A DNA stretch of 64,000 nucleotides from an uncultured Gammaproteobacteria bacterium (lineage in GTDB: Bacteria; Pseudomonadota; Gammaproteobacteria; Steroidobacterales; UBA11654): positions 60,571 to 124,570 of the forward strand of contig CALMWC010000011.1 of assembly GCA_937801655.1 (NCBI GenBank), read 5' to 3'. Under the pieces are notes generated by a model. The model was not told the DNA's origin. It worked only from the letters and a program-made list of their open reading frames with translations, and searched no databases. This document shows positions 1-64,000 of this stretch, in pieces (within the stretch, counting starts at the first letter, position 1; the number at the start of each line of letters is the position of its first letter). A program made the translations under genes and the position numbers.

Positions 1-884
1 AAATTCACTAAACCTAATACTTGCTCCATATCGGGTACTAAAGCAATCGAGGCACCAGCATCGGCTATCAGTTTTTCTTCTCCAGGTCTTAAGTTTTGTG
101 CATGAGCAGCAATAACATTCGGGCCTAATATTCCCACATGGTCCAACCATTCAAAAGACCCGCCTTCCCAACCTCTTCTTGCAGCTAAATATTTTTGATC
201 AAATACTGCAGGAGCATGGATATCGAATTGTCGATTATTCTCATCAGTCCATTTCCATAACTCTATCAACTGATCGGGTTCACAATAGGTGATACCTATG
301 GTTGAAGCCGTCACAGAAATTTTTTCATTTTCCCATTTTGACTTGATTCGTTCTGTTTCAGCTATCCCGGTATCCAGCGTTTCTCCAAAACCTTCAGGCA
401 CTGCATCCTTATCATTGATTGTCAGCCTAGCCATTCGACACCGAATACCAGAATCATCAACCGCTGCCAAAACTCCATCAATAGATTTTTTATGCAAATG
501 GGTAAAGTGATCATCGGCAGTTGTAGTAACCCCTCTTAAGGCTAGGTCCATAATAGAAGGCATAGCTGCATCGTAAGATCTTTCTTCATCACATGCACCA
601 GTCATTGGATAATAGAATCCAAAAAGACGTTCCTCAAAAGTTGTTCCTTCTGCCATTCCTCTCATACAGCCTTGAATTAAATGTGAATGGACATTCACTA
701 GGCCAGGTAGAATAACAAAACCTGAGCCTCCTAGGTTGTTATCAGATTCATATTCACACTCACTGAAAGCTCCAACAGATTCAATCTTGCCATCATTGAT
801 TGCGACATAACCGTCCATGAATACTCTCCGATTCTCATCCATGGAGATTACTATTCCTCTCATTAATGTGTTACATGTTTTCAT
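1..884 (-). CDS. Amidohydrolase family protein (TRZ/ATZ-like), 3' end cut by window edge
   Basis: Not in the ORF track because its stop lies outside the window. I translated it from the ATG at 884: MKTCNTLMRGIVISMDENRR and onward, open to base 1 (about 294 residues). The metal-binding motif VNVHSHL at about residue 64 and the preceding ILPGLVN are typical of cytosine-deaminase/TrzN-type metal hydrolases (COG0402). Later histidines sit in DIHAPAV and AAHAQN, where relatives usually have an HxxE and an AHC motif, so the second half is somewhat atypical. Such enzymes hydrolytically deaminate or dechlorinate heterocycles; the substrate here is unknown. It is the last visible gene of a minus-strand run and starts 29 bp after the symporter stop. 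Confidence 0.85.
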   Translation of the reverse strand, partial: MKTCNTLMRGIVISMDENRRVFMDGYVAINDGKIESVGAFSECEYESDNNLGGSGFVILPGLVNVHSHLIQGCMRGMAEGTTFEERLFGFYYPMTGACDEERSYDAAMPSIMDLALRGVTTTADDHFTHLHKKSIDGVLAAVDDSGIRCRMARLTINDKDAVPEGFGETLDTGIAETERIKSKWENEKISVTASTIGITYCEPDQLIELWKWTDENNRQFDIHAPAVFDQKYLAARRGWEGGSFEWLDHVGILGPNVIAAHAQNLRPGEEKLIADAGASIALVPDMEQVLGLVN

Positions 885-912
885 TTCTTTCCTTTAGGCT
901 AAATATTCTGAG

Positions 913-2232
913 TTAATTTTCTTTTAATGTGTCTTGATCTACATTATAGAAAAACATTAATACACAACTAATAATTAAAGTTATGACAGGAAAGCCTGCT
1001 GCTGAAAAATATATCATGTTTATTACATTATCGGTTTGTATTGTTTCATTCGCATTGTATCCAGAGAAGCCAAGTATCAGTCCCAAAATAGAAGGGCCAA
1101 TAGCAAATGAGAGTTTTTCAACCGTTGTGTATACTCCTGCTAAAATACCTTCTCTGCGTTGACCACTATTTTGAAAGTCATATTGCATTGTGTCAGGCAA
1201 CATTGATTGACCTACTAATAATAAACCACCAGCTCCTATACCTAGAAATATACCCCTTGCAATGATTTCAATATTGGTTTCTCCTTGAGAAGCCAATACC
1301 CATGATAAAGCTCCTAAGCCCCATAGTAATGAAGCCAGGTAATACGCACTTTTTTTACCAATTTGTGAAACAACCCGAACCCAAATAGGTTGAGAGATAA
1401 ACATTACGCTCCCTTGAATGAGAAAGTAGAAGCCAATGTAACTAAGTGAGAGACCCATAACTCTTGTAAAAAGATAGGGCAATGAACCAAGAAATATAGC
1501 GAACCCAGTTAGCTGAGTAACCTTAATACCCAAAAGTATTGCAAACGGTTTAATTTGAAATGCTGTTTTAAATTGTTTAAAAAAAGATGAAGTATTTTGC
1601 TGAGTAACCGATGTTTTTATATACGAAGCACTTTTGGTTAATTGAAAACAGGCCATTCCTGCAAAAATCATAATGATTGCCAATGAGTTTGCCATGCCAG
1701 CATGACCTACGATGCCACTTCCAAAATAAACAACCAAAGCTGGACCCAAAGCAGATCCTCCCAGTTGACCAGCAGCCACCGCCATAACTCGATAGGAGAC
1801 GAGATTGGTTCTCGCATTGTAGTCATTTGTTATTTCTGATGGCATTGCCAAATAGGGAACATTGAAAACTGTATAGCCAGTCGCATTCAAGATGAGTGCA
1901 AACAATGTAATCATTACAATGTTAGGTGAATCAGCGAATGCAGCTAGATTAAAAAGCAAAATGAAAGACCCAGCACACATGAATGTACCTAGAAATACAT
2001 AAGGCCTTCTTTTACCCCAAGGGCTTTTAGTTCGATCACTAATCCTTCCCATTATGGGATCAGTTACTGCATCATAGATTTTAGACAATCCAATGAGAAG
2101 CCCAGCTGTTGTCGCATCAAGCTTCACAAAGTCAGTTAAATAAAGAAGAAGGAGTAAGCCGGTAGCTTGGAACATTAGAGAAACTGTTAGTGTTCCAATT
2201 CCCCAACCGAATCGTATTTTAAAAGGCAGCAT
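913..2232 (-). CDS. GPH-family (MelB-like) MFS symporter
   Basis: 439 residues with about twelve hydrophobic segments. The N-terminal signature YDAVTDPIMGRISDRT followed by GKRRP is the hallmark of the glycoside-pentoside-hexuronide:cation symporter family, and the length is normal for it. It would sit in the inner membrane and import a solute with a cation. The gene lies 14 bp after the acyl-CoA dehydrogenase in a minus-strand catabolic run, so its cargo may be the substrate of those enzymes rather than a sugar; GPH carriers near acyl-CoA genes often have unknown specificity. Family is confident, substrate is not. Confidence 0.85.
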   Translation of the reverse strand: MLPFKIRFGWGIGTLTVSLMFQATGLLLLLYLTDFVKLDATTAGLLIGLSKIYDAVTDPIMGRISDRTKSPWGKRRPYVFLGTFMCAGSFILLFNLAAFADSPNIVMITLFALILNATGYTVFNVPYLAMPSEITNDYNARTNLVSYRVMAVAAGQLGGSALGPALVVYFGSGIVGHAGMANSLAIIMIFAGMACFQLTKSASYIKTSVTQQNTSSFFKQFKTAFQIKPFAILLGIKVTQLTGFAIFLGSLPYLFTRVMGLSLSYIGFYFLIQGSVMFISQPIWVRVVSQIGKKSAYYLASLLWGLGALSWVLASQGETNIEIIARGIFLGIGAGGLLLVGQSMLPDTMQYDFQNSGQRREGILAGVYTTVEKLSFAIGPSILGLILGFSGYNANETIQTDNVINMIYFSAAGFPVITLIISCVLMFFYNVDQDTLKEN

Positions 2233-2246
2233 ATATTTTCCTTTGA

Positions 2247-3392
2247 CTAACTTCTTAATAGGTCTTTAGCTATCATACTTCTCATGGCTTCAGAAGTGCC
2301 TTCGTATATTCTCATAGGCCTTATATCTCGATAGCAGCGCTCTAATATTGTTTCATCAGACAAACCAGCAGCACCATGAATTTGCATCGCACGATCCACA
2401 ATTTTAGCTACCATTTCAGTTGCATATATTTTAGCCATGGCTGTTTGAATGAAAACTTTTTCACCTTCTTGTGCTCTTAAGGCAGCATCATAAACCATCA
2501 ATCTGCAAGTGTGCAGTTCAATTGCTGAGTCAGCTATCATCCATTGGATGGCTTGCCTTGAGGATAATGGTTTACCAAATGTATGTCTTACTTTTGAATA
2601 ATCTATTGCCATTTCTAAACAACGATCAGCAATACCCATAGCTCTGGCTGCAATTTGTATTCTTCCAGAGAAAAGATAATCCGTACCAGAGCTCCATGCT
2701 TCTCCTGGTTTGCCTAATAATTGTTTATTATCAACCCAGCAATTATCAAAAAATAGTTCATAAGTTGATTGACCATGAATCATTTTTTGCTCTCTGCCAA
2801 CCTTAAAGCCAGGTGCATCAGCATCAACAATGACCCACTGCATACCATCATGTCTTTGCGTACCCTTTAGTCTGGTTAACACTAAGATAAAACGAGCTGT
2901 ATTGGCTTTAAAAATCCAACATTTATTGCCATTGATGACCCACCCTCCATCTTTTTCTTCAATGGTAGTTTGAATCCCTGCCATGTCTCCTCCAGCAATT
3001 GGTTCACTAAAAGCGCTGCTTCCATGAAATTCTCCTTTGACAGAAGGAATCATGTATTTACTCTTTTGTTCTTCAGTGCCTAGTTCGTATAGCATCGATG
3101 CAAAAGAGGCTGAAAAAACACTGCATCCTGCTGTTGATCTATGAACTTGCTCAGTAACAATGCAATTGTCTAAAGGTCCCAAGCCAGCACCACCAGCATC
3201 TTCAGGAGTTTCTCTGGCAGTCAGCCCCATTTCATGGACTTTTCCAGTTAACTCAAGATAGAGATCTTGAGGGAGCTCATATGAATTAGGCCTTTCTGGT
3301 AATTGTGTTTCCAGCGGTATCAGCTCATTATCAACAAAACGTTTTACCGTATCTTGCAGCATGATGGTTTCTTCTGGTAGCTTATATTGCAT
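2247..3392 (-). CDS. Acyl-CoA dehydrogenase
   Basis: 381 residues, the normal length for the family. An N-terminal alpha-helical region is followed by the FAD/substrate-binding stretch SAFSEPIAGGDMAGIQTT and the middle beta domain WVINGNKCWIFKA. The C-terminal part carries RPMRIYEGTSEAMRSMIAKDLL, where the Glu of YEGTSE is the usual catalytic base of short/medium-chain enzymes. It would oxidise an acyl-CoA to the 2-enoyl-CoA in the cytoplasm and pass electrons to ETF. It lies between an alpha/beta-hydrolase and a symporter, downstream of a CoA-transferase, so its substrate is probably the CoA ester made by that transferase. Chain or ring specificity cannot be read from the sequence. Confidence 0.92.
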   Translation of the reverse strand: MQYKLPEETIMLQDTVKRFVDNELIPLETQLPERPNSYELPQDLYLELTGKVHEMGLTARETPEDAGGAGLGPLDNCIVTEQVHRSTAGCSVFSASFASMLYELGTEEQKSKYMIPSVKGEFHGSSAFSEPIAGGDMAGIQTTIEEKDGGWVINGNKCWIFKANTARFILVLTRLKGTQRHDGMQWVIVDADAPGFKVGREQKMIHGQSTYELFFDNCWVDNKQLLGKPGEAWSSGTDYLFSGRIQIAARAMGIADRCLEMAIDYSKVRHTFGKPLSSRQAIQWMIADSAIELHTCRLMVYDAALRAQEGEKVFIQTAMAKIYATEMVAKIVDRAMQIHGAAGLSDETILERCYRDIRPMRIYEGTSEAMRSMIAKDLLRS

Positions 3393-3428
3393 TATCTACT
3401 CTCACTATTATTAAACTCTATTTGGTCA

Positions 3429-4223
3429 TTATTGTTTTAAAAAATCAATAAAAGATTCAACCCATTGTTTTGGGTCATCTCTTATTATAAATACAGATCC
3501 ACCTTCTATCTCATTGTATTGAAAATCTTCTCTTAATTTTTGTACTCTAGGCACTATGTAATGCAATGGATCTCCTGTATTGGAGATTAATAGGCAGGAC
3601 TGTTTAAGGTCTGACAATGTCTGTTTTAAATCGTATTGAAATGCTGCATGATGACAAAACCATTCATTTTCACCTGCTAAGAAAACATGCAATAAAGACA
3701 TATGACAGGCTTCAAGTGTTGCTCTATCTTGAACTCGACTTTGAATCCAGTTCCAATAATCCGTTAGATGAGAGCCATCTTTTTTTGGAGATAAGTCAAC
3801 TTTAAGATTATCCATTCTGGCTGTTCGTTCTTCATCGGTATAAAGGGGCACTCCATGCAAAATCATCTTGTCAATTCGATCAGGGTAAGCTTTCGCCAAT
3901 GCACAAGCCATTGCAGCACCTGTATGATGACCAACAATTGAAGTTTTTTCGATACCCAATTCATCCAATAGATAAGGCAAGACAGATGCATATTCTTCAA
4001 TTGATAGAGGTGCAGAAGGTTTTTCAGACATCCCATAGCCGAGAGTATCTGGAGCAATTGTTTGAATTCCTAATTCATTGAGATAGCTAAAAGTTTGACT
4101 AAATTGAAGAGACGACTGTGGAGTCATATGTAGCATTAATAATGGATTGCCTTCACCACTCCTGAGGAAATGCACTTGCCCTAAAGGGGAGTCAGAATAA
4201 CCTTTCTTAAGATCACTATTCAT
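3429..4223 (-). CDS. Alpha/beta-hydrolase fold protein lacking the usual Ser nucleophile
   Basis: 264 residues with a full alpha/beta-hydrolase layout: oxyanion region LLMLHMTPQSS, then IAPDTLGYGMSEKP, the nucleophile elbow IVGHHTGAAMA, and the acid strand ISNTGDPLH. The elbow should read GxSxG, but His occupies the nucleophile position (GHHTG). The C-terminal catalytic His region reads EGGSVFIIRDDP with no His where GGH is expected. The first domain of the 58217 gene has the same HTG elbow, so this looks like a subfamily trait rather than random damage. It may be a non-hydrolytic member or use another mechanism. It sits between the CoA-transferase (15 bp upstream) and acyl-CoA dehydrogenase, in the same operon. 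Confidence 0.85.
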   Translation of the reverse strand: MNSDLKKGYSDSPLGQVHFLRSGEGNPLLMLHMTPQSSLQFSQTFSYLNELGIQTIAPDTLGYGMSEKPSAPLSIEEYASVLPYLLDELGIEKTSIVGHHTGAAMACALAKAYPDRIDKMILHGVPLYTDEERTARMDNLKVDLSPKKDGSHLTDYWNWIQSRVQDRATLEACHMSLLHVFLAGENEWFCHHAAFQYDLKQTLSDLKQSCLLISNTGDPLHYIVPRVQKLREDFQYNEIEGGSVFIIRDDPKQWVESFIDFLKQ

Positions 4224-4238
4224 TCGTTTTGTATTGAT

Positions 4239-6530
4239 TTATTCCTTTATCGGTTTTATTTCAGGAAAACCCCATGGTGTTTTCCAAGGTGCTCTGAGAT
4301 AGGTTTGTCCCGTAGTGGAGTCAAACATACCTAAATGTTCAACTTGTGGGTGATTGATGAGTTCTTCTATGTTTGAAAATTGAACCGCCCATACTTCATA
4401 GCGATTAAATATTTCTAGAACTTGATCGGAAGACATTTGAGTCAAATACTTATCCCATAGTGGTCTTGCATGACTTGCTTTTGTGCCTACTCCAAATGAA
4501 TTCCACCAGTTCTGAACTAAAATTTCATCCTTCATGAATTCATCATACATTCCAAACTCTTTAATCATTTCATAAAACTTGTCTTCTACTAGTGCAGGAG
4601 AAGGGGTTGCAAAAATAGATATATCTTTTGTTCTTTGTCCAAAATTTGAACCATCCATTTCATTTTTACAAAAATTCCCATCCCAGCTATCTGGGTTGCT
4701 GAAACCAGACCATTGAAGAGTCTTTAATGCCATCATCGTGCCAAGCATACTGGCAGAAACTTTTTGGCCTTCTCCAGTTTGTATTACATGGTAAAGCGCT
4801 CCAAGAATTGCAATTAAACTCATAGCAGCAGTACAAGTTGAAACAACATCCGCACCGACTCTGACTGGTTCTTCACCAACATCACCCAAAGTTCTGAGAT
4901 AACCAGACATGGCTTGTATGACTAGATCACTTCCTGATTTATTTCTCATTGGGCCATGATGTCCAAATGCCGATAAGGAGTAATGTATAATTTTTGGATT
5001 CTCTTGTTTTAATTTTTCATAGTCATATTTTACTGCTTCAGCAGAATCTTTAGACCAATCCTCTATGAGGATATCAGCTTGATTTAAAAGAGATTGAAAA
5101 TCTCTTTCACCATCTTCCGATTGAATATCAATTTCTATTATCTCTTTATTTCTATTGAATGATTCATAAAGAGCACTGGTGCCTTTTTTTGTTTGTGGAC
5201 TTAATTGCTTGGACCAGTCTCCACCAATTGGCTCAATTTTTGTTACTTCTGCACCAGCTTCAGCCAGCATAAAACTAAGATAAGGCCCTGTATAACCTTG
5301 AGTAATATCCACCACTCGAATTCCTTTTAGTGGGTATTCGGGTGACTCAGATGTCAATTCCTTTGTATTTTTTGAGCTATTCTCAAAACCTTCTTTCATT
5401 GCTTTTTCTGTATCTTTTCCAGGCACTGGAATTGAAACATTTATTTTGGCAGGCGTCTTACTAAATTCCCAAGGTAAACCTCCAACATAGAATGGGCCAG
5501 TGTGCTCACCGTCAACCTCTACTAAGAAGTTGTTTTCAACAATTTGTTGATGAAACTCAAGATCATCAAAAGACAGGTCAAAACTATTTGGAACATTATG
5601 ATTATTGAGTCTCAATGACCACCATCGAGATGGTTTTTGATGGAAATGATTTTCTAGAATTTTATCAAGTTCATCACGATTTTTAACTCTATCTATATTG
5701 CTTAGGAATCTCTCATCTTCAGTTAAATGATCTAATTCCAATGCATTACAGAATCCTAGCCATTGTGTTTGATGTTCACAAGAAACAGCAATATACCTAT
5801 TGTCTTCACATAAATAGCAACGATTTGGTGCAGAAGTAGAGGAACCACTGCCCAAAGGTTTACTTGGCGAGTTTGCCAATAAAACCTCAGAAACTTTATT
5901 ATTCATATTTGCTATGGCATTAGCTAAATGCGATGTTTTAACCCAGCAAGAATGACCAAAGCGTTCTCTTTCTATCAATCCAAGCATCAACAGACCACAA
6001 AAAAAGACAGCTCCAGTAGGATCCAAATGTGTAAATCGTATTAGCTGACCATCACCATTTGGATACCCTGTAACTCCACTCATACCACTGAAAGCTTGAA
6101 GATGTGGTTCAAGAGCTGCTAAGTTCTTCATCGGACCATCATCCCCATAACCAGAACTGGATCCGAAAACTAAATTTGGATTTGACTCATGCAACGTTTC
6201 ATAACCAAGTCCAATTCGCTCTGCAACACCAGGTCTAAAATTCTCAATAAGAATATCAGCTTGATTTGCCAATCCAAGCATGGCATTCATTCCATCTTCT
6301 TCTTTTGTATTAAGGCCAGCAGATTTTTGATTTAGATTGGTTGAACTGTAGGCGGTTGCAAGTTTATTCTGACGAGGATAAAGCATTCTTAAAAACTCAC
6401 CTTTAGGCGGCTCAACTTTAAATACTTCAGCACCTAAATAGCCCATTAGTGTTGCTGCCCAAGGGCCTACTATTGAGGTACCAATACTTAAAACCTTTAT
6501 TCCATTAAGTGGGCCTTTATGTTCTTTCAT
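4239..6530 (-). CDS. Tandem CaiB/BaiF (class III) CoA-transferase fusion
   Basis: 763 residues made of two class III CoA-transferase repeats. Repeat one starts LNGIKVLSIGTSIVGPWAATLMGYLGAEV; repeat two starts near residue 400 with LKGIRVVDITQGYTGPYLSFMLAEAGAEV. Single-domain relatives are about 400 residues, so this is a true duplication and fusion. The catalytic Asp, normally in GP..xxxD.xxQAxSG, is kept in repeat two (GSDLVIQAMSGY) but appears as Glu in repeat one (LEPHLQAFSGM). The reaction would be CoA transfer from an acyl-CoA to a free acid, activating the substrate of the next dehydrogenase. The start ATG has a good ribosome site (TGGAG) and an operator-promoter just upstream, so it heads the unit running to the window start. 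Confidence 0.92.
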   Translation of the reverse strand: MKEHKGPLNGIKVLSIGTSIVGPWAATLMGYLGAEVFKVEPPKGEFLRMLYPRQNKLATAYSSTNLNQKSAGLNTKEEDGMNAMLGLANQADILIENFRPGVAERIGLGYETLHESNPNLVFGSSSGYGDDGPMKNLAALEPHLQAFSGMSGVTGYPNGDGQLIRFTHLDPTGAVFFCGLLMLGLIERERFGHSCWVKTSHLANAIANMNNKVSEVLLANSPSKPLGSGSSTSAPNRCYLCEDNRYIAVSCEHQTQWLGFCNALELDHLTEDERFLSNIDRVKNRDELDKILENHFHQKPSRWWSLRLNNHNVPNSFDLSFDDLEFHQQIVENNFLVEVDGEHTGPFYVGGLPWEFSKTPAKINVSIPVPGKDTEKAMKEGFENSSKNTKELTSESPEYPLKGIRVVDITQGYTGPYLSFMLAEAGAEVTKIEPIGGDWSKQLSPQTKKGTSALYESFNRNKEIIEIDIQSEDGERDFQSLLNQADILIEDWSKDSAEAVKYDYEKLKQENPKIIHYSLSAFGHHGPMRNKSGSDLVIQAMSGYLRTLGDVGEEPVRVGADVVSTCTAAMSLIAILGALYHVIQTGEGQKVSASMLGTMMALKTLQWSGFSNPDSWDGNFCKNEMDGSNFGQRTKDISIFATPSPALVEDKFYEMIKEFGMYDEFMKDEILVQNWWNSFGVGTKASHARPLWDKYLTQMSSDQVLEIFNRYEVWAVQFSNIEELINHPQVEHLGMFDSTTGQTYLRAPWKTPWGFPEIKPIKE

Positions 6531-6552
6531 GATATCTCCAATAAATGAATCT

Positions 6553-6581
6553 AATATACCACCTATTTATCATTTGATAAA
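6553..6581 (-). promoter_or_regulatory. Putative sigma70 promoter for the CoA-transferase operon
   Basis: On the minus strand TTTATC (6581-6576), a 17-bp spacer and TATATT (6558-6553) form a plausible promoter. The -10 matches consensus at five of six positions; the -35 is weak. The -35 and spacer lie inside palindrome 1, so a bound protein would block RNA polymerase. Confidence 0.45.
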
Positions 6582-6584
6582 TAG
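6563..6584. promoter_or_regulatory. Palindromic operator copy 1
   Basis: A perfect inverted repeat with 10-bp arms and a 2-bp spacer: CTATTTATCA-TT-TGATAAATAG. It lies 33 bp upstream of the CoA-transferase start codon and overlaps the putative promoter. The same core occurs at four other intergenic sites in the first 28 kb. Arm length and spacing suit a dimeric TetR-like repressor, though the partner is not shown. Confidence 0.75.
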
Positions 6585-6612
6585 TGTATCAACTTTTAAA
6601 CAAACACTAATT

Positions 6613-8043
6613 TTAAATATTGTCAGAGTTTATAGTTTTTTTTAAAAATTCTGATGCTGATCTTCCAGCTAATCTTCCAAAAGTCGTTGCAGTTAGAAGA
6701 CCATTACCAGCCATGTATCCCCAGTCAGAAGGTCCAGATATACCTCTTGCAGATCCACCTCCTGCAAATAAATTGGGTAATTTCTGACGTTCTTTATTTA
6801 ATACTCTTGCTGAACTGTCTACCACTAAGCCACCTTGTGTATGAAATAAAGCCCCAGTTACTTTAACTGTATAATATGGTGCCCTGAGTGGTTCTTTTCC
6901 AGTAAAATCTCTTCCAAAGGGATCTTCTAAACTTCCTGAAACCATTTTCTCAACTGATCGGACTGTTTGTTCTAATATTTCTTTATCTATATTTATTACT
7001 GAAGATAACTCATTAAGATCTTCCACGCGAATAATAGCATTCGCTTCTATAGCATTATTATAATCCTCAAATTCTTTCATTAAATCATGCAGTCTTTGAT
7101 CAAAAATATTCCAAGCATATTTTTCAGGTTGAGCAACTACCTTTACCGCTTGTTCAGAGTATCCAAGACTTTCATCAGAGAATCTTTGCCCTAAATTATT
7201 TACTTGAAAAGCACCTTCCATGATCATTGGCCATAAAATAGGAACGCCACGACCCACAGCCAAGCCACCATGCCCCTGAAAAGAAGATATATCAGCCAGA
7301 TCCGCTCCCAATAATTTACCCCATTTAATGGCATCACCTTTATTTCCCGGATGGCCAAAAAATACTGCGTCTTTAATTTCTGGAATGAATTCTTTCAACA
7401 TTTCAGGATTGCCTGCAAACCCACAGCAAGCTAATATAAGAGCATCGCATCCAATGTCTTCGGATGTTCCATCTTCTCTTGTGATTTTGACTCCAATGAC
7501 TTTATTTTTTTCATCACTGTACAGATCTGTTACCAACGAATTTGTTAGAATATCTATTTCAGCTTTTTCAGCAGCATTACATAGCGAACCCATTAACTCG
7601 CTGCCTGTTCTGTTTGGTGTGCCATGCATTCTCATGACTGAATGACCAGGATAAAGAAAACTATCGACTAAGCTTAAAGGGATATCGTATTTTTCTATTA
7701 GCCATTCTATAGTTAGTGCTGATTCACTAGCCAAAGTATGAGCAATATCAGAATCGGTTTGATGTTTTGACTTTTTAATAATGTCATTGGTAAATAATTG
7801 AACGCTATCTTCAATTCCTGCTGCTTTTTGGAGTTTGGTGTTAGCACCAGGTATTAATCCTGTAGACATTGCTGTTGTTCCTAATGGCGTTGAGTCTCTT
7901 TCCAGCACAATGACTTCCGTCCCCATTTCTTTAACTGCCAGAGCAGCACAAAGACCACAAGCACCGGCACCTATAACAACGACAGGTATTTGATACTCAA
8001 ATATTTTTTTATTATCAAAAATTACAGACAAACTTATTCCCAA
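6613..8043 (-). CDS. FAD-dependent dehydrogenase (FAD_binding_2; ketosteroid dehydrogenase/fumarate reductase-like)
   Basis: 476 residues. The N-terminal Rossmann motif VVVIGAGACGLCAALAVKEMGTEVIVLERD binds FAD; the end carries LPNLFAGGGSARGISGPSDWGYMAGNGLL, the second FAD-contact region of this family. No signal peptide is seen, so it should be cytoplasmic, unlike its exported relative at 16943. Members include fumarate reductase, 3-ketosteroid delta1-dehydrogenase and similar enoate-forming enzymes. The ORF begins with TTG directly after the stop of the MBL gene, so the two are translationally coupled; a slightly later start is possible because the Rossmann motif begins near residue 20. It probably desaturates or reduces a ring or acyl intermediate. 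Confidence 0.87.
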   Translation of the reverse strand: MGISLSVIFDNKKIFEYQIPVVVIGAGACGLCAALAVKEMGTEVIVLERDSTPLGTTAMSTGLIPGANTKLQKAAGIEDSVQLFTNDIIKKSKHQTDSDIAHTLASESALTIEWLIEKYDIPLSLVDSFLYPGHSVMRMHGTPNRTGSELMGSLCNAAEKAEIDILTNSLVTDLYSDEKNKVIGVKITREDGTSEDIGCDALILACCGFAGNPEMLKEFIPEIKDAVFFGHPGNKGDAIKWGKLLGADLADISSFQGHGGLAVGRGVPILWPMIMEGAFQVNNLGQRFSDESLGYSEQAVKVVAQPEKYAWNIFDQRLHDLMKEFEDYNNAIEANAIIRVEDLNELSSVINIDKEILEQTVRSVEKMVSGSLEDPFGRDFTGKEPLRAPYYTVKVTGALFHTQGGLVVDSSARVLNKERQKLPNLFAGGGSARGISGPSDWGYMAGNGLLTATTFGRLAGRSASEFLKKTINSDNI

Positions 8044-9090
8044 TCAAATGCTTTGATAATAGTTAATACCTTCACTATTTTTTTTCATTTTCATTCTTTC
8101 TTCACCTATCAAGTAATTTAAATGAGCAAGACTTTCGCCCACAGCCAATATTAAAGAGTTTTCATTAATCTCATTTACAAACAGGGCGGGAAATACTTCA
8201 ATGACATTTTTTGGCTCTTTACAAAAGTCGAAGAGCGACTCAATCTTTTTCATATGATCTTCAATCAATGCGTCTATCCTCTTATGAGCCCCATAATAGG
8301 GGTAACCATGAGATGGAAGAATTAACACATCATCTGGAATGATTGTTTTAATCTTTTTAAGGCTTTTTATCCAATCATCTAATGGGTTAGTTTCAGCATG
8401 AAAAGGTCTCACACTTATATTCGGTGTGATCCTAGGCAACAATACATCACCGCATATAAAGATATTATTTTCTTTAGAATACAAACAAGCATGTTCAGGA
8501 GAATGACCTTTAGCGATAACAATTTCCCATTCAATATCTCCCAGAATCACACTGTCTTCATTCTGCAGTCTTATATAATTTCTATTGAGGGGAGTAACAA
8601 GGGTTTTTCTAAGGGTAACTCTTTCTAGATAACGTTTGATTGATGCATCGTCATAGCCACAACTTTTATAGAAATCCAATGCAATAAATTCTTGAGACTT
8701 TTCAATACCTTTACTTAATATTTGTGTTTCTTGAAATTCTTTTTTAGTAAAGTATGGGTCCACTTCCCAATGATCAGAGAGCCATCCTGCTAAACCAGAA
8801 TGATCCAGATGCATATGTGTAATTAGGAGTTTTTCTAGCTTTTTTCCCTTGAATAATGTTTCAAATAAATTGATCCAGATTGCCTTAGATTCATCATTCG
8901 CCATACCACTATCAATAATTGTCCATCCTTCACTTCCTTCCAGTAACCATAAATTAATATGATTGAGCGCTATGGGTAAAGGCATTCTTAACCAATAAAG
9001 ATTAGGGAATACTTCTAGAACATCTCCATTAGGAGGTCTCTTTGAAAATGGATAATCCAATGTATTATTTCCTTTTGTTTTTTTACTCAT
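8044..9090 (-). CDS. Metallo-beta-lactamase fold hydrolase
   Basis: 348 residues. The metal signature LLITHMHLDHSG (HxHxDH) is followed by AKGHSPEHACLY, the metal-bridging Asp in FICGDVLLP and a final His in LPSHGYP, so the di-metal site is complete. The long C-terminal helical extension resembles the MBL proteins found with acyl-CoA genes. No signal peptide is seen. These enzymes hydrolyse thioesters, lactones or other esters. The position between acetoacetyl-CoA synthetase (41 bp upstream) and an FAD dehydrogenase (0 bp downstream) suggests lactone or acyl-thioester hydrolysis in the same pathway. Confidence 0.88.
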   Translation of the reverse strand: MSKKTKGNNTLDYPFSKRPPNGDVLEVFPNLYWLRMPLPIALNHINLWLLEGSEGWTIIDSGMANDESKAIWINLFETLFKGKKLEKLLITHMHLDHSGLAGWLSDHWEVDPYFTKKEFQETQILSKGIEKSQEFIALDFYKSCGYDDASIKRYLERVTLRKTLVTPLNRNYIRLQNEDSVILGDIEWEIVIAKGHSPEHACLYSKENNIFICGDVLLPRITPNISVRPFHAETNPLDDWIKSLKKIKTIIPDDVLILPSHGYPYYGAHKRIDALIEDHMKKIESLFDFCKEPKNVIEVFPALFVNEINENSLILAVGESLAHLNYLIGEERMKMKKNSEGINYYQSI

Positions 9091-9131
9091 ATTTTTATCT
9101 TTTTTTATATTAAATGCATTTTGCTCTAATG

Positions 9132-11078
9132 TCAGTCTTGTATTCTTAGCTGCCTAAAAAAATCGAGAGACTGAGGATTAGCTAGAGCCTCAATATTTTT
9201 TATTTCATTGCCATTGATTGCGGCTTTTACTGAAAGCTCAGAAATTTTTCCACTTCTTGTTCTTGGTATATCTGGAACCAATGTTATTTTTTTAGGAACA
9301 TGTCTAGGGGTTGTATTTGCTTTGATTTCCTCTTTAATTTTTTTGATCAATTCTTCTGTCAATTGTTTATTTTCTTTTAAGATTATAAAGAGGGAAACAA
9401 AAGAGTCCTGATTATCTTCCTCATCAATCACAACTGATTCAAGTATATTTGGGAACTTTTCCAGTTGTCTATAAATCTCACCAGTCCCAATTCTTATTCC
9501 GCCTGAGTTTAGAGTTGCATCCGATCTACCAAATATAATAAGGCCACCATGATCTGTAAAAGATGCATAGTCTCCTTGCGCCCATACATTATTGTATTTT
9601 TTAAAATAGCTGTTTTTATATTTTTTATTATTTAAGTCATTAAAAAACCCTATTGGCATGGATGGAAATGATTGAGTGCAAACTAATTCACCTTTACTAC
9701 CTATGGCTGCTTCTTCCCCTGAGTCATTGAATATTTTTACGGCCATACCTAAACCTTTGGATTGAATCTCTCCTCTGTATACGGGTAAATTAGGATTGCC
9801 TAGTGCAAAGCATGAAATAATATCAGTACCACCAGAAATACTGGAGATCTGCGTATTGCTTTTTATGTTTTTTTCAATGTATTCAAAATGGTCTATTAGC
9901 AATGGAGATCCAGTGGAGAGAATGGTTTTGATGGAGCTTAAATCATTATGATTCTTGGGTTTATGCTTCTCCTTCATTAATGCACTTAGATATCTGGGAC
10001 TGACTCCAAAGATATTAATTTCTTCTTCTTCAGCAATTCTCCATAGATGATTGGGGTCTGGAAAAAAAGGTGATCCCTCATACAATATGATAGTGGCCTC
10101 ACTCGCTAAGGCGCTGACTAACCAATTCCACATCATCCAACCGCAGGTAGTAAAAAAGAAGATACGATCATTCTTTTTAATATTTGTATGAAGACGATGT
10201 TCTTTCAAATGTTGCAGTAGAGTGCCACCTGCACCATGGATAATGCATTTCGGTTTACCCGTTGTTCCTGATGAATACATTATAAAAAGAGGGTGATTGA
10301 ATGGGAGTGATTCGAATTCAAGATCATGATCATTAAGAAGGCAATCCTTAAAATTAATAATCTCAGGTATCGCATTGATTTCTTTTAATGGATTTTCTTG
10401 TACTAGGATTATTTGATTCAAGCTTTTGATTTTTTTATTCAGGCTTAAGATATTCTCAGTGAGATCAAAATATTTCCCACCGTATTGATACCCATCAACC
10501 GCAAATAGTATTTTTGGTTCTACTTGACCAATGCGATCAATAATTCCTTCAATACCAAAATCAGGAGAGCAGGAGGTCCAAATAGCACCAATGCTTGAAG
10601 TGGCAAGCATTGCAACAATTGTTTCAGGTCGATTGGTCATTACTGCACCAATTACATCACCTTTTTTAATACCAGATTTTTTAAGGAAGCCACTTAATTT
10701 AGAAACAGATGCATAGAGTTCTTGATAACTCATATCGAGTCGATTGCCATTCTCCTCTTTAAAGATGATCGCTGTTTCATCGTCTCTTCGTTTTAGCAGA
10801 TGATAAGCAAAATTTAATGTTGAACCTGGGAACCATTCATCATCCATAATATGATTAGCGCTTATAAGAGTTGCTTTAGGCACTGTTGTAAAGTTTACAT
10901 CGGAGTATTTCGCAAAAAGATTCCAAAAGTCAGTATTGTCTATTGTCGACCAAGTATGCAATTGCTCATAATTATCAAAGCTCAGACCATGATGCATCTT
11001 GAGGTAGCTAAGAAAATCAGACATCAGGCTGATTTCCTGATCACTTGGTTGCCAACTTACATGAGATTTTCCAGACAT
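9132..11078 (-). CDS. Acetoacetyl-CoA synthetase (acetoacetate-CoA ligase)
   Basis: 648 residues, the usual length of AACS. It has the N-terminal ACAS-type region with WNLFAKYSDV, the P-loop-like IMYSSGTTGKPKCIIHGAGG typical of AACS rather than plain acetyl-CoA synthetase, and the C-terminal catalytic Lys in RTRSGKISELS. It would activate acetoacetate with ATP and CoA. Acetoacetate is a common end product of homogentisate-type ring cleavage and of leucine or isoprenoid degradation, so this gene hints at the last step of the pathway. It heads a minus-strand unit whose upstream region, shared with metF, holds two operator copies. Confidence 0.93.
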   Translation of the reverse strand: MSGKSHVSWQPSDQEISLMSDFLSYLKMHHGLSFDNYEQLHTWSTIDNTDFWNLFAKYSDVNFTTVPKATLISANHIMDDEWFPGSTLNFAYHLLKRRDDETAIIFKEENGNRLDMSYQELYASVSKLSGFLKKSGIKKGDVIGAVMTNRPETIVAMLATSSIGAIWTSCSPDFGIEGIIDRIGQVEPKILFAVDGYQYGGKYFDLTENILSLNKKIKSLNQIILVQENPLKEINAIPEIINFKDCLLNDHDLEFESLPFNHPLFIMYSSGTTGKPKCIIHGAGGTLLQHLKEHRLHTNIKKNDRIFFFTTCGWMMWNWLVSALASEATIILYEGSPFFPDPNHLWRIAEEEEINIFGVSPRYLSALMKEKHKPKNHNDLSSIKTILSTGSPLLIDHFEYIEKNIKSNTQISSISGGTDIISCFALGNPNLPVYRGEIQSKGLGMAVKIFNDSGEEAAIGSKGELVCTQSFPSMPIGFFNDLNNKKYKNSYFKKYNNVWAQGDYASFTDHGGLIIFGRSDATLNSGGIRIGTGEIYRQLEKFPNILESVVIDEEDNQDSFVSLFIILKENKQLTEELIKKIKEEIKANTTPRHVPKKITLVPDIPRTRSGKISELSVKAAINGNEIKNIEALANPQSLDFFRQLRIQD

Positions 11079-11095
11079 ATTAAATAAAGTATGTG

Positions 11096-11111
11096 TTAAT
11101 CAGTTGATAAA
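11096..11111. promoter_or_regulatory. Weaker operator copy 2b
   Basis: TTAATCA-GT-TGATAAA, a 7-bp inverted repeat with one mismatch and the same 2-bp spacer as the stronger copies. It overlaps the -35 hexamer of the metF promoter, 22 bp before palindrome 2. The left arm matches the TTAATCA variant seen in copies 3 and 5. Confidence 0.5.
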
Positions 11112-11131
11112 TTAAAGAGAGATATTATAAT
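11104..11131 (+). promoter_or_regulatory. Strong sigma70 promoter for the metF unit
   Basis: TTGATA (11104-11109), a 16-bp spacer and a perfect TATAAT (11126-11131). The predicted start of transcription, near 11138, falls inside palindrome 2, while the -35 lies in copy 2b. A repressor on either site would occlude the promoter. Confidence 0.65.
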
Positions 11132-11133
11132 CT

Positions 11134-11153
11134 TATTTATCAACTGATAAATA
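11134..11153. promoter_or_regulatory. Palindromic operator copy 2
   Basis: A perfect 9-bp inverted repeat with a 2-bp spacer: TATTTATCA-AC-TGATAAATA. It sits 3 bp downstream of the TATAAT of the metF promoter and 13 bp before the metF start codon, in the divergent region shared with acetoacetyl-CoA synthetase. Confidence 0.75.
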
Positions 11154-11166
11154 GTAAATAATTAAT

Positions 11167-12054
11167 ATGGTATCTTTTTCTTTAGAATATTTTCCACCGA
11201 AAGTGGAAACAGATAAAACTGATCTGATAGAGCAGGCTGAGGTCATGTCTTTTTATAAACCTCTTTATATGAGTATTACCCATAGCTTCAATTCTGTGGG
11301 CACTAACAATACATTGGATATTGCTCAAAAAATATCATCTAGAATCAATACTTCAGTGATACCGCATATGACTTGTGCTAGGTATTCAAAAGAAGCCATG
11401 ATATCCATGGCGAATGATTATTCCAATATAGGGATCAGCTCTGTTGTAGCTCTTAGAGGCGATGGAAATTCTGAATACTCCCAATTGGATAGATACAACG
11501 ATGCAAAAGAATTCACTCAGGCTCTATCAAATAAGTTTTCATTCAAAATACTCACTGCTGGATATCCTGAAGGTCATCCTGAATCAATCAGTCAAGAAGC
11601 CGATATGCTTTATTTAAAAGAAAAATGTGTTGCTGGTGCCGATGAAATAATTACACAATGGTTTTTTAATAATGAAGATTTTCTAAAGTATAGAGACAAT
11701 GTTAATGCCTTTGGTATAGATAAACCTATTGCGGCTGGAATACTGCCCATCAGCGATTTTGAAAAAGTTAAAAAATTTGCAAAAGTATGTGGAGCAAGAA
11801 TACCTCAGTCATTGGAGCAGAAATTTTCTTCAATCAGAGAGAATGATTATCAGGGCATAGAAGAATTAGGACAAAGCATTGCTATTGATCAAATTGAGAA
11901 TTTAAAAAAAGAAGGCGTTGACAATTTTCACCTCTACACACTCAATAGAAAAAAATTAACACAAGATATTATTCATCATTTTAAAAAGCCGATTAACCCT
12001 CAAACTAAACATAATAATGAAGGCTTACTAAAAAATAATAGGAAAGCGTCTTAG
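11167..12054 (+). CDS. metF: Methylenetetrahydrofolate reductase (MetF family)
   Basis: 295 residues, the normal bacterial MetF length, a TIM barrel using FAD. The N-terminal FSLEYFPPK is the family signature (FEFFPPK), followed by PHMTCARYSKE, VVALRGDG and the FAD/folate-contact stretch AGADEIITQWFFN. It interconverts 5,10-methylene- and 5-methyl-tetrahydrofolate. As a housekeeping gene it would serve methionine synthesis, but here it is the first gene of a catabolic unit with two operator copies in its promoter. In sphingomonads metF sits with folate-dependent O-demethylases and runs in the reverse direction, and a similar job is plausible here. No clear ribosome site precedes the ATG, which follows an AT-rich leader. 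Confidence 0.9.
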   Translation: MVSFSLEYFPPKVETDKTDLIEQAEVMSFYKPLYMSITHSFNSVGTNNTLDIAQKISSRINTSVIPHMTCARYSKEAMISMANDYSNIGISSVVALRGDGNSEYSQLDRYNDAKEFTQALSNKFSFKILTAGYPEGHPESISQEADMLYLKEKCVAGADEIITQWFFNNEDFLKYRDNVNAFGIDKPIAAGILPISDFEKVKKFAKVCGARIPQSLEQKFSSIRENDYQGIEELGQSIAIDQIENLKKEGVDNFHLYTLNRKKLTQDIIHHFKKPINPQTKHNNEGLLKNNRKAS

Positions 12055-12107
12055 ACATTGTGAAGCTTATTAATATAAGATAGATTCTGTTAATAAAAAG
12101 GGTAAAT

Positions 12108-12665
12108 ATGGCTAAACCACAACCACAGATGAAGAGAATTGAGCGAGAGCAACTTCCTGATAATATGAAGAGGGGTTGGGATCAGGCTACAGAACTGACA
12201 GGAGATGCAACATTTGTTGAGGTTTCAGGAAATAATCCTGCTGTATATGAGTGGTATTTTAAGGATTTCTATAAAAAACTTTTTTACTCTGGTCGATTTG
12301 AAAAAACATTGGTGGAATTAGTTAGGTTGAGATTAGCCAACCTCCATGGATGTGCTTTTTGCAATAAGGGTGATACCGTTCATGCTTTAGAATCAGGAGT
12401 CTCCCAAGATCAAATTAACGCACTTAATAATTATGAAAATGGACCCTTTACCTCAAGAGAGAAAGGCGCATTGGAATTGGCTGACCAGATGGTTTTAACT
12501 AATACTCAAGGGACATTGGATTCACCCTTGTATAAAAAGTTAAAATTAGATTTTAGTGATGGTGAGCTTTATGAGCTTGGAATGATTATGGCTGTACTCA
12601 TAGGCGTTGCTAAATTCACTTTTGTTTTTGATTTAGTTGAAAAAGAAGATTATTGTCAATTTTAG
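12108..12665 (+). CDS. Carboxymuconolactone decarboxylase/AhpD-like protein
   Basis: 185 residues. The core ELVRLRLANLHGCAFCNKGDTVHALESG contains the CxxC...H signature of the CMD/AhpD fold (HGCAFCNKGDTVH). CMD-fold proteins either decarboxylate gamma-carboxymuconolactone or act as thiol-dependent peroxidases; the CxxC favours an AhpD-like redox role, but many members in catabolic clusters remain unassigned. It has no signal peptide and follows metF by 53 bp, with GGG upstream of the ATG as ribosome site, and is followed 9 bp later by a DUF1838 gene. Confidence 0.87.
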   Translation: MAKPQPQMKRIEREQLPDNMKRGWDQATELTGDATFVEVSGNNPAVYEWYFKDFYKKLFYSGRFEKTLVELVRLRLANLHGCAFCNKGDTVHALESGVSQDQINALNNYENGPFTSREKGALELADQMVLTNTQGTLDSPLYKKLKLDFSDGELYELGMIMAVLIGVAKFTFVFDLVEKEDYCQF

Positions 12666-12674
12666 GAATAAAGA

Positions 12675-13460
12675 ATGAATCGACGTGACTTATTAACCGG
12701 TAAATATGGCCAAGGCAAGCTTGATCTTAAAAACTCAAAAGACAGCTTATACGCCTATGCAAAATTGTTGGGGTCGACAAATAATGCAATGGTTCATTAC
12801 AGTTTGGAGGGTACGATTTTTGCATACTTACCGAATGGAGCTCAAAAGTTGATTGGATTTCAGGCAATACTCAAGGGTGTTTGGGAAAAGATAGATGAGG
12901 ATTCCTATAGTTATAAGTTATTTGAATCTGGTTTCTTTCATCACTTGGATTCAAAAAACTATATCGAGACATTTGATAACCCCATTACTAATAAAAAAAA
13001 TCAACTATCGAATATTAAAGGTGGTCCCTATAAGACTGTCATCAAGCCAAGGCAACTTGATTGGGTTATTTCTGGTAACGATGTATGGATCCAAGAGCCA
13101 AAGACTAGGATGGGTCACTTTGGTGTTTCGGAGTCCACTAATCAAGACAAGCAGACGTCATTTGCAAACACTATTTTTAAAGGAAAGATCTCGGAGTTGA
13201 ATGATGAATCCTCCATTGCTTCATCAATTATGACTTATAATTACATCAGTCCATGGTATCCATTTTTTGAAATGGATGATGTGGATGGAAAGATGTACTG
13301 GCAAGCTGTAGGAAAGAAAATACAATCATGGTTCGATGTTCCTAAATCGATGAAGACATTTTTGAAAGCGAAGCAAAAAAATTATTTTGAGTCCACCAAT
13401 CCATGGTCTGAACCAACAAGTACCTTAAAGCATTTTAGAGAAAATAATAAACAAAAGTAA
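12675..13460 (+). CDS. DUF1838 protein, apparently without signal peptide
   Basis: 261 residues. It aligns by eye with the next gene: MVHYSLEGTIFAYLPNG / MVHIYYHGTIFGMTPDE, then AILKGVW / GVLKGVW, NPITNKKNQ / NPFTGELNR, GGPYKTVIKPR / GGPFDRVIKPD and SPWYPFFEMDD / TSWYPFFLMGQ. DUF1838 (Pfam) has no established function. It opens MNRRDLLTGKYGQG: an RR motif as in Tat signals but no hydrophobic stretch after it, so export is unlikely or the signal is degenerate. An AGGA ribosome site precedes the ATG. Its stop overlaps the start of the next gene (TAATG), so the two are coupled. Confidence 0.85.
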   Translation: MNRRDLLTGKYGQGKLDLKNSKDSLYAYAKLLGSTNNAMVHYSLEGTIFAYLPNGAQKLIGFQAILKGVWEKIDEDSYSYKLFESGFFHHLDSKNYIETFDNPITNKKNQLSNIKGGPYKTVIKPRQLDWVISGNDVWIQEPKTRMGHFGVSESTNQDKQTSFANTIFKGKISELNDESSIASSIMTYNYISPWYPFFEMDDVDGKMYWQAVGKKIQSWFDVPKSMKTFLKAKQKNYFESTNPWSEPTSTLKHFRENNKQK

Positions 13461-14338
13461 TGCCTATAAAAAAACAAATGAATAGAAGAGAAATAATTGG
13501 TGGAATAGGCGCTATAGCTGCTTCACCGTTTGTATCTGGTCAGGAATTAAATTTTATTGACAGAGGCATCAATTTAAATGATCCAATACAAAATGCCCTA
13601 GCTTATGCCAAGCTTATTGGTACCAGTGCAAGAAGTATGGTGCATATATATTATCACGGTACAATTTTTGGTATGACACCAGATGAGGGCGTTAAGCCAA
13701 TGATTGGGCTTACGGGAGTTTTGAAGGGTGTTTGGAAACCTTGGGTGGATAATGGTTTTTACTATACACTTTATGACTGTGGTTACTTTATGGATTTAAA
13801 GACAGGAGCACCTGTTGAAGAATTCGAAAACCCTTTTACTGGCGAACTCAATCGACCTGTGAAAATTATTGGAGGTCCATTTGATCGTGTGATCAAACCT
13901 GATTTAAGACCCTTTAAGTCAAGAGGGGATGACTTGTGGTTAGAAGAGCCCGCGTATCTTAATTTTGTTAATAAGCTTGACCCAAAAATATGGAAAAAAG
14001 CTTCCACTGGAGAGAAATTAAGCTTCCTTTATGTTGAAACCTATCATGGCAAAGTCTCAGATTTAGCTAATCCTGAGTTTGATAGTGTCCCTATGACCAT
14101 CACTTCAACTCATAATACAAGTTGGTATCCATTTTTTCTTATGGGACAAAGGCCAGGAGGCCATTACTGGCAGTCTGTTGGGAAGAAAGTTGAGAATCTT
14201 GAAGTCGATGTGCCTCCAATTCTTATAAACTACATCGAAAAAGAGTCACCCGGTTACTTCGAATCAGAAAGACCTTGGAAGAAAAGAACTGGTACATTCC
14301 AAGCTTATAAAAACCAAAGACAACCGATTAAAGATTGA
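13460..14338 (+). CDS. DUF1838 protein, probably Tat-exported
   Basis: 292 residues. The N-terminus MNRREIIGGIGAIAASPFVSGQE has twin arginines, a short hydrophobic run and a likely cleavage site, so it is probably exported folded to the periplasm. The start at 13460 overlaps the previous stop; an internal ATG seven codons in (MNRREII) would give a tidier signal. The body matches the previous gene in the motifs listed there. Tat export usually implies a cofactor or a need to fold in the cytoplasm. It is the last gene of the metF unit and converges on the exported FAD oxidase gene, 8 bp away. The function is unknown; the context suggests a periplasmic oxidation step. Confidence 0.88.
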   Translation: MPIKKQMNRREIIGGIGAIAASPFVSGQELNFIDRGINLNDPIQNALAYAKLIGTSARSMVHIYYHGTIFGMTPDEGVKPMIGLTGVLKGVWKPWVDNGFYYTLYDCGYFMDLKTGAPVEEFENPFTGELNRPVKIIGGPFDRVIKPDLRPFKSRGDDLWLEEPAYLNFVNKLDPKIWKKASTGEKLSFLYVETYHGKVSDLANPEFDSVPMTITSTHNTSWYPFFLMGQRPGGHYWQSVGKKVENLEVDVPPILINYIEKESPGYFESERPWKKRTGTFQAYKNQRQPIKD

Positions 14339-14346
14339 TCCCAATT

Positions 14347-15834
14347 TTAAACAGATGGTCGTATATTTGAGTTCAGCCGGAATAAATTATTTGGGTCATA
14401 TTGATTCTTAATCTGAACCAAACGTTCATAGTTACCTAGATAATTTCGATTGACTTGCTCTTGATTTTCTGTGAATTCATCATTGCTGTAAAAGCCATCG
14501 GTATATTGTTCTACTTTTTTCCAATAAGATCTGGACCATTTAATATGTGGTGCGGTATCAACTCCCTGAATCCAAAAAGAACCCGTGACTAAGTTATTAC
14601 TTGCATACCTATGTGGAAATGCTGTGGCATTTGATGGCACATCATTGATCGCACCACCTGAGTGTTGAAAAAATGCCATACTACCTCTTTCAGGATGAGC
14701 AACCAAATTATCCACCAATGTATCAATAAGACCATCACTAACATTGACAGTGAACCCACCTTTTAAGTATTGAGATCTTCCTCTTGGATCATCATCATCA
14801 CCACTTTTTTGTAGTTCAACGTAATCGATAGGTTTGATGTCATCCTTAGCAGTTCCTGCTTGATAAAGGGGTCTTAGAATTTCTTCAGCATCTTTTTTTG
14901 GTCCTGAGTAACAAACATCAATATAGACTGTACTTCCATATCCTCCAGGAGGAGCAAAGACAACCGGATCATAATACAGATCTCTAGAACAATTCATAGA
15001 ATGCTCACCATAGAATTTTAATATTTGTTTAGCTTCTGAGAATGGATAAGTAATTCTTCCACCAATCACTTCTCTCTCCATAGAATGCAATTCAAATTCA
15101 AATGTTGTGACAATACCAAAATTTCCTCCGCCACCTCTGATAGCCCAAAATAGATCACTATTTTCCATTTCACTTGCGTATTGTAATTTCCCATCAGCAG
15201 TCACAATCTCAACACTTTTGATATTATCAAGAGTTAATCCAAATTTTCGACCTAGACGTCCAAATCCACCTCCTAGACTAAGCCCACCAATGCCAGTATG
15301 AGATACTGTTCCAGCAGTTGTACCCAATCCATATGGCAATGCTGCAGCATCTAATTCACCAAGCCAGGATCCCCCCTTCATAAAGATTCTTTTATTGTTG
15401 ACATCAACTCTGGATCCTCTTAGAGGAGAGAGATCAATCATTAATCCATCGTTGCATGTTCCTTTTCCTGAAACACTATGTCCACCGCATTTTACAGCGA
15501 CTAGTAGTGCATTTTCTCTTGCAAAATTAACTGCTTTTTGAACATCCTGATCGCTTGCACATTGAGCAATGAGCGCAGGGTTTTTATCAATACTCCTATT
15601 CCTCACCAATCGTGCAATGTTGTATTGATCATCATCAGCTAATAAGAGTTTGCCCTCTAAGCTTTTTTTAAAATCAAGAATATCTGTCTTTTTAATAGCA
15701 ATAAAATTACCATCACCAGTGATAACCCTTAATTCATTGGGTATACTTCCATCATGTGTAAAGCCTTCCCAAGCTGGGTAGGAGGCTGCTAATACTGCAA
15801 TTCCAGCTGATTTAACAAATGTTCTTCTTTTCAT
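14347..15834 (-). CDS. Tat-exported FAD-binding oxidase (PCMH, berberine-bridge type)
   Basis: 495 residues. It starts MKRRTFVKSAGIAVLAASYPAWEG, a Tat-like signal. The PCMH FAD domain follows, with KCGGHSVSGKGTCNDG; the His there is the usual 8-alpha covalent FAD ligand. In GTVSHTGIGGLSLGGGFG the second, Cys, ligand of bicovalent enzymes is absent, so FAD is probably held by His alone. The C-terminal YDPNNLFRLNSNI is the BBE-domain ending. Such enzymes oxidise alcohols, phenols or amines using oxygen or another acceptor. The paralogue at 26080 has the same design. Operator copy 3 and a promoter lie just upstream. Confidence 0.92.
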   Translation of the reverse strand: MKRRTFVKSAGIAVLAASYPAWEGFTHDGSIPNELRVITGDGNFIAIKKTDILDFKKSLEGKLLLADDDQYNIARLVRNRSIDKNPALIAQCASDQDVQKAVNFARENALLVAVKCGGHSVSGKGTCNDGLMIDLSPLRGSRVDVNNKRIFMKGGSWLGELDAAALPYGLGTTAGTVSHTGIGGLSLGGGFGRLGRKFGLTLDNIKSVEIVTADGKLQYASEMENSDLFWAIRGGGGNFGIVTTFEFELHSMEREVIGGRITYPFSEAKQILKFYGEHSMNCSRDLYYDPVVFAPPGGYGSTVYIDVCYSGPKKDAEEILRPLYQAGTAKDDIKPIDYVELQKSGDDDDPRGRSQYLKGGFTVNVSDGLIDTLVDNLVAHPERGSMAFFQHSGGAINDVPSNATAFPHRYASNNLVTGSFWIQGVDTAPHIKWSRSYWKKVEQYTDGFYSNDEFTENQEQVNRNYLGNYERLVQIKNQYDPNNLFRLNSNIRPSV

Positions 15835-15873
15835 AATTATTGTAGTTTTGATAAAAAAATTAGGTATTGGTTT

Positions 15874-15902
15874 ATTTTAAAAGTTTAATCCTTATTAATC
15901 AA
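15874..15902 (-). promoter_or_regulatory. Putative sigma70 promoter for the FAD oxidase
   Basis: On the minus strand TTGATT (15902-15897), a 17-bp spacer and TAAAAT (15879-15874), followed 39 bp later by the ATG. The -35 hexamer is embedded in one arm of operator copy 3. The same TTGATT-AATAAG arrangement recurs at the paralogue's promoter near 27650. Confidence 0.55.
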
Positions 15903-15918
15903 ATGATAAATAAGGATT
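15887..15918. promoter_or_regulatory. Palindromic operator copy 3
   Basis: The longest copy: AATCCTTATTAATCA-AA-TGATAAATAAGGATT, arms of 15 bp with one mismatch. The central 24 bp are identical to copy 5 at 27643. It lies in the 95-bp gap between the FAD oxidase and the cupin gene, upstream of the oxidase. Confidence 0.78.
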
Positions 15919-15929
15919 CATTGTTCAGT

Positions 15930-16895
15930 TCATTCTATAACAATTGATGCCTTAATGGGTCCACTTCCTATAGTAGTTCCTTTTCCATATTGAATCTCCA
16001 ACCATGTTACACCTAATTTTGTAAGTTCATTATTACCCCAATTCCAAATACTCATTGGTGATTGAGTGATGAGGAAATCTTTTTTTGCTTGAGTTGTATT
16101 GATTCTATTATTGTCATCATCAATTATATCTATATTCATGTCACCCGATAATATATATAAAAAGCGATAACCCGATTCGTTGTAGCTTTTGAGATTCTTT
16201 ATTGGATGAGACCAACCTGCAGGAGCATACCTGAGTTTTGCAGTAAAACCTTTTTTAGTATGATCACTTAACCATTTAACAAAGACTCCTGATAGTTCAT
16301 TATCTTCTTCCCATTCCATAATATTAGTGTCAGATGTATGCTGAAAGTTAGCTGAGAAAAATTCCTCCACTGATTTCCATTCTTCACTGTAAGAGCGATT
16401 TTCTGGATTTAATGAGACGGTTTTCCCAGATTCATAAAATAATAATTGGGTTGATGGAGGAGTTACAATTTGTTTTTCCATCACGTCAGCACGATTACCA
16501 TGGATACTATAAGCAGGACGATCCATAAAAGTTCCAGGCCTCATATTCATAAGAGTTCCTTTCTTTTGATTCGGGCTGATAAACTCAAAAAGTGGGAAAT
16601 CTCCATCCAGTACATAACCCCATTCATGGAATGTATGATAATGGGCTTCAGTGCCATCGGCGCTCCATCCTGGATTAAATTTTACGTATAATAAATTTCC
16701 ACCACCCTTTAATGAAAATAATAGTTTTCCATTGGTTGTTTCTTTATTGCCCATTCTGAATCTTTCATCCCATGGCAATTGATTAACATCGGTGATTTCT
16801 ATGATTGCATTCGCATTCTGGATACTAGCAATAGTAAAACTTAAGAAGGCTAGTAATAAATATTTTTTTAAAGCGAAATACCTAATTTTTTTCAT
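15930..16895 (-). CDS. Exported double-cupin protein
   Basis: 321 residues. The N-terminal KKYLLLAFLSFTIASIQNANA is a Sec signal peptide. Two cupin-like halves follow: one with GTEAHYHTFHEWGYVLDGDFPLFEF (metal-type His pair near residue 85) and one with GWSHPIKNLKSYNESGYRFLYILSGDMNIDI, whose metal ligands look incomplete. The length fits a bicupin. Exported cupins in catabolic clusters may be dioxygenases, isomerases or simple binding proteins, and I cannot choose. It lies between two exported flavoprotein genes and has its own start, 47 bp from the FAD dehydrogenase stop, so it may be cotranscribed with that upstream gene. Confidence 0.8.
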   Translation of the reverse strand: MKKIRYFALKKYLLLAFLSFTIASIQNANAIIEITDVNQLPWDERFRMGNKETTNGKLLFSLKGGGNLLYVKFNPGWSADGTEAHYHTFHEWGYVLDGDFPLFEFISPNQKKGTLMNMRPGTFMDRPAYSIHGNRADVMEKQIVTPPSTQLLFYESGKTVSLNPENRSYSEEWKSVEEFFSANFQHTSDTNIMEWEEDNELSGVFVKWLSDHTKKGFTAKLRYAPAGWSHPIKNLKSYNESGYRFLYILSGDMNIDIIDDDNNRINTTQAKKDFLITQSPMSIWNWGNNELTKLGVTWLEIQYGKGTTIGSGPIKASIVIE

Positions 16896-16942
16896 TCAAA
16901 ACTCCATCCATGTCATTAAACACAACTAATCAAATTAATCTG

Positions 16943-18493
16943 TCAGTAAGGTTTTTGATTCTTTATACTTACATGCTTACTTTGAGCATAACGGAAAGCT
17001 GTTTTAGCTACCATCCTTCCGAAGGTTATTGCAGGCCCAACACTCATTCCACTTACCACTCCTTCACCCATGAGATGACCATTTCCTATAGTCTCTCCAA
17101 TGGCATATAACCCCGGTATTACGCGACTGTTTTTACCTATAACTTCTAATGAGCTATTGATGGAGATGCCGCCATGCGTATTTAATACGCTTCCACCAAC
17201 ACCAAAAGCATAATAGGGTGGTTGTAGAATCTTTAATCGTTTTTCCTTACGACCAAACTCATCATTATGATTTGAATCAATAGCAGTATTATATTTTAAA
17301 ATAGTTTCAGATAAACGTTTTGGATTGATCTTAAGTTTTCCTGCTAACTGATCTATTGTATCGGTTTTTATTATGACATTTCCCTCATTAATGGCTTGAT
17401 CCATTTCTTTTGAAGACCAGTTTCTAATATCCAATGAGTCTTGCTTTGTTCTCATTCTTTCATCAAATAAAACATAGAAGAATAATTCTTCTTGATCAAG
17501 AAAGGCAACTTCTCGATTATCAGGCGTTGTATGTTCATTTACAAATCTACGACCTTTTTTATTAATCCAGATACTTTGAGTAAAATGCTTAGGAGGGAAC
17601 TGAAGTCGAGTGGAAATTTCCGTTGGAGCTCCTTTTAGATCAAAAACGGTGCCTGGGTATGAGATTAAATGATCCATATATGAAAGGTTGGCTCCAATCT
17701 TTTGTGCCATGTTAATTCCATCACCAGTTGCATGTGGAAGACCAACCCATTTAGCAGATACAACTTTAGGGTTAAATTTTTTTTGCATATCTTTATTAGC
17801 TCCATAACCTCCTGAGGCAAGGATCACAGTTTTAGCGAAAATGTCTAAAGCAGCACCATTTTTATTTCTAACTTTTACGCCTATGATTTCTTTATTATCA
17901 TCTTGGAGTAAATTTAAGGCTTTTGTTTCCAATTTTAAATCCAAACCACCTCTCTTGACTCTCTTATCAAGTTCTTTTTTCAGTGGTCCTAATAATGAAC
18001 GAGCAAGATTGACCCCTACATAAGTCCTGGGTACTGAGTAATGATCATGATCATCCACTAAGATTGGAGACTCATCAGTAAACTCAACTCCTATCTTTTC
18101 AAGCCAATCAACCATTGAAGCGGCATGCTCAGTAGCAAGTGCTAGTAGTTCCGAATCAGCCTTAAATTTTCCAATACGCATCGCGTCTTGATAGTGTTTC
18201 TCATATGAATCTTTAATGTTTTTTCTCATTTGAATTTTGGCATTAGCCCCACTAATATGACCACCTGAAACAATTAGCATCCCACCCACGAATGCATTTT
18301 TATCAATAAGTATAACTTTTGCTCCCATATCAGAGGCTTCGATAGCAGCTGGTATACCAGCATTTCCAGCTCCCACAATTAATACATCGGCTTGATCGTT
18401 TGCTTCATGAGCATTGCTATTTTTTGTGTTCATTACAGCAAGTGCAGCACTGGATCCTAAGACTGTGGCTTTTAATAGTTCTCTTCTTTTCAT
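16943..18493 (-). CDS. Exported FAD-dependent dehydrogenase (FAD_binding_2, fumarate reductase-like)
   Basis: 516 residues. It starts MKRRELLKATVLGSSAALAVMN, a Tat-type signal, then the Rossmann FAD motif DVLIVGAGNAGIPAAIEASDMGAKVILIDK. The C-terminal VIPGLYAIGETIGNGHLMGEGVVSGMSVG contacts FAD. It resembles the flavin subunit of periplasmic fumarate/urocanate reductases and ketosteroid dehydrogenases. No heme-binding CxxCH domain is attached, so it would need a separate electron partner; the diheme cytochrome encoded at 22158 is a candidate by location only. It is the paralogue of the cytoplasmic protein at 6613 and lies 8 bp downstream of the Rossmann protein gene. Confidence 0.9.
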   Translation of the reverse strand: MKRRELLKATVLGSSAALAVMNTKNSNAHEANDQADVLIVGAGNAGIPAAIEASDMGAKVILIDKNAFVGGMLIVSGGHISGANAKIQMRKNIKDSYEKHYQDAMRIGKFKADSELLALATEHAASMVDWLEKIGVEFTDESPILVDDHDHYSVPRTYVGVNLARSLLGPLKKELDKRVKRGGLDLKLETKALNLLQDDNKEIIGVKVRNKNGAALDIFAKTVILASGGYGANKDMQKKFNPKVVSAKWVGLPHATGDGINMAQKIGANLSYMDHLISYPGTVFDLKGAPTEISTRLQFPPKHFTQSIWINKKGRRFVNEHTTPDNREVAFLDQEELFFYVLFDERMRTKQDSLDIRNWSSKEMDQAINEGNVIIKTDTIDQLAGKLKINPKRLSETILKYNTAIDSNHNDEFGRKEKRLKILQPPYYAFGVGGSVLNTHGGISINSSLEVIGKNSRVIPGLYAIGETIGNGHLMGEGVVSGMSVGPAITFGRMVAKTAFRYAQSKHVSIKNQKPY

Positions 18494-18501
18494 TGCTGTA
18501 G

Positions 18502-19245
18502 TTATTCTATTGCATTACCTAAAGAGGCATCAAATGCATGATATATCTTATTGATACATAACCCATTTAAAACACATTCACCAGTCAGTTGTGCCAGGTC
18601 TTTTCTTGTAATGATTCCAACAATAGTGTCATCTTCTAATAGTTCTGCATTGCCCGTGGCAGGCGTATCATCATAAACAACGATGCCTGTTCTAATAATA
18701 GTGTAAGGAAGCTTACTATTGATTAGTGAGGCTTCAGCCTTACCTTTTTCCTGAAGTATGTCTTTCCACATTGACCAGACAATATCTGAAACAAGCTCAC
18801 TTTGCTTTGATCCTGCACCAACCGAGCCAATAAGAATAAAATGCTTAATACCAGTTTTTTTAGACCATTTAATTAAATTATTTTGTCCAACAGCATGCGG
18901 ATTTGGGCTATTTCCTACTTTGGCTAAAGCATTGATGACCACGCTAAAGTCTTTTTCTGAAAAAACTCTTTCTATGTCTTTATCATTTAATACATTGCCT
19001 TGCATGTAATTGATATTGAGACCTTTTAAACGCGAGTAGTTATTATCACTTCTTGAAAGGACTGTGATGTCTTTATTCTCATTAGCCAAGATTTTAACAA
19101 TTTCAGAACCCACCCGGCCAGTTCCACCCACTACTAATATGGATTCTTTCGCCTCTGTTACCGTGTTAATAAACAACAACACTATTAGAAGAATGTTTAT
19201 TTTTCTATAAAATTTCATATTGTTATATATATCATGTTTGACCAT
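18502..19245 (-). CDS. NAD(P)-binding Rossmann protein (NmrA/atypical SDR), with N-terminal signal or anchor
   Basis: 247 residues. After a hydrophobic stretch (INILLIVLLFINTVTEA) comes ILVVGGTGRVGSEIVKILANENKDITVLSR, the GxxGxxG nucleotide-binding motif of atypical short-chain dehydrogenases. The usual YxxxK is not evident, as in NmrA-like members that bind but may not reduce. A hydrophobic N-terminus on such a protein is unusual, since NAD(P) is cytoplasmic; it may be a membrane anchor rather than a cleaved signal. An internal Met (MKFYRK) nine codons in is an alternative start. It is the first gene of the minus-strand unit fired from the divergent region that holds operator copy 4. Confidence 0.8.
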   Translation of the reverse strand: MVKHDIYNNMKFYRKINILLIVLLFINTVTEAKESILVVGGTGRVGSEIVKILANENKDITVLSRSDNNYSRLKGLNINYMQGNVLNDKDIERVFSEKDFSVVINALAKVGNSPNPHAVGQNNLIKWSKKTGIKHFILIGSVGAGSKQSELVSDIVWSMWKDILQEKGKAEASLINSKLPYTIIRTGIVVYDDTPATGNAELLEDDTIVGIITRKDLAQLTGECVLNGLCINKIYHAFDASLGNAIE

Positions 19246-19295
19246 ACAATTGCTCTATAATTAAACTGTATGAATTTAAAACTATAAGTTTATTG

Positions 19296-19319
19296 CTAAA
19301 TAATCAAATGATAAATAAG
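19296..19319. promoter_or_regulatory. Palindromic operator copy 4 (imperfect)
   Basis: CTAAATAATCA-AA-TGATAAATAAG: the right arm equals the consensus, the left arm matches 8 of 11. It lies in the 109-bp divergent gap between the Rossmann protein gene and the MBL lipoprotein gene. On the minus strand a TTGATT hexamer inside it could serve as -35 (with TATAGT 15 bp further), as at copies 3 and 5. Confidence 0.65.
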
Positions 19320-19354
19320 ATATATAAAAAATAGTTCTATATGGAGTCATTTTT

Positions 19355-21169
19355 ATGAAATTTAAACTATATTGCTTTGCAGTACTATCAACCAGTGTTT
19401 TGATTTTTAGTTGCAGTAATGAAAATACACAAACAATCAAATACTTTAATCATGCCACATCTTTTTTAGCAAACAATGAAAAGCTTGAAAGTCTTGAGGG
19501 CTATTCTATCGAAAGCGAAAGAGATGAATACATAATGGGACAGGGTCCAGAACCAGGCAAAGGTATGATGTTGTTAGCGGCCCCTTCTACAAAGGTCTCT
19601 CATCAATTAGCGAGTCAATCCATTAAAATAGATCTAATCACTACTTTAGCCGCTAGAGAGGGTGGTTATATTACAAGAGAAATAAACACTTTGCTTTTAG
19701 GAGAAGAAGGCTACCTTAGTGAAGACGATGCGATGGGAATAGTTAAAGAAAGGGATAAAATTCTCACTTCAGATAAAGCAGCAGCAAACATAAAAACCGA
19801 GAGGTTACTCAACCCACATCTTTTATTGAAAGAAGTATTAAATGATCCAAGTCTTTTGCTCAATGAAAAAATAGAAATTAATGCCCAAAGAGGTTGGAGA
19901 TTTAAGCGGTCAGAAGTTATGCCAGTAACCATTGATCGAATTCGTCAGACTGGACTTAGAACACTGATTGCAACACAAGAATGGGAGAATGAATCCAGTA
20001 AGAAAAAATTCTATCCCAAGATGATCAATAAGACTATTATCAATCCTGATTGGTTGAAAGACTGGCATGACAATACTGTTATTGATGAAGCAAATTATGA
20101 TCAATTCAGTATTAAAGATAAGTTGCATCCCATCACTTTTTTTATTGATCCAGAATCAGGAAGGATTGATAAGTTGAGCACCATGGAATGGGATGTTGTT
20201 TATGGTGATATCGAGATAGAGGTTAAGTTTGATAATTGGCAAGACTTCAATGGCATTTCTTATCCAATGACGGTTAGGATGTCACAAGGTGGTGCTCCCA
20301 GATGGGAAATAAGACGCTCAAGTGTTGAAGTCAATCCAGGTTACTCAGAAGAAACTTTTACTGCTCCGTCTGGTTTGAGATATGTTCATGATAAAGAGGC
20401 AGCAAAAAGAGGCTGGGAAGTCAGTCAAACAATGAGAATGTTTACACTTTCAGGAGCCTATCGTCCTAAAATAAATGTTATAGAGATTGAAAAAGGAATT
20501 TATTATCTGTCTGCTTTGCCAATAGATGGTGTTTATACAATGGTAGTTGAGCAGGACAATGGAGTGGTTGTTATCGAACCAGGAATGAATGATTTGAAAG
20601 GTGAGGAGATTATTAAATGGATTAAAAAAAATATACCCAATAAACCTCTTACACATCTTATTTCTTCCCATCATCATAATGATCATGGCGCAGGCATTAG
20701 ACCATATATTGCTGAAGGAGCAGCCCTTGTTGTACATGAAACTGCTGAAGAATTTTATCGAGCTCAAATCAATCGTCCCAAATCGTCTGTTGTTATTGAT
20801 GCATTAGATAGAAAAATGAGCAATTTATCTGTGACAATCATAGGAGTTTCCCCAGATGAAGGGTATACGATTAATGATTCCAATAGACCTGTAAGTGTTT
20901 ACCCAGTCTTCAACGGCCATTCTGAAGATATGGTGATTGCTTTTTTAGACAATCAAAACCTTCTTTACGCTGCCGATTTATACATAAGCGGTGTTGCTCG
21001 TGACAAACGATCGGGAACTGTGAGAGGGCCTAATGTTGTGCCTTACCATTCAGCAATATCTTTAAACGATACAATCAAGCAATTTAATATTTCTGCAGAT
21101 AATCTTCTAGGGTCTCATGATAAAGATATTGTAAGTTATCAGGATTTAATTAACTACATAACAGATTGA
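19355..21169 (+). CDS. MBL-fold hydrolase lipoprotein with long N-terminal domain
   Basis: 604 residues. The signal MKFKLYCFAVLSTSVLIFSCSN ends in a lipobox-type Cys, so it is probably lipid-anchored. About 370 residues of unrecognised, largely beta sequence precede an MBL domain with LISSHHHNDHGAG (HxHxDH), FNGHSEDMVIAF, the Asp in LLYAADLYI and a final His in LLGSHDKD. The metal site is therefore complete. The N-terminal half may be a substrate-recognition domain; I do not recognise it. Exported MBL proteins hydrolyse esters, lactones or sulfate esters. The stop overlaps the start of the next gene by four bases, so the genes form an operon downstream of operator copy 4. Confidence 0.87.
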   Translation: MKFKLYCFAVLSTSVLIFSCSNENTQTIKYFNHATSFLANNEKLESLEGYSIESERDEYIMGQGPEPGKGMMLLAAPSTKVSHQLASQSIKIDLITTLAAREGGYITREINTLLLGEEGYLSEDDAMGIVKERDKILTSDKAAANIKTERLLNPHLLLKEVLNDPSLLLNEKIEINAQRGWRFKRSEVMPVTIDRIRQTGLRTLIATQEWENESSKKKFYPKMINKTIINPDWLKDWHDNTVIDEANYDQFSIKDKLHPITFFIDPESGRIDKLSTMEWDVVYGDIEIEVKFDNWQDFNGISYPMTVRMSQGGAPRWEIRRSSVEVNPGYSEETFTAPSGLRYVHDKEAAKRGWEVSQTMRMFTLSGAYRPKINVIEIEKGIYYLSALPIDGVYTMVVEQDNGVVVIEPGMNDLKGEEIIKWIKKNIPNKPLTHLISSHHHNDHGAGIRPYIAEGAALVVHETAEEFYRAQINRPKSSVVIDALDRKMSNLSVTIIGVSPDEGYTINDSNRPVSVYPVFNGHSEDMVIAFLDNQNLLYAADLYISGVARDKRSGTVRGPNVVPYHSAISLNDTIKQFNISADNLLGSHDKDIVSYQDLINYITD

Positions 21170-22161
21170 GGATTAAATTGATAAAAGATTTTGAAAATAT
21201 CGATCTTAAAATCTTTTCAACACTCATTGTTTTGGGATGTATCTTTTTTTCATATGAGATCAATAGCCAGCAACAATTGATACAGGATTGCGAGTCATGC
21301 CCAACGATGGTTGTCATTGAGCCGGGTAACTTTACAAAGGGTTCACCATTAAGTGATAAAGGTTCAAGGGACGATGAGAGGCCTCAACATCAAGTGGACA
21401 TCAATTATAATTTCGCTATTGGTAGGTATGAAGTAACGAGAAGAGAATTTGAGAGATTTGTTCAGAGTACAGGTCACGATAGTTCAGGTGGATGCTATGG
21501 AGCTACTGATGATGGTATACAGTTGGGGATTGATTTGAATTGGTATGATCCGGGTTATCCCATCACAGACAATCACCCTGTTGTTTGTGTGAGTTGGAAT
21601 GAAGCCATGTCCTATGCTCAATGGTTGAGCAAAGAGACGGGAGAAACTTACCGATTATTATCCGAATCAGAATGGGAATATTCTGCTAGAGCTGGAACTA
21701 AAACCGTTAGATTTTGGGGCGATTCAGATGAAGGTTGTGATTATGCTAACGGAGCTGATTTGGATATTACTCCAGAAAGTTTTTTAGAAGAAATGAAGGG
21801 CAGGGGCAGTAAAATAGTTTTGCCTGAAGATTGGGTTGTTGCCGATTGTCACGATGGGTATGAATATTCTGCACCAGCAGGATCATTTGAACCCAATGAT
21901 TTTGGGGTTTATGATATTTTAGGCAATGTGGCTGAATGGGTAGGTGATTGCTGGGATGGTTCTTATGAGAATGCACCCAGAGATGGAACAGCTAGATTAA
22001 CGGGAGATTGCAATCGTCCGATACTCAGAGGAGCATCATACTACGATATGCCATTGTATTTAAGATCAGCGAATCATTATGGTTTTCAATCCAATCAATC
22101 AGAGAATAAAGACACACGTTACATTAATTTTGGATTCAGAGTACTAAGAGAAATGAATTGA
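21166..22161 (+). CDS. Exported SUMF1/FGE-sulfatase domain protein
   Basis: 331 residues. A hydrophobic N-terminus (KIFSTLIVLGCIFFSYEINSQ) precedes CPTMVVIEPGNFTKGS, the family opening, followed by RYEVTRREFERFV, NHPVVCVSWNEAMSYAQWLS, YRLLSESEWEYSARAG, GNVAEWVGDCWDGS and FGFRVLRE. These are the marks of formylglycine-generating-enzyme-like proteins (C-type lectin fold). Most bacterial members do not make formylglycine, and no sulfatase gene is visible here. The start is a TTG overlapping the previous stop; another TTG four codons later is equally possible. It is probably periplasmic, in one operon with the MBL lipoprotein and cytochrome. Confidence 0.88.
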   Translation: MRIKLIKDFENIDLKIFSTLIVLGCIFFSYEINSQQQLIQDCESCPTMVVIEPGNFTKGSPLSDKGSRDDERPQHQVDINYNFAIGRYEVTRREFERFVQSTGHDSSGGCYGATDDGIQLGIDLNWYDPGYPITDNHPVVCVSWNEAMSYAQWLSKETGETYRLLSESEWEYSARAGTKTVRFWGDSDEGCDYANGADLDITPESFLEEMKGRGSKIVLPEDWVVADCHDGYEYSAPAGSFEPNDFGVYDILGNVAEWVGDCWDGSYENAPRDGTARLTGDCNRPILRGASYYDMPLYLRSANHYGFQSNQSENKDTRYINFGFRVLREMN

Positions 22162-22829
22162 TATCGTCGATAAAATATACTCATATTTTTTTATTCTTCT
22201 TCTTATTTCTTGCAAGTGCTAATGGTAATGGTGTTGAATCAATTCCTGAAAAAGTGAGAACCTGCGTCGCTTGTCATGGTGAGAGTTTTCAAGGAATCAG
22301 AATTCTTAATGCACCTTCGTTAGCCGACTTGAGTGAATTGTATTTAATAAGACAATTAGAAAATTTTCAAAAGGGAATAAGAGGAAGCCATCCTAAGGAT
22401 ATATATGGGCAGCAAATGACAATGTCTGTAATTAATTTGTCTAGTGAAGACCTAAACGAAATAACAAGCTATATAGTGAATCACTCAAAATCAAATCTTG
22501 AAAAGACTGTCTATGGAGATCTTGAAAAAGGCGAGTTTGTATTTCAACATTGTATGTCTTGTCATGGAGAGTTTGCAGAAGGAGATATGGACATTGGTGC
22601 TCCAAAATTAAGTGGACTTAATGACTGGTATCTATTAAATCAATTACTGAATTTTAAAAATGAAATTAGGGGAATCCATCCCGATGATTTATTTGGTAAG
22701 CAAATGATGGAGACGGCTCAAATGTTTAATGAGGAAATGTTGAAAGATGTTGTCGCCTATATCTCTGAGGAAGACTTTTCTTCTCAGGATGATAAAGAGG
22801 CTGATAGTAGATTAAGATCTCCCCTATAA
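22158..22829 (+). CDS. Periplasmic diheme cytochrome c (c4-like)
   Basis: 223 residues with a Sec signal (IFLFFFLFLASANG). Two similar heme domains follow: RTCVACHGESFQG near residue 36 and QHCMSCHGEFAEG near residue 132, each followed by a PSLADLSELYLIRQL / PKLSGLNDWYLLNQL repeat and a Met-rich region (QQMTMS, KQMMETA) able to supply the axial Met. This is the cytochrome c4 layout. It would carry electrons in the periplasm, plausibly from the exported flavin enzymes at 14347, 16943 and 26080 to an oxidase. It starts with TTG, overlapping the previous stop, so it is the third gene of a coupled operon. Confidence 0.9.
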   Translation: MISSIKYTHIFLFFFLFLASANGNGVESIPEKVRTCVACHGESFQGIRILNAPSLADLSELYLIRQLENFQKGIRGSHPKDIYGQQMTMSVINLSSEDLNEITSYIVNHSKSNLEKTVYGDLEKGEFVFQHCMSCHGEFAEGDMDIGAPKLSGLNDWYLLNQLLNFKNEIRGIHPDDLFGKQMMETAQMFNEEMLKDVVAYISEEDFSSQDDKEADSRLRSPL

Positions 22830-22862
22830 TTTCCTTATACAAATAAACTATACGGATTTCCG

Positions 22863-23708
22863 ATGATAATAAAATTGGCGGCTATTATGCTCACAGTGCT
22901 TATTGCTTTGGTGGTTGGCTTTAATGTTTGGGGTGTTGCAACGCAGGGGTCTTTAGAGCCTGCACTCAACGCCGAGCGTGATACCAGTGCCAATAGGGTT
23001 GTTATGGTTTTTGGCGCATCAGGTTCCGCTGGTGGCGGCTTATTAAAAGCGGCTGTTGAGGATAATGAAGTAGAAAAAGTCTATGTCGTTACCCGGAGCA
23101 GCACTGATTATATCGCCGCTGCCGCTGAAGACAGCGATAAAGTCTCGGTGATTATGCATAAGGACTTTACTGATTATACCGGGCTCGAGAATGAGCTCGG
23201 CGACGTTAGCACGGTACTATGGGCGCTGGGTACCTCCTCTCTGCAAGTCGACGAAGCCACTTACACGCTGATTCATGTGGATTTCCCTGCAGCCTTTGTA
23301 AAGGCCTGGTTATCTGCGCGACAAGCTGCCGGTAACATTGATTCCCCCATGGCCTATCATTTTATTGCCGGTATGGGCACCGACTCCAGCGACGCGCCCT
23401 GGGCACACGATAAACGCAAAACCGAACGGGATGTAGCGGCGATGGCTGAGGGCAATGGTCTGCGCTCATTTAGTTATCGCTCGGCCTATATACGCCCGAT
23501 CAGTGAAACGACGAATGTTGGTCATCATATTACTGAAGCTTTACTGCGTCCCGGAAAATTGGTCACCAGCTCAAAAGAGTTGGGCCAGGCCATGTTGGAA
23601 ATCAGTGCACGGACTAAGGAGTTAGCAAACGGTACCCTGCTCGATAACGGTGATAGCCTTGCTTATAGCAAAGCTTATCTATTGAGGCTGCCAAAAAGGT
23701 CAGACTAG
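22863..23708 (+). CDS. NAD(P)-binding Rossmann-fold protein, GC-rich and probably acquired
   Basis: 281 residues. A single N-terminal membrane segment (IKLAAIMLTVLIALVVGFNVWG) is followed by VVMVFGASGSAGGGLLKAAVEDNEVEKVYVVTR, a GxxGxxG nucleotide-binding motif, and YHFIAGMGTDSSDAPWAHDKRKTERDV, where YHF and the later K resemble atypical SDRs of the HTATIP2 type. Its base use differs sharply from its neighbours: many GCC, GGC, CTG and CGC codons and stretches near 50-55% GC against about 35% around it. That suggests recent transfer from a higher-GC gammaproteobacterium. The ribosome site is poor. It lies 33 bp after the cytochrome gene but may not belong to that operon. Confidence 0.85.
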   Translation: MIIKLAAIMLTVLIALVVGFNVWGVATQGSLEPALNAERDTSANRVVMVFGASGSAGGGLLKAAVEDNEVEKVYVVTRSSTDYIAAAAEDSDKVSVIMHKDFTDYTGLENELGDVSTVLWALGTSSLQVDEATYTLIHVDFPAAFVKAWLSARQAAGNIDSPMAYHFIAGMGTDSSDAPWAHDKRKTERDVAAMAEGNGLRSFSYRSAYIRPISETTNVGHHITEALLRPGKLVTSSKELGQAMLEISARTKELANGTLLDNGDSLAYSKAYLLRLPKRSD

Positions 23709-23855
23709 ATTGAGCAATAGCAAGAATTAACGGGGTCGGTGACAACTGATAATTAAATTCAGTGGCTCAGATCAGTCTTCTTCCTATTTAATTTAATTTA
23801 TGAAACTTGAATATAAAGCAGAATAATAACTATGCCAAACATTGTCCAGAAAGTA

Positions 23856-25322
23856 TTAGATCAAATCTTTGAACTTAGAATCAATGCGATCAAAGATCTC
23901 AGGAAAGGCATTCTCCAAACATTCCCGATTTGTTTTTGCAAACTCTAGATCCGATTGTCTTCCATTCTTCATTGCATTGATAACTATTCGACTGCCAATG
24001 CCTCGTTCAGTAGAGCTTGGATCACCAGAAAGTCCAGGTGCTTTTTCTATAATTTCACTCGATGTATAGGGTTGCCACCTAGACCCAACAGCATGCAAGA
24101 CATCATGCAGATTATGAATATCTACATCTGAGTCTAGAAGCACAGTAATTTTTGCAATTTTGAGTGATTTAGAAATATCACTACCAATGGCCATTGCTTT
24201 TTCAAAAGACACTGATGCTATGTTTACAAAACAGAATCCTGGTGTTTCTAATGGATAATGAAGTCCTAAAAAGTCATTGAATTTTTTCTTATATTTTTGA
24301 TTGAGAGCTACTTCTATTGGTGCTGTGAGACAACCACGAGTAATACCAGTGAATTGGTTAGAGAAAATTGGATTATTTCGATGCGTTATCGCTGAAACAT
24401 CCATGTAGAAGTTTTCTTCTTTTTTCTCACCAATATAACCATACATTTCACCAAAGGGACCTTCTTCTTCCATTCTATCCAGCGGTATACTTCCCTCGAT
24501 AACCATTTCGACATTAGCCGGCACTAAAATATCATTAGTTTCACACTTAACTACCTTAATAGCTTCACCTATTATTCCTCCAGCAATTCCAAGTTCATCT
24601 TCACCGTATTTTGCTACCTTTGATCCACTCATTGAGAATGTAATTGGATCGGTGCCCAAAACTATAGCAACAGCAGCTCGCTTCTCACCTCGTTCTTGCA
24701 TTCTTTTTAGAAATTTCCAGCCGTCTTGATTGACTTGTGGATTGATACTGATTTTTTTTGAGTTTTTTATTTGGCATCTATAAGTACCAATGTTCCTACC
24801 TAAATCTGGATCTTTGAGGATTACACTGCCCATATTAATATAGCAGCCACCATCTTCCGGATTGGTCTGTATGAAAGGGAAATTAAGTAAATCTATATCA
24901 TCACCCAATAATTTTACTTCTTTGCATGAAGCTTCAGAAGGTTGTATCTCAATCGGATCTATGACTCTCCATTCGTTATTATCTTTTATATGATCAGTTA
25001 TTTTATTTAAAGCATGTTTATAATTTTTTTGGGGCGATCCTTCAATTGGCATGATACCCAATGCAAGCGATTCAAAATCCCATCTTCCATAAATGTTACC
25101 CACTAAAGAGTGTTTAAATAATTTTCCTTTTGAGCGAATTTCATCAAAAAATAAGGCAGGTGCCTCATAGACTTTTGTATTATCGATAATTCTATACATG
25201 AGAGCTGTTGCTTCATATTCATCTTGATTGATTGAATCAATGTGTTCAATCAATCCAAAATGCTCAAGAGCATCAAGATAGTCTCTAAATGATTTATAAG
25301 GACCTAAATAATTTTGACTCAT
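23856..25322 (-). CDS. UbiD-family (de)carboxylase
   Basis: 488 residues, the normal UbiD/FDC length. The prenyl-FMN-dependent decarboxylase signature is present: ILVPANVEMVIEGSIPLDRMEEEGPFGEMYGY carries the Glu residues of the E-x-P-x-G-E region, and the earlier INPQVNQDGW and RAAVAIVLGTDPI fit the family. UbiD enzymes reversibly decarboxylate aromatic or alpha,beta-unsaturated acids and need prenyl-FMN made by UbiX, which is not in this window. The acidic N-terminus and lack of UbiX next door suggest a catabolic decarboxylase rather than ubiquinone synthesis, but I cannot exclude the latter. It is followed by a GC-rich gene on the other strand and preceded by the broken membrane gene. Confidence 0.93.
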   Translation of the reverse strand: MSQNYLGPYKSFRDYLDALEHFGLIEHIDSINQDEYEATALMYRIIDNTKVYEAPALFFDEIRSKGKLFKHSLVGNIYGRWDFESLALGIMPIEGSPQKNYKHALNKITDHIKDNNEWRVIDPIEIQPSEASCKEVKLLGDDIDLLNFPFIQTNPEDGGCYINMGSVILKDPDLGRNIGTYRCQIKNSKKISINPQVNQDGWKFLKRMQERGEKRAAVAIVLGTDPITFSMSGSKVAKYGEDELGIAGGIIGEAIKVVKCETNDILVPANVEMVIEGSIPLDRMEEEGPFGEMYGYIGEKKEENFYMDVSAITHRNNPIFSNQFTGITRGCLTAPIEVALNQKYKKKFNDFLGLHYPLETPGFCFVNIASVSFEKAMAIGSDISKSLKIAKITVLLDSDVDIHNLHDVLHAVGSRWQPYTSSEIIEKAPGLSGDPSSTERGIGSRIVINAMKNGRQSDLEFAKTNRECLENAFPEIFDRIDSKFKDLI

Positions 25323-25360
25323 AGAATTATGTATAGAAGGTTAATTTGATAATTATCTTA

Positions 25361-26037
25361 TCAAAAAGGTTTAACCTCGCCTAAAAAAGCCATCAAGATG
25401 ACAAGCAACCATATTGAAAATGCAGCTTTATTCAGTAATGATTGATGAGTCTTTATCTCATCTTCACCTTGCTGTTGAGCATTTATTTCATTGCTTTTTG
25501 CTAGCAGGATAGAGTCATGCATTTTACCAACAATATTTCTAATCCAGATTCCATTGAATAAGATTCCACCAAATAAAATAATTTTTAAAGACAGCCAATT
25601 AGAAGCAATAACATTGTCTGTAATTAAACAATAAGTGCCTAAGGAAAGCAGGGTTGTGGCAATTATATAACGAATGATTAGATCTATTTTTCTTAATAGT
25701 TCTCCCAAGGAAGAACCTCTTTTGAAATGGACCATCCAAACCAGTATCAACCAAGCTAGACTTAAGCATCCAAATCAGTATGAGCAATCCACCCTCTTAT
25801 TGTTGAACCGAACGTTGTAGCCAATGTAAATCCAATTGGTAGCAACAGCACTAAACTGGTTCTAGCAGACATATCAACAATAAAACGCATTGATCTGACT
25901 CGCAGTCTCTCATCTAAGCTTAAATCGTCCTTTGTGAGATAGTTGCCAATATAATAGACAGCTATGTCCCCACCGATGGCATAAACAAATAGGCAGACAT
26001 GAAAAAATGCCATTAGATCGTGAAATTGAATATTCAC
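25361..26037 (-). pseudogene. Integral membrane protein split by a single-base frameshift
   Basis: The track shows two minus ORFs, 25762-26037 (91 aa, MNIQFHDLMAFFHVCLFVYAIGGD) and 25361-25750 (129 aa). Both are hydrophobic. Upstream of the second ORF's Met its frame stays open and reads LSLAWLILVWMVHFKRGSS, which joins the end of the first ORF naturally (TDLDA then LSLAW). The break is at GATGCTTAAG near 25762; one extra T would restore one protein of about 225 residues with several membrane segments. Either a base was lost in sequencing, or the gene is decaying, or a -1 shift is programmed. The function is unknown. It lies between the UbiD gene and the second FAD oxidase in the same direction. 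Confidence 0.7.
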
Positions 26038-26079
26038 TATATTTTTACCAAAGATGATATGTGAGAGTAATGATTCTTT

Positions 26080-27558
26080 TTATACACTTGGTTTTATATT
26101 GCCATTAAGGCTGAAAAGATTCTTTGGGTCATACTTGTTTTTAACCTCAACCAATCGTCCATAATTTGTTCCATAGCTTGTGGCCACAAATTTTTGATCC
26201 TCATCCATGAGTTCATTGATATATATTCTTTCAGCACAGTATGGAGTTAAACCTTTCCAATAGTCACGGCCCCACTGTGTATACTCTTCAGTCTTTGCAT
26301 CATTCGTCCAATGTCCACCGACTTCAATATCCCACTTTGCATTTCTACCGACCCAAGGAGTCTCACTTTCAGCGACTTCCGAGACAGCACCACCAAATCG
26401 TACAACTCTCATGGTATCAAAACGACCTTCTTCATAACTCCATCTGTCCATTAATGCTTCTGTCAGTTTTGGGTTATATTCATCAATTTGTCTGCCTTTA
26501 ATATAGTACTTCCTGTAATGTGCATTTCTCTTGTCAATCACTTGCTGATGCTCCAAAAAGTTTTTCTTGGTGACTTCATCCTGCATTGGCTTACCAAAAT
26601 TCTTTATTATTTTTAGTGCTTTGTCCGCTTTATTTTCATCACCAATAAACATAGCACCTAAAAAGAAGTAACCTTGACCAGTTTGATCATTATTCCACAT
26701 ACCCGCATTCAACATTACATTCGATATCATGTCTTGAGAATAGTCATAATAGAAGTCCCAGATTTCTTTTGCGTACTTCATGTCATAGATATTTATACCA
26801 ACTATTACTTCACCATTAGGTAAAGGCCTAAGGTTATATGTAAATGAGGTGACAATCCCGAAATTACCACCACCACCTCTAACGCCCCAAAATAGATCTG
26901 GGTTTTCATCCAAGCTAGCTTTTCTAAGAACTCCATCTGCTGTGATGATGTCAACACTGACAAGATTATCCACTGTCAATCCATACATTCTCATTAATGA
27001 ACCAATCCCGCCACCGAGTGTTAGTCCTGCAACACCAGTATGCGATACCACACCAGCTGGAACTACATAACCATGTGGCAATGTTTTTGAATCCATATCA
27101 TATAGTGTGCAACCAGCTTCAACCGTAACGATTTTTCTTTGTAGATCAACATTGGTTTTTCTCATTCGAGAAAGGTCAATAATGATACCTCCATCGCAAG
27201 TAGACTTACCAGAGATACTATGACCACCGCCTCTTACAGCGGTCAATAGGTTCTGTTCTCTGGAGAAATTAATAGCTTTTTGTATGTCTGCAACACTTTC
27301 ACAATATGCAATCAATGCTGGCTTCTTATCCCAAACACCATTCCAAACTAGCCTTGCTTTTTCATAATCATAATGACCTTCCGATATTACAGTGCCTTGG
27401 AAGCTTGACATAAAATCGAGAATATCTATTTTATTCAGAACGATTTCATCTCCACTTAAAGAGATAGCAGGTTGATCATGGATTGCTGATTTAGCAACAG
27501 GTATATACGAAGCAGCAGTTAAAATGGCTGTGTTTTTTATGAAGTCTCTTCTTTTCAT
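26080..27558 (-). CDS. Tat-exported FAD-binding oxidase, paralogue of the 14347 gene
   Basis: 492 residues. MKRRDFIKNTAILTAASYIPVAKS is a Tat-like signal. The FAD domain has VRGGGHSISGKSTCDGG with the covalent-ligand His, then AGVVSHTGVAGLTLGGGIGSLMRMYGL without a Cys ligand, and ends NKYDPKNLFSLNGNIKPSV like its paralogue (QYDPNNLFRLNSNIRPSV). The two share layout and length but differ in the central substrate domain, so they may act on related substrates in sequence. It is the first gene of the minus unit that continues through the broken membrane gene to ubiD, and it is driven from the divergent region shared with the TonB receptor and operator copy 5. Confidence 0.92.
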   Translation of the reverse strand: MKRRDFIKNTAILTAASYIPVAKSAIHDQPAISLSGDEIVLNKIDILDFMSSFQGTVISEGHYDYEKARLVWNGVWDKKPALIAYCESVADIQKAINFSREQNLLTAVRGGGHSISGKSTCDGGIIIDLSRMRKTNVDLQRKIVTVEAGCTLYDMDSKTLPHGYVVPAGVVSHTGVAGLTLGGGIGSLMRMYGLTVDNLVSVDIITADGVLRKASLDENPDLFWGVRGGGGNFGIVTSFTYNLRPLPNGEVIVGINIYDMKYAKEIWDFYYDYSQDMISNVMLNAGMWNNDQTGQGYFFLGAMFIGDENKADKALKIIKNFGKPMQDEVTKKNFLEHQQVIDKRNAHYRKYYIKGRQIDEYNPKLTEALMDRWSYEEGRFDTMRVVRFGGAVSEVAESETPWVGRNAKWDIEVGGHWTNDAKTEEYTQWGRDYWKGLTPYCAERIYINELMDEDQKFVATSYGTNYGRLVEVKNKYDPKNLFSLNGNIKPSV

Positions 27559-27626
27559 TCTTTTTTCTCTATAGTTATTTTAGTGTTTTATATCTAAAAA
27601 TTCGTTCGCTTATAAATCACTAATAG

Positions 27627-27654
27627 ATTCTAATTTATTTTTCTTATTAATCAA
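27627..27654 (-). promoter_or_regulatory. Putative sigma70 promoter for the second FAD oxidase
   Basis: On the minus strand TTGATT (27654-27649), a 16-bp spacer and TAGAAT (27632-27627), 68 bp before the start codon. As at 15874, the -35 hexamer is part of the palindrome, so the two paralogous oxidases share one control design. Confidence 0.5.
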
Positions 27655-27666
27655 ATGATAAATAAG
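27643..27666. promoter_or_regulatory. Palindromic operator copy 5
   Basis: CTTATTAATCA-AA-TGATAAATAAG, 11-bp arms with one mismatch, identical over 24 bp to the centre of copy 3. It lies in the divergent region between the second FAD oxidase and the TonB receptor. Confidence 0.78.
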
Positions 27667-27667
27667 T

Positions 27668-27696
27668 TTGTTTTTATAGTTAAATTAATTTATATT
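27668..27696 (+). promoter_or_regulatory. Possible promoter for the TonB receptor
   Basis: TTGTTT, a 17-bp spacer and TATATT, starting 2 bp after operator copy 5. The -10 is good, the -35 moderate. The leader to the preferred start codon would be about 60 nt. Confidence 0.4.
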
Positions 27697-27762
27697 CAGT
27701 TTATCAATCAACAATTATAAGTTGTATTGATATTAAAAAATATCTTATCAATGGGGAGAAAT

Positions 27763-30429
27763 ATGAGAAATTTTACTATGACTAAATCGATATCATCGAT
27801 AGTCGCAATCGTTATGTTACTTGGAATAACGGATACAACAGTTATTGCCCAAGGCAGCATAGCAATAGAAGAAATAACGGTTACTGCTAGACAACGTGAA
27901 GAGTCTTTAGCAGACGCACCGTATACAATATCAGCCATAACAGCTGAACAAATACAAGCGAGAGGCATTAACCAACTTTCAGATGTTGTTGCCTACTCAC
28001 CAGGATTTTTCTTTTCAGATAACAATGTAGGAAAAAATTCTAGGTCGCATAAAAGACTAATCTTTAGAGGCATGAATCCTCGAACAGATATTCCAACAAG
28101 ACAAGCATCAGCAATGTTTATTGATGGCGCTGCGACTGTTGGTGCGGAATTTGGATCAATGGATGGTATAGAAAGGATTGAAGTACTTAGAGGTCCTCAA
28201 GGAGCTCACTTTGGTCGTTCTACCTACACAGGTGCAATTAATATTGTAACCAGTGATCCAGGTGATGAATTCTCAGGTAGAGTGAATGTGGAAGCTGCTC
28301 AGCATGGTACTCAGAGAACTGGCATAGTTCTTGACGGACCACTGGGTGAAAACTTAGGCTATCGTTTATCTGTAAGTTCATATGAAACAGATGGTATGTA
28401 TGATAATTCAAACGTACCAGGACAAAAACTAGGTGCACAATCAACCGATGATACAGCTTTAACGCTTGTCTTTGAGCCATCAGATAAATTCAAGGTAAAA
28501 CTGAGATATCATACATGGGAAGACAGCGATGGACCCGATGCAGGTACAGCTTACGATTACAGAAGTGGAACACACAACTGTAGCCCAGGCGGACTTGTTG
28601 AAAGATGGGATCCTGTACAAGTACAAGCATCAGCAGCGTATAATTTTAACCCTGCAACCAATGTCCCACACACAACAATTTGTGGAAAAGTTCCTGTGCC
28701 TTCATCGATTGGCCAAGATACAGGCTCTCCAAGAGCATTAGCTTTGCTTCAAAACAGAATTGATGGCAGTCGTTTCCCTATAGCTAACGGACTAAGACCT
28801 GTGCCTGACTTTATGGTACCGGATCATTTTGGTCTTGAAAGAGAAGCAGAAGAACTGAGTATCGTTGTTGATATTAACTTTGACAATGGCATGAATCTTA
28901 ATATCGTTTCAGCACAGCATGAAAATGCTTACTCAACACATAATGACACCGATAGAAGAGTCACTGAAGGTCTTCACTTGATCGGACAGGGTGGCGGAGT
29001 ATTTGGCGGGTTTGGTGCAAACCATCCAGCTGATGCATCCGATCTAAGAATGAACTCAATGGAAGATGATTCAATTGAGTTTCGTTTGAGTTCATCCGAT
29101 GATCAAAGAGTTAGATGGATGGTTGGTTATTCACAACTAGACATGGAATGGTTTACTCAAGTTGTGGGAAATCTGATTGTTTATTATCCTTCAGATGAAG
29201 ATAATGCAGCAAGAAGTGCAGCTGGTCAAATGCCAGTTTGTTACAATCCTTACTGGCCTTTCTATGGTGCTGGTTTAGCAGGCAGTAACGCTTGCGGTGC
29301 CTATGGAGATACCACTTCTAACAACAATGATATGAAATGGGATTCAATTGACAACAGTGCGTTCTATGCAGCAATTGAAGCAGACATTACAGATAACCTA
29401 ACATTAAGCCTTGACTTGCGTCGACAAGACGATGATATCACTTCAGGCGGTGTTGGTGCTTATACTGGAGGCTTCCCTAAAACACTAGGAGAAGCTACAG
29501 CTGGAATAAATGGTGAGTTCTCGAGAACACTACCTAGAATTATTCTGGATTATAAGCCTGATGATGATACAACAATGTATTTCAGTTATTCTGAAGGATC
29601 ACTACCAGGTACATTCAATCCTTCTTTAGCAACGCTTACTGCATCACAGCAAGCCGAAATCGCTGTTCAAACAGGCGGTGCAACTGTTGAAGTGGATGAA
29701 GAAGTATCTGAAAACATAGAGTTTGGAATCAAGAGAACCATTCTTGATGGCAGAGGTTTTATCGCAGTAGCCATATACGATACTGATCTAACCAATGTTC
29801 ACACACCTTTCTTTAGTCCTACTTATACTGATGCAGATGGTAATCAAGCATTGCTATCAGGAAACATTACTTCACAAGGTGGTGAGGCCAGTCTTAATGG
29901 GATTGAAATTGATGGAACTGTAATATTGAATGATCTATGGTCATTGGATTTTACTTACGCTGTTAATGACAGTGAGATTGGAAATGGTTTCCAAAGTGCT
30001 GACACCTTCGATTTAGATGGTGATCGTAATAAGGTATTAGGAAATATGTTCTCAAGGTATCCAAAAAACAGTGGAAGCTTATCAGCAAATTACTCTAAAG
30101 AAGTTTCAGCTGACAGAGAAGTTTTTGCCAGAGCAGATTTCATCTATACCGGCAATATGTATGCATCCAATGCAATGCATGCTTACACTGGTTCAGGGTC
30201 TAAAATCAATCTAAGAGGCGGAATTGAAACTGACAACGTTCGTATAGAAGGTTATGTTACAAATCTCTTTGATGATAATCAGCCTAAAGGATTGCAACAA
30301 TTGTACGATCTGTCTGGTATTACTGGTGGATTTGGTGATGGAGCCGTCACTGCTGGTGGTATGAGGATTGTGTCGATTGCTTTAGCTGACAAAAGAACCA
30401 TTGGACTTAGAGCGAGTTACAAATTCTAA
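27763..30429 (+). CDS. TonB-dependent outer membrane receptor
   Basis: The track begins at a TTG at 27727, but the ATG at 27763 (MRNFTMTKSISS) follows GGGGAG and opens a clean signal peptide ending near VIAQGS, so I prefer it (888 residues). A TonB-box-like EEITVTARQREESLADAPY precedes the plug domain (ITAEQIQARGINQLSDVVAYSPG, RIEVLRGPQGAHFGRSTYTGAINIVT), then a beta-barrel ending in the aromatic LRASYKF. It would take up a bulky or scarce ligand across the outer membrane. Sharing a regulatory region with a flavin oxidase points to the pathway substrate rather than iron. No SusD-like partner is present. A terminator follows. Confidence 0.95.
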   Translation: MRNFTMTKSISSIVAIVMLLGITDTTVIAQGSIAIEEITVTARQREESLADAPYTISAITAEQIQARGINQLSDVVAYSPGFFFSDNNVGKNSRSHKRLIFRGMNPRTDIPTRQASAMFIDGAATVGAEFGSMDGIERIEVLRGPQGAHFGRSTYTGAINIVTSDPGDEFSGRVNVEAAQHGTQRTGIVLDGPLGENLGYRLSVSSYETDGMYDNSNVPGQKLGAQSTDDTALTLVFEPSDKFKVKLRYHTWEDSDGPDAGTAYDYRSGTHNCSPGGLVERWDPVQVQASAAYNFNPATNVPHTTICGKVPVPSSIGQDTGSPRALALLQNRIDGSRFPIANGLRPVPDFMVPDHFGLEREAEELSIVVDINFDNGMNLNIVSAQHENAYSTHNDTDRRVTEGLHLIGQGGGVFGGFGANHPADASDLRMNSMEDDSIEFRLSSSDDQRVRWMVGYSQLDMEWFTQVVGNLIVYYPSDEDNAARSAAGQMPVCYNPYWPFYGAGLAGSNACGAYGDTTSNNNDMKWDSIDNSAFYAAIEADITDNLTLSLDLRRQDDDITSGGVGAYTGGFPKTLGEATAGINGEFSRTLPRIILDYKPDDDTTMYFSYSEGSLPGTFNPSLATLTASQQAEIAVQTGGATVEVDEEVSENIEFGIKRTILDGRGFIAVAIYDTDLTNVHTPFFSPTYTDADGNQALLSGNITSQGGEASLNGIEIDGTVILNDLWSLDFTYAVNDSEIGNGFQSADTFDLDGDRNKVLGNMFSRYPKNSGSLSANYSKEVSADREVFARADFIYTGNMYASNAMHAYTGSGSKINLRGGIETDNVRIEGYVTNLFDDNQPKGLQQLYDLSGITGGFGDGAVTAGGMRIVSIALADKRTIGLRASYKF

Positions 30430-30456
30430 TTAATTAGATTCCCCGTGTGTAACGGT

Positions 30457-30494
30457 AAGGGATGGGTTATTTCTTAACTCATCCCTTTTTCTTT
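30457..30494 (+). terminator. Rho-independent terminator of the TonB receptor gene
   Basis: AAGGGATGGGTTA, loop TTTCT, TAACTCATCCCTT: a 13-bp stem with one G-T wobble, followed by a T-rich run. It lies 28 bp after the receptor stop. Confidence 0.88.
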
Positions 30495-30515
30495 ACAATT
30501 TAATAAAAGAACAGC

Positions 30516-30541
30516 AGCACAAGCAGTTTACTGAGGTTGCT
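30516..30541 (+). repeat. Direct repeat, copy A, upstream of the small broken gene
   Basis: AGCACAAGCAGTTTACTGAGGTTGCT matches copy B at 31013-31037 except for one extra T and one G/A change. Its end forms a small hairpin (ACTGAG-GTTG-CTCAGT) followed by a T-rich stretch, so it may be a second terminator element behind the receptor gene. Confidence 0.6.
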
Positions 30542-30579
30542 CAGTTTGTTAGTTTTTAGGTGGTTTGTTAAGGTTAGGT

Positions 30580-30944
30580 ATGAAGAAAATAACAATGATA
30601 ACAATGTTAATGTTTAGCCCTAATATTTTGCTGATGTTGTTTACTATTATGAAAAGAATTATAACGGGTATTATCTAACTGCAAAATACCCTGAAGATTG
30701 TAAACTTATTAGAGATATTCATTACGAATATGAGAACTCTTCTTACGCCAAGCGTCGTTATAATGTTAAGGATATAAAGTTACTTGAAGATGTTGCTTAT
30801 AAATGCGGATTCTATTTAGCTGGTAAAGTAATTAGTGATGGTACTACAAATACTACAAATGCAATTAAAGATACTTCAAAAGAAATTTATGAGAGTAGCG
30901 GTGCTAAATCTCTGATAGACGGCTTATTTGACAATGATGATTAA
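30580..30944 (+). pseudogene. Small secreted protein gene with a frameshift in the signal peptide
   Basis: Not in the ORF track. From the ATG at 30580 the reading is MKKITMITMLMFSPNIL, a start of a Sec signal, then the frame is lost. In another frame ADVVYYYEKNYNGYYLTAKYPEDCKLIRD runs on to SLIDGLFDNDD and a TAA at 30944, with protein-like composition. One extra T in the ATTTTGCTGATG run near 30628 would give SPNIFADVVYYY, a normal cleavage site, and a protein of about 121 residues. Two Cys (EDCKL, YKCGF) could pair in the periplasm. I recognise no family. It may be a real broken gene or a one-base sequencing deletion. Together with the terminators this is the content of the 30430-31067 gap. 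Confidence 0.6.
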
Positions 30945-31012
30945 CTAGCCATTTAAAGAATCCAATTCTAATCAAAAAAGCAACCTTTATGAATCCTGAC
31001 TGAGGACTTGTT

Positions 31013-31037
31013 AGCACAAGCAGTTACTGAGATTGCT
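31013..31037 (+). repeat. Direct repeat, copy B, downstream of the small broken gene
   Basis: AGCACAAGCAGTTACTGAGATTGCT, near-identical to 30516-30541. The two copies bracket the small secreted gene, about 500 bp apart. Confidence 0.6.
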
Positions 31038-31046
31038 AGTTTTTTT
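31019..31046 (+). terminator. Probable terminator after the small secreted gene
   Basis: AGCAGTT, loop ACTGA, GATTGCT (7-bp stem with two wobble pairs) followed by AG and seven T. Weaker than the receptor terminator, but correctly placed 75 bp after the TAA at 30944. Confidence 0.55.
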
Positions 31047-31090
31047 ATGCAGTGGTAGCTACTATCACTATTTCGGCAGCTTCTTAATAC

Positions 31091-33289
31091 CTATAGCAAA
31101 AATTCCCAGAACTTGTGTATCAAAGCTTGCAGTTTTCTTATCAATATTAATTGTAATATCTTGCCTCCTGGGGTAGAAAATATTGGATCGAATGATTGAG
31201 AAAGGTCATTGAAGATATAAGCTTGGATTTGATTAGAGCTAGAAAATTCATTGATAGCAATTGGTATAGTAATTGTAGCTGGTGAATTGAATAATGTTCT
31301 GTAAGGTCCAAAGTAAATAGAGTCTGAAATTGCATTAGGCAGTTTTGGCATTATTTTTTTTGGTCGACTCATTTTCTGTGTTCCAATCATTGCATTGAAG
31401 TCAAACCAGGCACTAACTAAATGATCATCATAGGTTTTAAATTCATTGAAAGGTCTTATGGCATTTGCCTCGGTATTAGGGTTTCTTGAGTTTTCATGTC
31501 TGTAACTGGATTCATATGTATAAGACTCAGGTGCTCCAGGGTGAGGATCTTTTCTTACAGAAAGTTTTGCTCCTTTTAGTTTTCCATTTATTATCTCAAT
31601 TACACCACCATTCAAATATGAAACTGGGCCATTTGCCAAAACCTCAATTCCTAAATCGGGAAGCAGTCCAAACTGTTCGATGCCCCCTCTGATTCTTTGT
31701 GCATAACCCATATTGAAATCTTCTCTTACCTCATCAAATGTTTCCATTAAGGTAATTCTTGAGTAACCATCAGGACAATTTAATCCTTGATCTAATAATT
31801 GTGTTAATGAACCATCATTTTCATACTTTTCACACCATGAAATATCAAAAATACCCTGATTCATTTCCTCTATAGTATTTAGAGGTAACATGTTTAGTTC
31901 TCTTATTTTTAATGAAGTATCTTGACCGTTGTAATACCAATGTGAGGGTACAATGATAATGTTCTTTTTACCCTCATTTTTTATTGCCTGTTGAAGTTGA
32001 TCTCTAATTGTTTCAAAACGTAGTTCATTTTCAGGATGGCCAAATATTGAACTTGGAAACCTGGAATAACCGTAAAGACTTCTCGTTCTACTATCTTTGC
32101 TGCCTATGCCATCGGATCGATTAAAATTAATATTCCAACGACCACCATTTTTCTGATCGTAATAAGCTTCAACATATCGTTTGAAGCTCAGATAGTTATT
32201 GAATGCATTTTCATGATACACCTCTTTGATCCAAGGATGAGGTGCTCCAAGTGGCCCTTGAGGGTCTCTTCCAGGCCAAGGTAATCCATATGTAGCGTAA
32301 AGTAGAGAGATCTCTTCATTGACAGGAAAATCATTCAAATATCGCTCCATATTTCGAAGCAACATGAGATTGTATTCTGGAGTTCTTCCAACTTGTCTGA
32401 TTTGTTTTAGATCAACACGATTATCTAAGCCTGAATTGCATAATTTATAAGAGACTTTATTTCTCGTCATAAAATGATTGGCATAGAAATTATGATCAGT
32501 TGTTTCTCGGGTTAACAGCATATTTTTAAAGCCTCCCCATCTAGCCATAGCCCATGCTACATCATCATGCCTTGCTGAGTAACCCGAGTTTTTTTCATAC
32601 ATTCCAAATCTTATTTTGACTTGATTGCCAAAATAAGCATTCATGAATTCAGTCAGGTAATTCTCCATGAAATCAGTCATTGGATGCATCCCGGTTGTGT
32701 CTTTTTCAGCTCCTAATAATTTATTAATTCGTCTGTAAAAAACAACATCTTGTTCCCTCACATCTTGAATGCCATTGGGTGCAAATATTTTGTAATAATT
32801 AGGAAGAGGATCCACTCCATTTCTTGGATCCACAGTTAGAATATTTCTCCTGCCATAACCATCCCCTGAACCGGTTACTTTTATTCTTTCATATTGTTCA
32901 GCATCCTGTTTGGTTAAGGTAACTGTTTCATCTAAGACATTAATATAGAGTTCTTTGTTTGCCTCAAAACGATACATACCAGAATTATCATAATATTCTT
33001 CAAAGCCTTCAGTTAAAAAAGAACTAACATGAGGATAACTCCCCATTGATGAGCGATAAGGGTATTCACCTACAAAGTTTTCAGTGCAGTTTTGATTTTT
33101 ACTCAACGATTGGACACCAATCCGACTCCTTTGAGCAATGCCTTGATAATAGCTTTCAGAAAAACCTTCTGGTTGACCCCAATCGGTAACAACTACAGCA
33201 ACTTTTTCATTATTGATGACCCTAAAGCTAAATAGAGTTATCAGCCATAGAGCAGCAATTAAGAGAATAATTTTGACTATTTTAATCAT
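31091..33289 (-). CDS. Large membrane-anchored protein, possibly chelatase-fold; C-terminus frameshifted
   Basis: 732 residues as called, with one N-terminal membrane segment (IVKIILLIAALWLITLFSF) and the rest probably periplasmic. VAVVVTDWGQPEG near the start and GKKNIIIVPSHWYYNGQDT in the middle resemble the paired half-domains of ferrochelatase/CbiX-type proteins, and it parallels the lipoprotein at 61472; this is a weak family guess. The last 30 residues (GKILQLILIRKLQALIHKF) look out of frame. In the next frame the sequence reads QDITINIDKKTASFDTQVLGIFAIGIKKLPK and stops at 31068, a far better ending. One missing base near 31160 explains this. It is 14 bp downstream of the SnoaL-like gene. 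Confidence 0.75.
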   Translation of the reverse strand: MIKIVKIILLIAALWLITLFSFRVINNEKVAVVVTDWGQPEGFSESYYQGIAQRSRIGVQSLSKNQNCTENFVGEYPYRSSMGSYPHVSSFLTEGFEEYYDNSGMYRFEANKELYINVLDETVTLTKQDAEQYERIKVTGSGDGYGRRNILTVDPRNGVDPLPNYYKIFAPNGIQDVREQDVVFYRRINKLLGAEKDTTGMHPMTDFMENYLTEFMNAYFGNQVKIRFGMYEKNSGYSARHDDVAWAMARWGGFKNMLLTRETTDHNFYANHFMTRNKVSYKLCNSGLDNRVDLKQIRQVGRTPEYNLMLLRNMERYLNDFPVNEEISLLYATYGLPWPGRDPQGPLGAPHPWIKEVYHENAFNNYLSFKRYVEAYYDQKNGGRWNINFNRSDGIGSKDSRTRSLYGYSRFPSSIFGHPENELRFETIRDQLQQAIKNEGKKNIIIVPSHWYYNGQDTSLKIRELNMLPLNTIEEMNQGIFDISWCEKYENDGSLTQLLDQGLNCPDGYSRITLMETFDEVREDFNMGYAQRIRGGIEQFGLLPDLGIEVLANGPVSYLNGGVIEIINGKLKGAKLSVRKDPHPGAPESYTYESSYRHENSRNPNTEANAIRPFNEFKTYDDHLVSAWFDFNAMIGTQKMSRPKKIMPKLPNAISDSIYFGPYRTLFNSPATITIPIAINEFSSSNQIQAYIFNDLSQSFDPIFSTPGGKILQLILIRKLQALIHKFWEFLL

Positions 33290-33303
33290 GTAATATTTTA
33301 TAG

Positions 33304-33711
33304 TTATTCTAGATTATGCATCTTTTCTGGAACCATTCCCTCATGATGATGAAAGATCTTCCAAACATTATTTTCTTGAATAAAAACGTCAGTTACTCTC
33401 ACTCGTCCTGAGAGAGCATTTGGTTCTTGATAAGAAAAATTAAGATAGTAAAGCGCTAAAGAGGAATCTTTTTGAACTGATATCAAAGGTTCCTCAATAT
33501 CAATAATTAACTTACCTCGTTTTATTTTTTGATTTTGATCCTTATGATGAAAATCATGTAAATTATTCTCACCTGTTATTAATTCAGGTGTAAAAACATC
33601 CCAGACGCTTACATCTCTATGCATATGACTCTCAAGGGTTGTAATATCACCTTTTTCGAATGAATCGAAAATAGAATTAATAATTTTCTTAATAGTTGTT
33701 TCAACATTCAT
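33304..33711 (-). CDS. SnoaL/NTF2-like protein
   Basis: 135 residues, the usual size of NTF2-fold single-domain proteins. The pattern of an N-terminal helix (KKIINSIFDSFEKGDITTLESHM), then WDVFTPELITGE, and the C-terminal strand pair GRVRVTDVFIQENNVWKIFHHHEG fits the SnoaL/SgcJ type. Members are small cyclases, isomerases or hydrolases, or unassigned stress proteins. It has no signal peptide. It is first in a minus-strand pair with the large membrane-anchored protein and faces the MFS gene across a region holding a weak operator copy. Confidence 0.83.
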   Translation of the reverse strand: MNVETTIKKIINSIFDSFEKGDITTLESHMHRDVSVWDVFTPELITGENNLHDFHHKDQNQKIKRGKLIIDIEEPLISVQKDSSLALYYLNFSYQEPNALSGRVRVTDVFIQENNVWKIFHHHEGMVPEKMHNLE

Positions 33712-33725
33712 AGAGAATGGTAGTA

Positions 33726-33747
33726 TTATTTATCAATAATTAAATAG
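33726..33747. promoter_or_regulatory. Weak operator-like copy 6
   Basis: TTATTTATCA-AT-AATTAAATAG: the left arm is the full consensus, the right arm matches 7 of 10. It sits in the divergent gap between the SnoaL-like gene and the MFS transporter gene. A further half-site (TTTATCA) lies near 33775. It counts as support for the regulon only if binding is shown. Confidence 0.4.
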
Positions 33748-33795
33748 TATATGATTTCTTAATTAATATTAAGTTTATCAAGCAAGGGGTAAATC

Positions 33796-35109
33796 GTGAG
33801 TCAATCGTTTGTAACTTTAAATTTCTTACCAAAAAATAAATTCAAAATTGATCTTGTAGAAGGCGTCACAAAAACCAATTTCTTTTCCATCTGTTACGGT
33901 GCTTTAACCACGATAGGCCTTTTAACTTTTATTTCTTATGCTACTAACTATGTCCTGATAGAGAATCTAGCCTATGAACGAGATCAAATAGGCACTATTG
34001 TTGGTAACCTTCAGGTAGTGGCAGAAATTGCATTGTTATGTGTCTTTTTACCTATCGGTTTACTGGCTGATAAGATAGGCAGAAGGCCTATATATTCCTT
34101 TGGTATGTTTGCAATGGGACTCTCTTATTTTCTCTATCCATTAGCTACAGGCGTTGGTGAGTTGACGTTCTATAGAGTGATTTATGCAGTAGGCATGGGC
34201 TGTGCTACAGGCATGTTAGGGACTGTGACTGCTGATTACCCTCAAAATCATACCAGAGGGAAAATGATTGCTGTGACAGGCATTCTTAATGCAACGGGTG
34301 TAATTTTTGTTTCTCTAGTCTTTGCAAGAATGCCTAAGAATTTTGCTGACATGGGTTTTGATCAGATTACAGCAGGAAAGTATGCAATGTGGGTTGTAGC
34401 AGGCACTTGCTTGATTACATCCATTGTGGTTGCTTTTGGTTTAAAGAAAGGCACTCCGACTGTAGAGCAGAAAAAAATACCTTATATGGAGCAGATCAAA
34501 GCTGGACTAGCTGAAGGAAAAAACCCTAGAATAATGTTAGCTTACGCAGCTGCTTTTGTAGCCAGAAGCGATCTGGTTATTCTTGGAACATTTTTAGTTT
34601 TATGGGGTGTAACAGCAGGAGTGGATGCTGGCATGACTACTTCAGAGGCAACTTCTGTGGCCAGACTTTTATTTGTAACTTCTTCAATGTCAGCACTTAT
34701 TGCCTCACCCATAATTGGCTATATGATTGATAAGTTTGATCGAATTGTAGCGGTTTCCTTTTGCATGGCTATAGCAGCATGTGGTTATCTTTCAATGTTT
34801 TTTGTTGATAATGTGTTGGATCCTGTATACAGACCTTTGTTTATATTGTTAGGAGTAGGGCAGCAATGCGCTTTTTTTGCAGCCACTACTTTATTGGGTC
34901 AAGAAGCACCTACTATGAAACGAGGTGCAGTGGTTGGTGTGTTTAATTTAGCTGGTGCCTTAGGCATTCTTATATCAACAGGAGTTGGCGGTAGAATATT
35001 TGATTCAATTGGCCCCTCTGCTCCTTTTATTTTTATTGGTGTCTGTAATATCTTTGTGTGTATTTTTGCAGTATATGTCAATAAAATAGCACCCTCACCC
35101 TCTAAGTAA
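33796..35109 (+). CDS. MFS transporter
   Basis: 437 residues with about twelve membrane segments. The loop 2-3 signature GLLADKIGRRPIYSFGM (GxLaDrxGrrp) is classic for the major facilitator superfamily, and its partial repeat SPIIGYMIDKFDRIVAV begins the second half. It starts with GTG after AAGGGG as ribosome site. It would move a small organic solute across the inner membrane. The operator-like site just upstream and the catabolic neighbourhood suggest it carries the pathway substrate or a product, but the sequence does not show the direction. Confidence 0.9.
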   Translation: MSQSFVTLNFLPKNKFKIDLVEGVTKTNFFSICYGALTTIGLLTFISYATNYVLIENLAYERDQIGTIVGNLQVVAEIALLCVFLPIGLLADKIGRRPIYSFGMFAMGLSYFLYPLATGVGELTFYRVIYAVGMGCATGMLGTVTADYPQNHTRGKMIAVTGILNATGVIFVSLVFARMPKNFADMGFDQITAGKYAMWVVAGTCLITSIVVAFGLKKGTPTVEQKKIPYMEQIKAGLAEGKNPRIMLAYAAAFVARSDLVILGTFLVLWGVTAGVDAGMTTSEATSVARLLFVTSSMSALIASPIIGYMIDKFDRIVAVSFCMAIAACGYLSMFFVDNVLDPVYRPLFILLGVGQQCAFFAATTLLGQEAPTMKRGAVVGVFNLAGALGILISTGVGGRIFDSIGPSAPFIFIGVCNIFVCIFAVYVNKIAPSPSK

Positions 35110-35124
35110 ATCTTAGCAGTAAAT

Positions 35125-35484
35125 CTATTTTTTACCTGTGTATATACACCCGCTATTGCAAGTTTCTCTAATCTCAACTTTTGATAATTCAATTGGAGCA
35201 TTAGCCATTTTTTCCCATACCCAGATGGCTAAGTTTTCACTGGTTGGATTCTCTAGACCCTCAATTTCATTGAGATAAGAATGATCTAGTATTTTTCTTA
35301 TAGGTTCAAAAGTTTGCACAATATCTGCAAAATCAATGATCCAACCTGTTTGTTGATCTGGATTGCCTTCGACATAAATTCTAATTAAAAAAGAGTGACC
35401 ATGGAGTCTTCCACATTTGTGCCCATCAGGCACATTTGGCAGTAAATGTGCAGCTTCAATTCTAAAGTCTTTATATATTTCCAT
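35125..35484 (-). CDS. queD: 6-carboxy-5,6,7,8-tetrahydropterin synthase
   Basis: 119 residues, the standard QueD length. The zinc-binding and catalytic features are visible: FRIEAAHLLP, then KCGRLHGHSFLIRI with the catalytic Cys and two His, then TGWIIDFADI and LDHSYLNE, with PTSENLAIWVWE at the end. It converts dihydroneopterin triphosphate to 6-carboxytetrahydropterin in the queuosine and preQ0 pathway. It converges on the MFS gene with a 15-bp gap and lies next to tRNA-Arg. It is a housekeeping gene and probably unrelated to the catabolic region. Confidence 0.96.
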   Translation of the reverse strand: MEIYKDFRIEAAHLLPNVPDGHKCGRLHGHSFLIRIYVEGNPDQQTGWIIDFADIVQTFEPIRKILDHSYLNEIEGLENPTSENLAIWVWEKMANAPIELSKVEIRETCNSGCIYTGKK

Positions 35485-35497
35485 AGTAACCCCTCAA

Positions 35498-35574
35498 TGG
35501 CGCGCCCGGAGAGATTCGAACTCCCGACCTTGTGGTTCGTAGCCACACGCTCTATCCAGCTGAGCTACGGGCGC
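35498..35574 (-). tRNA. tRNA-Arg (anticodon ACG)
   Basis: A 77-nt gene on the minus strand. GCGCCCG and CGGGCGC form a perfect 7-bp acceptor stem; the D arm carries AGCTCAGCTGGATAGAGC; the anticodon stem TGTGG/CCACA encloses loop CTACGAA with anticodon ACG; the T arm contains GTTCGAATC. The discriminator is G and CCA is encoded, as usual in gammaproteobacteria. ACG is expected to be edited to ICG to read CGU, CGC and CGA. Confidence 0.97.
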
Positions 35575-35762
35575 TTTATCTATATTATAATTCAATTCAA
35601 TAGTTCATGGCGAGTTATGCTTTAAGTTTGAAGTATAACTTTATGGCTTGTAGAGGTTATTTTAATATCAGTGTGAATCTAAATTAGTGTTTAACCCTAA
35701 TACTAAACAGTGTTTATAAATTAATATTTTAATTATAAGAAATAAGTAAATAGAAGTATCAG

Positions 35763-36335
35763 ATGAAAAATAAAAGTAGAGGACGTCCAAGAGACCCTGT
35801 AAAAGATAATGTAATTATTCGTGAAACACTAAAACAACTCTTGAGTAGAGGCTATACAGCATTAAATATCACAGATATAGCTACTGAGTCAGGAGTCAGC
35901 AAAGCCACAATCTATAGAAGATGTAGTAATAAGTCCTCTTTGGTATTGGACGCACTTAAAAGTCTTCCAGGGCTTGAGACTCCATCAACGGGTAAGCTAA
36001 AAAGTGATATTAAGCATTTAGTAACTCAAGTCATAGCAGTCAAGTCAGAAACGAATTTATTTGCAGTCTTGCAAAACCTTACAGGTGAGATGTTTAATGA
36101 TAAAAAATTAGAGAAGGAGATGCATCCTTATCTCAATGATAGAATGTCACCAGTAAAAAGTATTATTAAAGAAGCCATTGAACGAGGAGAAATACCAAAG
36201 AAGACCAATATAGAGGCTTCAATTTATGCTGTCACTGGACCCCTTATTGCAATGTCATTTTTTAGACAACAAACAATTAATAAATCTTTAATAGGTCCAT
36301 TAACAGAAATAATTTATAGGGGCTTACAGAAATAA
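35763..36335 (+). CDS. TetR-family transcriptional regulator
   Basis: 190 residues. RGRPRDPVKDNVIIRETLKQLLSRGYTALNITDIATESGVSKATIYRRCSNKSSLVLDAL is a typical TetR helix-turn-helix with its N-terminal GRPR arm; the C-terminal part would bind an effector. TetR dimers often bind 20-24 bp palindromes, the size of the repeated operator in this window, making this the nearest candidate repressor. Against that, I see no clear copy of the operator in its own upstream region, only AT-rich partial inverted repeats, so autoregulation by the same motif is not supported. It follows tRNA-Arg by 188 bp and faces gloB. Confidence 0.92.
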   Translation: MKNKSRGRPRDPVKDNVIIRETLKQLLSRGYTALNITDIATESGVSKATIYRRCSNKSSLVLDALKSLPGLETPSTGKLKSDIKHLVTQVIAVKSETNLFAVLQNLTGEMFNDKKLEKEMHPYLNDRMSPVKSIIKEAIERGEIPKKTNIEASIYAVTGPLIAMSFFRQQTINKSLIGPLTEIIYRGLQK

Positions 36336-36345
36336 ACAAAGGTTT

Positions 36346-37122
36346 TTAAAAATTATCTTTTCGTTTTCTTATTTCTGCAAATACTGATATATCTGAATGG
36401 CCAAGCATATCCAGCTCTTGTTTTATCTCTGACTCACTTGCTCTGAGAAAAGGATTGGTTAGTTTCTCTATGGCCACATTGGTTGGTACAGTTGGAATAT
36501 TATTCATTCTTTTTTCTTCCACTTCCTTTAATCGTTCAATTAAATCCTTATTGACAGGATCTACAGTAATAGCAAATTCAGCATTATTTTTAGTATATTC
36601 ATGGGCACAATAGAGCTGAGTTTCTTTTGGCCAATTCATAATAATATTCAGTGAGCTCCACATCTGCTTAGGTGTACCTTCAAACAAGCGACCACAACCC
36701 ATAGCAAATAATGTATCGCCTACAAAGGCTACCTTCTGGTCTTCAAAATGATACACAACATGACCCGTTGTATGCCCCGGTGTGTGGTAGCAAATTATTT
36801 TGTGGCTTCCGAAGTAAAAAACCTCTTCATGACTTACGGTTTTATCAATTCCAGGAATCCTTTTTTGATCCATTTCTGGACCTATAATTTTACAATTGGT
36901 TTTATTTTTTAGTTCAAGATTACCACCAGCATGATCATAATGATGATGTGTATTTATAATATGAGTAAGATTCCATTCTTTGAATCCAAGAGCTTGCTCA
37001 ATCGCTGAAACCTCTGGTGTATCTATTGTTGCAGTCAGTTTATTGTCATTATCATGAATCAAGAAGCCATAGTTATCAGACAGACAAGGAAACATATAAA
37101 TTTCTAGAGGTGACTGATTCAT
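36346..37122 (-). CDS. gloB: Hydroxyacylglutathione hydrolase (glyoxalase II)
   Basis: 258 residues, the normal GloB length. The first metal motif is THHHYDHAGGN, then HTPGHTTGHVVYHF, then the bridging Asp in FVGDTLFAMGCGRLFEGT, a strongly GloB-specific stretch, then YCAHEYTKNN. The C-terminal domain with VPTNVAIEKLTNPFLRAS is the HAGH C-domain. It hydrolyses S-D-lactoylglutathione to lactate and glutathione, the last step of methylglyoxal detoxification, in the cytoplasm. It lies 11 bp downstream of moaB on the same strand, probably one transcript. Confidence 0.96.
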   Translation of the reverse strand: MNQSPLEIYMFPCLSDNYGFLIHDNDNKLTATIDTPEVSAIEQALGFKEWNLTHIINTHHHYDHAGGNLELKNKTNCKIIGPEMDQKRIPGIDKTVSHEEVFYFGSHKIICYHTPGHTTGHVVYHFEDQKVAFVGDTLFAMGCGRLFEGTPKQMWSSLNIIMNWPKETQLYCAHEYTKNNAEFAITVDPVNKDLIERLKEVEEKRMNNIPTVPTNVAIEKLTNPFLRASESEIKQELDMLGHSDISVFAEIRKRKDNF

Positions 37123-37133
37123 TTCTTATAACT

Positions 37134-37658
37134 CTACTCTTTAAGTCTAGGCATCAACTCTACCAAGTTACAGGGCCTTGTACGATGATCCAACTGCTCT
37201 GAGATAAGGAGATCCCATCCATCTTTACAAGCACCCGGAGAGCCAGGTAGGCAAAATATAAACGTTCCATTAGCAACTCCGGCAAAAGCTCTGGATTGCA
37301 ATGTTGATGTTTTAATATTTTTGTAAGAAAGCGATCTGAACATTTCACCAAAGCCATCAATGGTTTTATCCATCAAGGGTAGAATGGCTTCTGGAGTTCC
37401 ATCATGACCTGTAATACCAGTTCCTCCGGTGGTAATAATTACGTTAATGTCTTCTTGGAGAATCCATTGCGATACAATGGATCTTATTTGATAGCAATTA
37501 TCTTTACAGATTTGACGATCCATCATGACATGGTTTGCATCGGCAACTCTATTGGCCAACAGATCACCAGAATCATCTTCTTCTATCGTTCTTCGATCTG
37601 AGATAGTGAGAATGGCTATATTGACCGGTTTAAATTCTTTTTCTATTTCTTTTGACAT
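37134..37658 (-). CDS. moaB: Molybdenum cofactor biosynthesis protein MoaB
   Basis: 174 residues. VNIAILTISDRRTIEEDDSGDLLANRV opens the MoCF-binding fold, and VIITTGGTGITGHDGTPEAILPL is the signature loop of MoaB/MogA. The ending FCLPGSPGACKDGWDLLISEQLDHRTRPCNLVELMPRL is typical of MoaB. It is expected to adenylylate molybdopterin or to be a paralogue of MogA. Two other molybdenum-enzyme genes, moaA (42398) and fdhD (45130), lie in the same window but are not contiguous, so a molybdoenzyme such as formate dehydrogenase is expected elsewhere. It starts the minus-strand pair with gloB. Confidence 0.94.
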   Translation of the reverse strand: MSKEIEKEFKPVNIAILTISDRRTIEEDDSGDLLANRVADANHVMMDRQICKDNCYQIRSIVSQWILQEDINVIITTGGTGITGHDGTPEAILPLMDKTIDGFGEMFRSLSYKNIKTSTLQSRAFAGVANGTFIFCLPGSPGACKDGWDLLISEQLDHRTRPCNLVELMPRLKE

Positions 37659-37723
37659 AAGTTTAAATTATTAAGTTAACTATATTATTTTAGATCTCTT
37701 ATGTAATCCATCCTTTTAATGGA

Positions 37724-38281
37724 CTAAAAACTTGGAGGAGTGCAAGCAGAGACTATTACACAATCAATTCCTCCAGTATTTCTGAAGCGATGAGGGATAT
37801 TGCTATTAAAAAGATAGGCATCTCCAGCACCTAAAAAGTACGTTTGATCACCAACTGTTAACTCCATACGTCCTTCTAGTATTAATCCACTTTCTTCTGA
37901 TTCATGAGTGAGCATACTTTTTCCAGTATCAGCGCCAGGCTTGTATCGCTCAAGAATCATTTGTGGCTGATTATTTTTTAGATTTTGACCCACTTGTAAA
38001 TAAGAAATAAGACCACTGCCTATTTCAATTAATTCATTCTTTCTAAATACTATTTTGTTTTCTTCTGATACATCCATTGCAAAAAAATCACTAATTGAGA
38101 TTGGTACAGCATCCAGAATTTTCTTCAGCATACCTAGAGAAGGATTGGTTTTATTATTTTCTATTAATGAAATAGCCGCATTGCTTACATTTGATTTTTT
38201 GGCCAGCTGTCTTTGTGAGATGTTTCTTTCATCCCTGAGAGTTTTAAGGCGATTTGCGATGTCGATGTCTTTTTCTGGCAT
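37724..38281 (-). CDS. XRE-cupin transcriptional regulator (PuuR-like)
   Basis: 185 residues. The N-terminal helix-turn-helix IANRLKTLRDERNISQRQLAKKSNVSNAAISLIENNKTNPSLGMLKKIL is XRE type; the C-terminal cupin GLILEGRMELTVGDQTYFLGAGDAYLFNSNIPHRFRNTG senses a small ligand. This architecture is that of PuuR and other regulators of amine and amino acid catabolism. It is divergent from the transaminase gene, 142 bp away, so it probably controls the beta-alanine module. A palindrome 9 bp upstream of its start suggests autoregulation. Confidence 0.93.
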   Translation of the reverse strand: MPEKDIDIANRLKTLRDERNISQRQLAKKSNVSNAAISLIENNKTNPSLGMLKKILDAVPISISDFFAMDVSEENKIVFRKNELIEIGSGLISYLQVGQNLKNNQPQMILERYKPGADTGKSMLTHESEESGLILEGRMELTVGDQTYFLGAGDAYLFNSNIPHRFRNTGGIDCVIVSACTPPSF

Positions 38282-38289
38282 GTTAAACT

Positions 38290-38305
38290 GTTAAATATAT
38301 TAAAC
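38290..38305. promoter_or_regulatory. Candidate operator of the XRE-cupin regulator
   Basis: GTTAAATA-TATTAAAC, a 16-bp near-palindrome with one mismatch per arm. Further GTTAAA/TTTAAC blocks repeat in the same intergenic region (GTTAAAC at 38282-38288, GTTAAAT near 38361). Such clustered sites fit cooperative binding by the adjacent regulator. Confidence 0.5.
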
Positions 38306-38423
38306 AAAAAATCTAAAATACTATTAAAAACAATTATTTATGAAAAATCAATTTAAATATTGTTAAATTTATAAAAAGGTTTAAGGTGTGCTAAATGATT
38401 AATTTCTCACAGGAATAACCGCT

Positions 38424-39740
38424 ATGACCAATCCCTTACCAAATTTAGACGCTTACTGGATGCCTTTTACAGGGAACCGATATTTTAAAAAGAATCCTAG
38501 AATGTTTAAACGGGCCAGCGGTATGTTTTATACCTCTTATGATGATGAAAAGATTTTAGATGGTATTTCAGGGTTATGGTGTTGCAATGCCGGTCATTGT
38601 CATCCTAAAATTGTAGAAGCAGTTCAAAAACAAGCAGCAACACTTGATTATGCCACCGCTTTTCAGTTAGGACATCCAACCGTTTTTAAAATGGCTGAGA
38701 AATTAACTGATATGGCTCCTGAAGGAATGAGTAAAGTTTTCTTTACAAACTCAGGTTCTGAAGCTGTTGATACAGCATTGAAAATGGCATTAGCTTACCA
38801 TCGAGTTCATGGTGAAGGTCATCGAACTAGGTTTATAGGAAGGGAGAAAGGTTATCATGGTGTGGGCTTTGGAGGTATCTCAGTGGGTGGGATGTCACCC
38901 AATAGAAAAATGTTTGGAGCTATGCTTCCAGGCGTTGATCATTTGAAGCATACCCATAACTTAGAAAAAAATGCCTTCACAAAAGGTCAACCTCAGTGGG
39001 GTGGACACTTGGCGGATGAATTGGAAGAAATCTTGATGCTGCATGATCCATCAACCGTTGCCGCTGTTATCATGGAACCCATCGCTGGTTCAGCTGGAGT
39101 TTTACTACCGCCAGCTGGGTATCTGAATAGAATCAGAGAAATTTGTGATAAACATGGAATTCTAATGATTCTAGATGAAGTGATTACAGGTTTTGGTCGA
39201 ACTGGACATAGTTTTGGAGCAGAGGCATTTAATGTAAGTCCTGATTTGATGACTATTGCCAAGGGGATGACTAGTGGGATGGTACCCATGGGTGGAGTCC
39301 TAGTTAAAGAAGATATTTACCAAGCATTTATGGAGGGTCCTGATGATGCGATTGAATTTTTCCATGGTTATACCTATTCAGGGCATCCATTGGCTGCAGC
39401 AGCTGGATTAGCAGCTTTGAATGTTTATGAGGAGGAAGGGTTATTTGATAATGCTAAGAATCTAGCACCAGTTCTTGAGGAAGAACTCCAAACTGTTAAA
39501 GATTCCCCGCATGTCATTGATATCAGGAATTATGGAATGCTTGGTGCAATTGAGCTGCAACCCATAGAAGGAAAACCTACAGCAAGAGCTATGAATGCTT
39601 TCAGAGAATGCTTTGCGAAAGGAGTTCTTGTTAGAACCACTGGAGATAATATAGCTTTATGCCCCCCCTTGATTGCCAATGAAGAACAGATTCGAACTGT
39701 CATTAATACAGTAAAAGAGTCACTGGATTTAATTGACTAA
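38424..39740 (+). CDS. Omega-amino acid:pyruvate transaminase (beta-alanine type)
   Basis: 438 residues, a class III PLP aminotransferase. It opens DAYWMPFTGNRYFKKNPRMFKRASGMFY, the start typical of beta-alanine-pyruvate transaminases. GLWCCNAGHCHPKIVEAV, FTNSGSEAVDTALKMA and the PLP Lys in DLMTIAKGMTSGMVPMGGV are all present. It moves the amino group of beta-alanine or another omega-amino acid to pyruvate, giving malonate semialdehyde and alanine. The next two genes handle both products, which supports the assignment. An AGGA ribosome site precedes the ATG; the putative PuuR-like operator lies upstream. Confidence 0.93.
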   Translation: MTNPLPNLDAYWMPFTGNRYFKKNPRMFKRASGMFYTSYDDEKILDGISGLWCCNAGHCHPKIVEAVQKQAATLDYATAFQLGHPTVFKMAEKLTDMAPEGMSKVFFTNSGSEAVDTALKMALAYHRVHGEGHRTRFIGREKGYHGVGFGGISVGGMSPNRKMFGAMLPGVDHLKHTHNLEKNAFTKGQPQWGGHLADELEEILMLHDPSTVAAVIMEPIAGSAGVLLPPAGYLNRIREICDKHGILMILDEVITGFGRTGHSFGAEAFNVSPDLMTIAKGMTSGMVPMGGVLVKEDIYQAFMEGPDDAIEFFHGYTYSGHPLAAAAGLAALNVYEEEGLFDNAKNLAPVLEEELQTVKDSPHVIDIRNYGMLGAIELQPIEGKPTARAMNAFRECFAKGVLVRTTGDNIALCPPLIANEEQIRTVINTVKESLDLID

Positions 39741-39755
39741 AACTTTATTACTACT

Positions 39756-41252
39756 ATGAAAATTATCAATCATTGGATTAATGGTGCTTATGAGTCTTCA
39801 AGCTCGGATCGTAAAGGTGAAATTTTTAATCCTGCTTCTGGTGAAGTTATTGCTGAATTGCCCATGGGCAATGCGGAGGACTTAGAGAAAGCAGTTGTTT
39901 CCGCTGGCAATGCTTTTCTTGTTTGGTCAAAATCATCGCTTACTAAACGAACTCAGATCATGTTTCGATACAAGCAATTGCTTGAAGAGAATCGTGAGAT
40001 ATTAACTCAATTAATTAATTTGGAGCATGGAAAAGTCCTTTCTGATGCAGCAGGGTCATTACAAAGAGGCATTGAGGTTGTTGATTTTGCTTGTGGTATA
40101 CCACATCTTTTGAAAGGAGAGTTCAGTGAACAAGTAGGCACAGGTGTGGATTGCTACAGCACTAGACAGCCGATAGGAATCTGTGCTGGCGTTACACCTT
40201 TTAATTTCCCAGCGATGGTTCCGATGTGGATGTTTCCAATTGCAATCATGTGTGGCAATACTTTTATTCTCAAGCCATCAGAGAAAGATCCATCATGTGC
40301 GATGAAGTTAGCCGAGCTCATGACAGAAGCAGGATTGCCAGATGGTGTTTTTAATCTGTTACATGGGGACAAAGAAATGGTCGATGCCATTCTTGATCAT
40401 AGAGAAATTAAAACATTTAGTTTTGTTGGCTCAACGCCAGTAGCACAATATGTTCATAGCAAGGCCTCAGCAAATGGTAAGAGAGTGCAGGCTTTAGGTG
40501 GCGCTAAAAATCATGCGATTGTATTGCCTGATGCTGATATGGAGCAAACCGCGAATGCCATTATTGGGGCCGCTTATGGTTCAGCGGGTGAAAGATGCAT
40601 GGCTATCTCAGTTGTTGTTGCAGTGGACTCTATTGCGGATCAATTAAGAGATTTATTAGTCACAAAAGCCAATGCTCTTAATGTTGGGCCAGGAGATGAT
40701 GATAAAAATGATATGGGGCCATTGATCACTGCTGAACATAAGCAGAAAGTTTTACAATACATTGCAGATGGAGTTAGCTCCAATGCTGAACTAGTGCTTG
40801 ATGGTCGGTCGCATCCCATTACCTCTGAAAACCCTGGGTTTTTTATAGGGCCTACTTTGTTTGACCATGTAAAAACAGATATGAAAATATATTTGGAAGA
40901 GATATTTGGGCCAGTTTTAGTTGTAGTGAGAGTGAAAGATTTTGAAGAAGGCATTACTTTGGCAAACGATCATCAATTTGGCAATGGTGTTGCACTGTTC
41001 ACTTCAAAAGGATCTTATGCGAGAGAGTTTGTTAATAGAGTGCAAGTGGGAATGGTTGGTATTAATGTGGCTATCCCAGTTCCATTATCTTTTTATAGTT
41101 TTGGAGGGTGGAAGGATTCCATTTATGGTGACTCCAATATTTATGGAGAAGAAGGCATAAGATTTTACACCAGAATAAAAACCGTAACGACAAGATGGCC
41201 AGACATTAAAGAAGAGAGCAAATTAGATCTTTCAATGCCAGTAATTGAATAG
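39756..41252 (+). CDS. mmsA: CoA-acylating (methyl)malonate-semialdehyde dehydrogenase
   Basis: 498 residues. GVTPFNFPAMVPMWMFPIAIMCGNTFILKPSEKDPS is the signature of MmsA-type aldehyde dehydrogenases, and the catalytic Cys lies in GSAGERCMAIS. It oxidises malonate or methylmalonate semialdehyde to acetyl-CoA or propionyl-CoA with NAD and CoA, releasing CO2. It follows the transaminase by 15 bp and would use its product directly. The ending FYTRIKTVTTRWP is also typical. Cytoplasmic. Confidence 0.96.
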   Translation: MKIINHWINGAYESSSSDRKGEIFNPASGEVIAELPMGNAEDLEKAVVSAGNAFLVWSKSSLTKRTQIMFRYKQLLEENREILTQLINLEHGKVLSDAAGSLQRGIEVVDFACGIPHLLKGEFSEQVGTGVDCYSTRQPIGICAGVTPFNFPAMVPMWMFPIAIMCGNTFILKPSEKDPSCAMKLAELMTEAGLPDGVFNLLHGDKEMVDAILDHREIKTFSFVGSTPVAQYVHSKASANGKRVQALGGAKNHAIVLPDADMEQTANAIIGAAYGSAGERCMAISVVVAVDSIADQLRDLLVTKANALNVGPGDDDKNDMGPLITAEHKQKVLQYIADGVSSNAELVLDGRSHPITSENPGFFIGPTLFDHVKTDMKIYLEEIFGPVLVVVRVKDFEEGITLANDHQFGNGVALFTSKGSYAREFVNRVQVGMVGINVAIPVPLSFYSFGGWKDSIYGDSNIYGEEGIRFYTRIKTVTTRWPDIKEESKLDLSMPVIE

Positions 41253-41261
41253 GAGAAGACA

Positions 41262-42383
41262 ATGTTAATAGGGGTACCTAAAGAGATTAAACCCGATGAA
41301 TACAGAATTGGATTAACACCAGAGAGTGTCAAAGTCATCACGGATGATGGACACGAAGTTATGATTTTATCCGATGCCGGCCTTGGCATTGGTAAAACCA
41401 ATGAAGAGTATCAAAACAATGGTGCAATCATTATTGATACTCGGGAAGAGATATTTGAAAAAGCTGACATGATCGTTAAGGTCAAAGAACCTCAGCTGGA
41501 TGAATGCGCTTTATTGAATGAAGATCAAATTTTATTCACATATCTTCATTTGGCCCCAGATCCAGAACAAATTAAAGCTTTGCTTGATTCTGGTTCAAAA
41601 GCCATTGCTTATGAATCGGTTAAGGGTAAGGATGGCTCATACCCATTGTTAACTCCGATGAGTGAGGTGGCTGGCAGAATGGCAGTTCAAGCAGGAGCCA
41701 GTTGTTTAGAAAAAGCCAAAGGCGGTTCTGGTATTCTTATTGGCGGTGTCACTGGTGTGAAATCTGCAAATGTGGTTGTCATTGGTGGCGGTGTAGTAGG
41801 ACTTAATTCCATTGAGATTGCGATTGGGATGAAGGCTAATGTTACAGTTTTAGATAAATCAGCAGAGCGTCTGGATTACCTAGAGACAGTTTTTGGCGAT
41901 GACTTAAATGCTGTTATTGCAAATAAAGAAAACAATGAAACATTTATTAGTGCAGCAGATTTATTGATAGGCGCTGTTCTTATTCCCGGTGCTTCGGCAC
42001 CAAAAATTGTGACCAGAGAATTACTGTTAAAAATGAAAAAAGGTTCAGTCTTCGTTGATGTTGCTATCGACCAAGGAGGCTGTGCTGAGACCAGTCATGC
42101 AACGACTCATTCCAATCCTACTTATACAGAAGAAGGTATTCTGCATTATTGTGTGGCTAACATGCCAGGTGCAGTGCCACTAACTTCAACCTATGCTTTA
42201 AATAATGCGACGTTGCCTTATGTACAGACATTAGCCAATTTTGGATTCAAGGAAGCATTAACTAGAGACGAAGGATTAAGGTCGGGATTGAATGTCTGCA
42301 ATGGTGAGCTCACCCTTGAAGCTGTTGCAAAAGAGCATAATTATAAATTTAAAGATCCAGCTACTATTCTTGCTGCTCTTTAA
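41262..42383 (+). CDS. ald: Alanine dehydrogenase
   Basis: 373 residues, the normal Ald length. MLIGVPKEIKPDEYRIGLTPESVKVI is the family start; GVTGVKSANVVVIGGGVVGLNSIEIAIGMKANVTVLD is the NAD-binding Rossmann segment; KGSVFVDVAIDQGGCAETSHATTHSNPTY follows. It deaminates L-alanine to pyruvate and ammonia with NAD. In this operon it would recycle the alanine made by the transaminase back to pyruvate, so the three genes form a closed cycle giving acetyl-CoA, ammonia and NADH. It starts 9 bp after mmsA with a good AGGAG site. Confidence 0.97.
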   Translation: MLIGVPKEIKPDEYRIGLTPESVKVITDDGHEVMILSDAGLGIGKTNEEYQNNGAIIIDTREEIFEKADMIVKVKEPQLDECALLNEDQILFTYLHLAPDPEQIKALLDSGSKAIAYESVKGKDGSYPLLTPMSEVAGRMAVQAGASCLEKAKGGSGILIGGVTGVKSANVVVIGGGVVGLNSIEIAIGMKANVTVLDKSAERLDYLETVFGDDLNAVIANKENNETFISAADLLIGAVLIPGASAPKIVTRELLLKMKKGSVFVDVAIDQGGCAETSHATTHSNPTYTEEGILHYCVANMPGAVPLTSTYALNNATLPYVQTLANFGFKEALTRDEGLRSGLNVCNGELTLEAVAKEHNYKFKDPATILAAL

Positions 42384-42397
42384 TTTATAATAGCTTT

Positions 42398-43438
42398 ATG
42401 ACAACAAAGAAAATTTCATATCTGACACCTATTCGAGATAGCTTAGGTAGACCCTTAAAAGATCTCAGAATATCCGTTATGGATCGATGCAACTTCAGGT
42501 GCACATATTGCATGCCTGAAGAGAAATACCATTCTGCTTTCAAGTTTTTAGCCTCTAAGGATCGTCTTAATTTTGAACAATTAAATCGATTGACTAGAAT
42601 TTTTGTGAAATTGGGAGTTCAAAAAATTAGAGTCACTGGTGGAGAGCCTTTATTGAGAGTCAATCTTACTGATCTAATAGGCGATATAACGAGAATTGAT
42701 GGCGTTGAAGACATTGCTATTACTACGAATGGAGTTCTTTTATCCAAATATGCTTATGAGTTAAAAGCTGCTGGATTGAATCGCATTACTGTGAGTTTAG
42801 ACTCAATTGATGCCGACGAATTTAAACTAATGACTGGTGGAAGAGGTTCCTTGGAAAGAGTTCTGAAAGGTATTGATGAGGCAGCTATGGCTGGCTTTAA
42901 AAATATTAAAGTTAATGCAGTTATTAAAAAAGGTGTAAATGATAAAAATATTTTAAAAATGGTTGAGTATTTTAGATCAAAATCCATTATTTTAAGATTC
43001 ATTGAATACATGGATGTAGGCAATATTAATCATTGGCAACAGGAAGAAACTCTAGCTAGCAAAGAAATAATTAAGATGATATCTGAACGATGGCCAATAG
43101 CACCAATCAATGAGAACTATCAAGGTGAGGTTGCATCAAGGTATCAATTTGATGATGGACAAGGCGAGATCGGCTTCATTTCATCAGTCACTAAGCCTTT
43201 CTGCAGTGATTGTACAAGAGCAAGACTCTCATCTGATGGCAAACTTTATAATTGCTTATTTGCTTCACAAGGCGTTGATCTGAGAGCTTGGCTCGAAGAA
43301 GGTATGAGTAATGATGAAATTGAGTCTAAAATTATAGAGATCTGGAATAAACGAGAAGATCGTTATAGTGAGCTTCGATTAGCTAATAAAAATGATCCAA
43401 GCAAAGAGAAAGTAGAAATGTATTACATAGGAGGTTAA
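42398..43438 (+). CDS. moaA: GTP 3',8-cyclase MoaA
   Basis: 346 residues. The radical-SAM cluster motif is CNFRCTYCMP near residue 32; the second Fe-S cluster is FCSDCTRARLSSDGKLYNCLF near the C-terminus; the chain ends in the conserved GG (YYIGG). It converts GTP to cyclic dehydro-GTP, the first step of molybdenum cofactor synthesis. It begins 14 bp after ald and is probably cotranscribed by position, not function. Start residues MTTKKISYLTPIRDSLGRPLKDLRISVMDRC are normal for the family. Confidence 0.97.
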   Translation: MTTKKISYLTPIRDSLGRPLKDLRISVMDRCNFRCTYCMPEEKYHSAFKFLASKDRLNFEQLNRLTRIFVKLGVQKIRVTGGEPLLRVNLTDLIGDITRIDGVEDIAITTNGVLLSKYAYELKAAGLNRITVSLDSIDADEFKLMTGGRGSLERVLKGIDEAAMAGFKNIKVNAVIKKGVNDKNILKMVEYFRSKSIILRFIEYMDVGNINHWQQEETLASKEIIKMISERWPIAPINENYQGEVASRYQFDDGQGEIGFISSVTKPFCSDCTRARLSSDGKLYNCLFASQGVDLRAWLEEGMSNDEIESKIIEIWNKREDRYSELRLANKNDPSKEKVEMYYIGG

Positions 43439-43473
43439 ATTAGTATGAAACTAAAGATGAAAGGAAAATTGCA

Positions 43474-45111
43474 ATGAAAGACTTAATGATGGATACACCT
43501 CTTACTATTACTTCATTAATGGAGCATGCTGAAAGAAATTTTCCTACACGAGAGATTGTTTCTGTTTCCTCTGATAACCCAAACTTTAGATACACTTATA
43601 AAGAGGCATTTACGAGAACCAGGCAATTAGCTAATGCTCTAAATTCTTTAGGTATTTCTCTTGGTGACCATGTAGGGACTCTAGCTTGGAATGACCATCG
43701 ACATTTTGAGTTGTATTATGCTATTTCTTGTTCAGGTGCAGTGTGTCATACCGTTAACCCAAGATTATTTCCTGAACAGCTGGTCTACATTATTAATCAT
43801 GCAGAAGATCAAGTTATTTTTTGTGACCCTATGTTTGTACCTATTTTAGAGAATATTCAAGACCAACTGACAATCACTAAACATTTTATTGTGCTCACAT
43901 CAGAGGAGCAGATGCCAGAGTCTTCTCTTCCTGGACTGCTATGCTATGAAACTCTTTTAGCTCAAGAGACAAGTGATTTTGATTGGCCCGATTTGGATGA
44001 AAGAACCCCATGTTCTATGTGCTATACATCCGGTACTACAGGCAATCCAAAAGGCGTCCTTTATCATCATCGCTCTACTATTTTACACACATACGCTCAA
44101 GCGATGCCGGATGTCTTTGGAGTATCAGCAAGCGATTGTATTCTACCTATCGTCCCCATGTTCCATGTGAACGCTTGGGGTTCAATTTATGTGGGTCCAA
44201 TGACTGGCACTAAAATTGTGCTTCCAGGAGCAAAGATGGGTGATGGTGAAACACTTCAGCATTTAATCGAAACAGAAGCCATAACCGTTTCTATGGGAGT
44301 GCCTACAGTATGGTTAAATTTGCTTGCCTATTTAAATGAAACAGGAAAATCAGTAGCCACTCTTAAACGTCTTTATGTTGGAGGCGCTGCTTGCCCATCG
44401 ACTGTTATTACAGAAATGAAGGATAAATATGATGTCGACGTTCATGTTGCTTGGGGAATGACTGAAATGAGCCCATTAGGAACAGTGAATATGTTTAAGC
44501 CTGGTATGGAGGGTTTAGAAGGAGAAGAACTGCTTGAAGCTAAATTAAAAGCAGGGCGAGGAGTCTATGGTGTTGAGATGAAGATCACCGATGACGAAAA
44601 CAATGAACTCCCTTGGGATGGGGTTGCGTTTGGCAGTCTCAAAGTCAGAGGACCGTGGGTATTAAGTGACTACTTTAAAGCTGAACCTGGAACCACTCTT
44701 GAGGAGGATGGATGGTTTGAAACAGGTGATGTTGCTACTATAGATAAAATGGGCTTCATGGCAATCACTGATCGAACCAAGGATGTGATCAAATCTGGTG
44801 GTGAATGGATCAGCTCAATTGATTTAGAAAACACAGCCACAGATCATCCCAAAGTAGCAGAATCTGCAGTGATTGGTGTTTATCATCCTCAGTGGACAGA
44901 ACGACCACTCTTATTGGTGCAACTCAAAGAAGGCGAAGAGGTTACTAAAGAAGAGATCTTGGAATGGTATGACGGTAAAGTAGCAAAGTGGTGGATTCCT
45001 GATGATGTCGTGTTTGTAGAATCATTGCCACACACAGCCACAGGAAAAATTCAGAAATTTGAACTGAGGCAAGAGTACAAAGATTATAAGTTGCCTGAAG
45101 TTGATGCATAA
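43474..45111 (+). CDS. Medium/short-chain acyl-CoA ligase (AlkK/DmdB-like)
   Basis: 545 residues. It opens [26 protein letters not shown], typical of AlkK-like fatty acyl-CoA ligases and of the 3-methylmercaptopropionyl-CoA ligase Dmd[44 protein letters not shown] is highly characteristic. The ATP-binding [16 protein letters not shown], the [11 protein letters not shown] motif and the adenylation Lys in [14 protein letters not shown] are intact. It activates a carboxylic acid with ATP and CoA. DmdB is attractive in a marine cell, but no dmdC or dmdD is here, so the substrate stays open. Confidence 0.93.
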
Positions 45112-45129
45112 TATTAAGGTTTTTAATCT

Positions 45130-45966
45130 TTGAAAAAATCAACTCGTATTACTGTTCATAAAAATACTGAAGGTATTGTTAAAGAAATATCGGATGAGGT
45201 TGCTATTGAGGAGCCATTGGAATTTAGTCTCTGCTTTGGCCCCACTGCATCAAGGTCCAATAAAAATATTGCTATTACAATGAGAACCCCTGGCAATGAT
45301 TTTGAGTTAGCAATGGGTTTTTTATTCTCTGAAGGTGTCATCAGTAATAAAAACGATATTATCAAGGTATCCAGAAATGATGGATTGGACGATGATTCTA
45401 ATTTAGAGAATACTGTATTGATTGAACTCAATGAGTCTGTGCAACTCGATCCGGATAAGATTCGAAATTTTTATATTAATTCATCCTGTGGTATTTGTGG
45501 CAGTTCAATGGTGGAAGGCATCTCTAAGATACAGTCGATGGATAGCAATGCGAGTAGTCTAGCAATTGACGAATCCATATTAAGGCAGCTCCCTAAGAAA
45601 CTAAGACAAAAGCAAGATGCATTTGGTATCACCGGTGGACTTCATGCATCGGCTCTTTTTAACATTAAGGGAGAGATACTCAGTTTATTTGAAGATGTGG
45701 GTCGTCATAACGCATTGGATAAATTAATTGGCAAGCAGATAAATGAAAATGCATTACCGCTTTCTAGTTTTGGTTTAATGCTGAGTGGTAGAACCAGTTT
45801 TGAGTTAGTGCATAAATCAGCGTTAGCAGGTATTCCTTTGATAGTAGCAATTGGTGCGCCTTCAAGTTTAGCAATTGAGGCCGCTTGGGAGTATGAAATT
45901 ACCTTAGTTGGTTTTCTGAACTCAGAACGATTTAATATTTACTCCTATCCAAAGAGAATAATTTAA
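45130..45966 (+). CDS. fdhD: Formate dehydrogenase accessory sulfurtransferase FdhD
   Basis: 278 residues. RTPGNDFELAMGFLFSEGVI, the sulfur-carrying Cys motif SSCGICGSSMVEG near residue 120, and GGLHASALFNIKGEILSLFEDVGRHNALDKLIG are all FdhD hallmarks. It transfers sulfur from IscS to the molybdenum cofactor so that formate dehydrogenase becomes active. The start is a TTG 18 bp after the ligase stop (TTG AAA AAA TCA). No formate dehydrogenase is visible. With moaA and moaB this supports molybdoenzyme use by the organism. Confidence 0.96.
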   Translation: MKKSTRITVHKNTEGIVKEISDEVAIEEPLEFSLCFGPTASRSNKNIAITMRTPGNDFELAMGFLFSEGVISNKNDIIKVSRNDGLDDDSNLENTVLIELNESVQLDPDKIRNFYINSSCGICGSSMVEGISKIQSMDSNASSLAIDESILRQLPKKLRQKQDAFGITGGLHASALFNIKGEILSLFEDVGRHNALDKLIGKQINENALPLSSFGLMLSGRTSFELVHKSALAGIPLIVAIGAPSSLAIEAAWEYEITLVGFLNSERFNIYSYPKRII

Positions 45967-45979
45967 AGATAGAACAAGA

Positions 45980-46738
45980 ATGAATTTAGAATTATCCATT
46001 CTACTCACTTTATTTGCCTTATCAGTTGGAAGTTTTGTTAATACTTTTATTTATAGATTCCCATTGATTGATAGCAATCAGAATCTTGATTTATTCAAGC
46101 CAAGATCATTTTGTCCTAAATGCAAGAGTCGCTTGAAACCATTTATGTTGATTCCAATTATTAGTTACATTTATCTCAAGGGGACATGTAGTTTTTGTAA
46201 AGAAAAGATAGAGATTTCATATCCATTAAATGAAGTTATTCATTTGTTGACTATGATAGCCATATTATTCAGTGTTCCAATAGGTATAAATAGCATTATT
46301 GTTTTTGTTTTATTCTCCATTCTCTATACTCAAATGGTTTTAGATTATAAGTATTTCTTATTATCCATTTCACTCAATGTCTTACTAATAGTTGCAGGCT
46401 TGGTCCTAAATTATGGCTTTAATTATTTCACTTCATTTGAAGAATCACTTTTAGGCATGATCATTGGATATGGCTCTTTGTGGCTTATTAACGCTGTATT
46501 CCATTGGTTAAAAAAGGAGCAAGGGATTGGAGGGGGGGATTTTCTTCTATTTGCGGGGTGTGGCAGTATTTTTGGATTATTTTCTTTGGGCCCTATTTTA
46601 CTAATGGGCTCCTCTGCTTCACTTTTATTATTTGCACTTAATAAAAGAAAATCTGGAAGAAAAATACCCCTTGGAACTGGGTTGGCTTTTGCTGCCATAA
46701 CCTATTATTTGATCTTAAGGTTTTCCATCTTTCTATAA
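45980..46738 (+). CDS. gspO: Prepilin peptidase / N-methyltransferase (GspO/PilD)
   Basis: 252 residues, several membrane segments. The cytoplasmic zinc loop FCPKCKSRLKPF...CSFCKEKIEISYP has four Cys; the two catalytic Asp are in VLDYKYFLL and GIGGGDFLLF (GxGD). It cleaves and N-methylates the leaders of GspG, H, I, J and K encoded just downstream. It begins 13 bp after fdhD and precedes gspC by 92 bp. A PilD role for type IV pili is also possible, but no pil genes are seen here. Confidence 0.93.
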   Translation: MNLELSILLTLFALSVGSFVNTFIYRFPLIDSNQNLDLFKPRSFCPKCKSRLKPFMLIPIISYIYLKGTCSFCKEKIEISYPLNEVIHLLTMIAILFSVPIGINSIIVFVLFSILYTQMVLDYKYFLLSISLNVLLIVAGLVLNYGFNYFTSFEESLLGMIIGYGSLWLINAVFHWLKKEQGIGGGDFLLFAGCGSIFGLFSLGPILLMGSSASLLLFALNKRKSGRKIPLGTGLAFAAITYYLILRFSIFL

Positions 46739-46830
46739 CAATGAAACCTAAATTGATATTCCTACCATTAATGCAAAAAAGTTGTAATACTATCTTTAAA
46801 TATTTCTTTTTGTCATCAAGTTAGAATTCT

Positions 46831-47229
46831 ATGAACATTATTAAAACGAAGAAAATTATAATTTTTTTACTTTCATTTTTTGCAATCGTTATGGCTGTAA
46901 TTACGATAAATAATATTATGCTGTACCCCAATATATCAGCTATAGATTTGAGTAGAATTAATCCAACTGAGCTTTCAAGTATCCAAGTTTCAAATTCACA
47001 AATAAACACCTCAACAGATTCTAATTTTAATTATGAACTGGTAGGTTTTAGATTAGATAATAGGGGTTTAAATTCTTCTGTAATTGTGAAAAGAAACAAC
47101 CAAGAATTTGTTATTCAAAAAGGAGACTTATTGGAGAATAAGTATTTACTCACTAGCGTTAATAAAAACAATATTAACTTCAGCTATTTGGGTAAAGACT
47201 ATCAAATTGAAAATAACTTAACCGAATGA
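46831..47229 (+). CDS. gspC: Type II secretion protein GspC, short form without PDZ
   Basis: 132 residues. A single membrane anchor (KIIIFLLSFFAIVMAVITINNIML) is followed by a small periplasmic domain YELVGFRLDNRGLNSSVIVKRNNQEFVIQKGDLLENKYLLTSVNKNNINFSYLGKDYQIE, the homology region that contacts GspD. Usual GspC is about 270 residues with a C-terminal PDZ or coiled coil for substrate selection; that part is absent. It overlaps gspD by four bases. Identification rests on position and fold pattern. Confidence 0.82.
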   Translation: MNIIKTKKIIIFLLSFFAIVMAVITINNIMLYPNISAIDLSRINPTELSSIQVSNSQINTSTDSNFNYELVGFRLDNRGLNSSVIVKRNNQEFVIQKGDLLENKYLLTSVNKNNINFSYLGKDYQIENNLTE

Positions 47230-49100
47230 AAAGTTCATCCATTAGCACAAAATTTGTTTTATTGATTGCAGTTTTGTTGTCTATTTCAGCTATAGCACAA
47301 GAGAGTTACTTGTTGAATTACGATGATGTTGATCTTAGAAAAATCACTCAAGATATAGCTAAGTTTTCAAAGAAAACCGTTATTTTGGATCCGAGAGTTA
47401 AAGGTAAAGTCACAATTTATTCTGATTCACTGCTGGACCAAGAACAAGTTTGGCAGGTTTATCTAAGAACAATTCAAGTCAATGGTTTTAGTGCTATAAC
47501 GGAAGGTAATATTGTTCGAATCGTTCCTGAAAATGAAGCTACACGAGATTTCAATCCAGCATCCAATGATGCTGAATTCATGACTAAAATTATTTTATTG
47601 CAAAATAGGAGTGCTGGAGAAATTCTTCCAATGATTAAACCAATTACTGGAAGGCAATCGCATCTTTCCAGTATTCCTTCGATTAACTCCATACTTCTCG
47701 TTGATCGTAAGAGTAATGTCAATCGGATTGAAGCAATACTCAATGAACTGGATGCCAATGATTCTGCTTTAATTTCAATTATTAAGCTTGATAACCTCTC
47801 ATCGATTGAGGCAGTCAGAATTCTAGAAAAGCTTAAGTTACAGAATAATCCAACCATTAATAACTTTGTCGCTATCCCATTTGCTCAGTCTAATTCTGTC
47901 ATTCTTTCAGCCAATCTAAATGTTACTAAGAATATTGAGAAAACATTGGAAATGCTGGATGAAGATTTACAGAATGATGGATCCGTGGCTGTTATTTATC
48001 TTAAATACGCTAAAGCGGATGAAGTTGCTGCGATTATTAATACAGTATCTGCACGTTTTATTACTGAATCAGACACAGAAAAGCCTGTCATTACCTTCCA
48101 TGAAAAAACCAACTCTCTGATTGTGTCTTCCGAAGATTCAAATATGGATCTCATAAGAAACCTAGTAGCAAAAATTGATATCAGAAGAGCTCAAGTTTTG
48201 GTTGAGGCTATTATCGTTGAGCTATCAGAGTCTGCGGCAAAGAACTTGGGAGTTGAAACAATCTTCACTAAATCCGATGGCGGTAGCCTTCCTATTGGTG
48301 TGACAAGATTTCCTGGGAGTCAAAACCCTGATTTGTTAGCGATTGCTGGGAATGCTGTGGAAGGAGGAGACAATGCAACACTGAGCAGTCTGGCAACAGC
48401 CTCACTATTGAATACTCAAGGGCTGATTGCAGGTTTCGGTAATCTTAATAAAAATGGCGATAGTTTTATAGGAATCATCAATGCGATTGCTGAAGATCAG
48501 GACTCAAACATTCTTTCAACACCTTCGATTATTGCAATGGATAATGAGCCAGCAAATCTTGTAATTGGTCAGGAGATTCCTATTACAACGGGAGAAAGTT
48601 TGGGTTCCAATAACTCTAATCCCTTCAGAACAACTTCACGCCAAGAGGTAGGTATTAAGTTGTCAATTACACCTCAAATTAATGAAGGTAACTCTGTGAT
48701 CTTAGATATAAAACAAGAAGTCTCAGGAGTTTCTGGTTCCATTTCAGGCACTAGTGATTTAATAACCAATAAAAGAACCATAGAGACCAAAGTATTAGTG
48801 GATAACAATCAAGTAATTGTTTTGGGCGGTTTGATCGATGATGATATTCAGGAGACAGTCAATAGTGTCCCGGTACTTGGTAAAATACCACTTCTGGGGC
48901 GATTGTTTAGAAGCACTTCAACAAAAGTAGTGAGAAGAAATCTCATTGTTTTTTTAAGACCAACAATATTGGCTGATTCCAATACCATAAACCAAGTTTC
49001 TCTTGAGAAATATAATTTCATTAAAGCCGAGGGAATGTTGAACGCAGAGCGAGAAAAAATTATTGATCTTACTAATAAAACAACCAATCAAGAAGAATAG
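47226..49100 (+). CDS. gspD: Type II secretion outer membrane secretin GspD
   Basis: 624 residues. A Sec signal (FVLLIAVLLSISAIAQ) precedes the N0-N3 periplasmic domains, for example LNYDDVDLRKITQDIAKFSKKTVILDPRVKGKVTI and SIIKLDNLSSIEAVRILEKLK. The secretin core is clear: VLVEAIIVELSESAAKNLGVE, LSTPSIIAMDNEPANLVIGQEIPI and VPVLGKIPLLGRLFRST. It forms the outer membrane pore of the type II secretion system. The length is typical and it overlaps gspC; no GspS pilotin gene is evident. Confidence 0.97.
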   Translation: MKSSSISTKFVLLIAVLLSISAIAQESYLLNYDDVDLRKITQDIAKFSKKTVILDPRVKGKVTIYSDSLLDQEQVWQVYLRTIQVNGFSAITEGNIVRIVPENEATRDFNPASNDAEFMTKIILLQNRSAGEILPMIKPITGRQSHLSSIPSINSILLVDRKSNVNRIEAILNELDANDSALISIIKLDNLSSIEAVRILEKLKLQNNPTINNFVAIPFAQSNSVILSANLNVTKNIEKTLEMLDEDLQNDGSVAVIYLKYAKADEVAAIINTVSARFITESDTEKPVITFHEKTNSLIVSSEDSNMDLIRNLVAKIDIRRAQVLVEAIIVELSESAAKNLGVETIFTKSDGGSLPIGVTRFPGSQNPDLLAIAGNAVEGGDNATLSSLATASLLNTQGLIAGFGNLNKNGDSFIGIINAIAEDQDSNILSTPSIIAMDNEPANLVIGQEIPITTGESLGSNNSNPFRTTSRQEVGIKLSITPQINEGNSVILDIKQEVSGVSGSISGTSDLITNKRTIETKVLVDNNQVIVLGGLIDDDIQETVNSVPVLGKIPLLGRLFRSTSTKVVRRNLIVFLRPTILADSNTINQVSLEKYNFIKAEGMLNAEREKIIDLTNKTTNQEE

Positions 49101-49127
49101 TTCTTCTTGATAATCTAATTTATTTGA

Positions 49128-50600
49128 ATGAATAGTTTACTGCCATATGACTTTGTAAAAAGCAGAAATATAATTGCTTTGGATGAAGATAAAGGATGCA
49201 AGATATTTTCTCAAAATGAGATATCACTTCATACTTATTATGAGCTTGTCAGATATTTAGAAAGAGATTTTGAAATAGAAATTTGTGATGCTGAGTTCTT
49301 CAATACCCTATTAACAAAGACTTTCTCTACGGATCAGGATTCAACATTTTCTCCTGATGAACTAAATGATAGTTTTGATCTTAAGTCTTTTGCTAACAGT
49401 ATAGCTCCCACCGAGGATTTACTCAGTGGCCATAATGATGCCCCTATTATTAAGCTGATCAATGGGGTAATCAGTCAAGCAATAAAAAAGAGAGCTTCGG
49501 ACATACATTTTGAACCGTATGAAAATCAATTTGTGATTCGTTATCGCATTGATGGAATACTTCAAGAAATTTTGTCACAAGATGCAAGAATTGCTCCTTT
49601 GGTTATTTCCAGGTTGAAAATTATTTCCAGGTTGGATATTTCTGAAAGAAGATTGCCTCAAGATGGACGGGTTTCTTTATCCATGGGGAGCAAGAATGTT
49701 GATGTCAGAGTCTCAACTCTCCCTTCATCCTATGGAGAGAGAATTGTTCTCAGACTACTCGATAAGCAATCGGCACAAATTAATATTGAGGATTTGGGTT
49801 TAGATGAAAATACACTTAAAAATTATAAATCCACACTCAAGGCATCGGAAGGTATTATTTTAGTCACAGGCCCAACTGGTTCTGGAAAAACAACAACTTT
49901 GTATGCAGGTTTAAGGTACTTGAGTGATTCATCACAGAATATCTTGACTGTTGAAGACCCTATTGAATATACCCTCAAGGGAATAGGTCAAACTCAAGTT
50001 AATCTTAAGACAGGGTATAATTTTGCAGTTGGATTACGATCAATGTTAAGACAGGATCCAGATGTAGTCATGGTTGGCGAGGTTCGTGATGATGAAACTG
50101 CAAGAATTGCTATTCAAGCGAGCTTAACAGGCCATTTGGTCTTGTCCACAGTTCATACCAATAGTGCTGTTGGAGCAATAACTAGATTGAGGGATATGGG
50201 CATTGAGTCTTTTTTATTGGCCTCAAGTCTGAAAACCATCATTTCACAAAGATTGATTAGAAGACTTTGTAATAATTGTAAAACCACTGAGAAAATGACT
50301 ATTGGGATGGCAAAGAATTTTCATCTTGAAGACAACACCATTGTTTATGTACCCAGAGGATGCGATCAATGCGAAGGCAGCGGCTATTATGGTCGTGTTG
50401 CTATCGCTGAATCAATTCAAATAGATTCAAAATTAAAAAGTATGATTCATGAGTCTGCTTCTGAACAAGAGATTAGTAAATATGCTTTTACTGATAATCA
50501 GTCTATTGATCAGCTAGCAAAAGAACTTATTATTAATGGGCTTACTTCCTCTGCAGAGTTACTCAGGATTCGAACACAAAAAGAAGATGCCAGCATTTAA
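49128..50600 (+). CDS. gspE: Type II secretion ATPase GspE
   Basis: 490 residues. Walker A is GPTGSGKTTTLYAGL, the Asp box LTVEDPIEYTLKGIGQTQVN, Walker B RQDPDVVMVGEVRDDETARIAIQASLTGHLVLSTVHTN, and a zinc-binding module CNNC...CDQCEGSGYYGR is present. It is the cytoplasmic hexameric ATPase that drives the pseudopilus. It starts 27 bp after gspD and its end overlaps the start of gspF. Confidence 0.97.
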   Translation: MNSLLPYDFVKSRNIIALDEDKGCKIFSQNEISLHTYYELVRYLERDFEIEICDAEFFNTLLTKTFSTDQDSTFSPDELNDSFDLKSFANSIAPTEDLLSGHNDAPIIKLINGVISQAIKKRASDIHFEPYENQFVIRYRIDGILQEILSQDARIAPLVISRLKIISRLDISERRLPQDGRVSLSMGSKNVDVRVSTLPSSYGERIVLRLLDKQSAQINIEDLGLDENTLKNYKSTLKASEGIILVTGPTGSGKTTTLYAGLRYLSDSSQNILTVEDPIEYTLKGIGQTQVNLKTGYNFAVGLRSMLRQDPDVVMVGEVRDDETARIAIQASLTGHLVLSTVHTNSAVGAITRLRDMGIESFLLASSLKTIISQRLIRRLCNNCKTTEKMTIGMAKNFHLEDNTIVYVPRGCDQCEGSGYYGRVAIAESIQIDSKLKSMIHESASEQEISKYAFTDNQSIDQLAKELIINGLTSSAELLRIRTQKEDASI

Positions 50601-51783
50601 CTTCATTGCTTTTGATTCCCTGGGTAAAAAAAAGGATGGGTTTATTAATGCTGCTTCTGAAAGGGAGGCCAGAAGATTGATTAAAAATCTCAATTTAACT
50701 CCAATCGAAGTATTTGAAACCTCTAAAACATTTTCAAAAAAAATTAAAATTAAATCAAAAACTCTATCCATTGCTACTAGACAACTCGCAACACTGCTTG
50801 ATTCAGATATTTCTCTTGATAAAGCAATAGGAATTACAGCCGATCAAGTAAGTGACAGGAAGCTAGCAAATGTATTGTTTGATATTAGGGATCAGGTTAT
50901 ACAAGGCAAGAGGTTGGGACAGGCAATGATGAATTATCCAACCATCTTTTCTAATACCTATACCGCTTTGATAACCGCAGGAGATGCTTCGGGCAAATTG
51001 TCATTAATGTTTGATAATTTATCAAACTACTTGGAAGAATCTGAAAGTATCAAGCAGAAGGTCATATCGGCACTAACATACCCAATAATATTAATAGTCT
51101 TTTCACTAGCTGTAATCACAGCATTATTAGCATTTGTTATGCCTGAAGTGATCGGTCAATTTATAAGAGCGGGGGTAGAATTACCCTTGCTTACAAGAAC
51201 ACTATTATCAATTTCTAATAACATGCCTTTGATTCTTATTCTGATGATGATGGGATCTTTGGCTCTTCTTTTTTTATACAAGCGCATTAAGTTACAACCA
51301 AAAAAACTAGTTCTATTGCATAAAAGATTCTTATCGATTCCTATTGTTGGTGATTTTATTTTGAAAGCGGAACTTGAGCGTTTCTCAAGCACAATGTATT
51401 TATTGTTGGATTCGGGAATTAATCTTGATCTTTCAATGGAAGAAGCCTCTAAGGTGTTTAATAACCTTTACCTAAAAGAGATCATTGGTGTTGCTAATAA
51501 AGAGGTCTCGGAAGGAAAAGATTTTGTGGCCTCACTTCAGAAGACAAACATTTTCCCAGATCTTTTTATACAGCTAGTGTCCAGTGGGTACATGTCTGGA
51601 AATTTAACTAAAATGTTCAATAAAGTATCTCAATTTATGAAGTCTGAGATTGAAACCAGTCGCTCTATGGTATTATCCATATTAGAACCCGCTGTCATAA
51701 TTATTATGGGCGGCTTTATCTTGCTGGTTGTACTAGCAATTTTAATACCAATAATGCAAATGAATGCTATAGCTATATCTTAA
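50587..51783 (+). CDS. gspF: Type II secretion inner membrane protein GspF
   Basis: The track starts at 50536, inside gspE; I prefer the ATG at 50587 (MPAFNFIAFDSLGKKKDGFINA), which matches the family start (MxxFxYxAxDxxGk), giving 398 residues and a 14-bp overlap with gspE. Two GspF repeats are visible: TRQLATLLDSDISLDKAI...LGQAMMNYPTIFSNTYTALITAGDASGKL, then ERFSSTMYLLLDSGINLDLSMEEAS...IQLVSSGYMSGNL. Three membrane segments lie between and after them. It anchors the ATPase and pseudopilus assembly. Confidence 0.96.
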   Translation: MPAFNFIAFDSLGKKKDGFINAASEREARRLIKNLNLTPIEVFETSKTFSKKIKIKSKTLSIATRQLATLLDSDISLDKAIGITADQVSDRKLANVLFDIRDQVIQGKRLGQAMMNYPTIFSNTYTALITAGDASGKLSLMFDNLSNYLEESESIKQKVISALTYPIILIVFSLAVITALLAFVMPEVIGQFIRAGVELPLLTRTLLSISNNMPLILILMMMGSLALLFLYKRIKLQPKKLVLLHKRFLSIPIVGDFILKAELERFSSTMYLLLDSGINLDLSMEEASKVFNNLYLKEIIGVANKEVSEGKDFVASLQKTNIFPDLFIQLVSSGYMSGNLTKMFNKVSQFMKSEIETSRSMVLSILEPAVIIIMGGFILLVVLAILIPIMQMNAIAIS

Positions 51784-52217
51784 TGATGAAAAAATATAAT
51801 AAAGGATTTACATTGATCGAATTAATGGCTGTGATTGTTATTCTTGGGATATTGACAACGATTGTTGCAATCAATGTGGCTCCTTTTTTGCAACGAGCTT
51901 ACTTTGAAAAAGTAAGAGCCGATATATCACAAATAGAAAAAGGTTTGGAGACATATCGATTCCAACATGTTGCTTATCCTACTATAGATCAAGGGTTAGA
52001 GGCCTTAATAAAACCTCCCCTTGATATTAGGAATCCAAATCTTTATCCAGAAAATGGTTATTTGTCAGGCTATGTTCCTGAGGATCCATGGGGCAATGAA
52101 TATCTTTATTTAATCCCTGGTCAATATGGTAAATATGATCTTTTCAGTTATGGAGCGGATGGCATAGAGGGTGGAGAAGGAGAGAATGCAGATCTTGGTA
52201 ATTGGCAAAAAAAATAG
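51783..52217 (+). CDS. gspG: Type II secretion major pseudopilin GspG
   Basis: 144 residues. The prepilin leader ends KYNKGFTLIELMAVIVILGILTTIVA, with cleavage before FTLIE and the conserved Glu5. The C-terminal region GYVPEDPWGNEYLYLIPGQYGKYDLFSYGADGIEGGEGENADLGNW is the classical GspG calcium-binding end. It is the main subunit of the pseudopilus. Its start overlaps the gspF stop by one base; a second ATG directly follows the first, so either may be used. Confidence 0.97.
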   Translation: MMKKYNKGFTLIELMAVIVILGILTTIVAINVAPFLQRAYFEKVRADISQIEKGLETYRFQHVAYPTIDQGLEALIKPPLDIRNPNLYPENGYLSGYVPEDPWGNEYLYLIPGQYGKYDLFSYGADGIEGGEGENADLGNWQKK

Positions 52218-52695
52218 ACTTGGTTTCACCCTAATAGAACTTCTTATGGTGTTATGCATTATAGGAGTCACATCCACTTATATTTTTTTAAATACCTCTA
52301 TTTTAAATTTCATAAAAATAAAAGAAAATCCAATCGAGAGTAATTTTAAAGTCCTTGCGGAGGAAAGTATAATTAGGGGCAAAAGCATTCAATGGTTTGC
52401 AAGCAGCAATGGCAGTAAATTCTATGCCATTAATCAGAATGAAGAGTTGTTGGAAGAAATATTCATAGATGAATTTAATTTAACTCAAGCCAGAACGAAA
52501 GATGGATTTATGATACGAAAATCAAACGGTCGACGTATTGTTTTGGAGGATGATCTTTCAGAGTATCCATTAATAACATTTTATCCATCGGGCGAAAATT
52601 CAGGGGCTATTATTTATATCGCAGATGGTAATTTTATGATAGAAATATACATTAGCCAGAATGGCAAGATTACAAAAGAAATTAAAGACATCTGA
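52186..52695 (+). CDS. gspH: Type II secretion minor pseudopilin GspH
   Basis: The track begins with a GTG at 52171. I prefer the ATG at 52186 (MQILVIGKKNRLGFTLIELL), which is preceded by GGAGA and leaves a 13-residue leader before FTLIE. The protein then has about 169 residues. RLGFTLIELLMVLCIIGVTSTYIFLN is the class III signal; the rest is a beta-rich domain without strong motifs, as usual for GspH. It overlaps gspG. Confidence 0.88.
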   Translation: MQILVIGKKNRLGFTLIELLMVLCIIGVTSTYIFLNTSILNFIKIKENPIESNFKVLAEESIIRGKSIQWFASSNGSKFYAINQNEELLEEIFIDEFNLTQARTKDGFMIRKSNGRRIVLEDDLSEYPLITFYPSGENSGAIIYIADGNFMIEIYISQNGKITKEIKDI

Positions 52696-53041
52696 AGGCT
52701 TCAGTCTTCTTGAAGTTGCTGTGGCTCTTCTCATTTTGAGCACCTCAGTGATTGCAGTTTATCAATTTATTACATCAACCTCATTGTCTTCTTTGCAGCT
52801 TACTGAGAGGGTGATAGCAAGGGAAGTTGCAAATAATAGGGTTGCATTAATGAATACTATAGACCCCCCTTTGATGGATGGACCTAGAAGAGGAATTATC
52901 AATATGAATGGAAAAGATTGGTTATGGGAAGAAGAAACACAATCCATTTCAAAGGAATTTTCTCAGTATTCTATTGAGATTAAAAATGCAAAAAGCCAGC
53001 AAGTAATATTTATAAGAGAGGGTTTTATTGAAAAAAGATGA
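52661..53041 (+). CDS. gspI: Type II secretion minor pseudopilin GspI
   Basis: 126 residues. MARLQKKLKTSEGFSLLEVAVALLILSTSVIAVYQF is a prepilin signal with SLLEV after the cleavage Gly, the pattern characteristic of GspI. The short domain that follows (REVANNRVALMN, GKDWLWEEETQSI) fits the family. It overlaps gspH by 35 bp and gspJ by 14 bp, so the genes are tightly coupled. It forms the pseudopilus tip with GspJ and GspK. Confidence 0.93.
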   Translation: MARLQKKLKTSEGFSLLEVAVALLILSTSVIAVYQFITSTSLSSLQLTERVIAREVANNRVALMNTIDPPLMDGPRRGIINMNGKDWLWEEETQSISKEFSQYSIEIKNAKSQQVIFIREGFIEKR

Positions 53042-53642
53042 GCAAAAATATACCCAAGGATTTACTCTGATTGAGGTTTTAATTTCGGTGATTATTATTA
53101 CCATCATTACACTTGTTTCAACTAATATCCTGCAATCGTCTCTGACTATAAGAGAGTCAACATTCAAATCATTGGATGAGGTAAAAAAATTTAATCTTGC
53201 TTCAAGCATCATTCGAAGAGATCTCAGGCAATCATTGAATGTTCCCATGAGAAGTTTTTATGGCGAAGATTATGATGCAACATTTTTATCAATAGAGGGT
53301 TCGAGAAGTATGATATTTAGTTCATTGGTGGAGTCTGGCACATTACAAAATTCACTGGTTAAGAGAATTGAATATTTTTATGAGAACGGTTCTTTTTATC
53401 GAAGGCAATATTTTTCTGATAATCCTTATATGGAAGAAGATTATTTTGAGTTCATATTGTTTGATAATTTTGATGAATTAAATTTGAGTTTTTCAGATGG
53501 CAATGAATGGAGTAATTATTGGCCTAAGGATCCCATTACATCTGGAAAAATACCTCGTTTAATTCGAATTAATTTGTCTTCGAATAATAAATCATTGGAA
53601 TGGATTGTGTCTCCCAATATTGAAAATGTTTATGAACAGTAA
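53028..53642 (+). CDS. gspJ: Type II secretion minor pseudopilin GspJ
   Basis: 204 residues, beginning with a TTG inside gspI (TTG AAA AAA GAT). KYTQGFTLIEVLISVIIITIITLVSTNIL is the leader and membrane helix. The domain with SIIRRDLRQSLNVPMRSFYG, RIEYFYENGSFYRRQYF and LNLSFSDGNEWSNYWPKD is typical GspJ (family WxxxWP motif as SNYWP). Part of the tip complex. Confidence 0.93.
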   Translation: MKKDEQKYTQGFTLIEVLISVIIITIITLVSTNILQSSLTIRESTFKSLDEVKKFNLASSIIRRDLRQSLNVPMRSFYGEDYDATFLSIEGSRSMIFSSLVESGTLQNSLVKRIEYFYENGSFYRRQYFSDNPYMEEDYFEFILFDNFDELNLSFSDGNEWSNYWPKDPITSGKIPRLIRINLSSNNKSLEWIVSPNIENVYEQ

Positions 53643-54591
53643 GGGCATTGTTCTTATATCGGTCTTATTGATCGTTTTAATGTTGTCTGTGATTAGTGTT
53701 TCTATTGGGAAGTACTATTTTCTTTCTTCTAAAAGAGAAGGGTATGTGGATTTTCAAAATGATGCTATTCAATACATGGCTAATATTGAGACATTAGCCA
53801 TTAAAGAGATAAAAAAACACTTTCGTTTTAATAGAGTGCATACTGCAAAAAATCAGACACTGTTCAGTGATCCTATCTATCTTGAACTGGAAAAAGGAAC
53901 GCTCCAAGCAATACTAAAGGATGCCTCTAGTTGCTTTAATATCAATGCTTTACTTGATTTCAAAAAAGAAAAATATGTTCTAAACGAGAAAGCTATCTAT
54001 GCTTTTGAACGATATCTGAAGTTATTGGATTATGACGCAAGCGCCATAGATGCTTTAACCGATCAAATCATTGATTGGATTGATATTGATGATGAGCCCA
54101 GATCAAATGGCCTAGAAGATTATTTTTATATTGGTCCAATGAACGACTCCAAACAGTTTACTTCCAAGAGATATTTTTATCATTTATCCGAAATCAAAAA
54201 TTTGCCTGCCAGTGCATACTTTGACTGGCGTGTCATCAAAGAGCATTTTTGTGTCATTCCACATCTAGATGAATACTCCATTAATATTAATTTTTTAGGG
54301 GCTGATAATATTTTTTTATTGGCAGCTGCAATACCAGATTTGAGTCTTGATCAGGCGGAAGAAATTCTTAATGCAATACCATACAGTGGGTTTAAATCGA
54401 TTTCAGATCTTAAAAGTGTTTATCCTAATATCAATTTTGATAATTTAAACATTCCAATCAGTTTTAATAGTCAACTGTTGTTTCTTGATACTGAAGTCAG
54501 TTATGCAGATTTCAATGCCACTTCACAAACCCTAATGAATTATAATAATAATAAGCTATCCATTATTTTTCGATCTTATAATGGTATATAA
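53632..54591 (+). CDS. gspK: Type II secretion minor pseudopilin GspK
   Basis: The track starts at a TTG at 53605; the ATG at 53632 (MNSKGIVLISVLLIVLMLSVISVSIG) gives the usual short leader with G-I-V-L in place of GFTLIE, as in GspK, and a protein of about 319 residues. The later ASSCFNINALL, LTDQIIDWIDIDDEPRSNGLEDYFYI and the helix-hairpin-helix-like DLSLDQAEEILNAIPYSGFKSISDL are GspK features. GspK lacks Glu5 and caps the pseudopilus. It overlaps gspJ by 11 bp. Confidence 0.93.
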   Translation: MNSKGIVLISVLLIVLMLSVISVSIGKYYFLSSKREGYVDFQNDAIQYMANIETLAIKEIKKHFRFNRVHTAKNQTLFSDPIYLELEKGTLQAILKDASSCFNINALLDFKKEKYVLNEKAIYAFERYLKLLDYDASAIDALTDQIIDWIDIDDEPRSNGLEDYFYIGPMNDSKQFTSKRYFYHLSEIKNLPASAYFDWRVIKEHFCVIPHLDEYSININFLGADNIFLLAAAIPDLSLDQAEEILNAIPYSGFKSISDLKSVYPNINFDNLNIPISFNSQLLFLDTEVSYADFNATSQTLMNYNNNKLSIIFRSYNGI

Positions 54592-54603
54592 ACTGACTAA
54601 ATT

Positions 54604-55779
54604 ATGATGAAAACATATTGCATACATCTCACAGAGAGTAAACAAGAAATAGACTTGTATGAATACATTGACTCTCAATTGATTAGTAATTCTAGGGTTT
54701 CATTCACAGATCTTGATCAATACATAGAAGGCAATAGTAAATTGTATTTCTTTATACCTTCTTATTTAGTCCATAGTTTTTCATTAACAAGAAATGAAAA
54801 TGAAACGATGGAGCAATTCAAAGCAAGGTTTTTTTCAGAACATGACGATATCATTATCAATAGTGTCTCAGAAAATAAATTTTTCTATCATCATGAGAAT
54901 TCTCTGGTTCATTTGGTAAATAAAAACATTATTAATGAATTCAATCAAAAAATAAATGCATTGGGGTGCACTCCTATTATTCTCCCAGAGCATTATCTAA
55001 ATTATTTCTACGTTTCTGAATCAATTTTAGAAATTAATGACCGTCTTATTGTTGCATTTGAAGATGGCACAGGTCATTCATCAAATTATTCTAATTTGAA
55101 ACAATATATTTCAATTGCAAAGAAAGAAAGAGCCACTTTAAGAACAACATGCATCAATATAGTTGACGAACCATTTATAAAGACAATTTTTAAAAATCCT
55201 GTTTTTGATTCTGTTTCACTGGAAGTGTTGCACCAGAACATAATGGGTTTAACCCTTTCAGAAATACCCAATCTTTTTAAGTATCAATTTTCTATAAAGA
55301 ACATCCTTAATCGCTTGAAATTATCCAGATTAGAAAAAATAGTTTCAATTGGATTGGTCTTAGCATTCTTGATTTTGCCCAATCTCAATATTTACTTTAT
55401 GAAGTTATATGAGAGTCAGTATAAAGAGGCAACTCTTGAAATATTTCAATCCATTAACCCCAATACAAAGAGAGTGATTAATCCTAAATTACAAATTGAC
55501 CAGATTATTAAAGCCTCAGAAATCAAACCCACTGAAGTTCTATTGGATTTAGATATATTAAAGGTCTTGGATAGAATTGATCTGAAACTAATCAATACTA
55601 TGAGGGTTAATGTTGACTCCTCAACCGTAGAATTAAATTTTAAAAATGTATCTTCTGTAAAGTATGGCATTTTTATGAAATTGATTGAATCTCTGGAAGT
55701 TAAACTTATTGATGAAGACATTAATAACTTGGATGGCAGTATCAATGGAACAATTAAACTGATTTACAACGATGAATAA
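54604..55779 (+). CDS. gspL: Type II secretion protein GspL
   Basis: 391 residues. The N-terminal cytoplasmic actin-like domain (KLYFFIPSYLVHSFSLTRNE, EDGTGHSSNYSNLKQYI) binds GspE in known systems; one membrane segment (IVSIGLVLAFLILPNLNIYFM) follows near residue 250, then a periplasmic ferredoxin-like domain. Sequence conservation in this family is low, so the call depends on layout and position between gspK and gspM. It overlaps gspM by 8 bp. Confidence 0.88.
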   Translation: MMKTYCIHLTESKQEIDLYEYIDSQLISNSRVSFTDLDQYIEGNSKLYFFIPSYLVHSFSLTRNENETMEQFKARFFSEHDDIIINSVSENKFFYHHENSLVHLVNKNIINEFNQKINALGCTPIILPEHYLNYFYVSESILEINDRLIVAFEDGTGHSSNYSNLKQYISIAKKERATLRTTCINIVDEPFIKTIFKNPVFDSVSLEVLHQNIMGLTLSEIPNLFKYQFSIKNILNRLKLSRLEKIVSIGLVLAFLILPNLNIYFMKLYESQYKEATLEIFQSINPNTKRVINPKLQIDQIIKASEIKPTEVLLDLDILKVLDRIDLKLINTMRVNVDSSTVELNFKNVSSVKYGIFMKLIESLEVKLIDEDINNLDGSINGTIKLIYNDE

Positions 55780-56242
55780 TTTAATAAAATTTATCAATGA
55801 ACGAAACAATAGGGAGAGACGTCTAATACTTGCATTGGTTGTTCTCTTATTTCTATTGATAGTGGGAGGTTTTACAAATGGGATAATCTCTAGTACAACT
55901 ATGGCTTCGAAGCGATATCAAATCGCCAAGAATAATTATGTGTATGTAAAAAAATCAGCATTAATGATTATTAATTCATCAAGAAGTGAAATGTCTAAGA
56001 AAGATTTGACTAGCATTGAAGTAGAATTAATAGAATCCTCTAAAATAAACAACATTGACTATAAATACAGCAGCTTGGATGAACAAGGATTGATGATTGT
56101 CTTCAGTGCAGATGATCTCTTGCAAGCAGGTCAGTTTTTAAAGGAAAGTTCTCAAATAACAAACTCTAATCTTGGGATTATTCTTCTAGAAAATCAAGAT
56201 AATCAGAGGATTTTTAAAGCAACATTTAAATTAGAAAACTAG
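55772..56242 (+). CDS. gspM: Type II secretion protein GspM
   Basis: 156 residues. NNRERRLILALVVLLFLLIVGGF is the single N-terminal membrane anchor preceded by the short basic stretch usual in GspM; the remainder is a small periplasmic ferredoxin-like domain. It is last in the operon; gspN is absent, as in many gammaproteobacteria. It ends one base before the convergent esterase gene, leaving no room for a dedicated terminator. Confidence 0.87.
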   Translation: MNNLIKFINERNNRERRLILALVVLLFLLIVGGFTNGIISSTTMASKRYQIAKNNYVYVKKSALMIINSSRSEMSKKDLTSIEVELIESSKINNIDYKYSSLDEQGLMIVFSADDLLQAGQFLKESSQITNSNLGIILLENQDNQRIFKATFKLEN

Positions 56243-56243
56243 T

Positions 56244-57542
56244 TTATTGTATTAGACCATCGATATTGTATTTGGATAAAAAATCCCAGATCACATCAGC
56301 CGAGTGAATGTCATAATCATCATCATCATCTATCGCTGGCCATTCATGACCGACCGCATCAAGTAAATACAACTCTACACCGACAGTATTTAGACAATTA
56401 ATATACTGGGTGAGAGTACCGCCATAACCATCGCCATTCACATCTGTTAATTGAGTTTGGGTAGGTGTGAGATTGCAACCGTTATAATTCACCCAATAAT
56501 CCATCACCTCTTCAATAGGTTTCATGCCAGAATTCCCAGCATATGGAACAGTTCCATCCAGTTTCCCATGAATTTGCAGGACTGGAGTTGGATGCTTTGG
56601 ATCACAATCATTATAAGTTTTGTTTGTCATGGATCCTGTGACTGAGGCAATAGCGGCAATCTTAGTGCTTAAATTACACGCCAGGTGATAGCTCATAAAC
56701 CCCCCATTTGACATACCAGTTGAATACACACGATTCAGATCAATTGAATAATTCAGTGGAAGATAATCAATCAGGCTGTTCAAAAAATCAATATCGTCAG
56801 TGGTGCTTCCTGTTGTCCATCCTCCTACATTCCAATGGGTTTCTCCTGTTGATGAAAATATAGAGCCTTGAGGATAGACCGCAATAAACCCATTATTATC
56901 AGCCACATCTTGAAAACCGGTGTAGTCATAATTCCACTCAGCTCTACTGGTATAACCATGCAAGCTAAACAGTAAGGGGACGGGGGAGGTTTGAGAGGCA
57001 TAGGACTCAGGCACATAGATAATGAATTCTCGAAGCAATCCACCTCTAAACATTGTGCATTGCTCGGTATTGGGGATCGCAATATCGCCTTCAATAATAT
57101 AAACACTGCATTCTGGATCAGAATCTGGGTTGTCAGAATAATCATCCAAAACGCTAACTGTGAAGTTTTCGGTATCATTTAGAGACCCATCACTAACACT
57201 AACTGAGAATTCATACTGGTTATCTTCGTTATCATCATTTGGGTTCTCAAAATCAGGATTATTAGCAAACATCACCTGACCTGTTGTGGATCCAATGGTG
57301 AATTGGGAAGCATCAATGCCTGATATGGAATAGGTGAGACTGGTAGAATCAGGATCAGTTGCTGTCACGGTAAAGGCAGCATTTTGATTTTCATAAACCT
57401 CGTAACTTTTACTTAAATTGGTAATTCTGGGTGCAATCTTAGCGGTGCTTGTAGAATTATCTGAAGAGCCGCCTCCACCACCACAAGCTGTAATCAAAAG
57501 GGAGAGAAATATGAATCTTATTTTCATCAAAGCATCAATCAA
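56244..57542 (-). CDS. Secreted esterase lipoprotein with cadherin-like domain (PHB depolymerase/feruloyl esterase type)
   Basis: 432 residues. An internal Met (MKIRFIFLSLLITACGGGGGSSDN) is probably the true start and carries a lipobox Cys. A cadherin-like domain (SYEVYENQNAAFTVTATDPDSTSLTYSISGID...FENPNDDN) spans about residues 45-140. The catalytic domain follows with PLLFSLHGYTSRAEWNYDYTGF, the nucleophile motif STGMSNGGFMSYHLACN and the final His in AVGHEWPAID, resembling LpqC-type polyhydroxybutyrate depolymerases and feruloyl esterases. It would act outside the cell or on the outer membrane, and lies next to the type II secretion genes. It overlaps the upstream MBL gene by four bases. 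Confidence 0.9.
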   Translation of the reverse strand: MIDALMKIRFIFLSLLITACGGGGGSSDNSTSTAKIAPRITNLSKSYEVYENQNAAFTVTATDPDSTSLTYSISGIDASQFTIGSTTGQVMFANNPDFENPNDDNEDNQYEFSVSVSDGSLNDTENFTVSVLDDYSDNPDSDPECSVYIIEGDIAIPNTEQCTMFRGGLLREFIIYVPESYASQTSPVPLLFSLHGYTSRAEWNYDYTGFQDVADNNGFIAVYPQGSIFSSTGETHWNVGGWTTGSTTDDIDFLNSLIDYLPLNYSIDLNRVYSTGMSNGGFMSYHLACNLSTKIAAIASVTGSMTNKTYNDCDPKHPTPVLQIHGKLDGTVPYAGNSGMKPIEEVMDYWVNYNGCNLTPTQTQLTDVNGDGYGGTLTQYINCLNTVGVELYLLDAVGHEWPAIDDDDDYDIHSADVIWDFLSKYNIDGLIQ

Positions 57543-58174
57543 CTGTTGTATCGTACGTAAAGATTTGATTCGATTTCATGCCCAATCGATGTGTTAGGTC
57601 CATGACCGGGGATGACAATGGTTTGTCCATCCAAAGAGTATATTTTTTTTTGGATGGAATCTTTGAGTTGGTTAAAATCTCCACCAGGTAGATCTGTTCT
57701 TCCAACAGAACCTTGAAACAGAGTATCCCCTGAGACTAAAAGTAATTCTTTTTCAAAATAGAAACTAACAGACCCAGGCGTATGTCCAGGAGTATGGATA
57801 CAGGTGCCTGAGCAGTGTTCCATTTCTTCACCATCTTCTATTTTAAAGTCAGGAGCAGGGGTTGGTTTGTATTCAATATTGAAGTATTTGCATTGCATTT
57901 CTAAGGTATCCCAGAGAAATCGGTCGGAGTCATGTAAATGAATAGAGGCTCCAGTTTTTTCTTTAATTTCTGCCGAAGCTAGAAAATGATCAAAGTGTGC
58001 ATGGGTGTGAAAAATACCTTCAATGGATATATTCATTGCAGCAATAGACTGCATAATAAGTTCTGGATCTCCACCAGGATCTATAACGTAACCTTTATGA
58101 GTTTCAGTATCACCAATGATGGTACAATTGCACTGCAATGGCCCTACTGGGAAGGATTTATGGATAATAGCCAT
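57539..58174 (-). CDS. MBL-fold hydrolase, glyoxalase II-like (GloC/YcbL type)
   Basis: 211 residues, the short GloB-like form lacking the C-terminal HAGH domain. FPVGPLQCNCTIIGD is the usual opening; the metal motifs are FHTHAHFDHFLASAE, HTPGHTPGSVSFYF, LVSGDTLFQGSVGRTDLPGG and PGHGPNTSIG. This set marks the YcbL/GloC group, which hydrolyses lactoylglutathione or related thioesters. It is a second glyoxalase II-like gene besides gloB at 36346. It is cytoplasmic, first of a minus-strand pair with the esterase, and divergent from the 58217 gene. Confidence 0.93.
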   Translation of the reverse strand: MAIIHKSFPVGPLQCNCTIIGDTETHKGYVIDPGGDPELIMQSIAAMNISIEGIFHTHAHFDHFLASAEIKEKTGASIHLHDSDRFLWDTLEMQCKYFNIEYKPTPAPDFKIEDGEEMEHCSGTCIHTPGHTPGSVSFYFEKELLLVSGDTLFQGSVGRTDLPGGDFNQLKDSIQKKIYSLDGQTIVIPGHGPNTSIGHEIESNLYVRYNS

Positions 58175-58216
58175 ATTCTTTCTTTCTCTATAAGTAAGTT
58201 ATAATAAAAGGATAAC

Positions 58217-59887
58217 ATGTATCAGCTTATTGAAAATATATCCATTCAGAGACGTTTCGTCAATCTAGAATCTAGACAAGTTCATTATCGTATTTCTGGA
58301 GCAGGTCCAGTTCTATTGTTGTTGCATCAAAGTCCAACTTCTTCGGCTGAGAAAGCCACAATTATTGAAGATTTTGCCACTGATTTTACAGTGATTGCAC
58401 CCGATACACCTGGCTTTGGTTTATCCGATTATATTGAAACTCTAACTCCAGATATAACTCTGTATGCAGAAGCTCTAAAAGAATTTACTGATGCGCTAGG
58501 TTTGGATCAAATTTGCATTTATGGCTTTCATACTGGAGCTATTATTGCAGCAGAAATGGCCAGGCTCTACCCTGATCTATGCAATGCAGTAGTTGTGAAT
58601 GGACTCGTGGTTCTAGAACCGGATGAGGAAGAAAAAATTCTTCGACATTACACACAATGGTTTACTCCAACGCCAGAAGGCACTCATTTGCCTTGGGTGT
58701 GGGCTCGTATTAGGGAACAATTAATCTTCTTTCCTTGGTTCCAAAAAGAAAAAGAAGTGAGATTGAATATTGATTTACCTGATCCAGAATTTATGCAACC
58801 TTATGTCTTGGATCTATTGCGATCGACTGCAGAATCTCAAACCGCATATCAGGCAGCATTCATGTATCCTTCCCGAGAGCGAATCCAAGAAATTAATACC
58901 CCCACCTTTCTGCTCAACTACGCAGGAGATCCAATTGCAGAGCACCCAAGGCGATTAAAGAAACTATCAAAAAGTGTAACAATTGAACTATTGCCAGACA
59001 CTCCTTCATTGGAAGACAGAGCAAAAGAAATCTTTAAACAATTTTCCAATGAGTTTAATGGTCCTGTGAATCAGGAAGATAGCACTATGAATAATGGTAG
59101 GAAGAATTTTGTCCAGACTTCAAAAGGGCCATTATTTTATTATTGCGATGGTGGGGAAACGGATGAAATTATGCTGGTTTTGCATGATTTCTCTCAATCC
59201 TCAAAAAGCATGATTCATTTGAGTGACAGATTTAACCCAAAGTATCGAAAAATCTTCATTGATCTTCCAGGCCATGGCGAGACTGGTCTCACTCATCTTA
59301 CTAATTATTCACCTCAATCTATAATGCAAATGATTGTTGAAGCTTTAAAGGTACTTGAAGTAAAAAATATAGAGATCGCCTCATTAGGCGTATCAAGTTC
59401 AATTGCTCTCTTATTGAGTCAGCATACAGATTTGAATGTTAAAAGATTATTGTTGATAGATCCTTGGTGTCTCAACAAAGAAGAACGAGAAGATTTTTCA
59501 GAGCATTATGCACCTGATTTATCTCCCTCTGTTTTTGGAGAACATTTATTAAAGGCCTGGTATTTTATTCGTGATAGTGAATTATTTTTTCCATGGCATC
59601 AGGCAAAAGAATCTAATGCCTTAGAAAAAGAACCTGATATTGATCCAAGTATAGTCCATGAAAGAACAGTCGATGCCTTAAAATCTGGCGAAGCATTGAA
59701 GTTAGTTGCAAAGGATCTTATCGGATATGATATTCAACCCGATCTAGCAAATATTAAAACAGAAATTACAATTTTTAGTTGGGACGGCAATGGGAAAGAG
59801 AACTATGCTAAGAAGATGAACCTATTGTTAGAGAATTCTAGGATAGAGTTTTTGTCTGATAAGCAATCTATGTGGTCCATTGATTAA
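58217..59887 (+). CDS. Tandem alpha/beta-hydrolase fusion with non-standard nucleophile
   Basis: 556 residues in two alpha/beta-hydrolase halves. Half one: LLLLHQSPTSSAEKATIIEDF, VIAPDTPGFGLSDY, elbow CIYGFHTGAIIAAEMA, acid strand LLNYAGDPIAEHP. Half two, from about residue 290: GPLFYYCDGGETDEIMLVLHDFSQSSKSM, FIDLPGHGETGL, elbow IASLGVSSSIALLLS. The first elbow has His (GFHTG) where GxSxG is expected, exactly as in the 3429 protein. The second has a Ser but is otherwise loose (GVSSS), and no clear terminal catalytic His is seen in either half. Half one is the closer relative of the 3429 protein. It is the first gene of an operon with an FAD oxidase 16 bp on. No palindromic operator is seen upstream. 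Confidence 0.88.
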   Translation: MYQLIENISIQRRFVNLESRQVHYRISGAGPVLLLLHQSPTSSAEKATIIEDFATDFTVIAPDTPGFGLSDYIETLTPDITLYAEALKEFTDALGLDQICIYGFHTGAIIAAEMARLYPDLCNAVVVNGLVVLEPDEEEKILRHYTQWFTPTPEGTHLPWVWARIREQLIFFPWFQKEKEVRLNIDLPDPEFMQPYVLDLLRSTAESQTAYQAAFMYPSRERIQEINTPTFLLNYAGDPIAEHPRRLKKLSKSVTIELLPDTPSLEDRAKEIFKQFSNEFNGPVNQEDSTMNNGRKNFVQTSKGPLFYYCDGGETDEIMLVLHDFSQSSKSMIHLSDRFNPKYRKIFIDLPGHGETGLTHLTNYSPQSIMQMIVEALKVLEVKNIEIASLGVSSSIALLLSQHTDLNVKRLLLIDPWCLNKEEREDFSEHYAPDLSPSVFGEHLLKAWYFIRDSELFFPWHQAKESNALEKEPDIDPSIVHERTVDALKSGEALKLVAKDLIGYDIQPDLANIKTEITIFSWDGNGKENYAKKMNLLLENSRIEFLSDKQSMWSID

Positions 59888-59903
59888 TAGGAGAAAATAA
59901 GGA

Positions 59904-61475
59904 ATGAGTGAAGACAGAGAAGATGTTATTAAGGTGCTTAAAGCTGCTATAGGTGACAATCATGTGCTGATTGATGATCATTCACTCGAATTTTATTCGA
60001 TGGACGTTTACCGATCTTTTGAAATCCCGATAGCAATTGTTCAACCAGGGAATATTGATGAGCTTCAAGAAACAGTCAGAATAGCTTCAGGTTTGGGAGT
60101 TTCAATTGTGACCAGAGGAGGGGGTGCTTCTTATACCGATGCCTATCTTCCAACAGACCCAAACTCCATTATTATTGATACCTCTAGATTGAATAAGATT
60201 GTGGAAATCAATGAAGAAGATATGTTTATCACTGTGGAGCCAGGCGTCACTTGGGCTGAAATGTCAGCAGCTTTGGCTGAGAAGAACCTAAGAACACCAT
60301 TCTGGGGTCCATTTTCTGGGTTGAAAGCAACCATTGGTGGATCAACATCACAAAATAGTGTGAGTATGGGATCGGGTATTTATGGCGGTTCTCCAGAATC
60401 TATTTTATGTTATGAAGTTGTTTTGGCCAATGGTCAAATGATCAAAACTGGATCATCATCAATGGAGAATAGCTCTCACTTTTTTAGAAACTATGGTCCC
60501 GATTTAACAGGTATATTCTCTGGAGATGCAGGGGCATTAGGAGTCAAAGCTAAAATAACCATGAGATTGATTAAGTTACCATCACACACTCTTACTTGTT
60601 CTTTTGGGTTTAAGAATTATAACTCTATGAGTCAGGGAATGGCAGCTGTCGCTCGTGAACAGTCAATATCAAGTAATTGGGGCTTGGATCCAAAATTACA
60701 ACGTGGCCAATTGGGTAAAGTAACATTTATGGATTCAATCAGGGCAGCTTTTGCAGTATTGAAAACAGCTAGGAATCCTCTTGAAGCAATTATTCAATTG
60801 ATAAAAATGGCATTAGCAGGAAAGAGATTTTTAACTGGATTTGATTATTCAGCACATTTTGTTGCTGAAGGTTACAGTACAGCTGAAGTTAAAAGCAAGC
60901 TGGCTCAAACCAGAAAAGTAGTCAGTCCTTTTGGAACAGAGATTGCTAATACGATTCCAACTGTTATGGGTGCAATGCCTTTTATGCCTTTGTATCCAAT
61001 TTTGGGACCGCAAGGCGAGCGTTGGGTCCCCATGCATGGCTTATTACCATTTTCTAAAATGCAAAAAATGCATGATCGTATAGAAGAACTCTATGCAGAA
61101 AAGAAAGAGGCGATGGAAGAACATTCAGTTGAAGCAGGGACTATGTTTGTAACCTACTCTACGCATGCTTTTTTATATGAAGTTGCTCTATATTGGAAAG
61201 ACGATCGATCGATTTATCATAAAACTTATTTGGATCAAGACTATTTGGACACCTTACCAATTCATGATGCAAATCCAGAGGGAAGAGCCTTGATTGCTGA
61301 ACTGAAAACTAGAGTACAAGAAATCTATTCAAATCTAGGTGCTGTTCATTTTCAGGTTGGAAAGAGTTACCCATATCAGAATGGAAGACAAGCCGAGGCT
61401 GCTAAAGCCTTGCAAGACATTAAAAAATCTTTAGACCCTAATAATATTATGAATCCAGGAGCACTTGGTTTGTGA
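59904..61475 (+). CDS. FAD-binding oxidoreductase (GlcD/vanillyl-alcohol oxidase-like)
   Basis: 523 residues, no signal peptide. The PCMH FAD domain shows VQPGNIDELQETVRIASGLGVSIVTRGGGASYTDAY, then FITVEPGVTWAEMSAALAEKNLRTPFWGPFSGLKATIGGSTSQNSVSMGSG and GDAGALGVKAKITMRLI. The C-terminal end KSLDPNNIMNPGALGL is the FAD-linked oxidase domain ending. Members oxidise glycolate, D-lactate or para-alkyl/alkoxy phenols. The position of an isolated RGGGASY loop is similar to 4-cresol/eugenol-type flavoproteins, but the covalent ligand cannot be judged here. It lies between the hydrolase fusion and the chelatase-like gene, whose GTG start overlaps its stop. Confidence 0.9.
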   Translation: MSEDREDVIKVLKAAIGDNHVLIDDHSLEFYSMDVYRSFEIPIAIVQPGNIDELQETVRIASGLGVSIVTRGGGASYTDAYLPTDPNSIIIDTSRLNKIVEINEEDMFITVEPGVTWAEMSAALAEKNLRTPFWGPFSGLKATIGGSTSQNSVSMGSGIYGGSPESILCYEVVLANGQMIKTGSSSMENSSHFFRNYGPDLTGIFSGDAGALGVKAKITMRLIKLPSHTLTCSFGFKNYNSMSQGMAAVAREQSISSNWGLDPKLQRGQLGKVTFMDSIRAAFAVLKTARNPLEAIIQLIKMALAGKRFLTGFDYSAHFVAEGYSTAEVKSKLAQTRKVVSPFGTEIANTIPTVMGAMPFMPLYPILGPQGERWVPMHGLLPFSKMQKMHDRIEELYAEKKEAMEEHSVEAGTMFVTYSTHAFLYEVALYWKDDRSIYHKTYLDQDYLDTLPIHDANPEGRALIAELKTRVQEIYSNLGAVHFQVGKSYPYQNGRQAEAAKALQDIKKSLDPNNIMNPGALGL

Positions 61476-63274
61476 ATTTAAAGGTGAAAGTTGCACTCAA
61501 ATTAAAGTTGATAATTCCTATTGGTCTAATTTTTTTTATTTCAAGTTGTACTCAATATGGCGATCAAATAAATCATTCTGTTCAAGGAGAAAGAATAGGT
61601 GTTTTAGTAGTTTCTCATGGGGGTTTTGAAACATTTGGTGAAAAAGAAACTTGGGAATCAACCATGCAGATTTTTTCATACGATCAGAATAGTCCGGTCT
61701 ACAAACAAATAATATGGAATCCAGAATATTGGCCTCAAATTCTTAAAGCAGGGAATGCACCTAAAGAACTAGGTAAATATTCTTTTGAATTTAAACGTAT
61801 TGGTGGTGTTGACCCTTACCCTGAATCAAAAAGAATTCTTACAGAGCAATTAGCTTTGTCACTCCAAAATAAAGAAAAAAGTATGGGGGTGGATTTTATT
61901 GTGGATAAGATGACTTGGATCAGTCCTGATATATATGAATTAGTGAATCCAAGAAATCTCTATCATTCAAAGATTGGTAATGATGTAAGGCTTAATTATT
62001 GTGGTGCAGGTGATCCATCATGGCATGATTGTGAAGTGGATCGTTATGATATTGATGGCCCTGTTGAAAGACTGCTAAAGCTGGATGTTGATCGAATAAT
62101 TATGATTGACTTGACTACAGCAGGCGCAAGATTTTCAAAAACATTCGATGTTTATATTGAAGCAAAGAAAATTATTGAGAAATTTAATACAACAAATAAA
62201 GCTTCTATTTCACTAGAATGGGTAAACGATCCCAATGAACTTATGTTGAAATCTTTTCCTACAGAGCCTAAGAATTGGACTCGATCATTGGGGGAGCCCA
62301 TTTCAAATCCTATGGTTAACTATAAGAAGAACCCCAACCCTGTGATCAGTGATACTCGTTTGGCTGACTTTCATATCAAAGGGATTGAGTTAGAACTCAG
62401 CAGTGAAGTATCAATTATGAATACTGGTGTATTGATGATCAATCATGGAATTCTTTCATTCAATGAAGTCTTTGATCCAAAAATAAATGACACCTTGATT
62501 TTAAATAAAAATATTAAAAAACAATTGCTCAAAAAATACCCTGAAATGAAATCAGAAAATATATTAGGCGGCTGGTTTGGAGATATGGTTAACAATGAAA
62601 AGATAAAAGTAGGGGGATCCACTTTCTCATCTATCGAGAGATCAAGGGAAATGAGAGGTGAAAATCTTGGTTATAATATTCTTTACGATTCAAATAATGA
62701 GAGACCAGAGGGAGATTGGGGGTATCGATATTGGGAAGCATTGGATCAATTAAGAAAAAATGGTGTGGATCATATCGTTATTGTCTTTCCACAAATTATG
62801 GAAAATTCAGTTTTGAACTTAGTTGAAGTCCCCAATCAAATTGCTAAAGAAATTGGTTACATGAATTGGATTAAAATCAATGTATTGGATTTTAAAACCT
62901 ATCCTCAAATTGGTCACCCATTTGCAGACTATTGGGGTGTTTGGGTTAATCCTGATTGCAAGAGTATGCAAGATCCCACAGTAACAGTAGCTTGCTGCTT
63001 TGAAATGGGAGGGTGTAACAATGATCAGCCTTACCCTCCTATGCGACAAACAGCATTGGATAAAAAAAGAAATGATCTGGACCCTTCATTGGCTTTTGAT
63101 GTTTCACATTATGGACACTTGGGGTACGATCCAAGCATAGGATCCCCAAGTCAAACAGAACCAACTCAGTCACAATACAATGGGACTTGGTCTATGTGGA
63201 GAGTCGAAGAGGATCATCAATTAGTGGCAGAATTTCTTGCAGACAAAGTCATTCAACATATAGAATCAAGATAA
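61472..63274 (+). CDS. Lipoprotein with chelatase-like halves, function unknown
   Basis: 600 residues beginning with GTG overlapping the previous stop. IIPIGLIFFISSCTQYGD is a lipoprotein signal. After it RIGVLVVSHGGFETFGEKETWE and, about 290 residues later, NTGVLMINHGILSFNEVFD look like two related VxxxHG half-domains; HIVIVFPQIMENSVLNLVEV resembles the inner strand of ferrochelatase/CbiX-like folds. FADYWGVWVNPDCKSM with CCFEMGGC is a Cys-rich stretch near the end. The assignment to a chelatase fold is tentative. It parallels the protein at 31091 and sits between a flavin oxidase and a DUF1838 gene. Confidence 0.78.
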   Translation: MNLKVKVALKLKLIIPIGLIFFISSCTQYGDQINHSVQGERIGVLVVSHGGFETFGEKETWESTMQIFSYDQNSPVYKQIIWNPEYWPQILKAGNAPKELGKYSFEFKRIGGVDPYPESKRILTEQLALSLQNKEKSMGVDFIVDKMTWISPDIYELVNPRNLYHSKIGNDVRLNYCGAGDPSWHDCEVDRYDIDGPVERLLKLDVDRIIMIDLTTAGARFSKTFDVYIEAKKIIEKFNTTNKASISLEWVNDPNELMLKSFPTEPKNWTRSLGEPISNPMVNYKKNPNPVISDTRLADFHIKGIELELSSEVSIMNTGVLMINHGILSFNEVFDPKINDTLILNKNIKKQLLKKYPEMKSENILGGWFGDMVNNEKIKVGGSTFSSIERSREMRGENLGYNILYDSNNERPEGDWGYRYWEALDQLRKNGVDHIVIVFPQIMENSVLNLVEVPNQIAKEIGYMNWIKINVLDFKTYPQIGHPFADYWGVWVNPDCKSMQDPTVTVACCFEMGGCNNDQPYPPMRQTALDKKRNDLDPSLAFDVSHYGHLGYDPSIGSPSQTEPTQSQYNGTWSMWRVEEDHQLVAEFLADKVIQHIESR

Positions 63275-63293
63275 ATATAAGGAGAGGGGAGGT

Positions 63294-64000
63294 ATGTCAG
63301 AAAAAATTCTAAGGCGTGATTTTTTATTAGGACTGGGTGCAGCAACTTTATTGGCAAGCAATCAATCATCAGGAGCCATGAATGGTAATATTCCTCAAAA
63401 CGTACCGGATTTAAGGCTACCACTCAATAATTTAATTAACTTAATGAGAATGCAATCTAATATAGGAGAGATTGATCAAACCCCATGGCATTACAATGGG
63501 ACCCTTTATGCTCAAAAAGGCTCAGAACAACCAATACCAATGATTAATATTGAAGGCATGGAGAGCTATAAGGTGATTTCAAAAGAAGATGGTTCCTATG
63601 AAATTCTTGGAAATATGCTAACTTTTTTTAGAGATATTGATTCCAATGAAATGATTCGAGAATATGAAAATCCATTTACTGGGAAAGTAAATCAAGTTCT
63701 ACCCAATATTAGAAAAGCCAGTTTAGGTAGAGGGTTGAATATATCTACAATGGGAGCAAGGCCCACTTCTTTCATTGATCAGATGCCTGATAAACCTCTT
63801 ATCTTAGATTGGACTTTTGGCCCCAAAACAGTTTGGATGCACAATCAAACTTCATACCCACCTGGATTATCAGAACCTAGGTTCCAGCGATTAACAATGT
63901 TTGCACCATTGGATGAATTTTTAGATCAAAGCGTTACTTCACTTTCTAGCTTATTCACAGCCACTGTTCTTATGCCATGGTTGCCATGGATGGATATGAG
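63294..64000 (+). CDS. DUF1838 protein, Tat-exported, cut by window end
   Basis: Absent from the ORF track. From the ATG at 63294, preceded by GGAGAGGGGAGG, it reads MSEKILRRDFLLGLGAATLLASNQSSG, a Tat-like signal, then PWHYNGTLYAQKGSEQPIPMINIEGME, FFRDIDSNEMIREYENPFTGKVNQV and TATVLMPWLPWMDM, open to base 64000 (235 codons seen). YENPFTGKVN matches FENPFTGELN of the 13460 protein, and MPWLPWMDM parallels its SWYPFFLMG. It is the third DUF1838 gene in the window, the fourth gene of this operon (19 bp after the chelatase-like gene), again beside a flavin oxidase. Confidence 0.86.
   Translation, partial: MSEKILRRDFLLGLGAATLLASNQSSGAMNGNIPQNVPDLRLPLNNLINLMRMQSNIGEIDQTPWHYNGTLYAQKGSEQPIPMINIEGMESYKVISKEDGSYEILGNMLTFFRDIDSNEMIREYENPFTGKVNQVLPNIRKASLGRGLNISTMGARPTSFIDQMPDKPLILDWTFGPKTVWMHNQTSYPPGLSEPRFQRLTMFAPLDEFLDQSVTSLSSLFTATVLMPWLPWMDM

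Follow-up and report, generated by a model that had tools for sequence, protein, structure and literature searches.

Gene content of the island

The stretch of DNA analysed (hereafter the window) is 64 000 nucleotides long, with a GC content of 36%, and carries genes of an island of ∼40 kb of degradation genes. Those arranged around the operators described below are the following:

4239 to 6530, minus strand: double CoA-transferase family III protein (PF02515, E=3.8e-150, two stretches), first gene of the operator 1 operon
6613 to 11078, minus strand: FAD_binding_2 oxidase, MBL hydrolase and AMP-binding acyl/acetoacetyl-CoA synthetase-like gene, operator 2 operon
11167 to 14338, plus strand: MTHFR-family protein, CMD-family protein and two DUF1838 proteins, operator 2 operon
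14347 to 15834, minus strand: exported BBE-type FAD oxidase (PF01565 and PF08031)
15930 to 19245, minus strand: cupin-like protein, exported FAD_binding_2 oxidase and NAD-binding protein, operator 4
19355 to 23708, plus strand: MBL-domain protein, FGE-sulfatase-like protein, cytochrome c and reductase-like protein, operator 4
23856 to 27558, minus strand: UbiD-family decarboxylase, small membrane proteins and second BBE-type oxidase, operator 5
27727 to 30429, plus strand: TonB-dependent receptor, operator 5

After the CoA-transferase gene, the operator 1 operon continues with genes at 3429, 2247 and 913. The window also contains a 732-amino-acid protein (31091 to 33289) that has a hydrophobic N-terminus, matches no Pfam family and is 81–83% identical in the related genomes G007 and G009; a tRNA-Arg(acg) gene (35498 to 35574) located after the right edge of the island and before a TetR gene at 35763; and a perfect inverted repeat, ATCAAGAAGAATAGTTCTTCTTGAT (49087 to 49111), which lies at the end of the ORF 47226 to 49100 and is possibly a terminator.

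Palindromic operators in the island promoters

The operator is a palindrome of 22 letters with the half-sites TTATTTATCA-NN-TGATAAATAA and a 2-bp spacer. When up to three mismatches were allowed, TTATTTATCANNTGATAAATAA was matched five times in the window, against 0.04 matches expected from dinucleotide shuffles. A position weight matrix (PWM) scan of 104 kb of contig around the window yielded seven sites scoring between 18.9 and 29.8, the next best match (10.9) being located in a gene; as the training sites of the matrix include six of the seven (all but 11093), the informative part of this result is the sharp gap to the next match and not the absolute scores. All seven strong sites are intergenic and confined to one 33-kb stretch. 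The site outside the window, C11:55269 (window position −5301), is 5.3 kb upstream, with a luciferase-like monooxygenase gene on one side and a multi-domain L-PSP/RidA gene on the other. The six sites within the window, and a promoter match that accompanies two of them, are:

6563 to 6584, minus strand: operator 1, CTATTTATCATTTGATAAATAG, perfect palindrome, PWM score 28.9, 33 bp upstream of the CoA-transferase gene
11093 to 11114: operator 2a, GTGTTAATCAGTTGATAAATTA, PWM score 18.9, in the metF/acetoacetyl-CoA-synthetase-like divergent promoter
11104 to 11131, plus strand: sigma-70-like promoter match, TTGATA-16-TATAAT, the best of 6.4–20 kb, a consensus match only
11133 to 11154: operator 2b, TTATTTATCAACTGATAAATAG, PWM score 29.8, sharing the divergent promoter with operator 2a
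15892 to 15913, minus strand: operator 3, TTATTAATCAAATGATAAATAA, PWM score 29.0, 58 bp upstream of the BBE-type FAD oxidase gene 14347 to 15834
19297 to 19318: operator 4, TAAATAATCAAATGATAAATAA, PWM score 22.7, in the divergent promoter between the NAD-binding protein gene 18502 to 19245 (minus) and the MBL/FGE/cytochrome c operon starting at 19355 (plus)
27644 to 27665: operator 5, TTATTAATCAAATGATAAATAA, PWM score 29.0, in the divergent promoter between the BBE oxidase gene 26080 to 27558 (minus) and the TonB receptor gene 27727 to 30429 (plus)

The distance from operator to gene start in this island is 13–87 bp. The sigma-70-like match overlaps operator 2a and stops just short of operator 2b. 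A fixed geometry between operator and −35 was sought over 31 oriented promoters and was not significant (p=0.14).

Five strong copies of the palindrome had been proposed in a sequence-only reading of the window and all five are real, with coordinates 0–5 bases away from the exact starts (6563, 11133, 15892, 19297 and 27644). That reading had also listed weaker copies at 11096 and 33726, the former of which is operator 2a; the latter has a PWM score of 10.0, similar to chance coding matches (10.9, 10.6 and 10.2), and was discarded as noise. The reported 24-bp identity of copies 3 and 5 holds, while the description of copies 1 and 2 as perfect palindromes is true of copy 1 alone, the outermost pair of copy 2 being mismatched (9/10 arm positions match). 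No copy had been seen between 35 and 64 kb, and the best match there is coding and scores 10.2. Further operators had been predicted beyond the window, and C11:55269 is a strong one.

The regulon is local and the motif is almost missing elsewhere in the 1.4-Mb genome. By pattern search, the loose pattern was found at nine places in the whole genome, six of them in the 33-kb stretch, and the reversed pattern, used as a control, was matched once. The three loose matches outside the island are one intergenic site, C10:28289, and two inside ORFs, on C16 and C22. C10:28289 (L028:9990-10011) has a PWM score of 22.8, and a sodium-solute symporter gene starts 18 bp downstream of it; the site was not kept at those symporter orthologues for which a check was possible. 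Sites inside ORFs (L029, L030, L035, L039, L042 and L043) were set aside as chance or coding conservation.

Conservation and loss in related genomes

The syntenic intergenic regions of two relatives were compared, as the sequence-only reading had recommended, and sites were kept in both. In G009, which like G007 belongs to the same genus, the island is inverted and a site is present at 6/6 orthologous promoters, in several cases in tandem copies; in G007 sites are kept at 2/2 orthologous promoters covered by its fetched contigs. The view that several promoters have the operator in common is upheld by this comparison. The orthologous sites located were:

Operator 1: G009 L033:2488
Operator 2: G009 L032:17960 and L032:18001, in tandem
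Operator 3: G009 L032:13156
Operator 4: G009 L032:12273
Operator 5: G009 L032:4914 and L032:4968; G007 L036:3099

A second BBE-oxidase/MBL divergent pair, accompanied by an operator of its own (at 1141), is present on G007:C22 (L037:1-3087), which suggests that part of the island has a paralogous copy there. Among ten genus and family relatives the island oxidase 26080 to 27558 is present in G007 and G009 only, the other eight being without it. The site in G012 fronts an island-homologous cluster encoding L-PSP, S15 hydrolase, amidohydrolase, TonB receptor, BBE oxidase and MBL proteins. G002 has two 1-mismatch sites, yet neither the TetR described below nor the island oxidase was detected in its assembly, which is 64% complete. 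One of the G002 sites (C33, L041:9667-9688) precedes a homocysteine S-methyltransferase-like gene by 16 bp, and further genes on that contig resemble, by eye, those of coenzyme F420 biosynthesis; the other (C31, L040:4488-4509) is upstream of a gene for a 791-amino-acid TonB-receptor-like protein.

In the congener G003 a clean deletion junction (C5, L055:10132-10310) leaves a tetR stub of ∼38 codons a few bases before the start codon of an MFS gene, the orthologue of that at window position 33796. The deletion takes the counterpart of ∼42 kb, including the tetR recognition helix and all of the operators, and no operator site within three mismatches was found in the G003 genome. Given the stub, loss rather than ancestral absence is the natural reading. 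The sequence-only reading had taken the regulon to join genes of no obvious single pathway; the sites instead occupy one island which is present or absent as a block, and this points to one pathway. The odd gene mix in the window behaves as one unit.

A TetR-family gene accompanies the operator

The gene proposed here as the source of the regulator, C11:51804-52460, is located 8.1–8.8 kb left of the window start. Its product, of 218 amino acids, contains a TetR_N helix-turn-helix (PF00440, E=1.5e-13, residues 23–68), and an AlphaFold model is all-helical with nine helices, although it is a poor one (mean pLDDT 60.8). The gene is syntenic in G007 (91% identity) and G009 (72%). In its own genome it has no site directly upstream, the nearest (C11:55269) being ∼2.8 kb away.

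A profile of three TetR copies (own, G007 and G009) was searched against 396 genomes of the order, and an intact copy of this type was found in seven of them, in addition to the stub in G003. The four further intact copies (G012, G173, G100 and G323) come from three other families; a class-wide sample of 369 genomes contained no further close orthologue. Sites with at most two mismatches were present in 6/7 carriers against 4/389 non-carriers (Fisher p ∼3e-10, ignoring shared descent), congener carriers being related by descent so that the counts are not independent. In the remaining carrier, G173, a site with three mismatches lies 3.7 kb from tetR, and in both G100 and G323 one stands ∼100 bp upstream of tetR itself, in DNA of 54–55% GC. 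By comparative genomics, the palindromic operator lies beside regulators of this type or their targets, and at this level operator and tetR gene occur together and, in G003, are lost together.

Plasmid relatives of the proposed regulator

Relatives of the C11:51804 TetR were found on 62 plasmid records, mostly at 34–47% identity. A PWM made without any plasmid site was run over the neighbourhoods of 17 such plasmid loci in Alpha-, Beta- and Gammaproteobacteria. A site scoring at least 20 was present at 15/17 loci and 16/17 beat all 100 shuffles; in total 23 such sites were found in 238 kb of plasmid loci, whereas 250 kb of control DNA, drawn from other parts of five of these plasmids, contained none. 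These counts are not independent, as two of the loci (Rhizobium and Agrobacterium) are near-copies. Most plasmid sites are directly upstream of tetR or the adjoining catabolic operon, and they are AT-rich, mostly within DNA of 55–73% GC. The one locus indistinguishable from shuffles was that of Sphingobium TKS, in which the recognition helix reads THPLLFRYF for TQPLLYRYF; as a single case, this proves little. The plasmid scan is the strongest sequence evidence that the TetR protein, and not mere position, goes with the motif.

Discussion

These data point to the C11:51804 TetR as the protein that very probably binds the operators, holding the ∼40-kb island under a repression that an inducer relieves. 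The sites, where they stand, their conservation and their joint occurrence and loss with this TetR are read directly from sequence; physical binding, repression as its sign, and an inducer are inferred. A dimer of the protein would bind TTATTTATCA-NN-TGATAAATAA in the island promoter regions and repress the island, and the inducer, probably the island substrate or an early breakdown product, would free the DNA of repressor. Induction would then turn on jointly uptake (TonB receptor, MFS), exported oxidation (BBE/FAD oxidases, cytochrome c) and cytoplasmic CoA-dependent breakdown. The combination of TonB uptake, exported FAD oxidases and cytosolic CoA chemistry suggests that the substrate is an organic compound first oxidised outside the cytoplasm. 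The genes adjoining the plasmid relatives (those for molybdenum hydroxylases, amidohydrolases and FAD-binding monooxygenase-like proteins) give a hint, held with low confidence, of aromatic or heterocyclic substrates.

The sign of the regulation could be otherwise, with the same protein binding the operators as an activator or dual regulator. A few TetR-family proteins activate, and no fixed geometry with respect to −10/−35 was seen here; however, TetR-family regulators of catabolic genes are mostly repressors, and operators 2a and 2b (11093 to 11154) bracket the best sigma-70-like promoter, an arrangement which suits occlusion. We consider either role unlikely. It is less likely again that another DNA-binding protein, encoded elsewhere, reads the palindrome and that the TetR is linked to it by position only. 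The two 1-mismatch sites in G002, where no TetR was detected, and a few isolated sites in other genomes without a TetR of this type would fit such a protein, but the operator stands beside the TetR in otherwise differing neighbourhoods in three proteobacterial classes, including directly upstream of tetR, and shared position alone is no explanation for this.

The sequence-only reading had named a different binder, the TetR encoded within the window at 35763 to 36335 (plus strand), which is of the right family and is 8 kb from the last site. Its gene is, however, missing from the syntenic intervals of G007 (L036) and G009 (L031), where the operators persist, no operator is present in its own promoter region, and its HTH and ligand domain fall outside the operator-linked clade; this candidate is strongly disfavoured on synteny, lies outside the conserved system and has very little probability left. 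The least credible reading, to which we attach almost no weight, is that of a chance AT-rich palindrome, or a terminator or stem-loop, with no regulator. AT-rich words are common in a window of 36% GC, but the shuffles and the reversed and control-DNA tests refute chance, the motif recurs in DNA of 54–73% GC where such words are rare, and the sites stand 5′ of genes.

The proposed repression by the C11:51804 TetR ties an orphan operator to a specific regulator gene, which offers a handle for finding the inducer, and hence the substrate, of the catabolic island; with operator and TetR together, Proteobacteria can be searched for an uncharacterised TetR subfamily. We put forward, tentatively, that this subfamily (TQPLLYRYF-type helix, operator TTATTKATCRNYYGATMAATAA) is widespread and may serve as a portable substrate sensor on differing catabolic clusters in three proteobacterial classes, and that here it would govern an undescribed pathway with exported BBE oxidases, DUF1838 proteins, a UbiD decarboxylase and a double CoA-transferase.

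Comparison with known systems

On its sequence, the C11:51804 protein is a member of the TetR family that matches no named equivalog. Searches of NCBIfam and PDB sequences gave distant HTH matches only. With AcuR, BetI, KstR and other named TetR subfamilies it shares the TetR-family HTH and local control of catabolism or transport, and it scored far below every cut-off of the NCBIfam equivalog models for these. A search of the open-access literature yielded no paper with this operator, and the single paper on DUF1838 in the literature searched is unrelated. PheR was ruled out as a match, being a repressor of the IclR type with a site unrelated to the operator described here (PMC13273656).

The upstream part of the island recalls the gene types of the Rut system, with a luciferase-like monooxygenase, RidA/L-PSP and an alpha/beta hydrolase. 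RutR, the TetR-family regulator of pyrimidine utilisation, shares the TetR-type HTH, and its site is likewise a palindrome whose halves are 2 bp apart, TTGACCANNTGGTCAA. The RutR half-site is TTGACCA/TGGTCAA, however, which differs from TTATTTATCA/TGATAAATAA, and the C11:51804 protein scored 28.5 bits against a cut-off of 368 with the RutR model TIGR03613 and 25.6 against 230 with NF011584. The BBE oxidases, UbiD, CoA-transferase and TonB receptor of the island fall outside a Rut operon.

The molybdenum hydroxylases flanking the plasmid relatives raise a comparison with NicS, the TetR of nicotinate degradation; no characterised member was found among these relatives in what was searchable. These plasmid TetR/AcrR proteins, such as those of Bosea (WP_149134203.1), Agrobacterium (WP_006316150.1) and Dinoroseobacter (WP_012187476.1), resemble the C11:51804 protein in the recognition helix and have the same operator nearby, while the neighbouring genes differ and encode molybdenum hydroxylases, ABC/TRAP transporters, amidohydrolases and aldehyde dehydrogenases.
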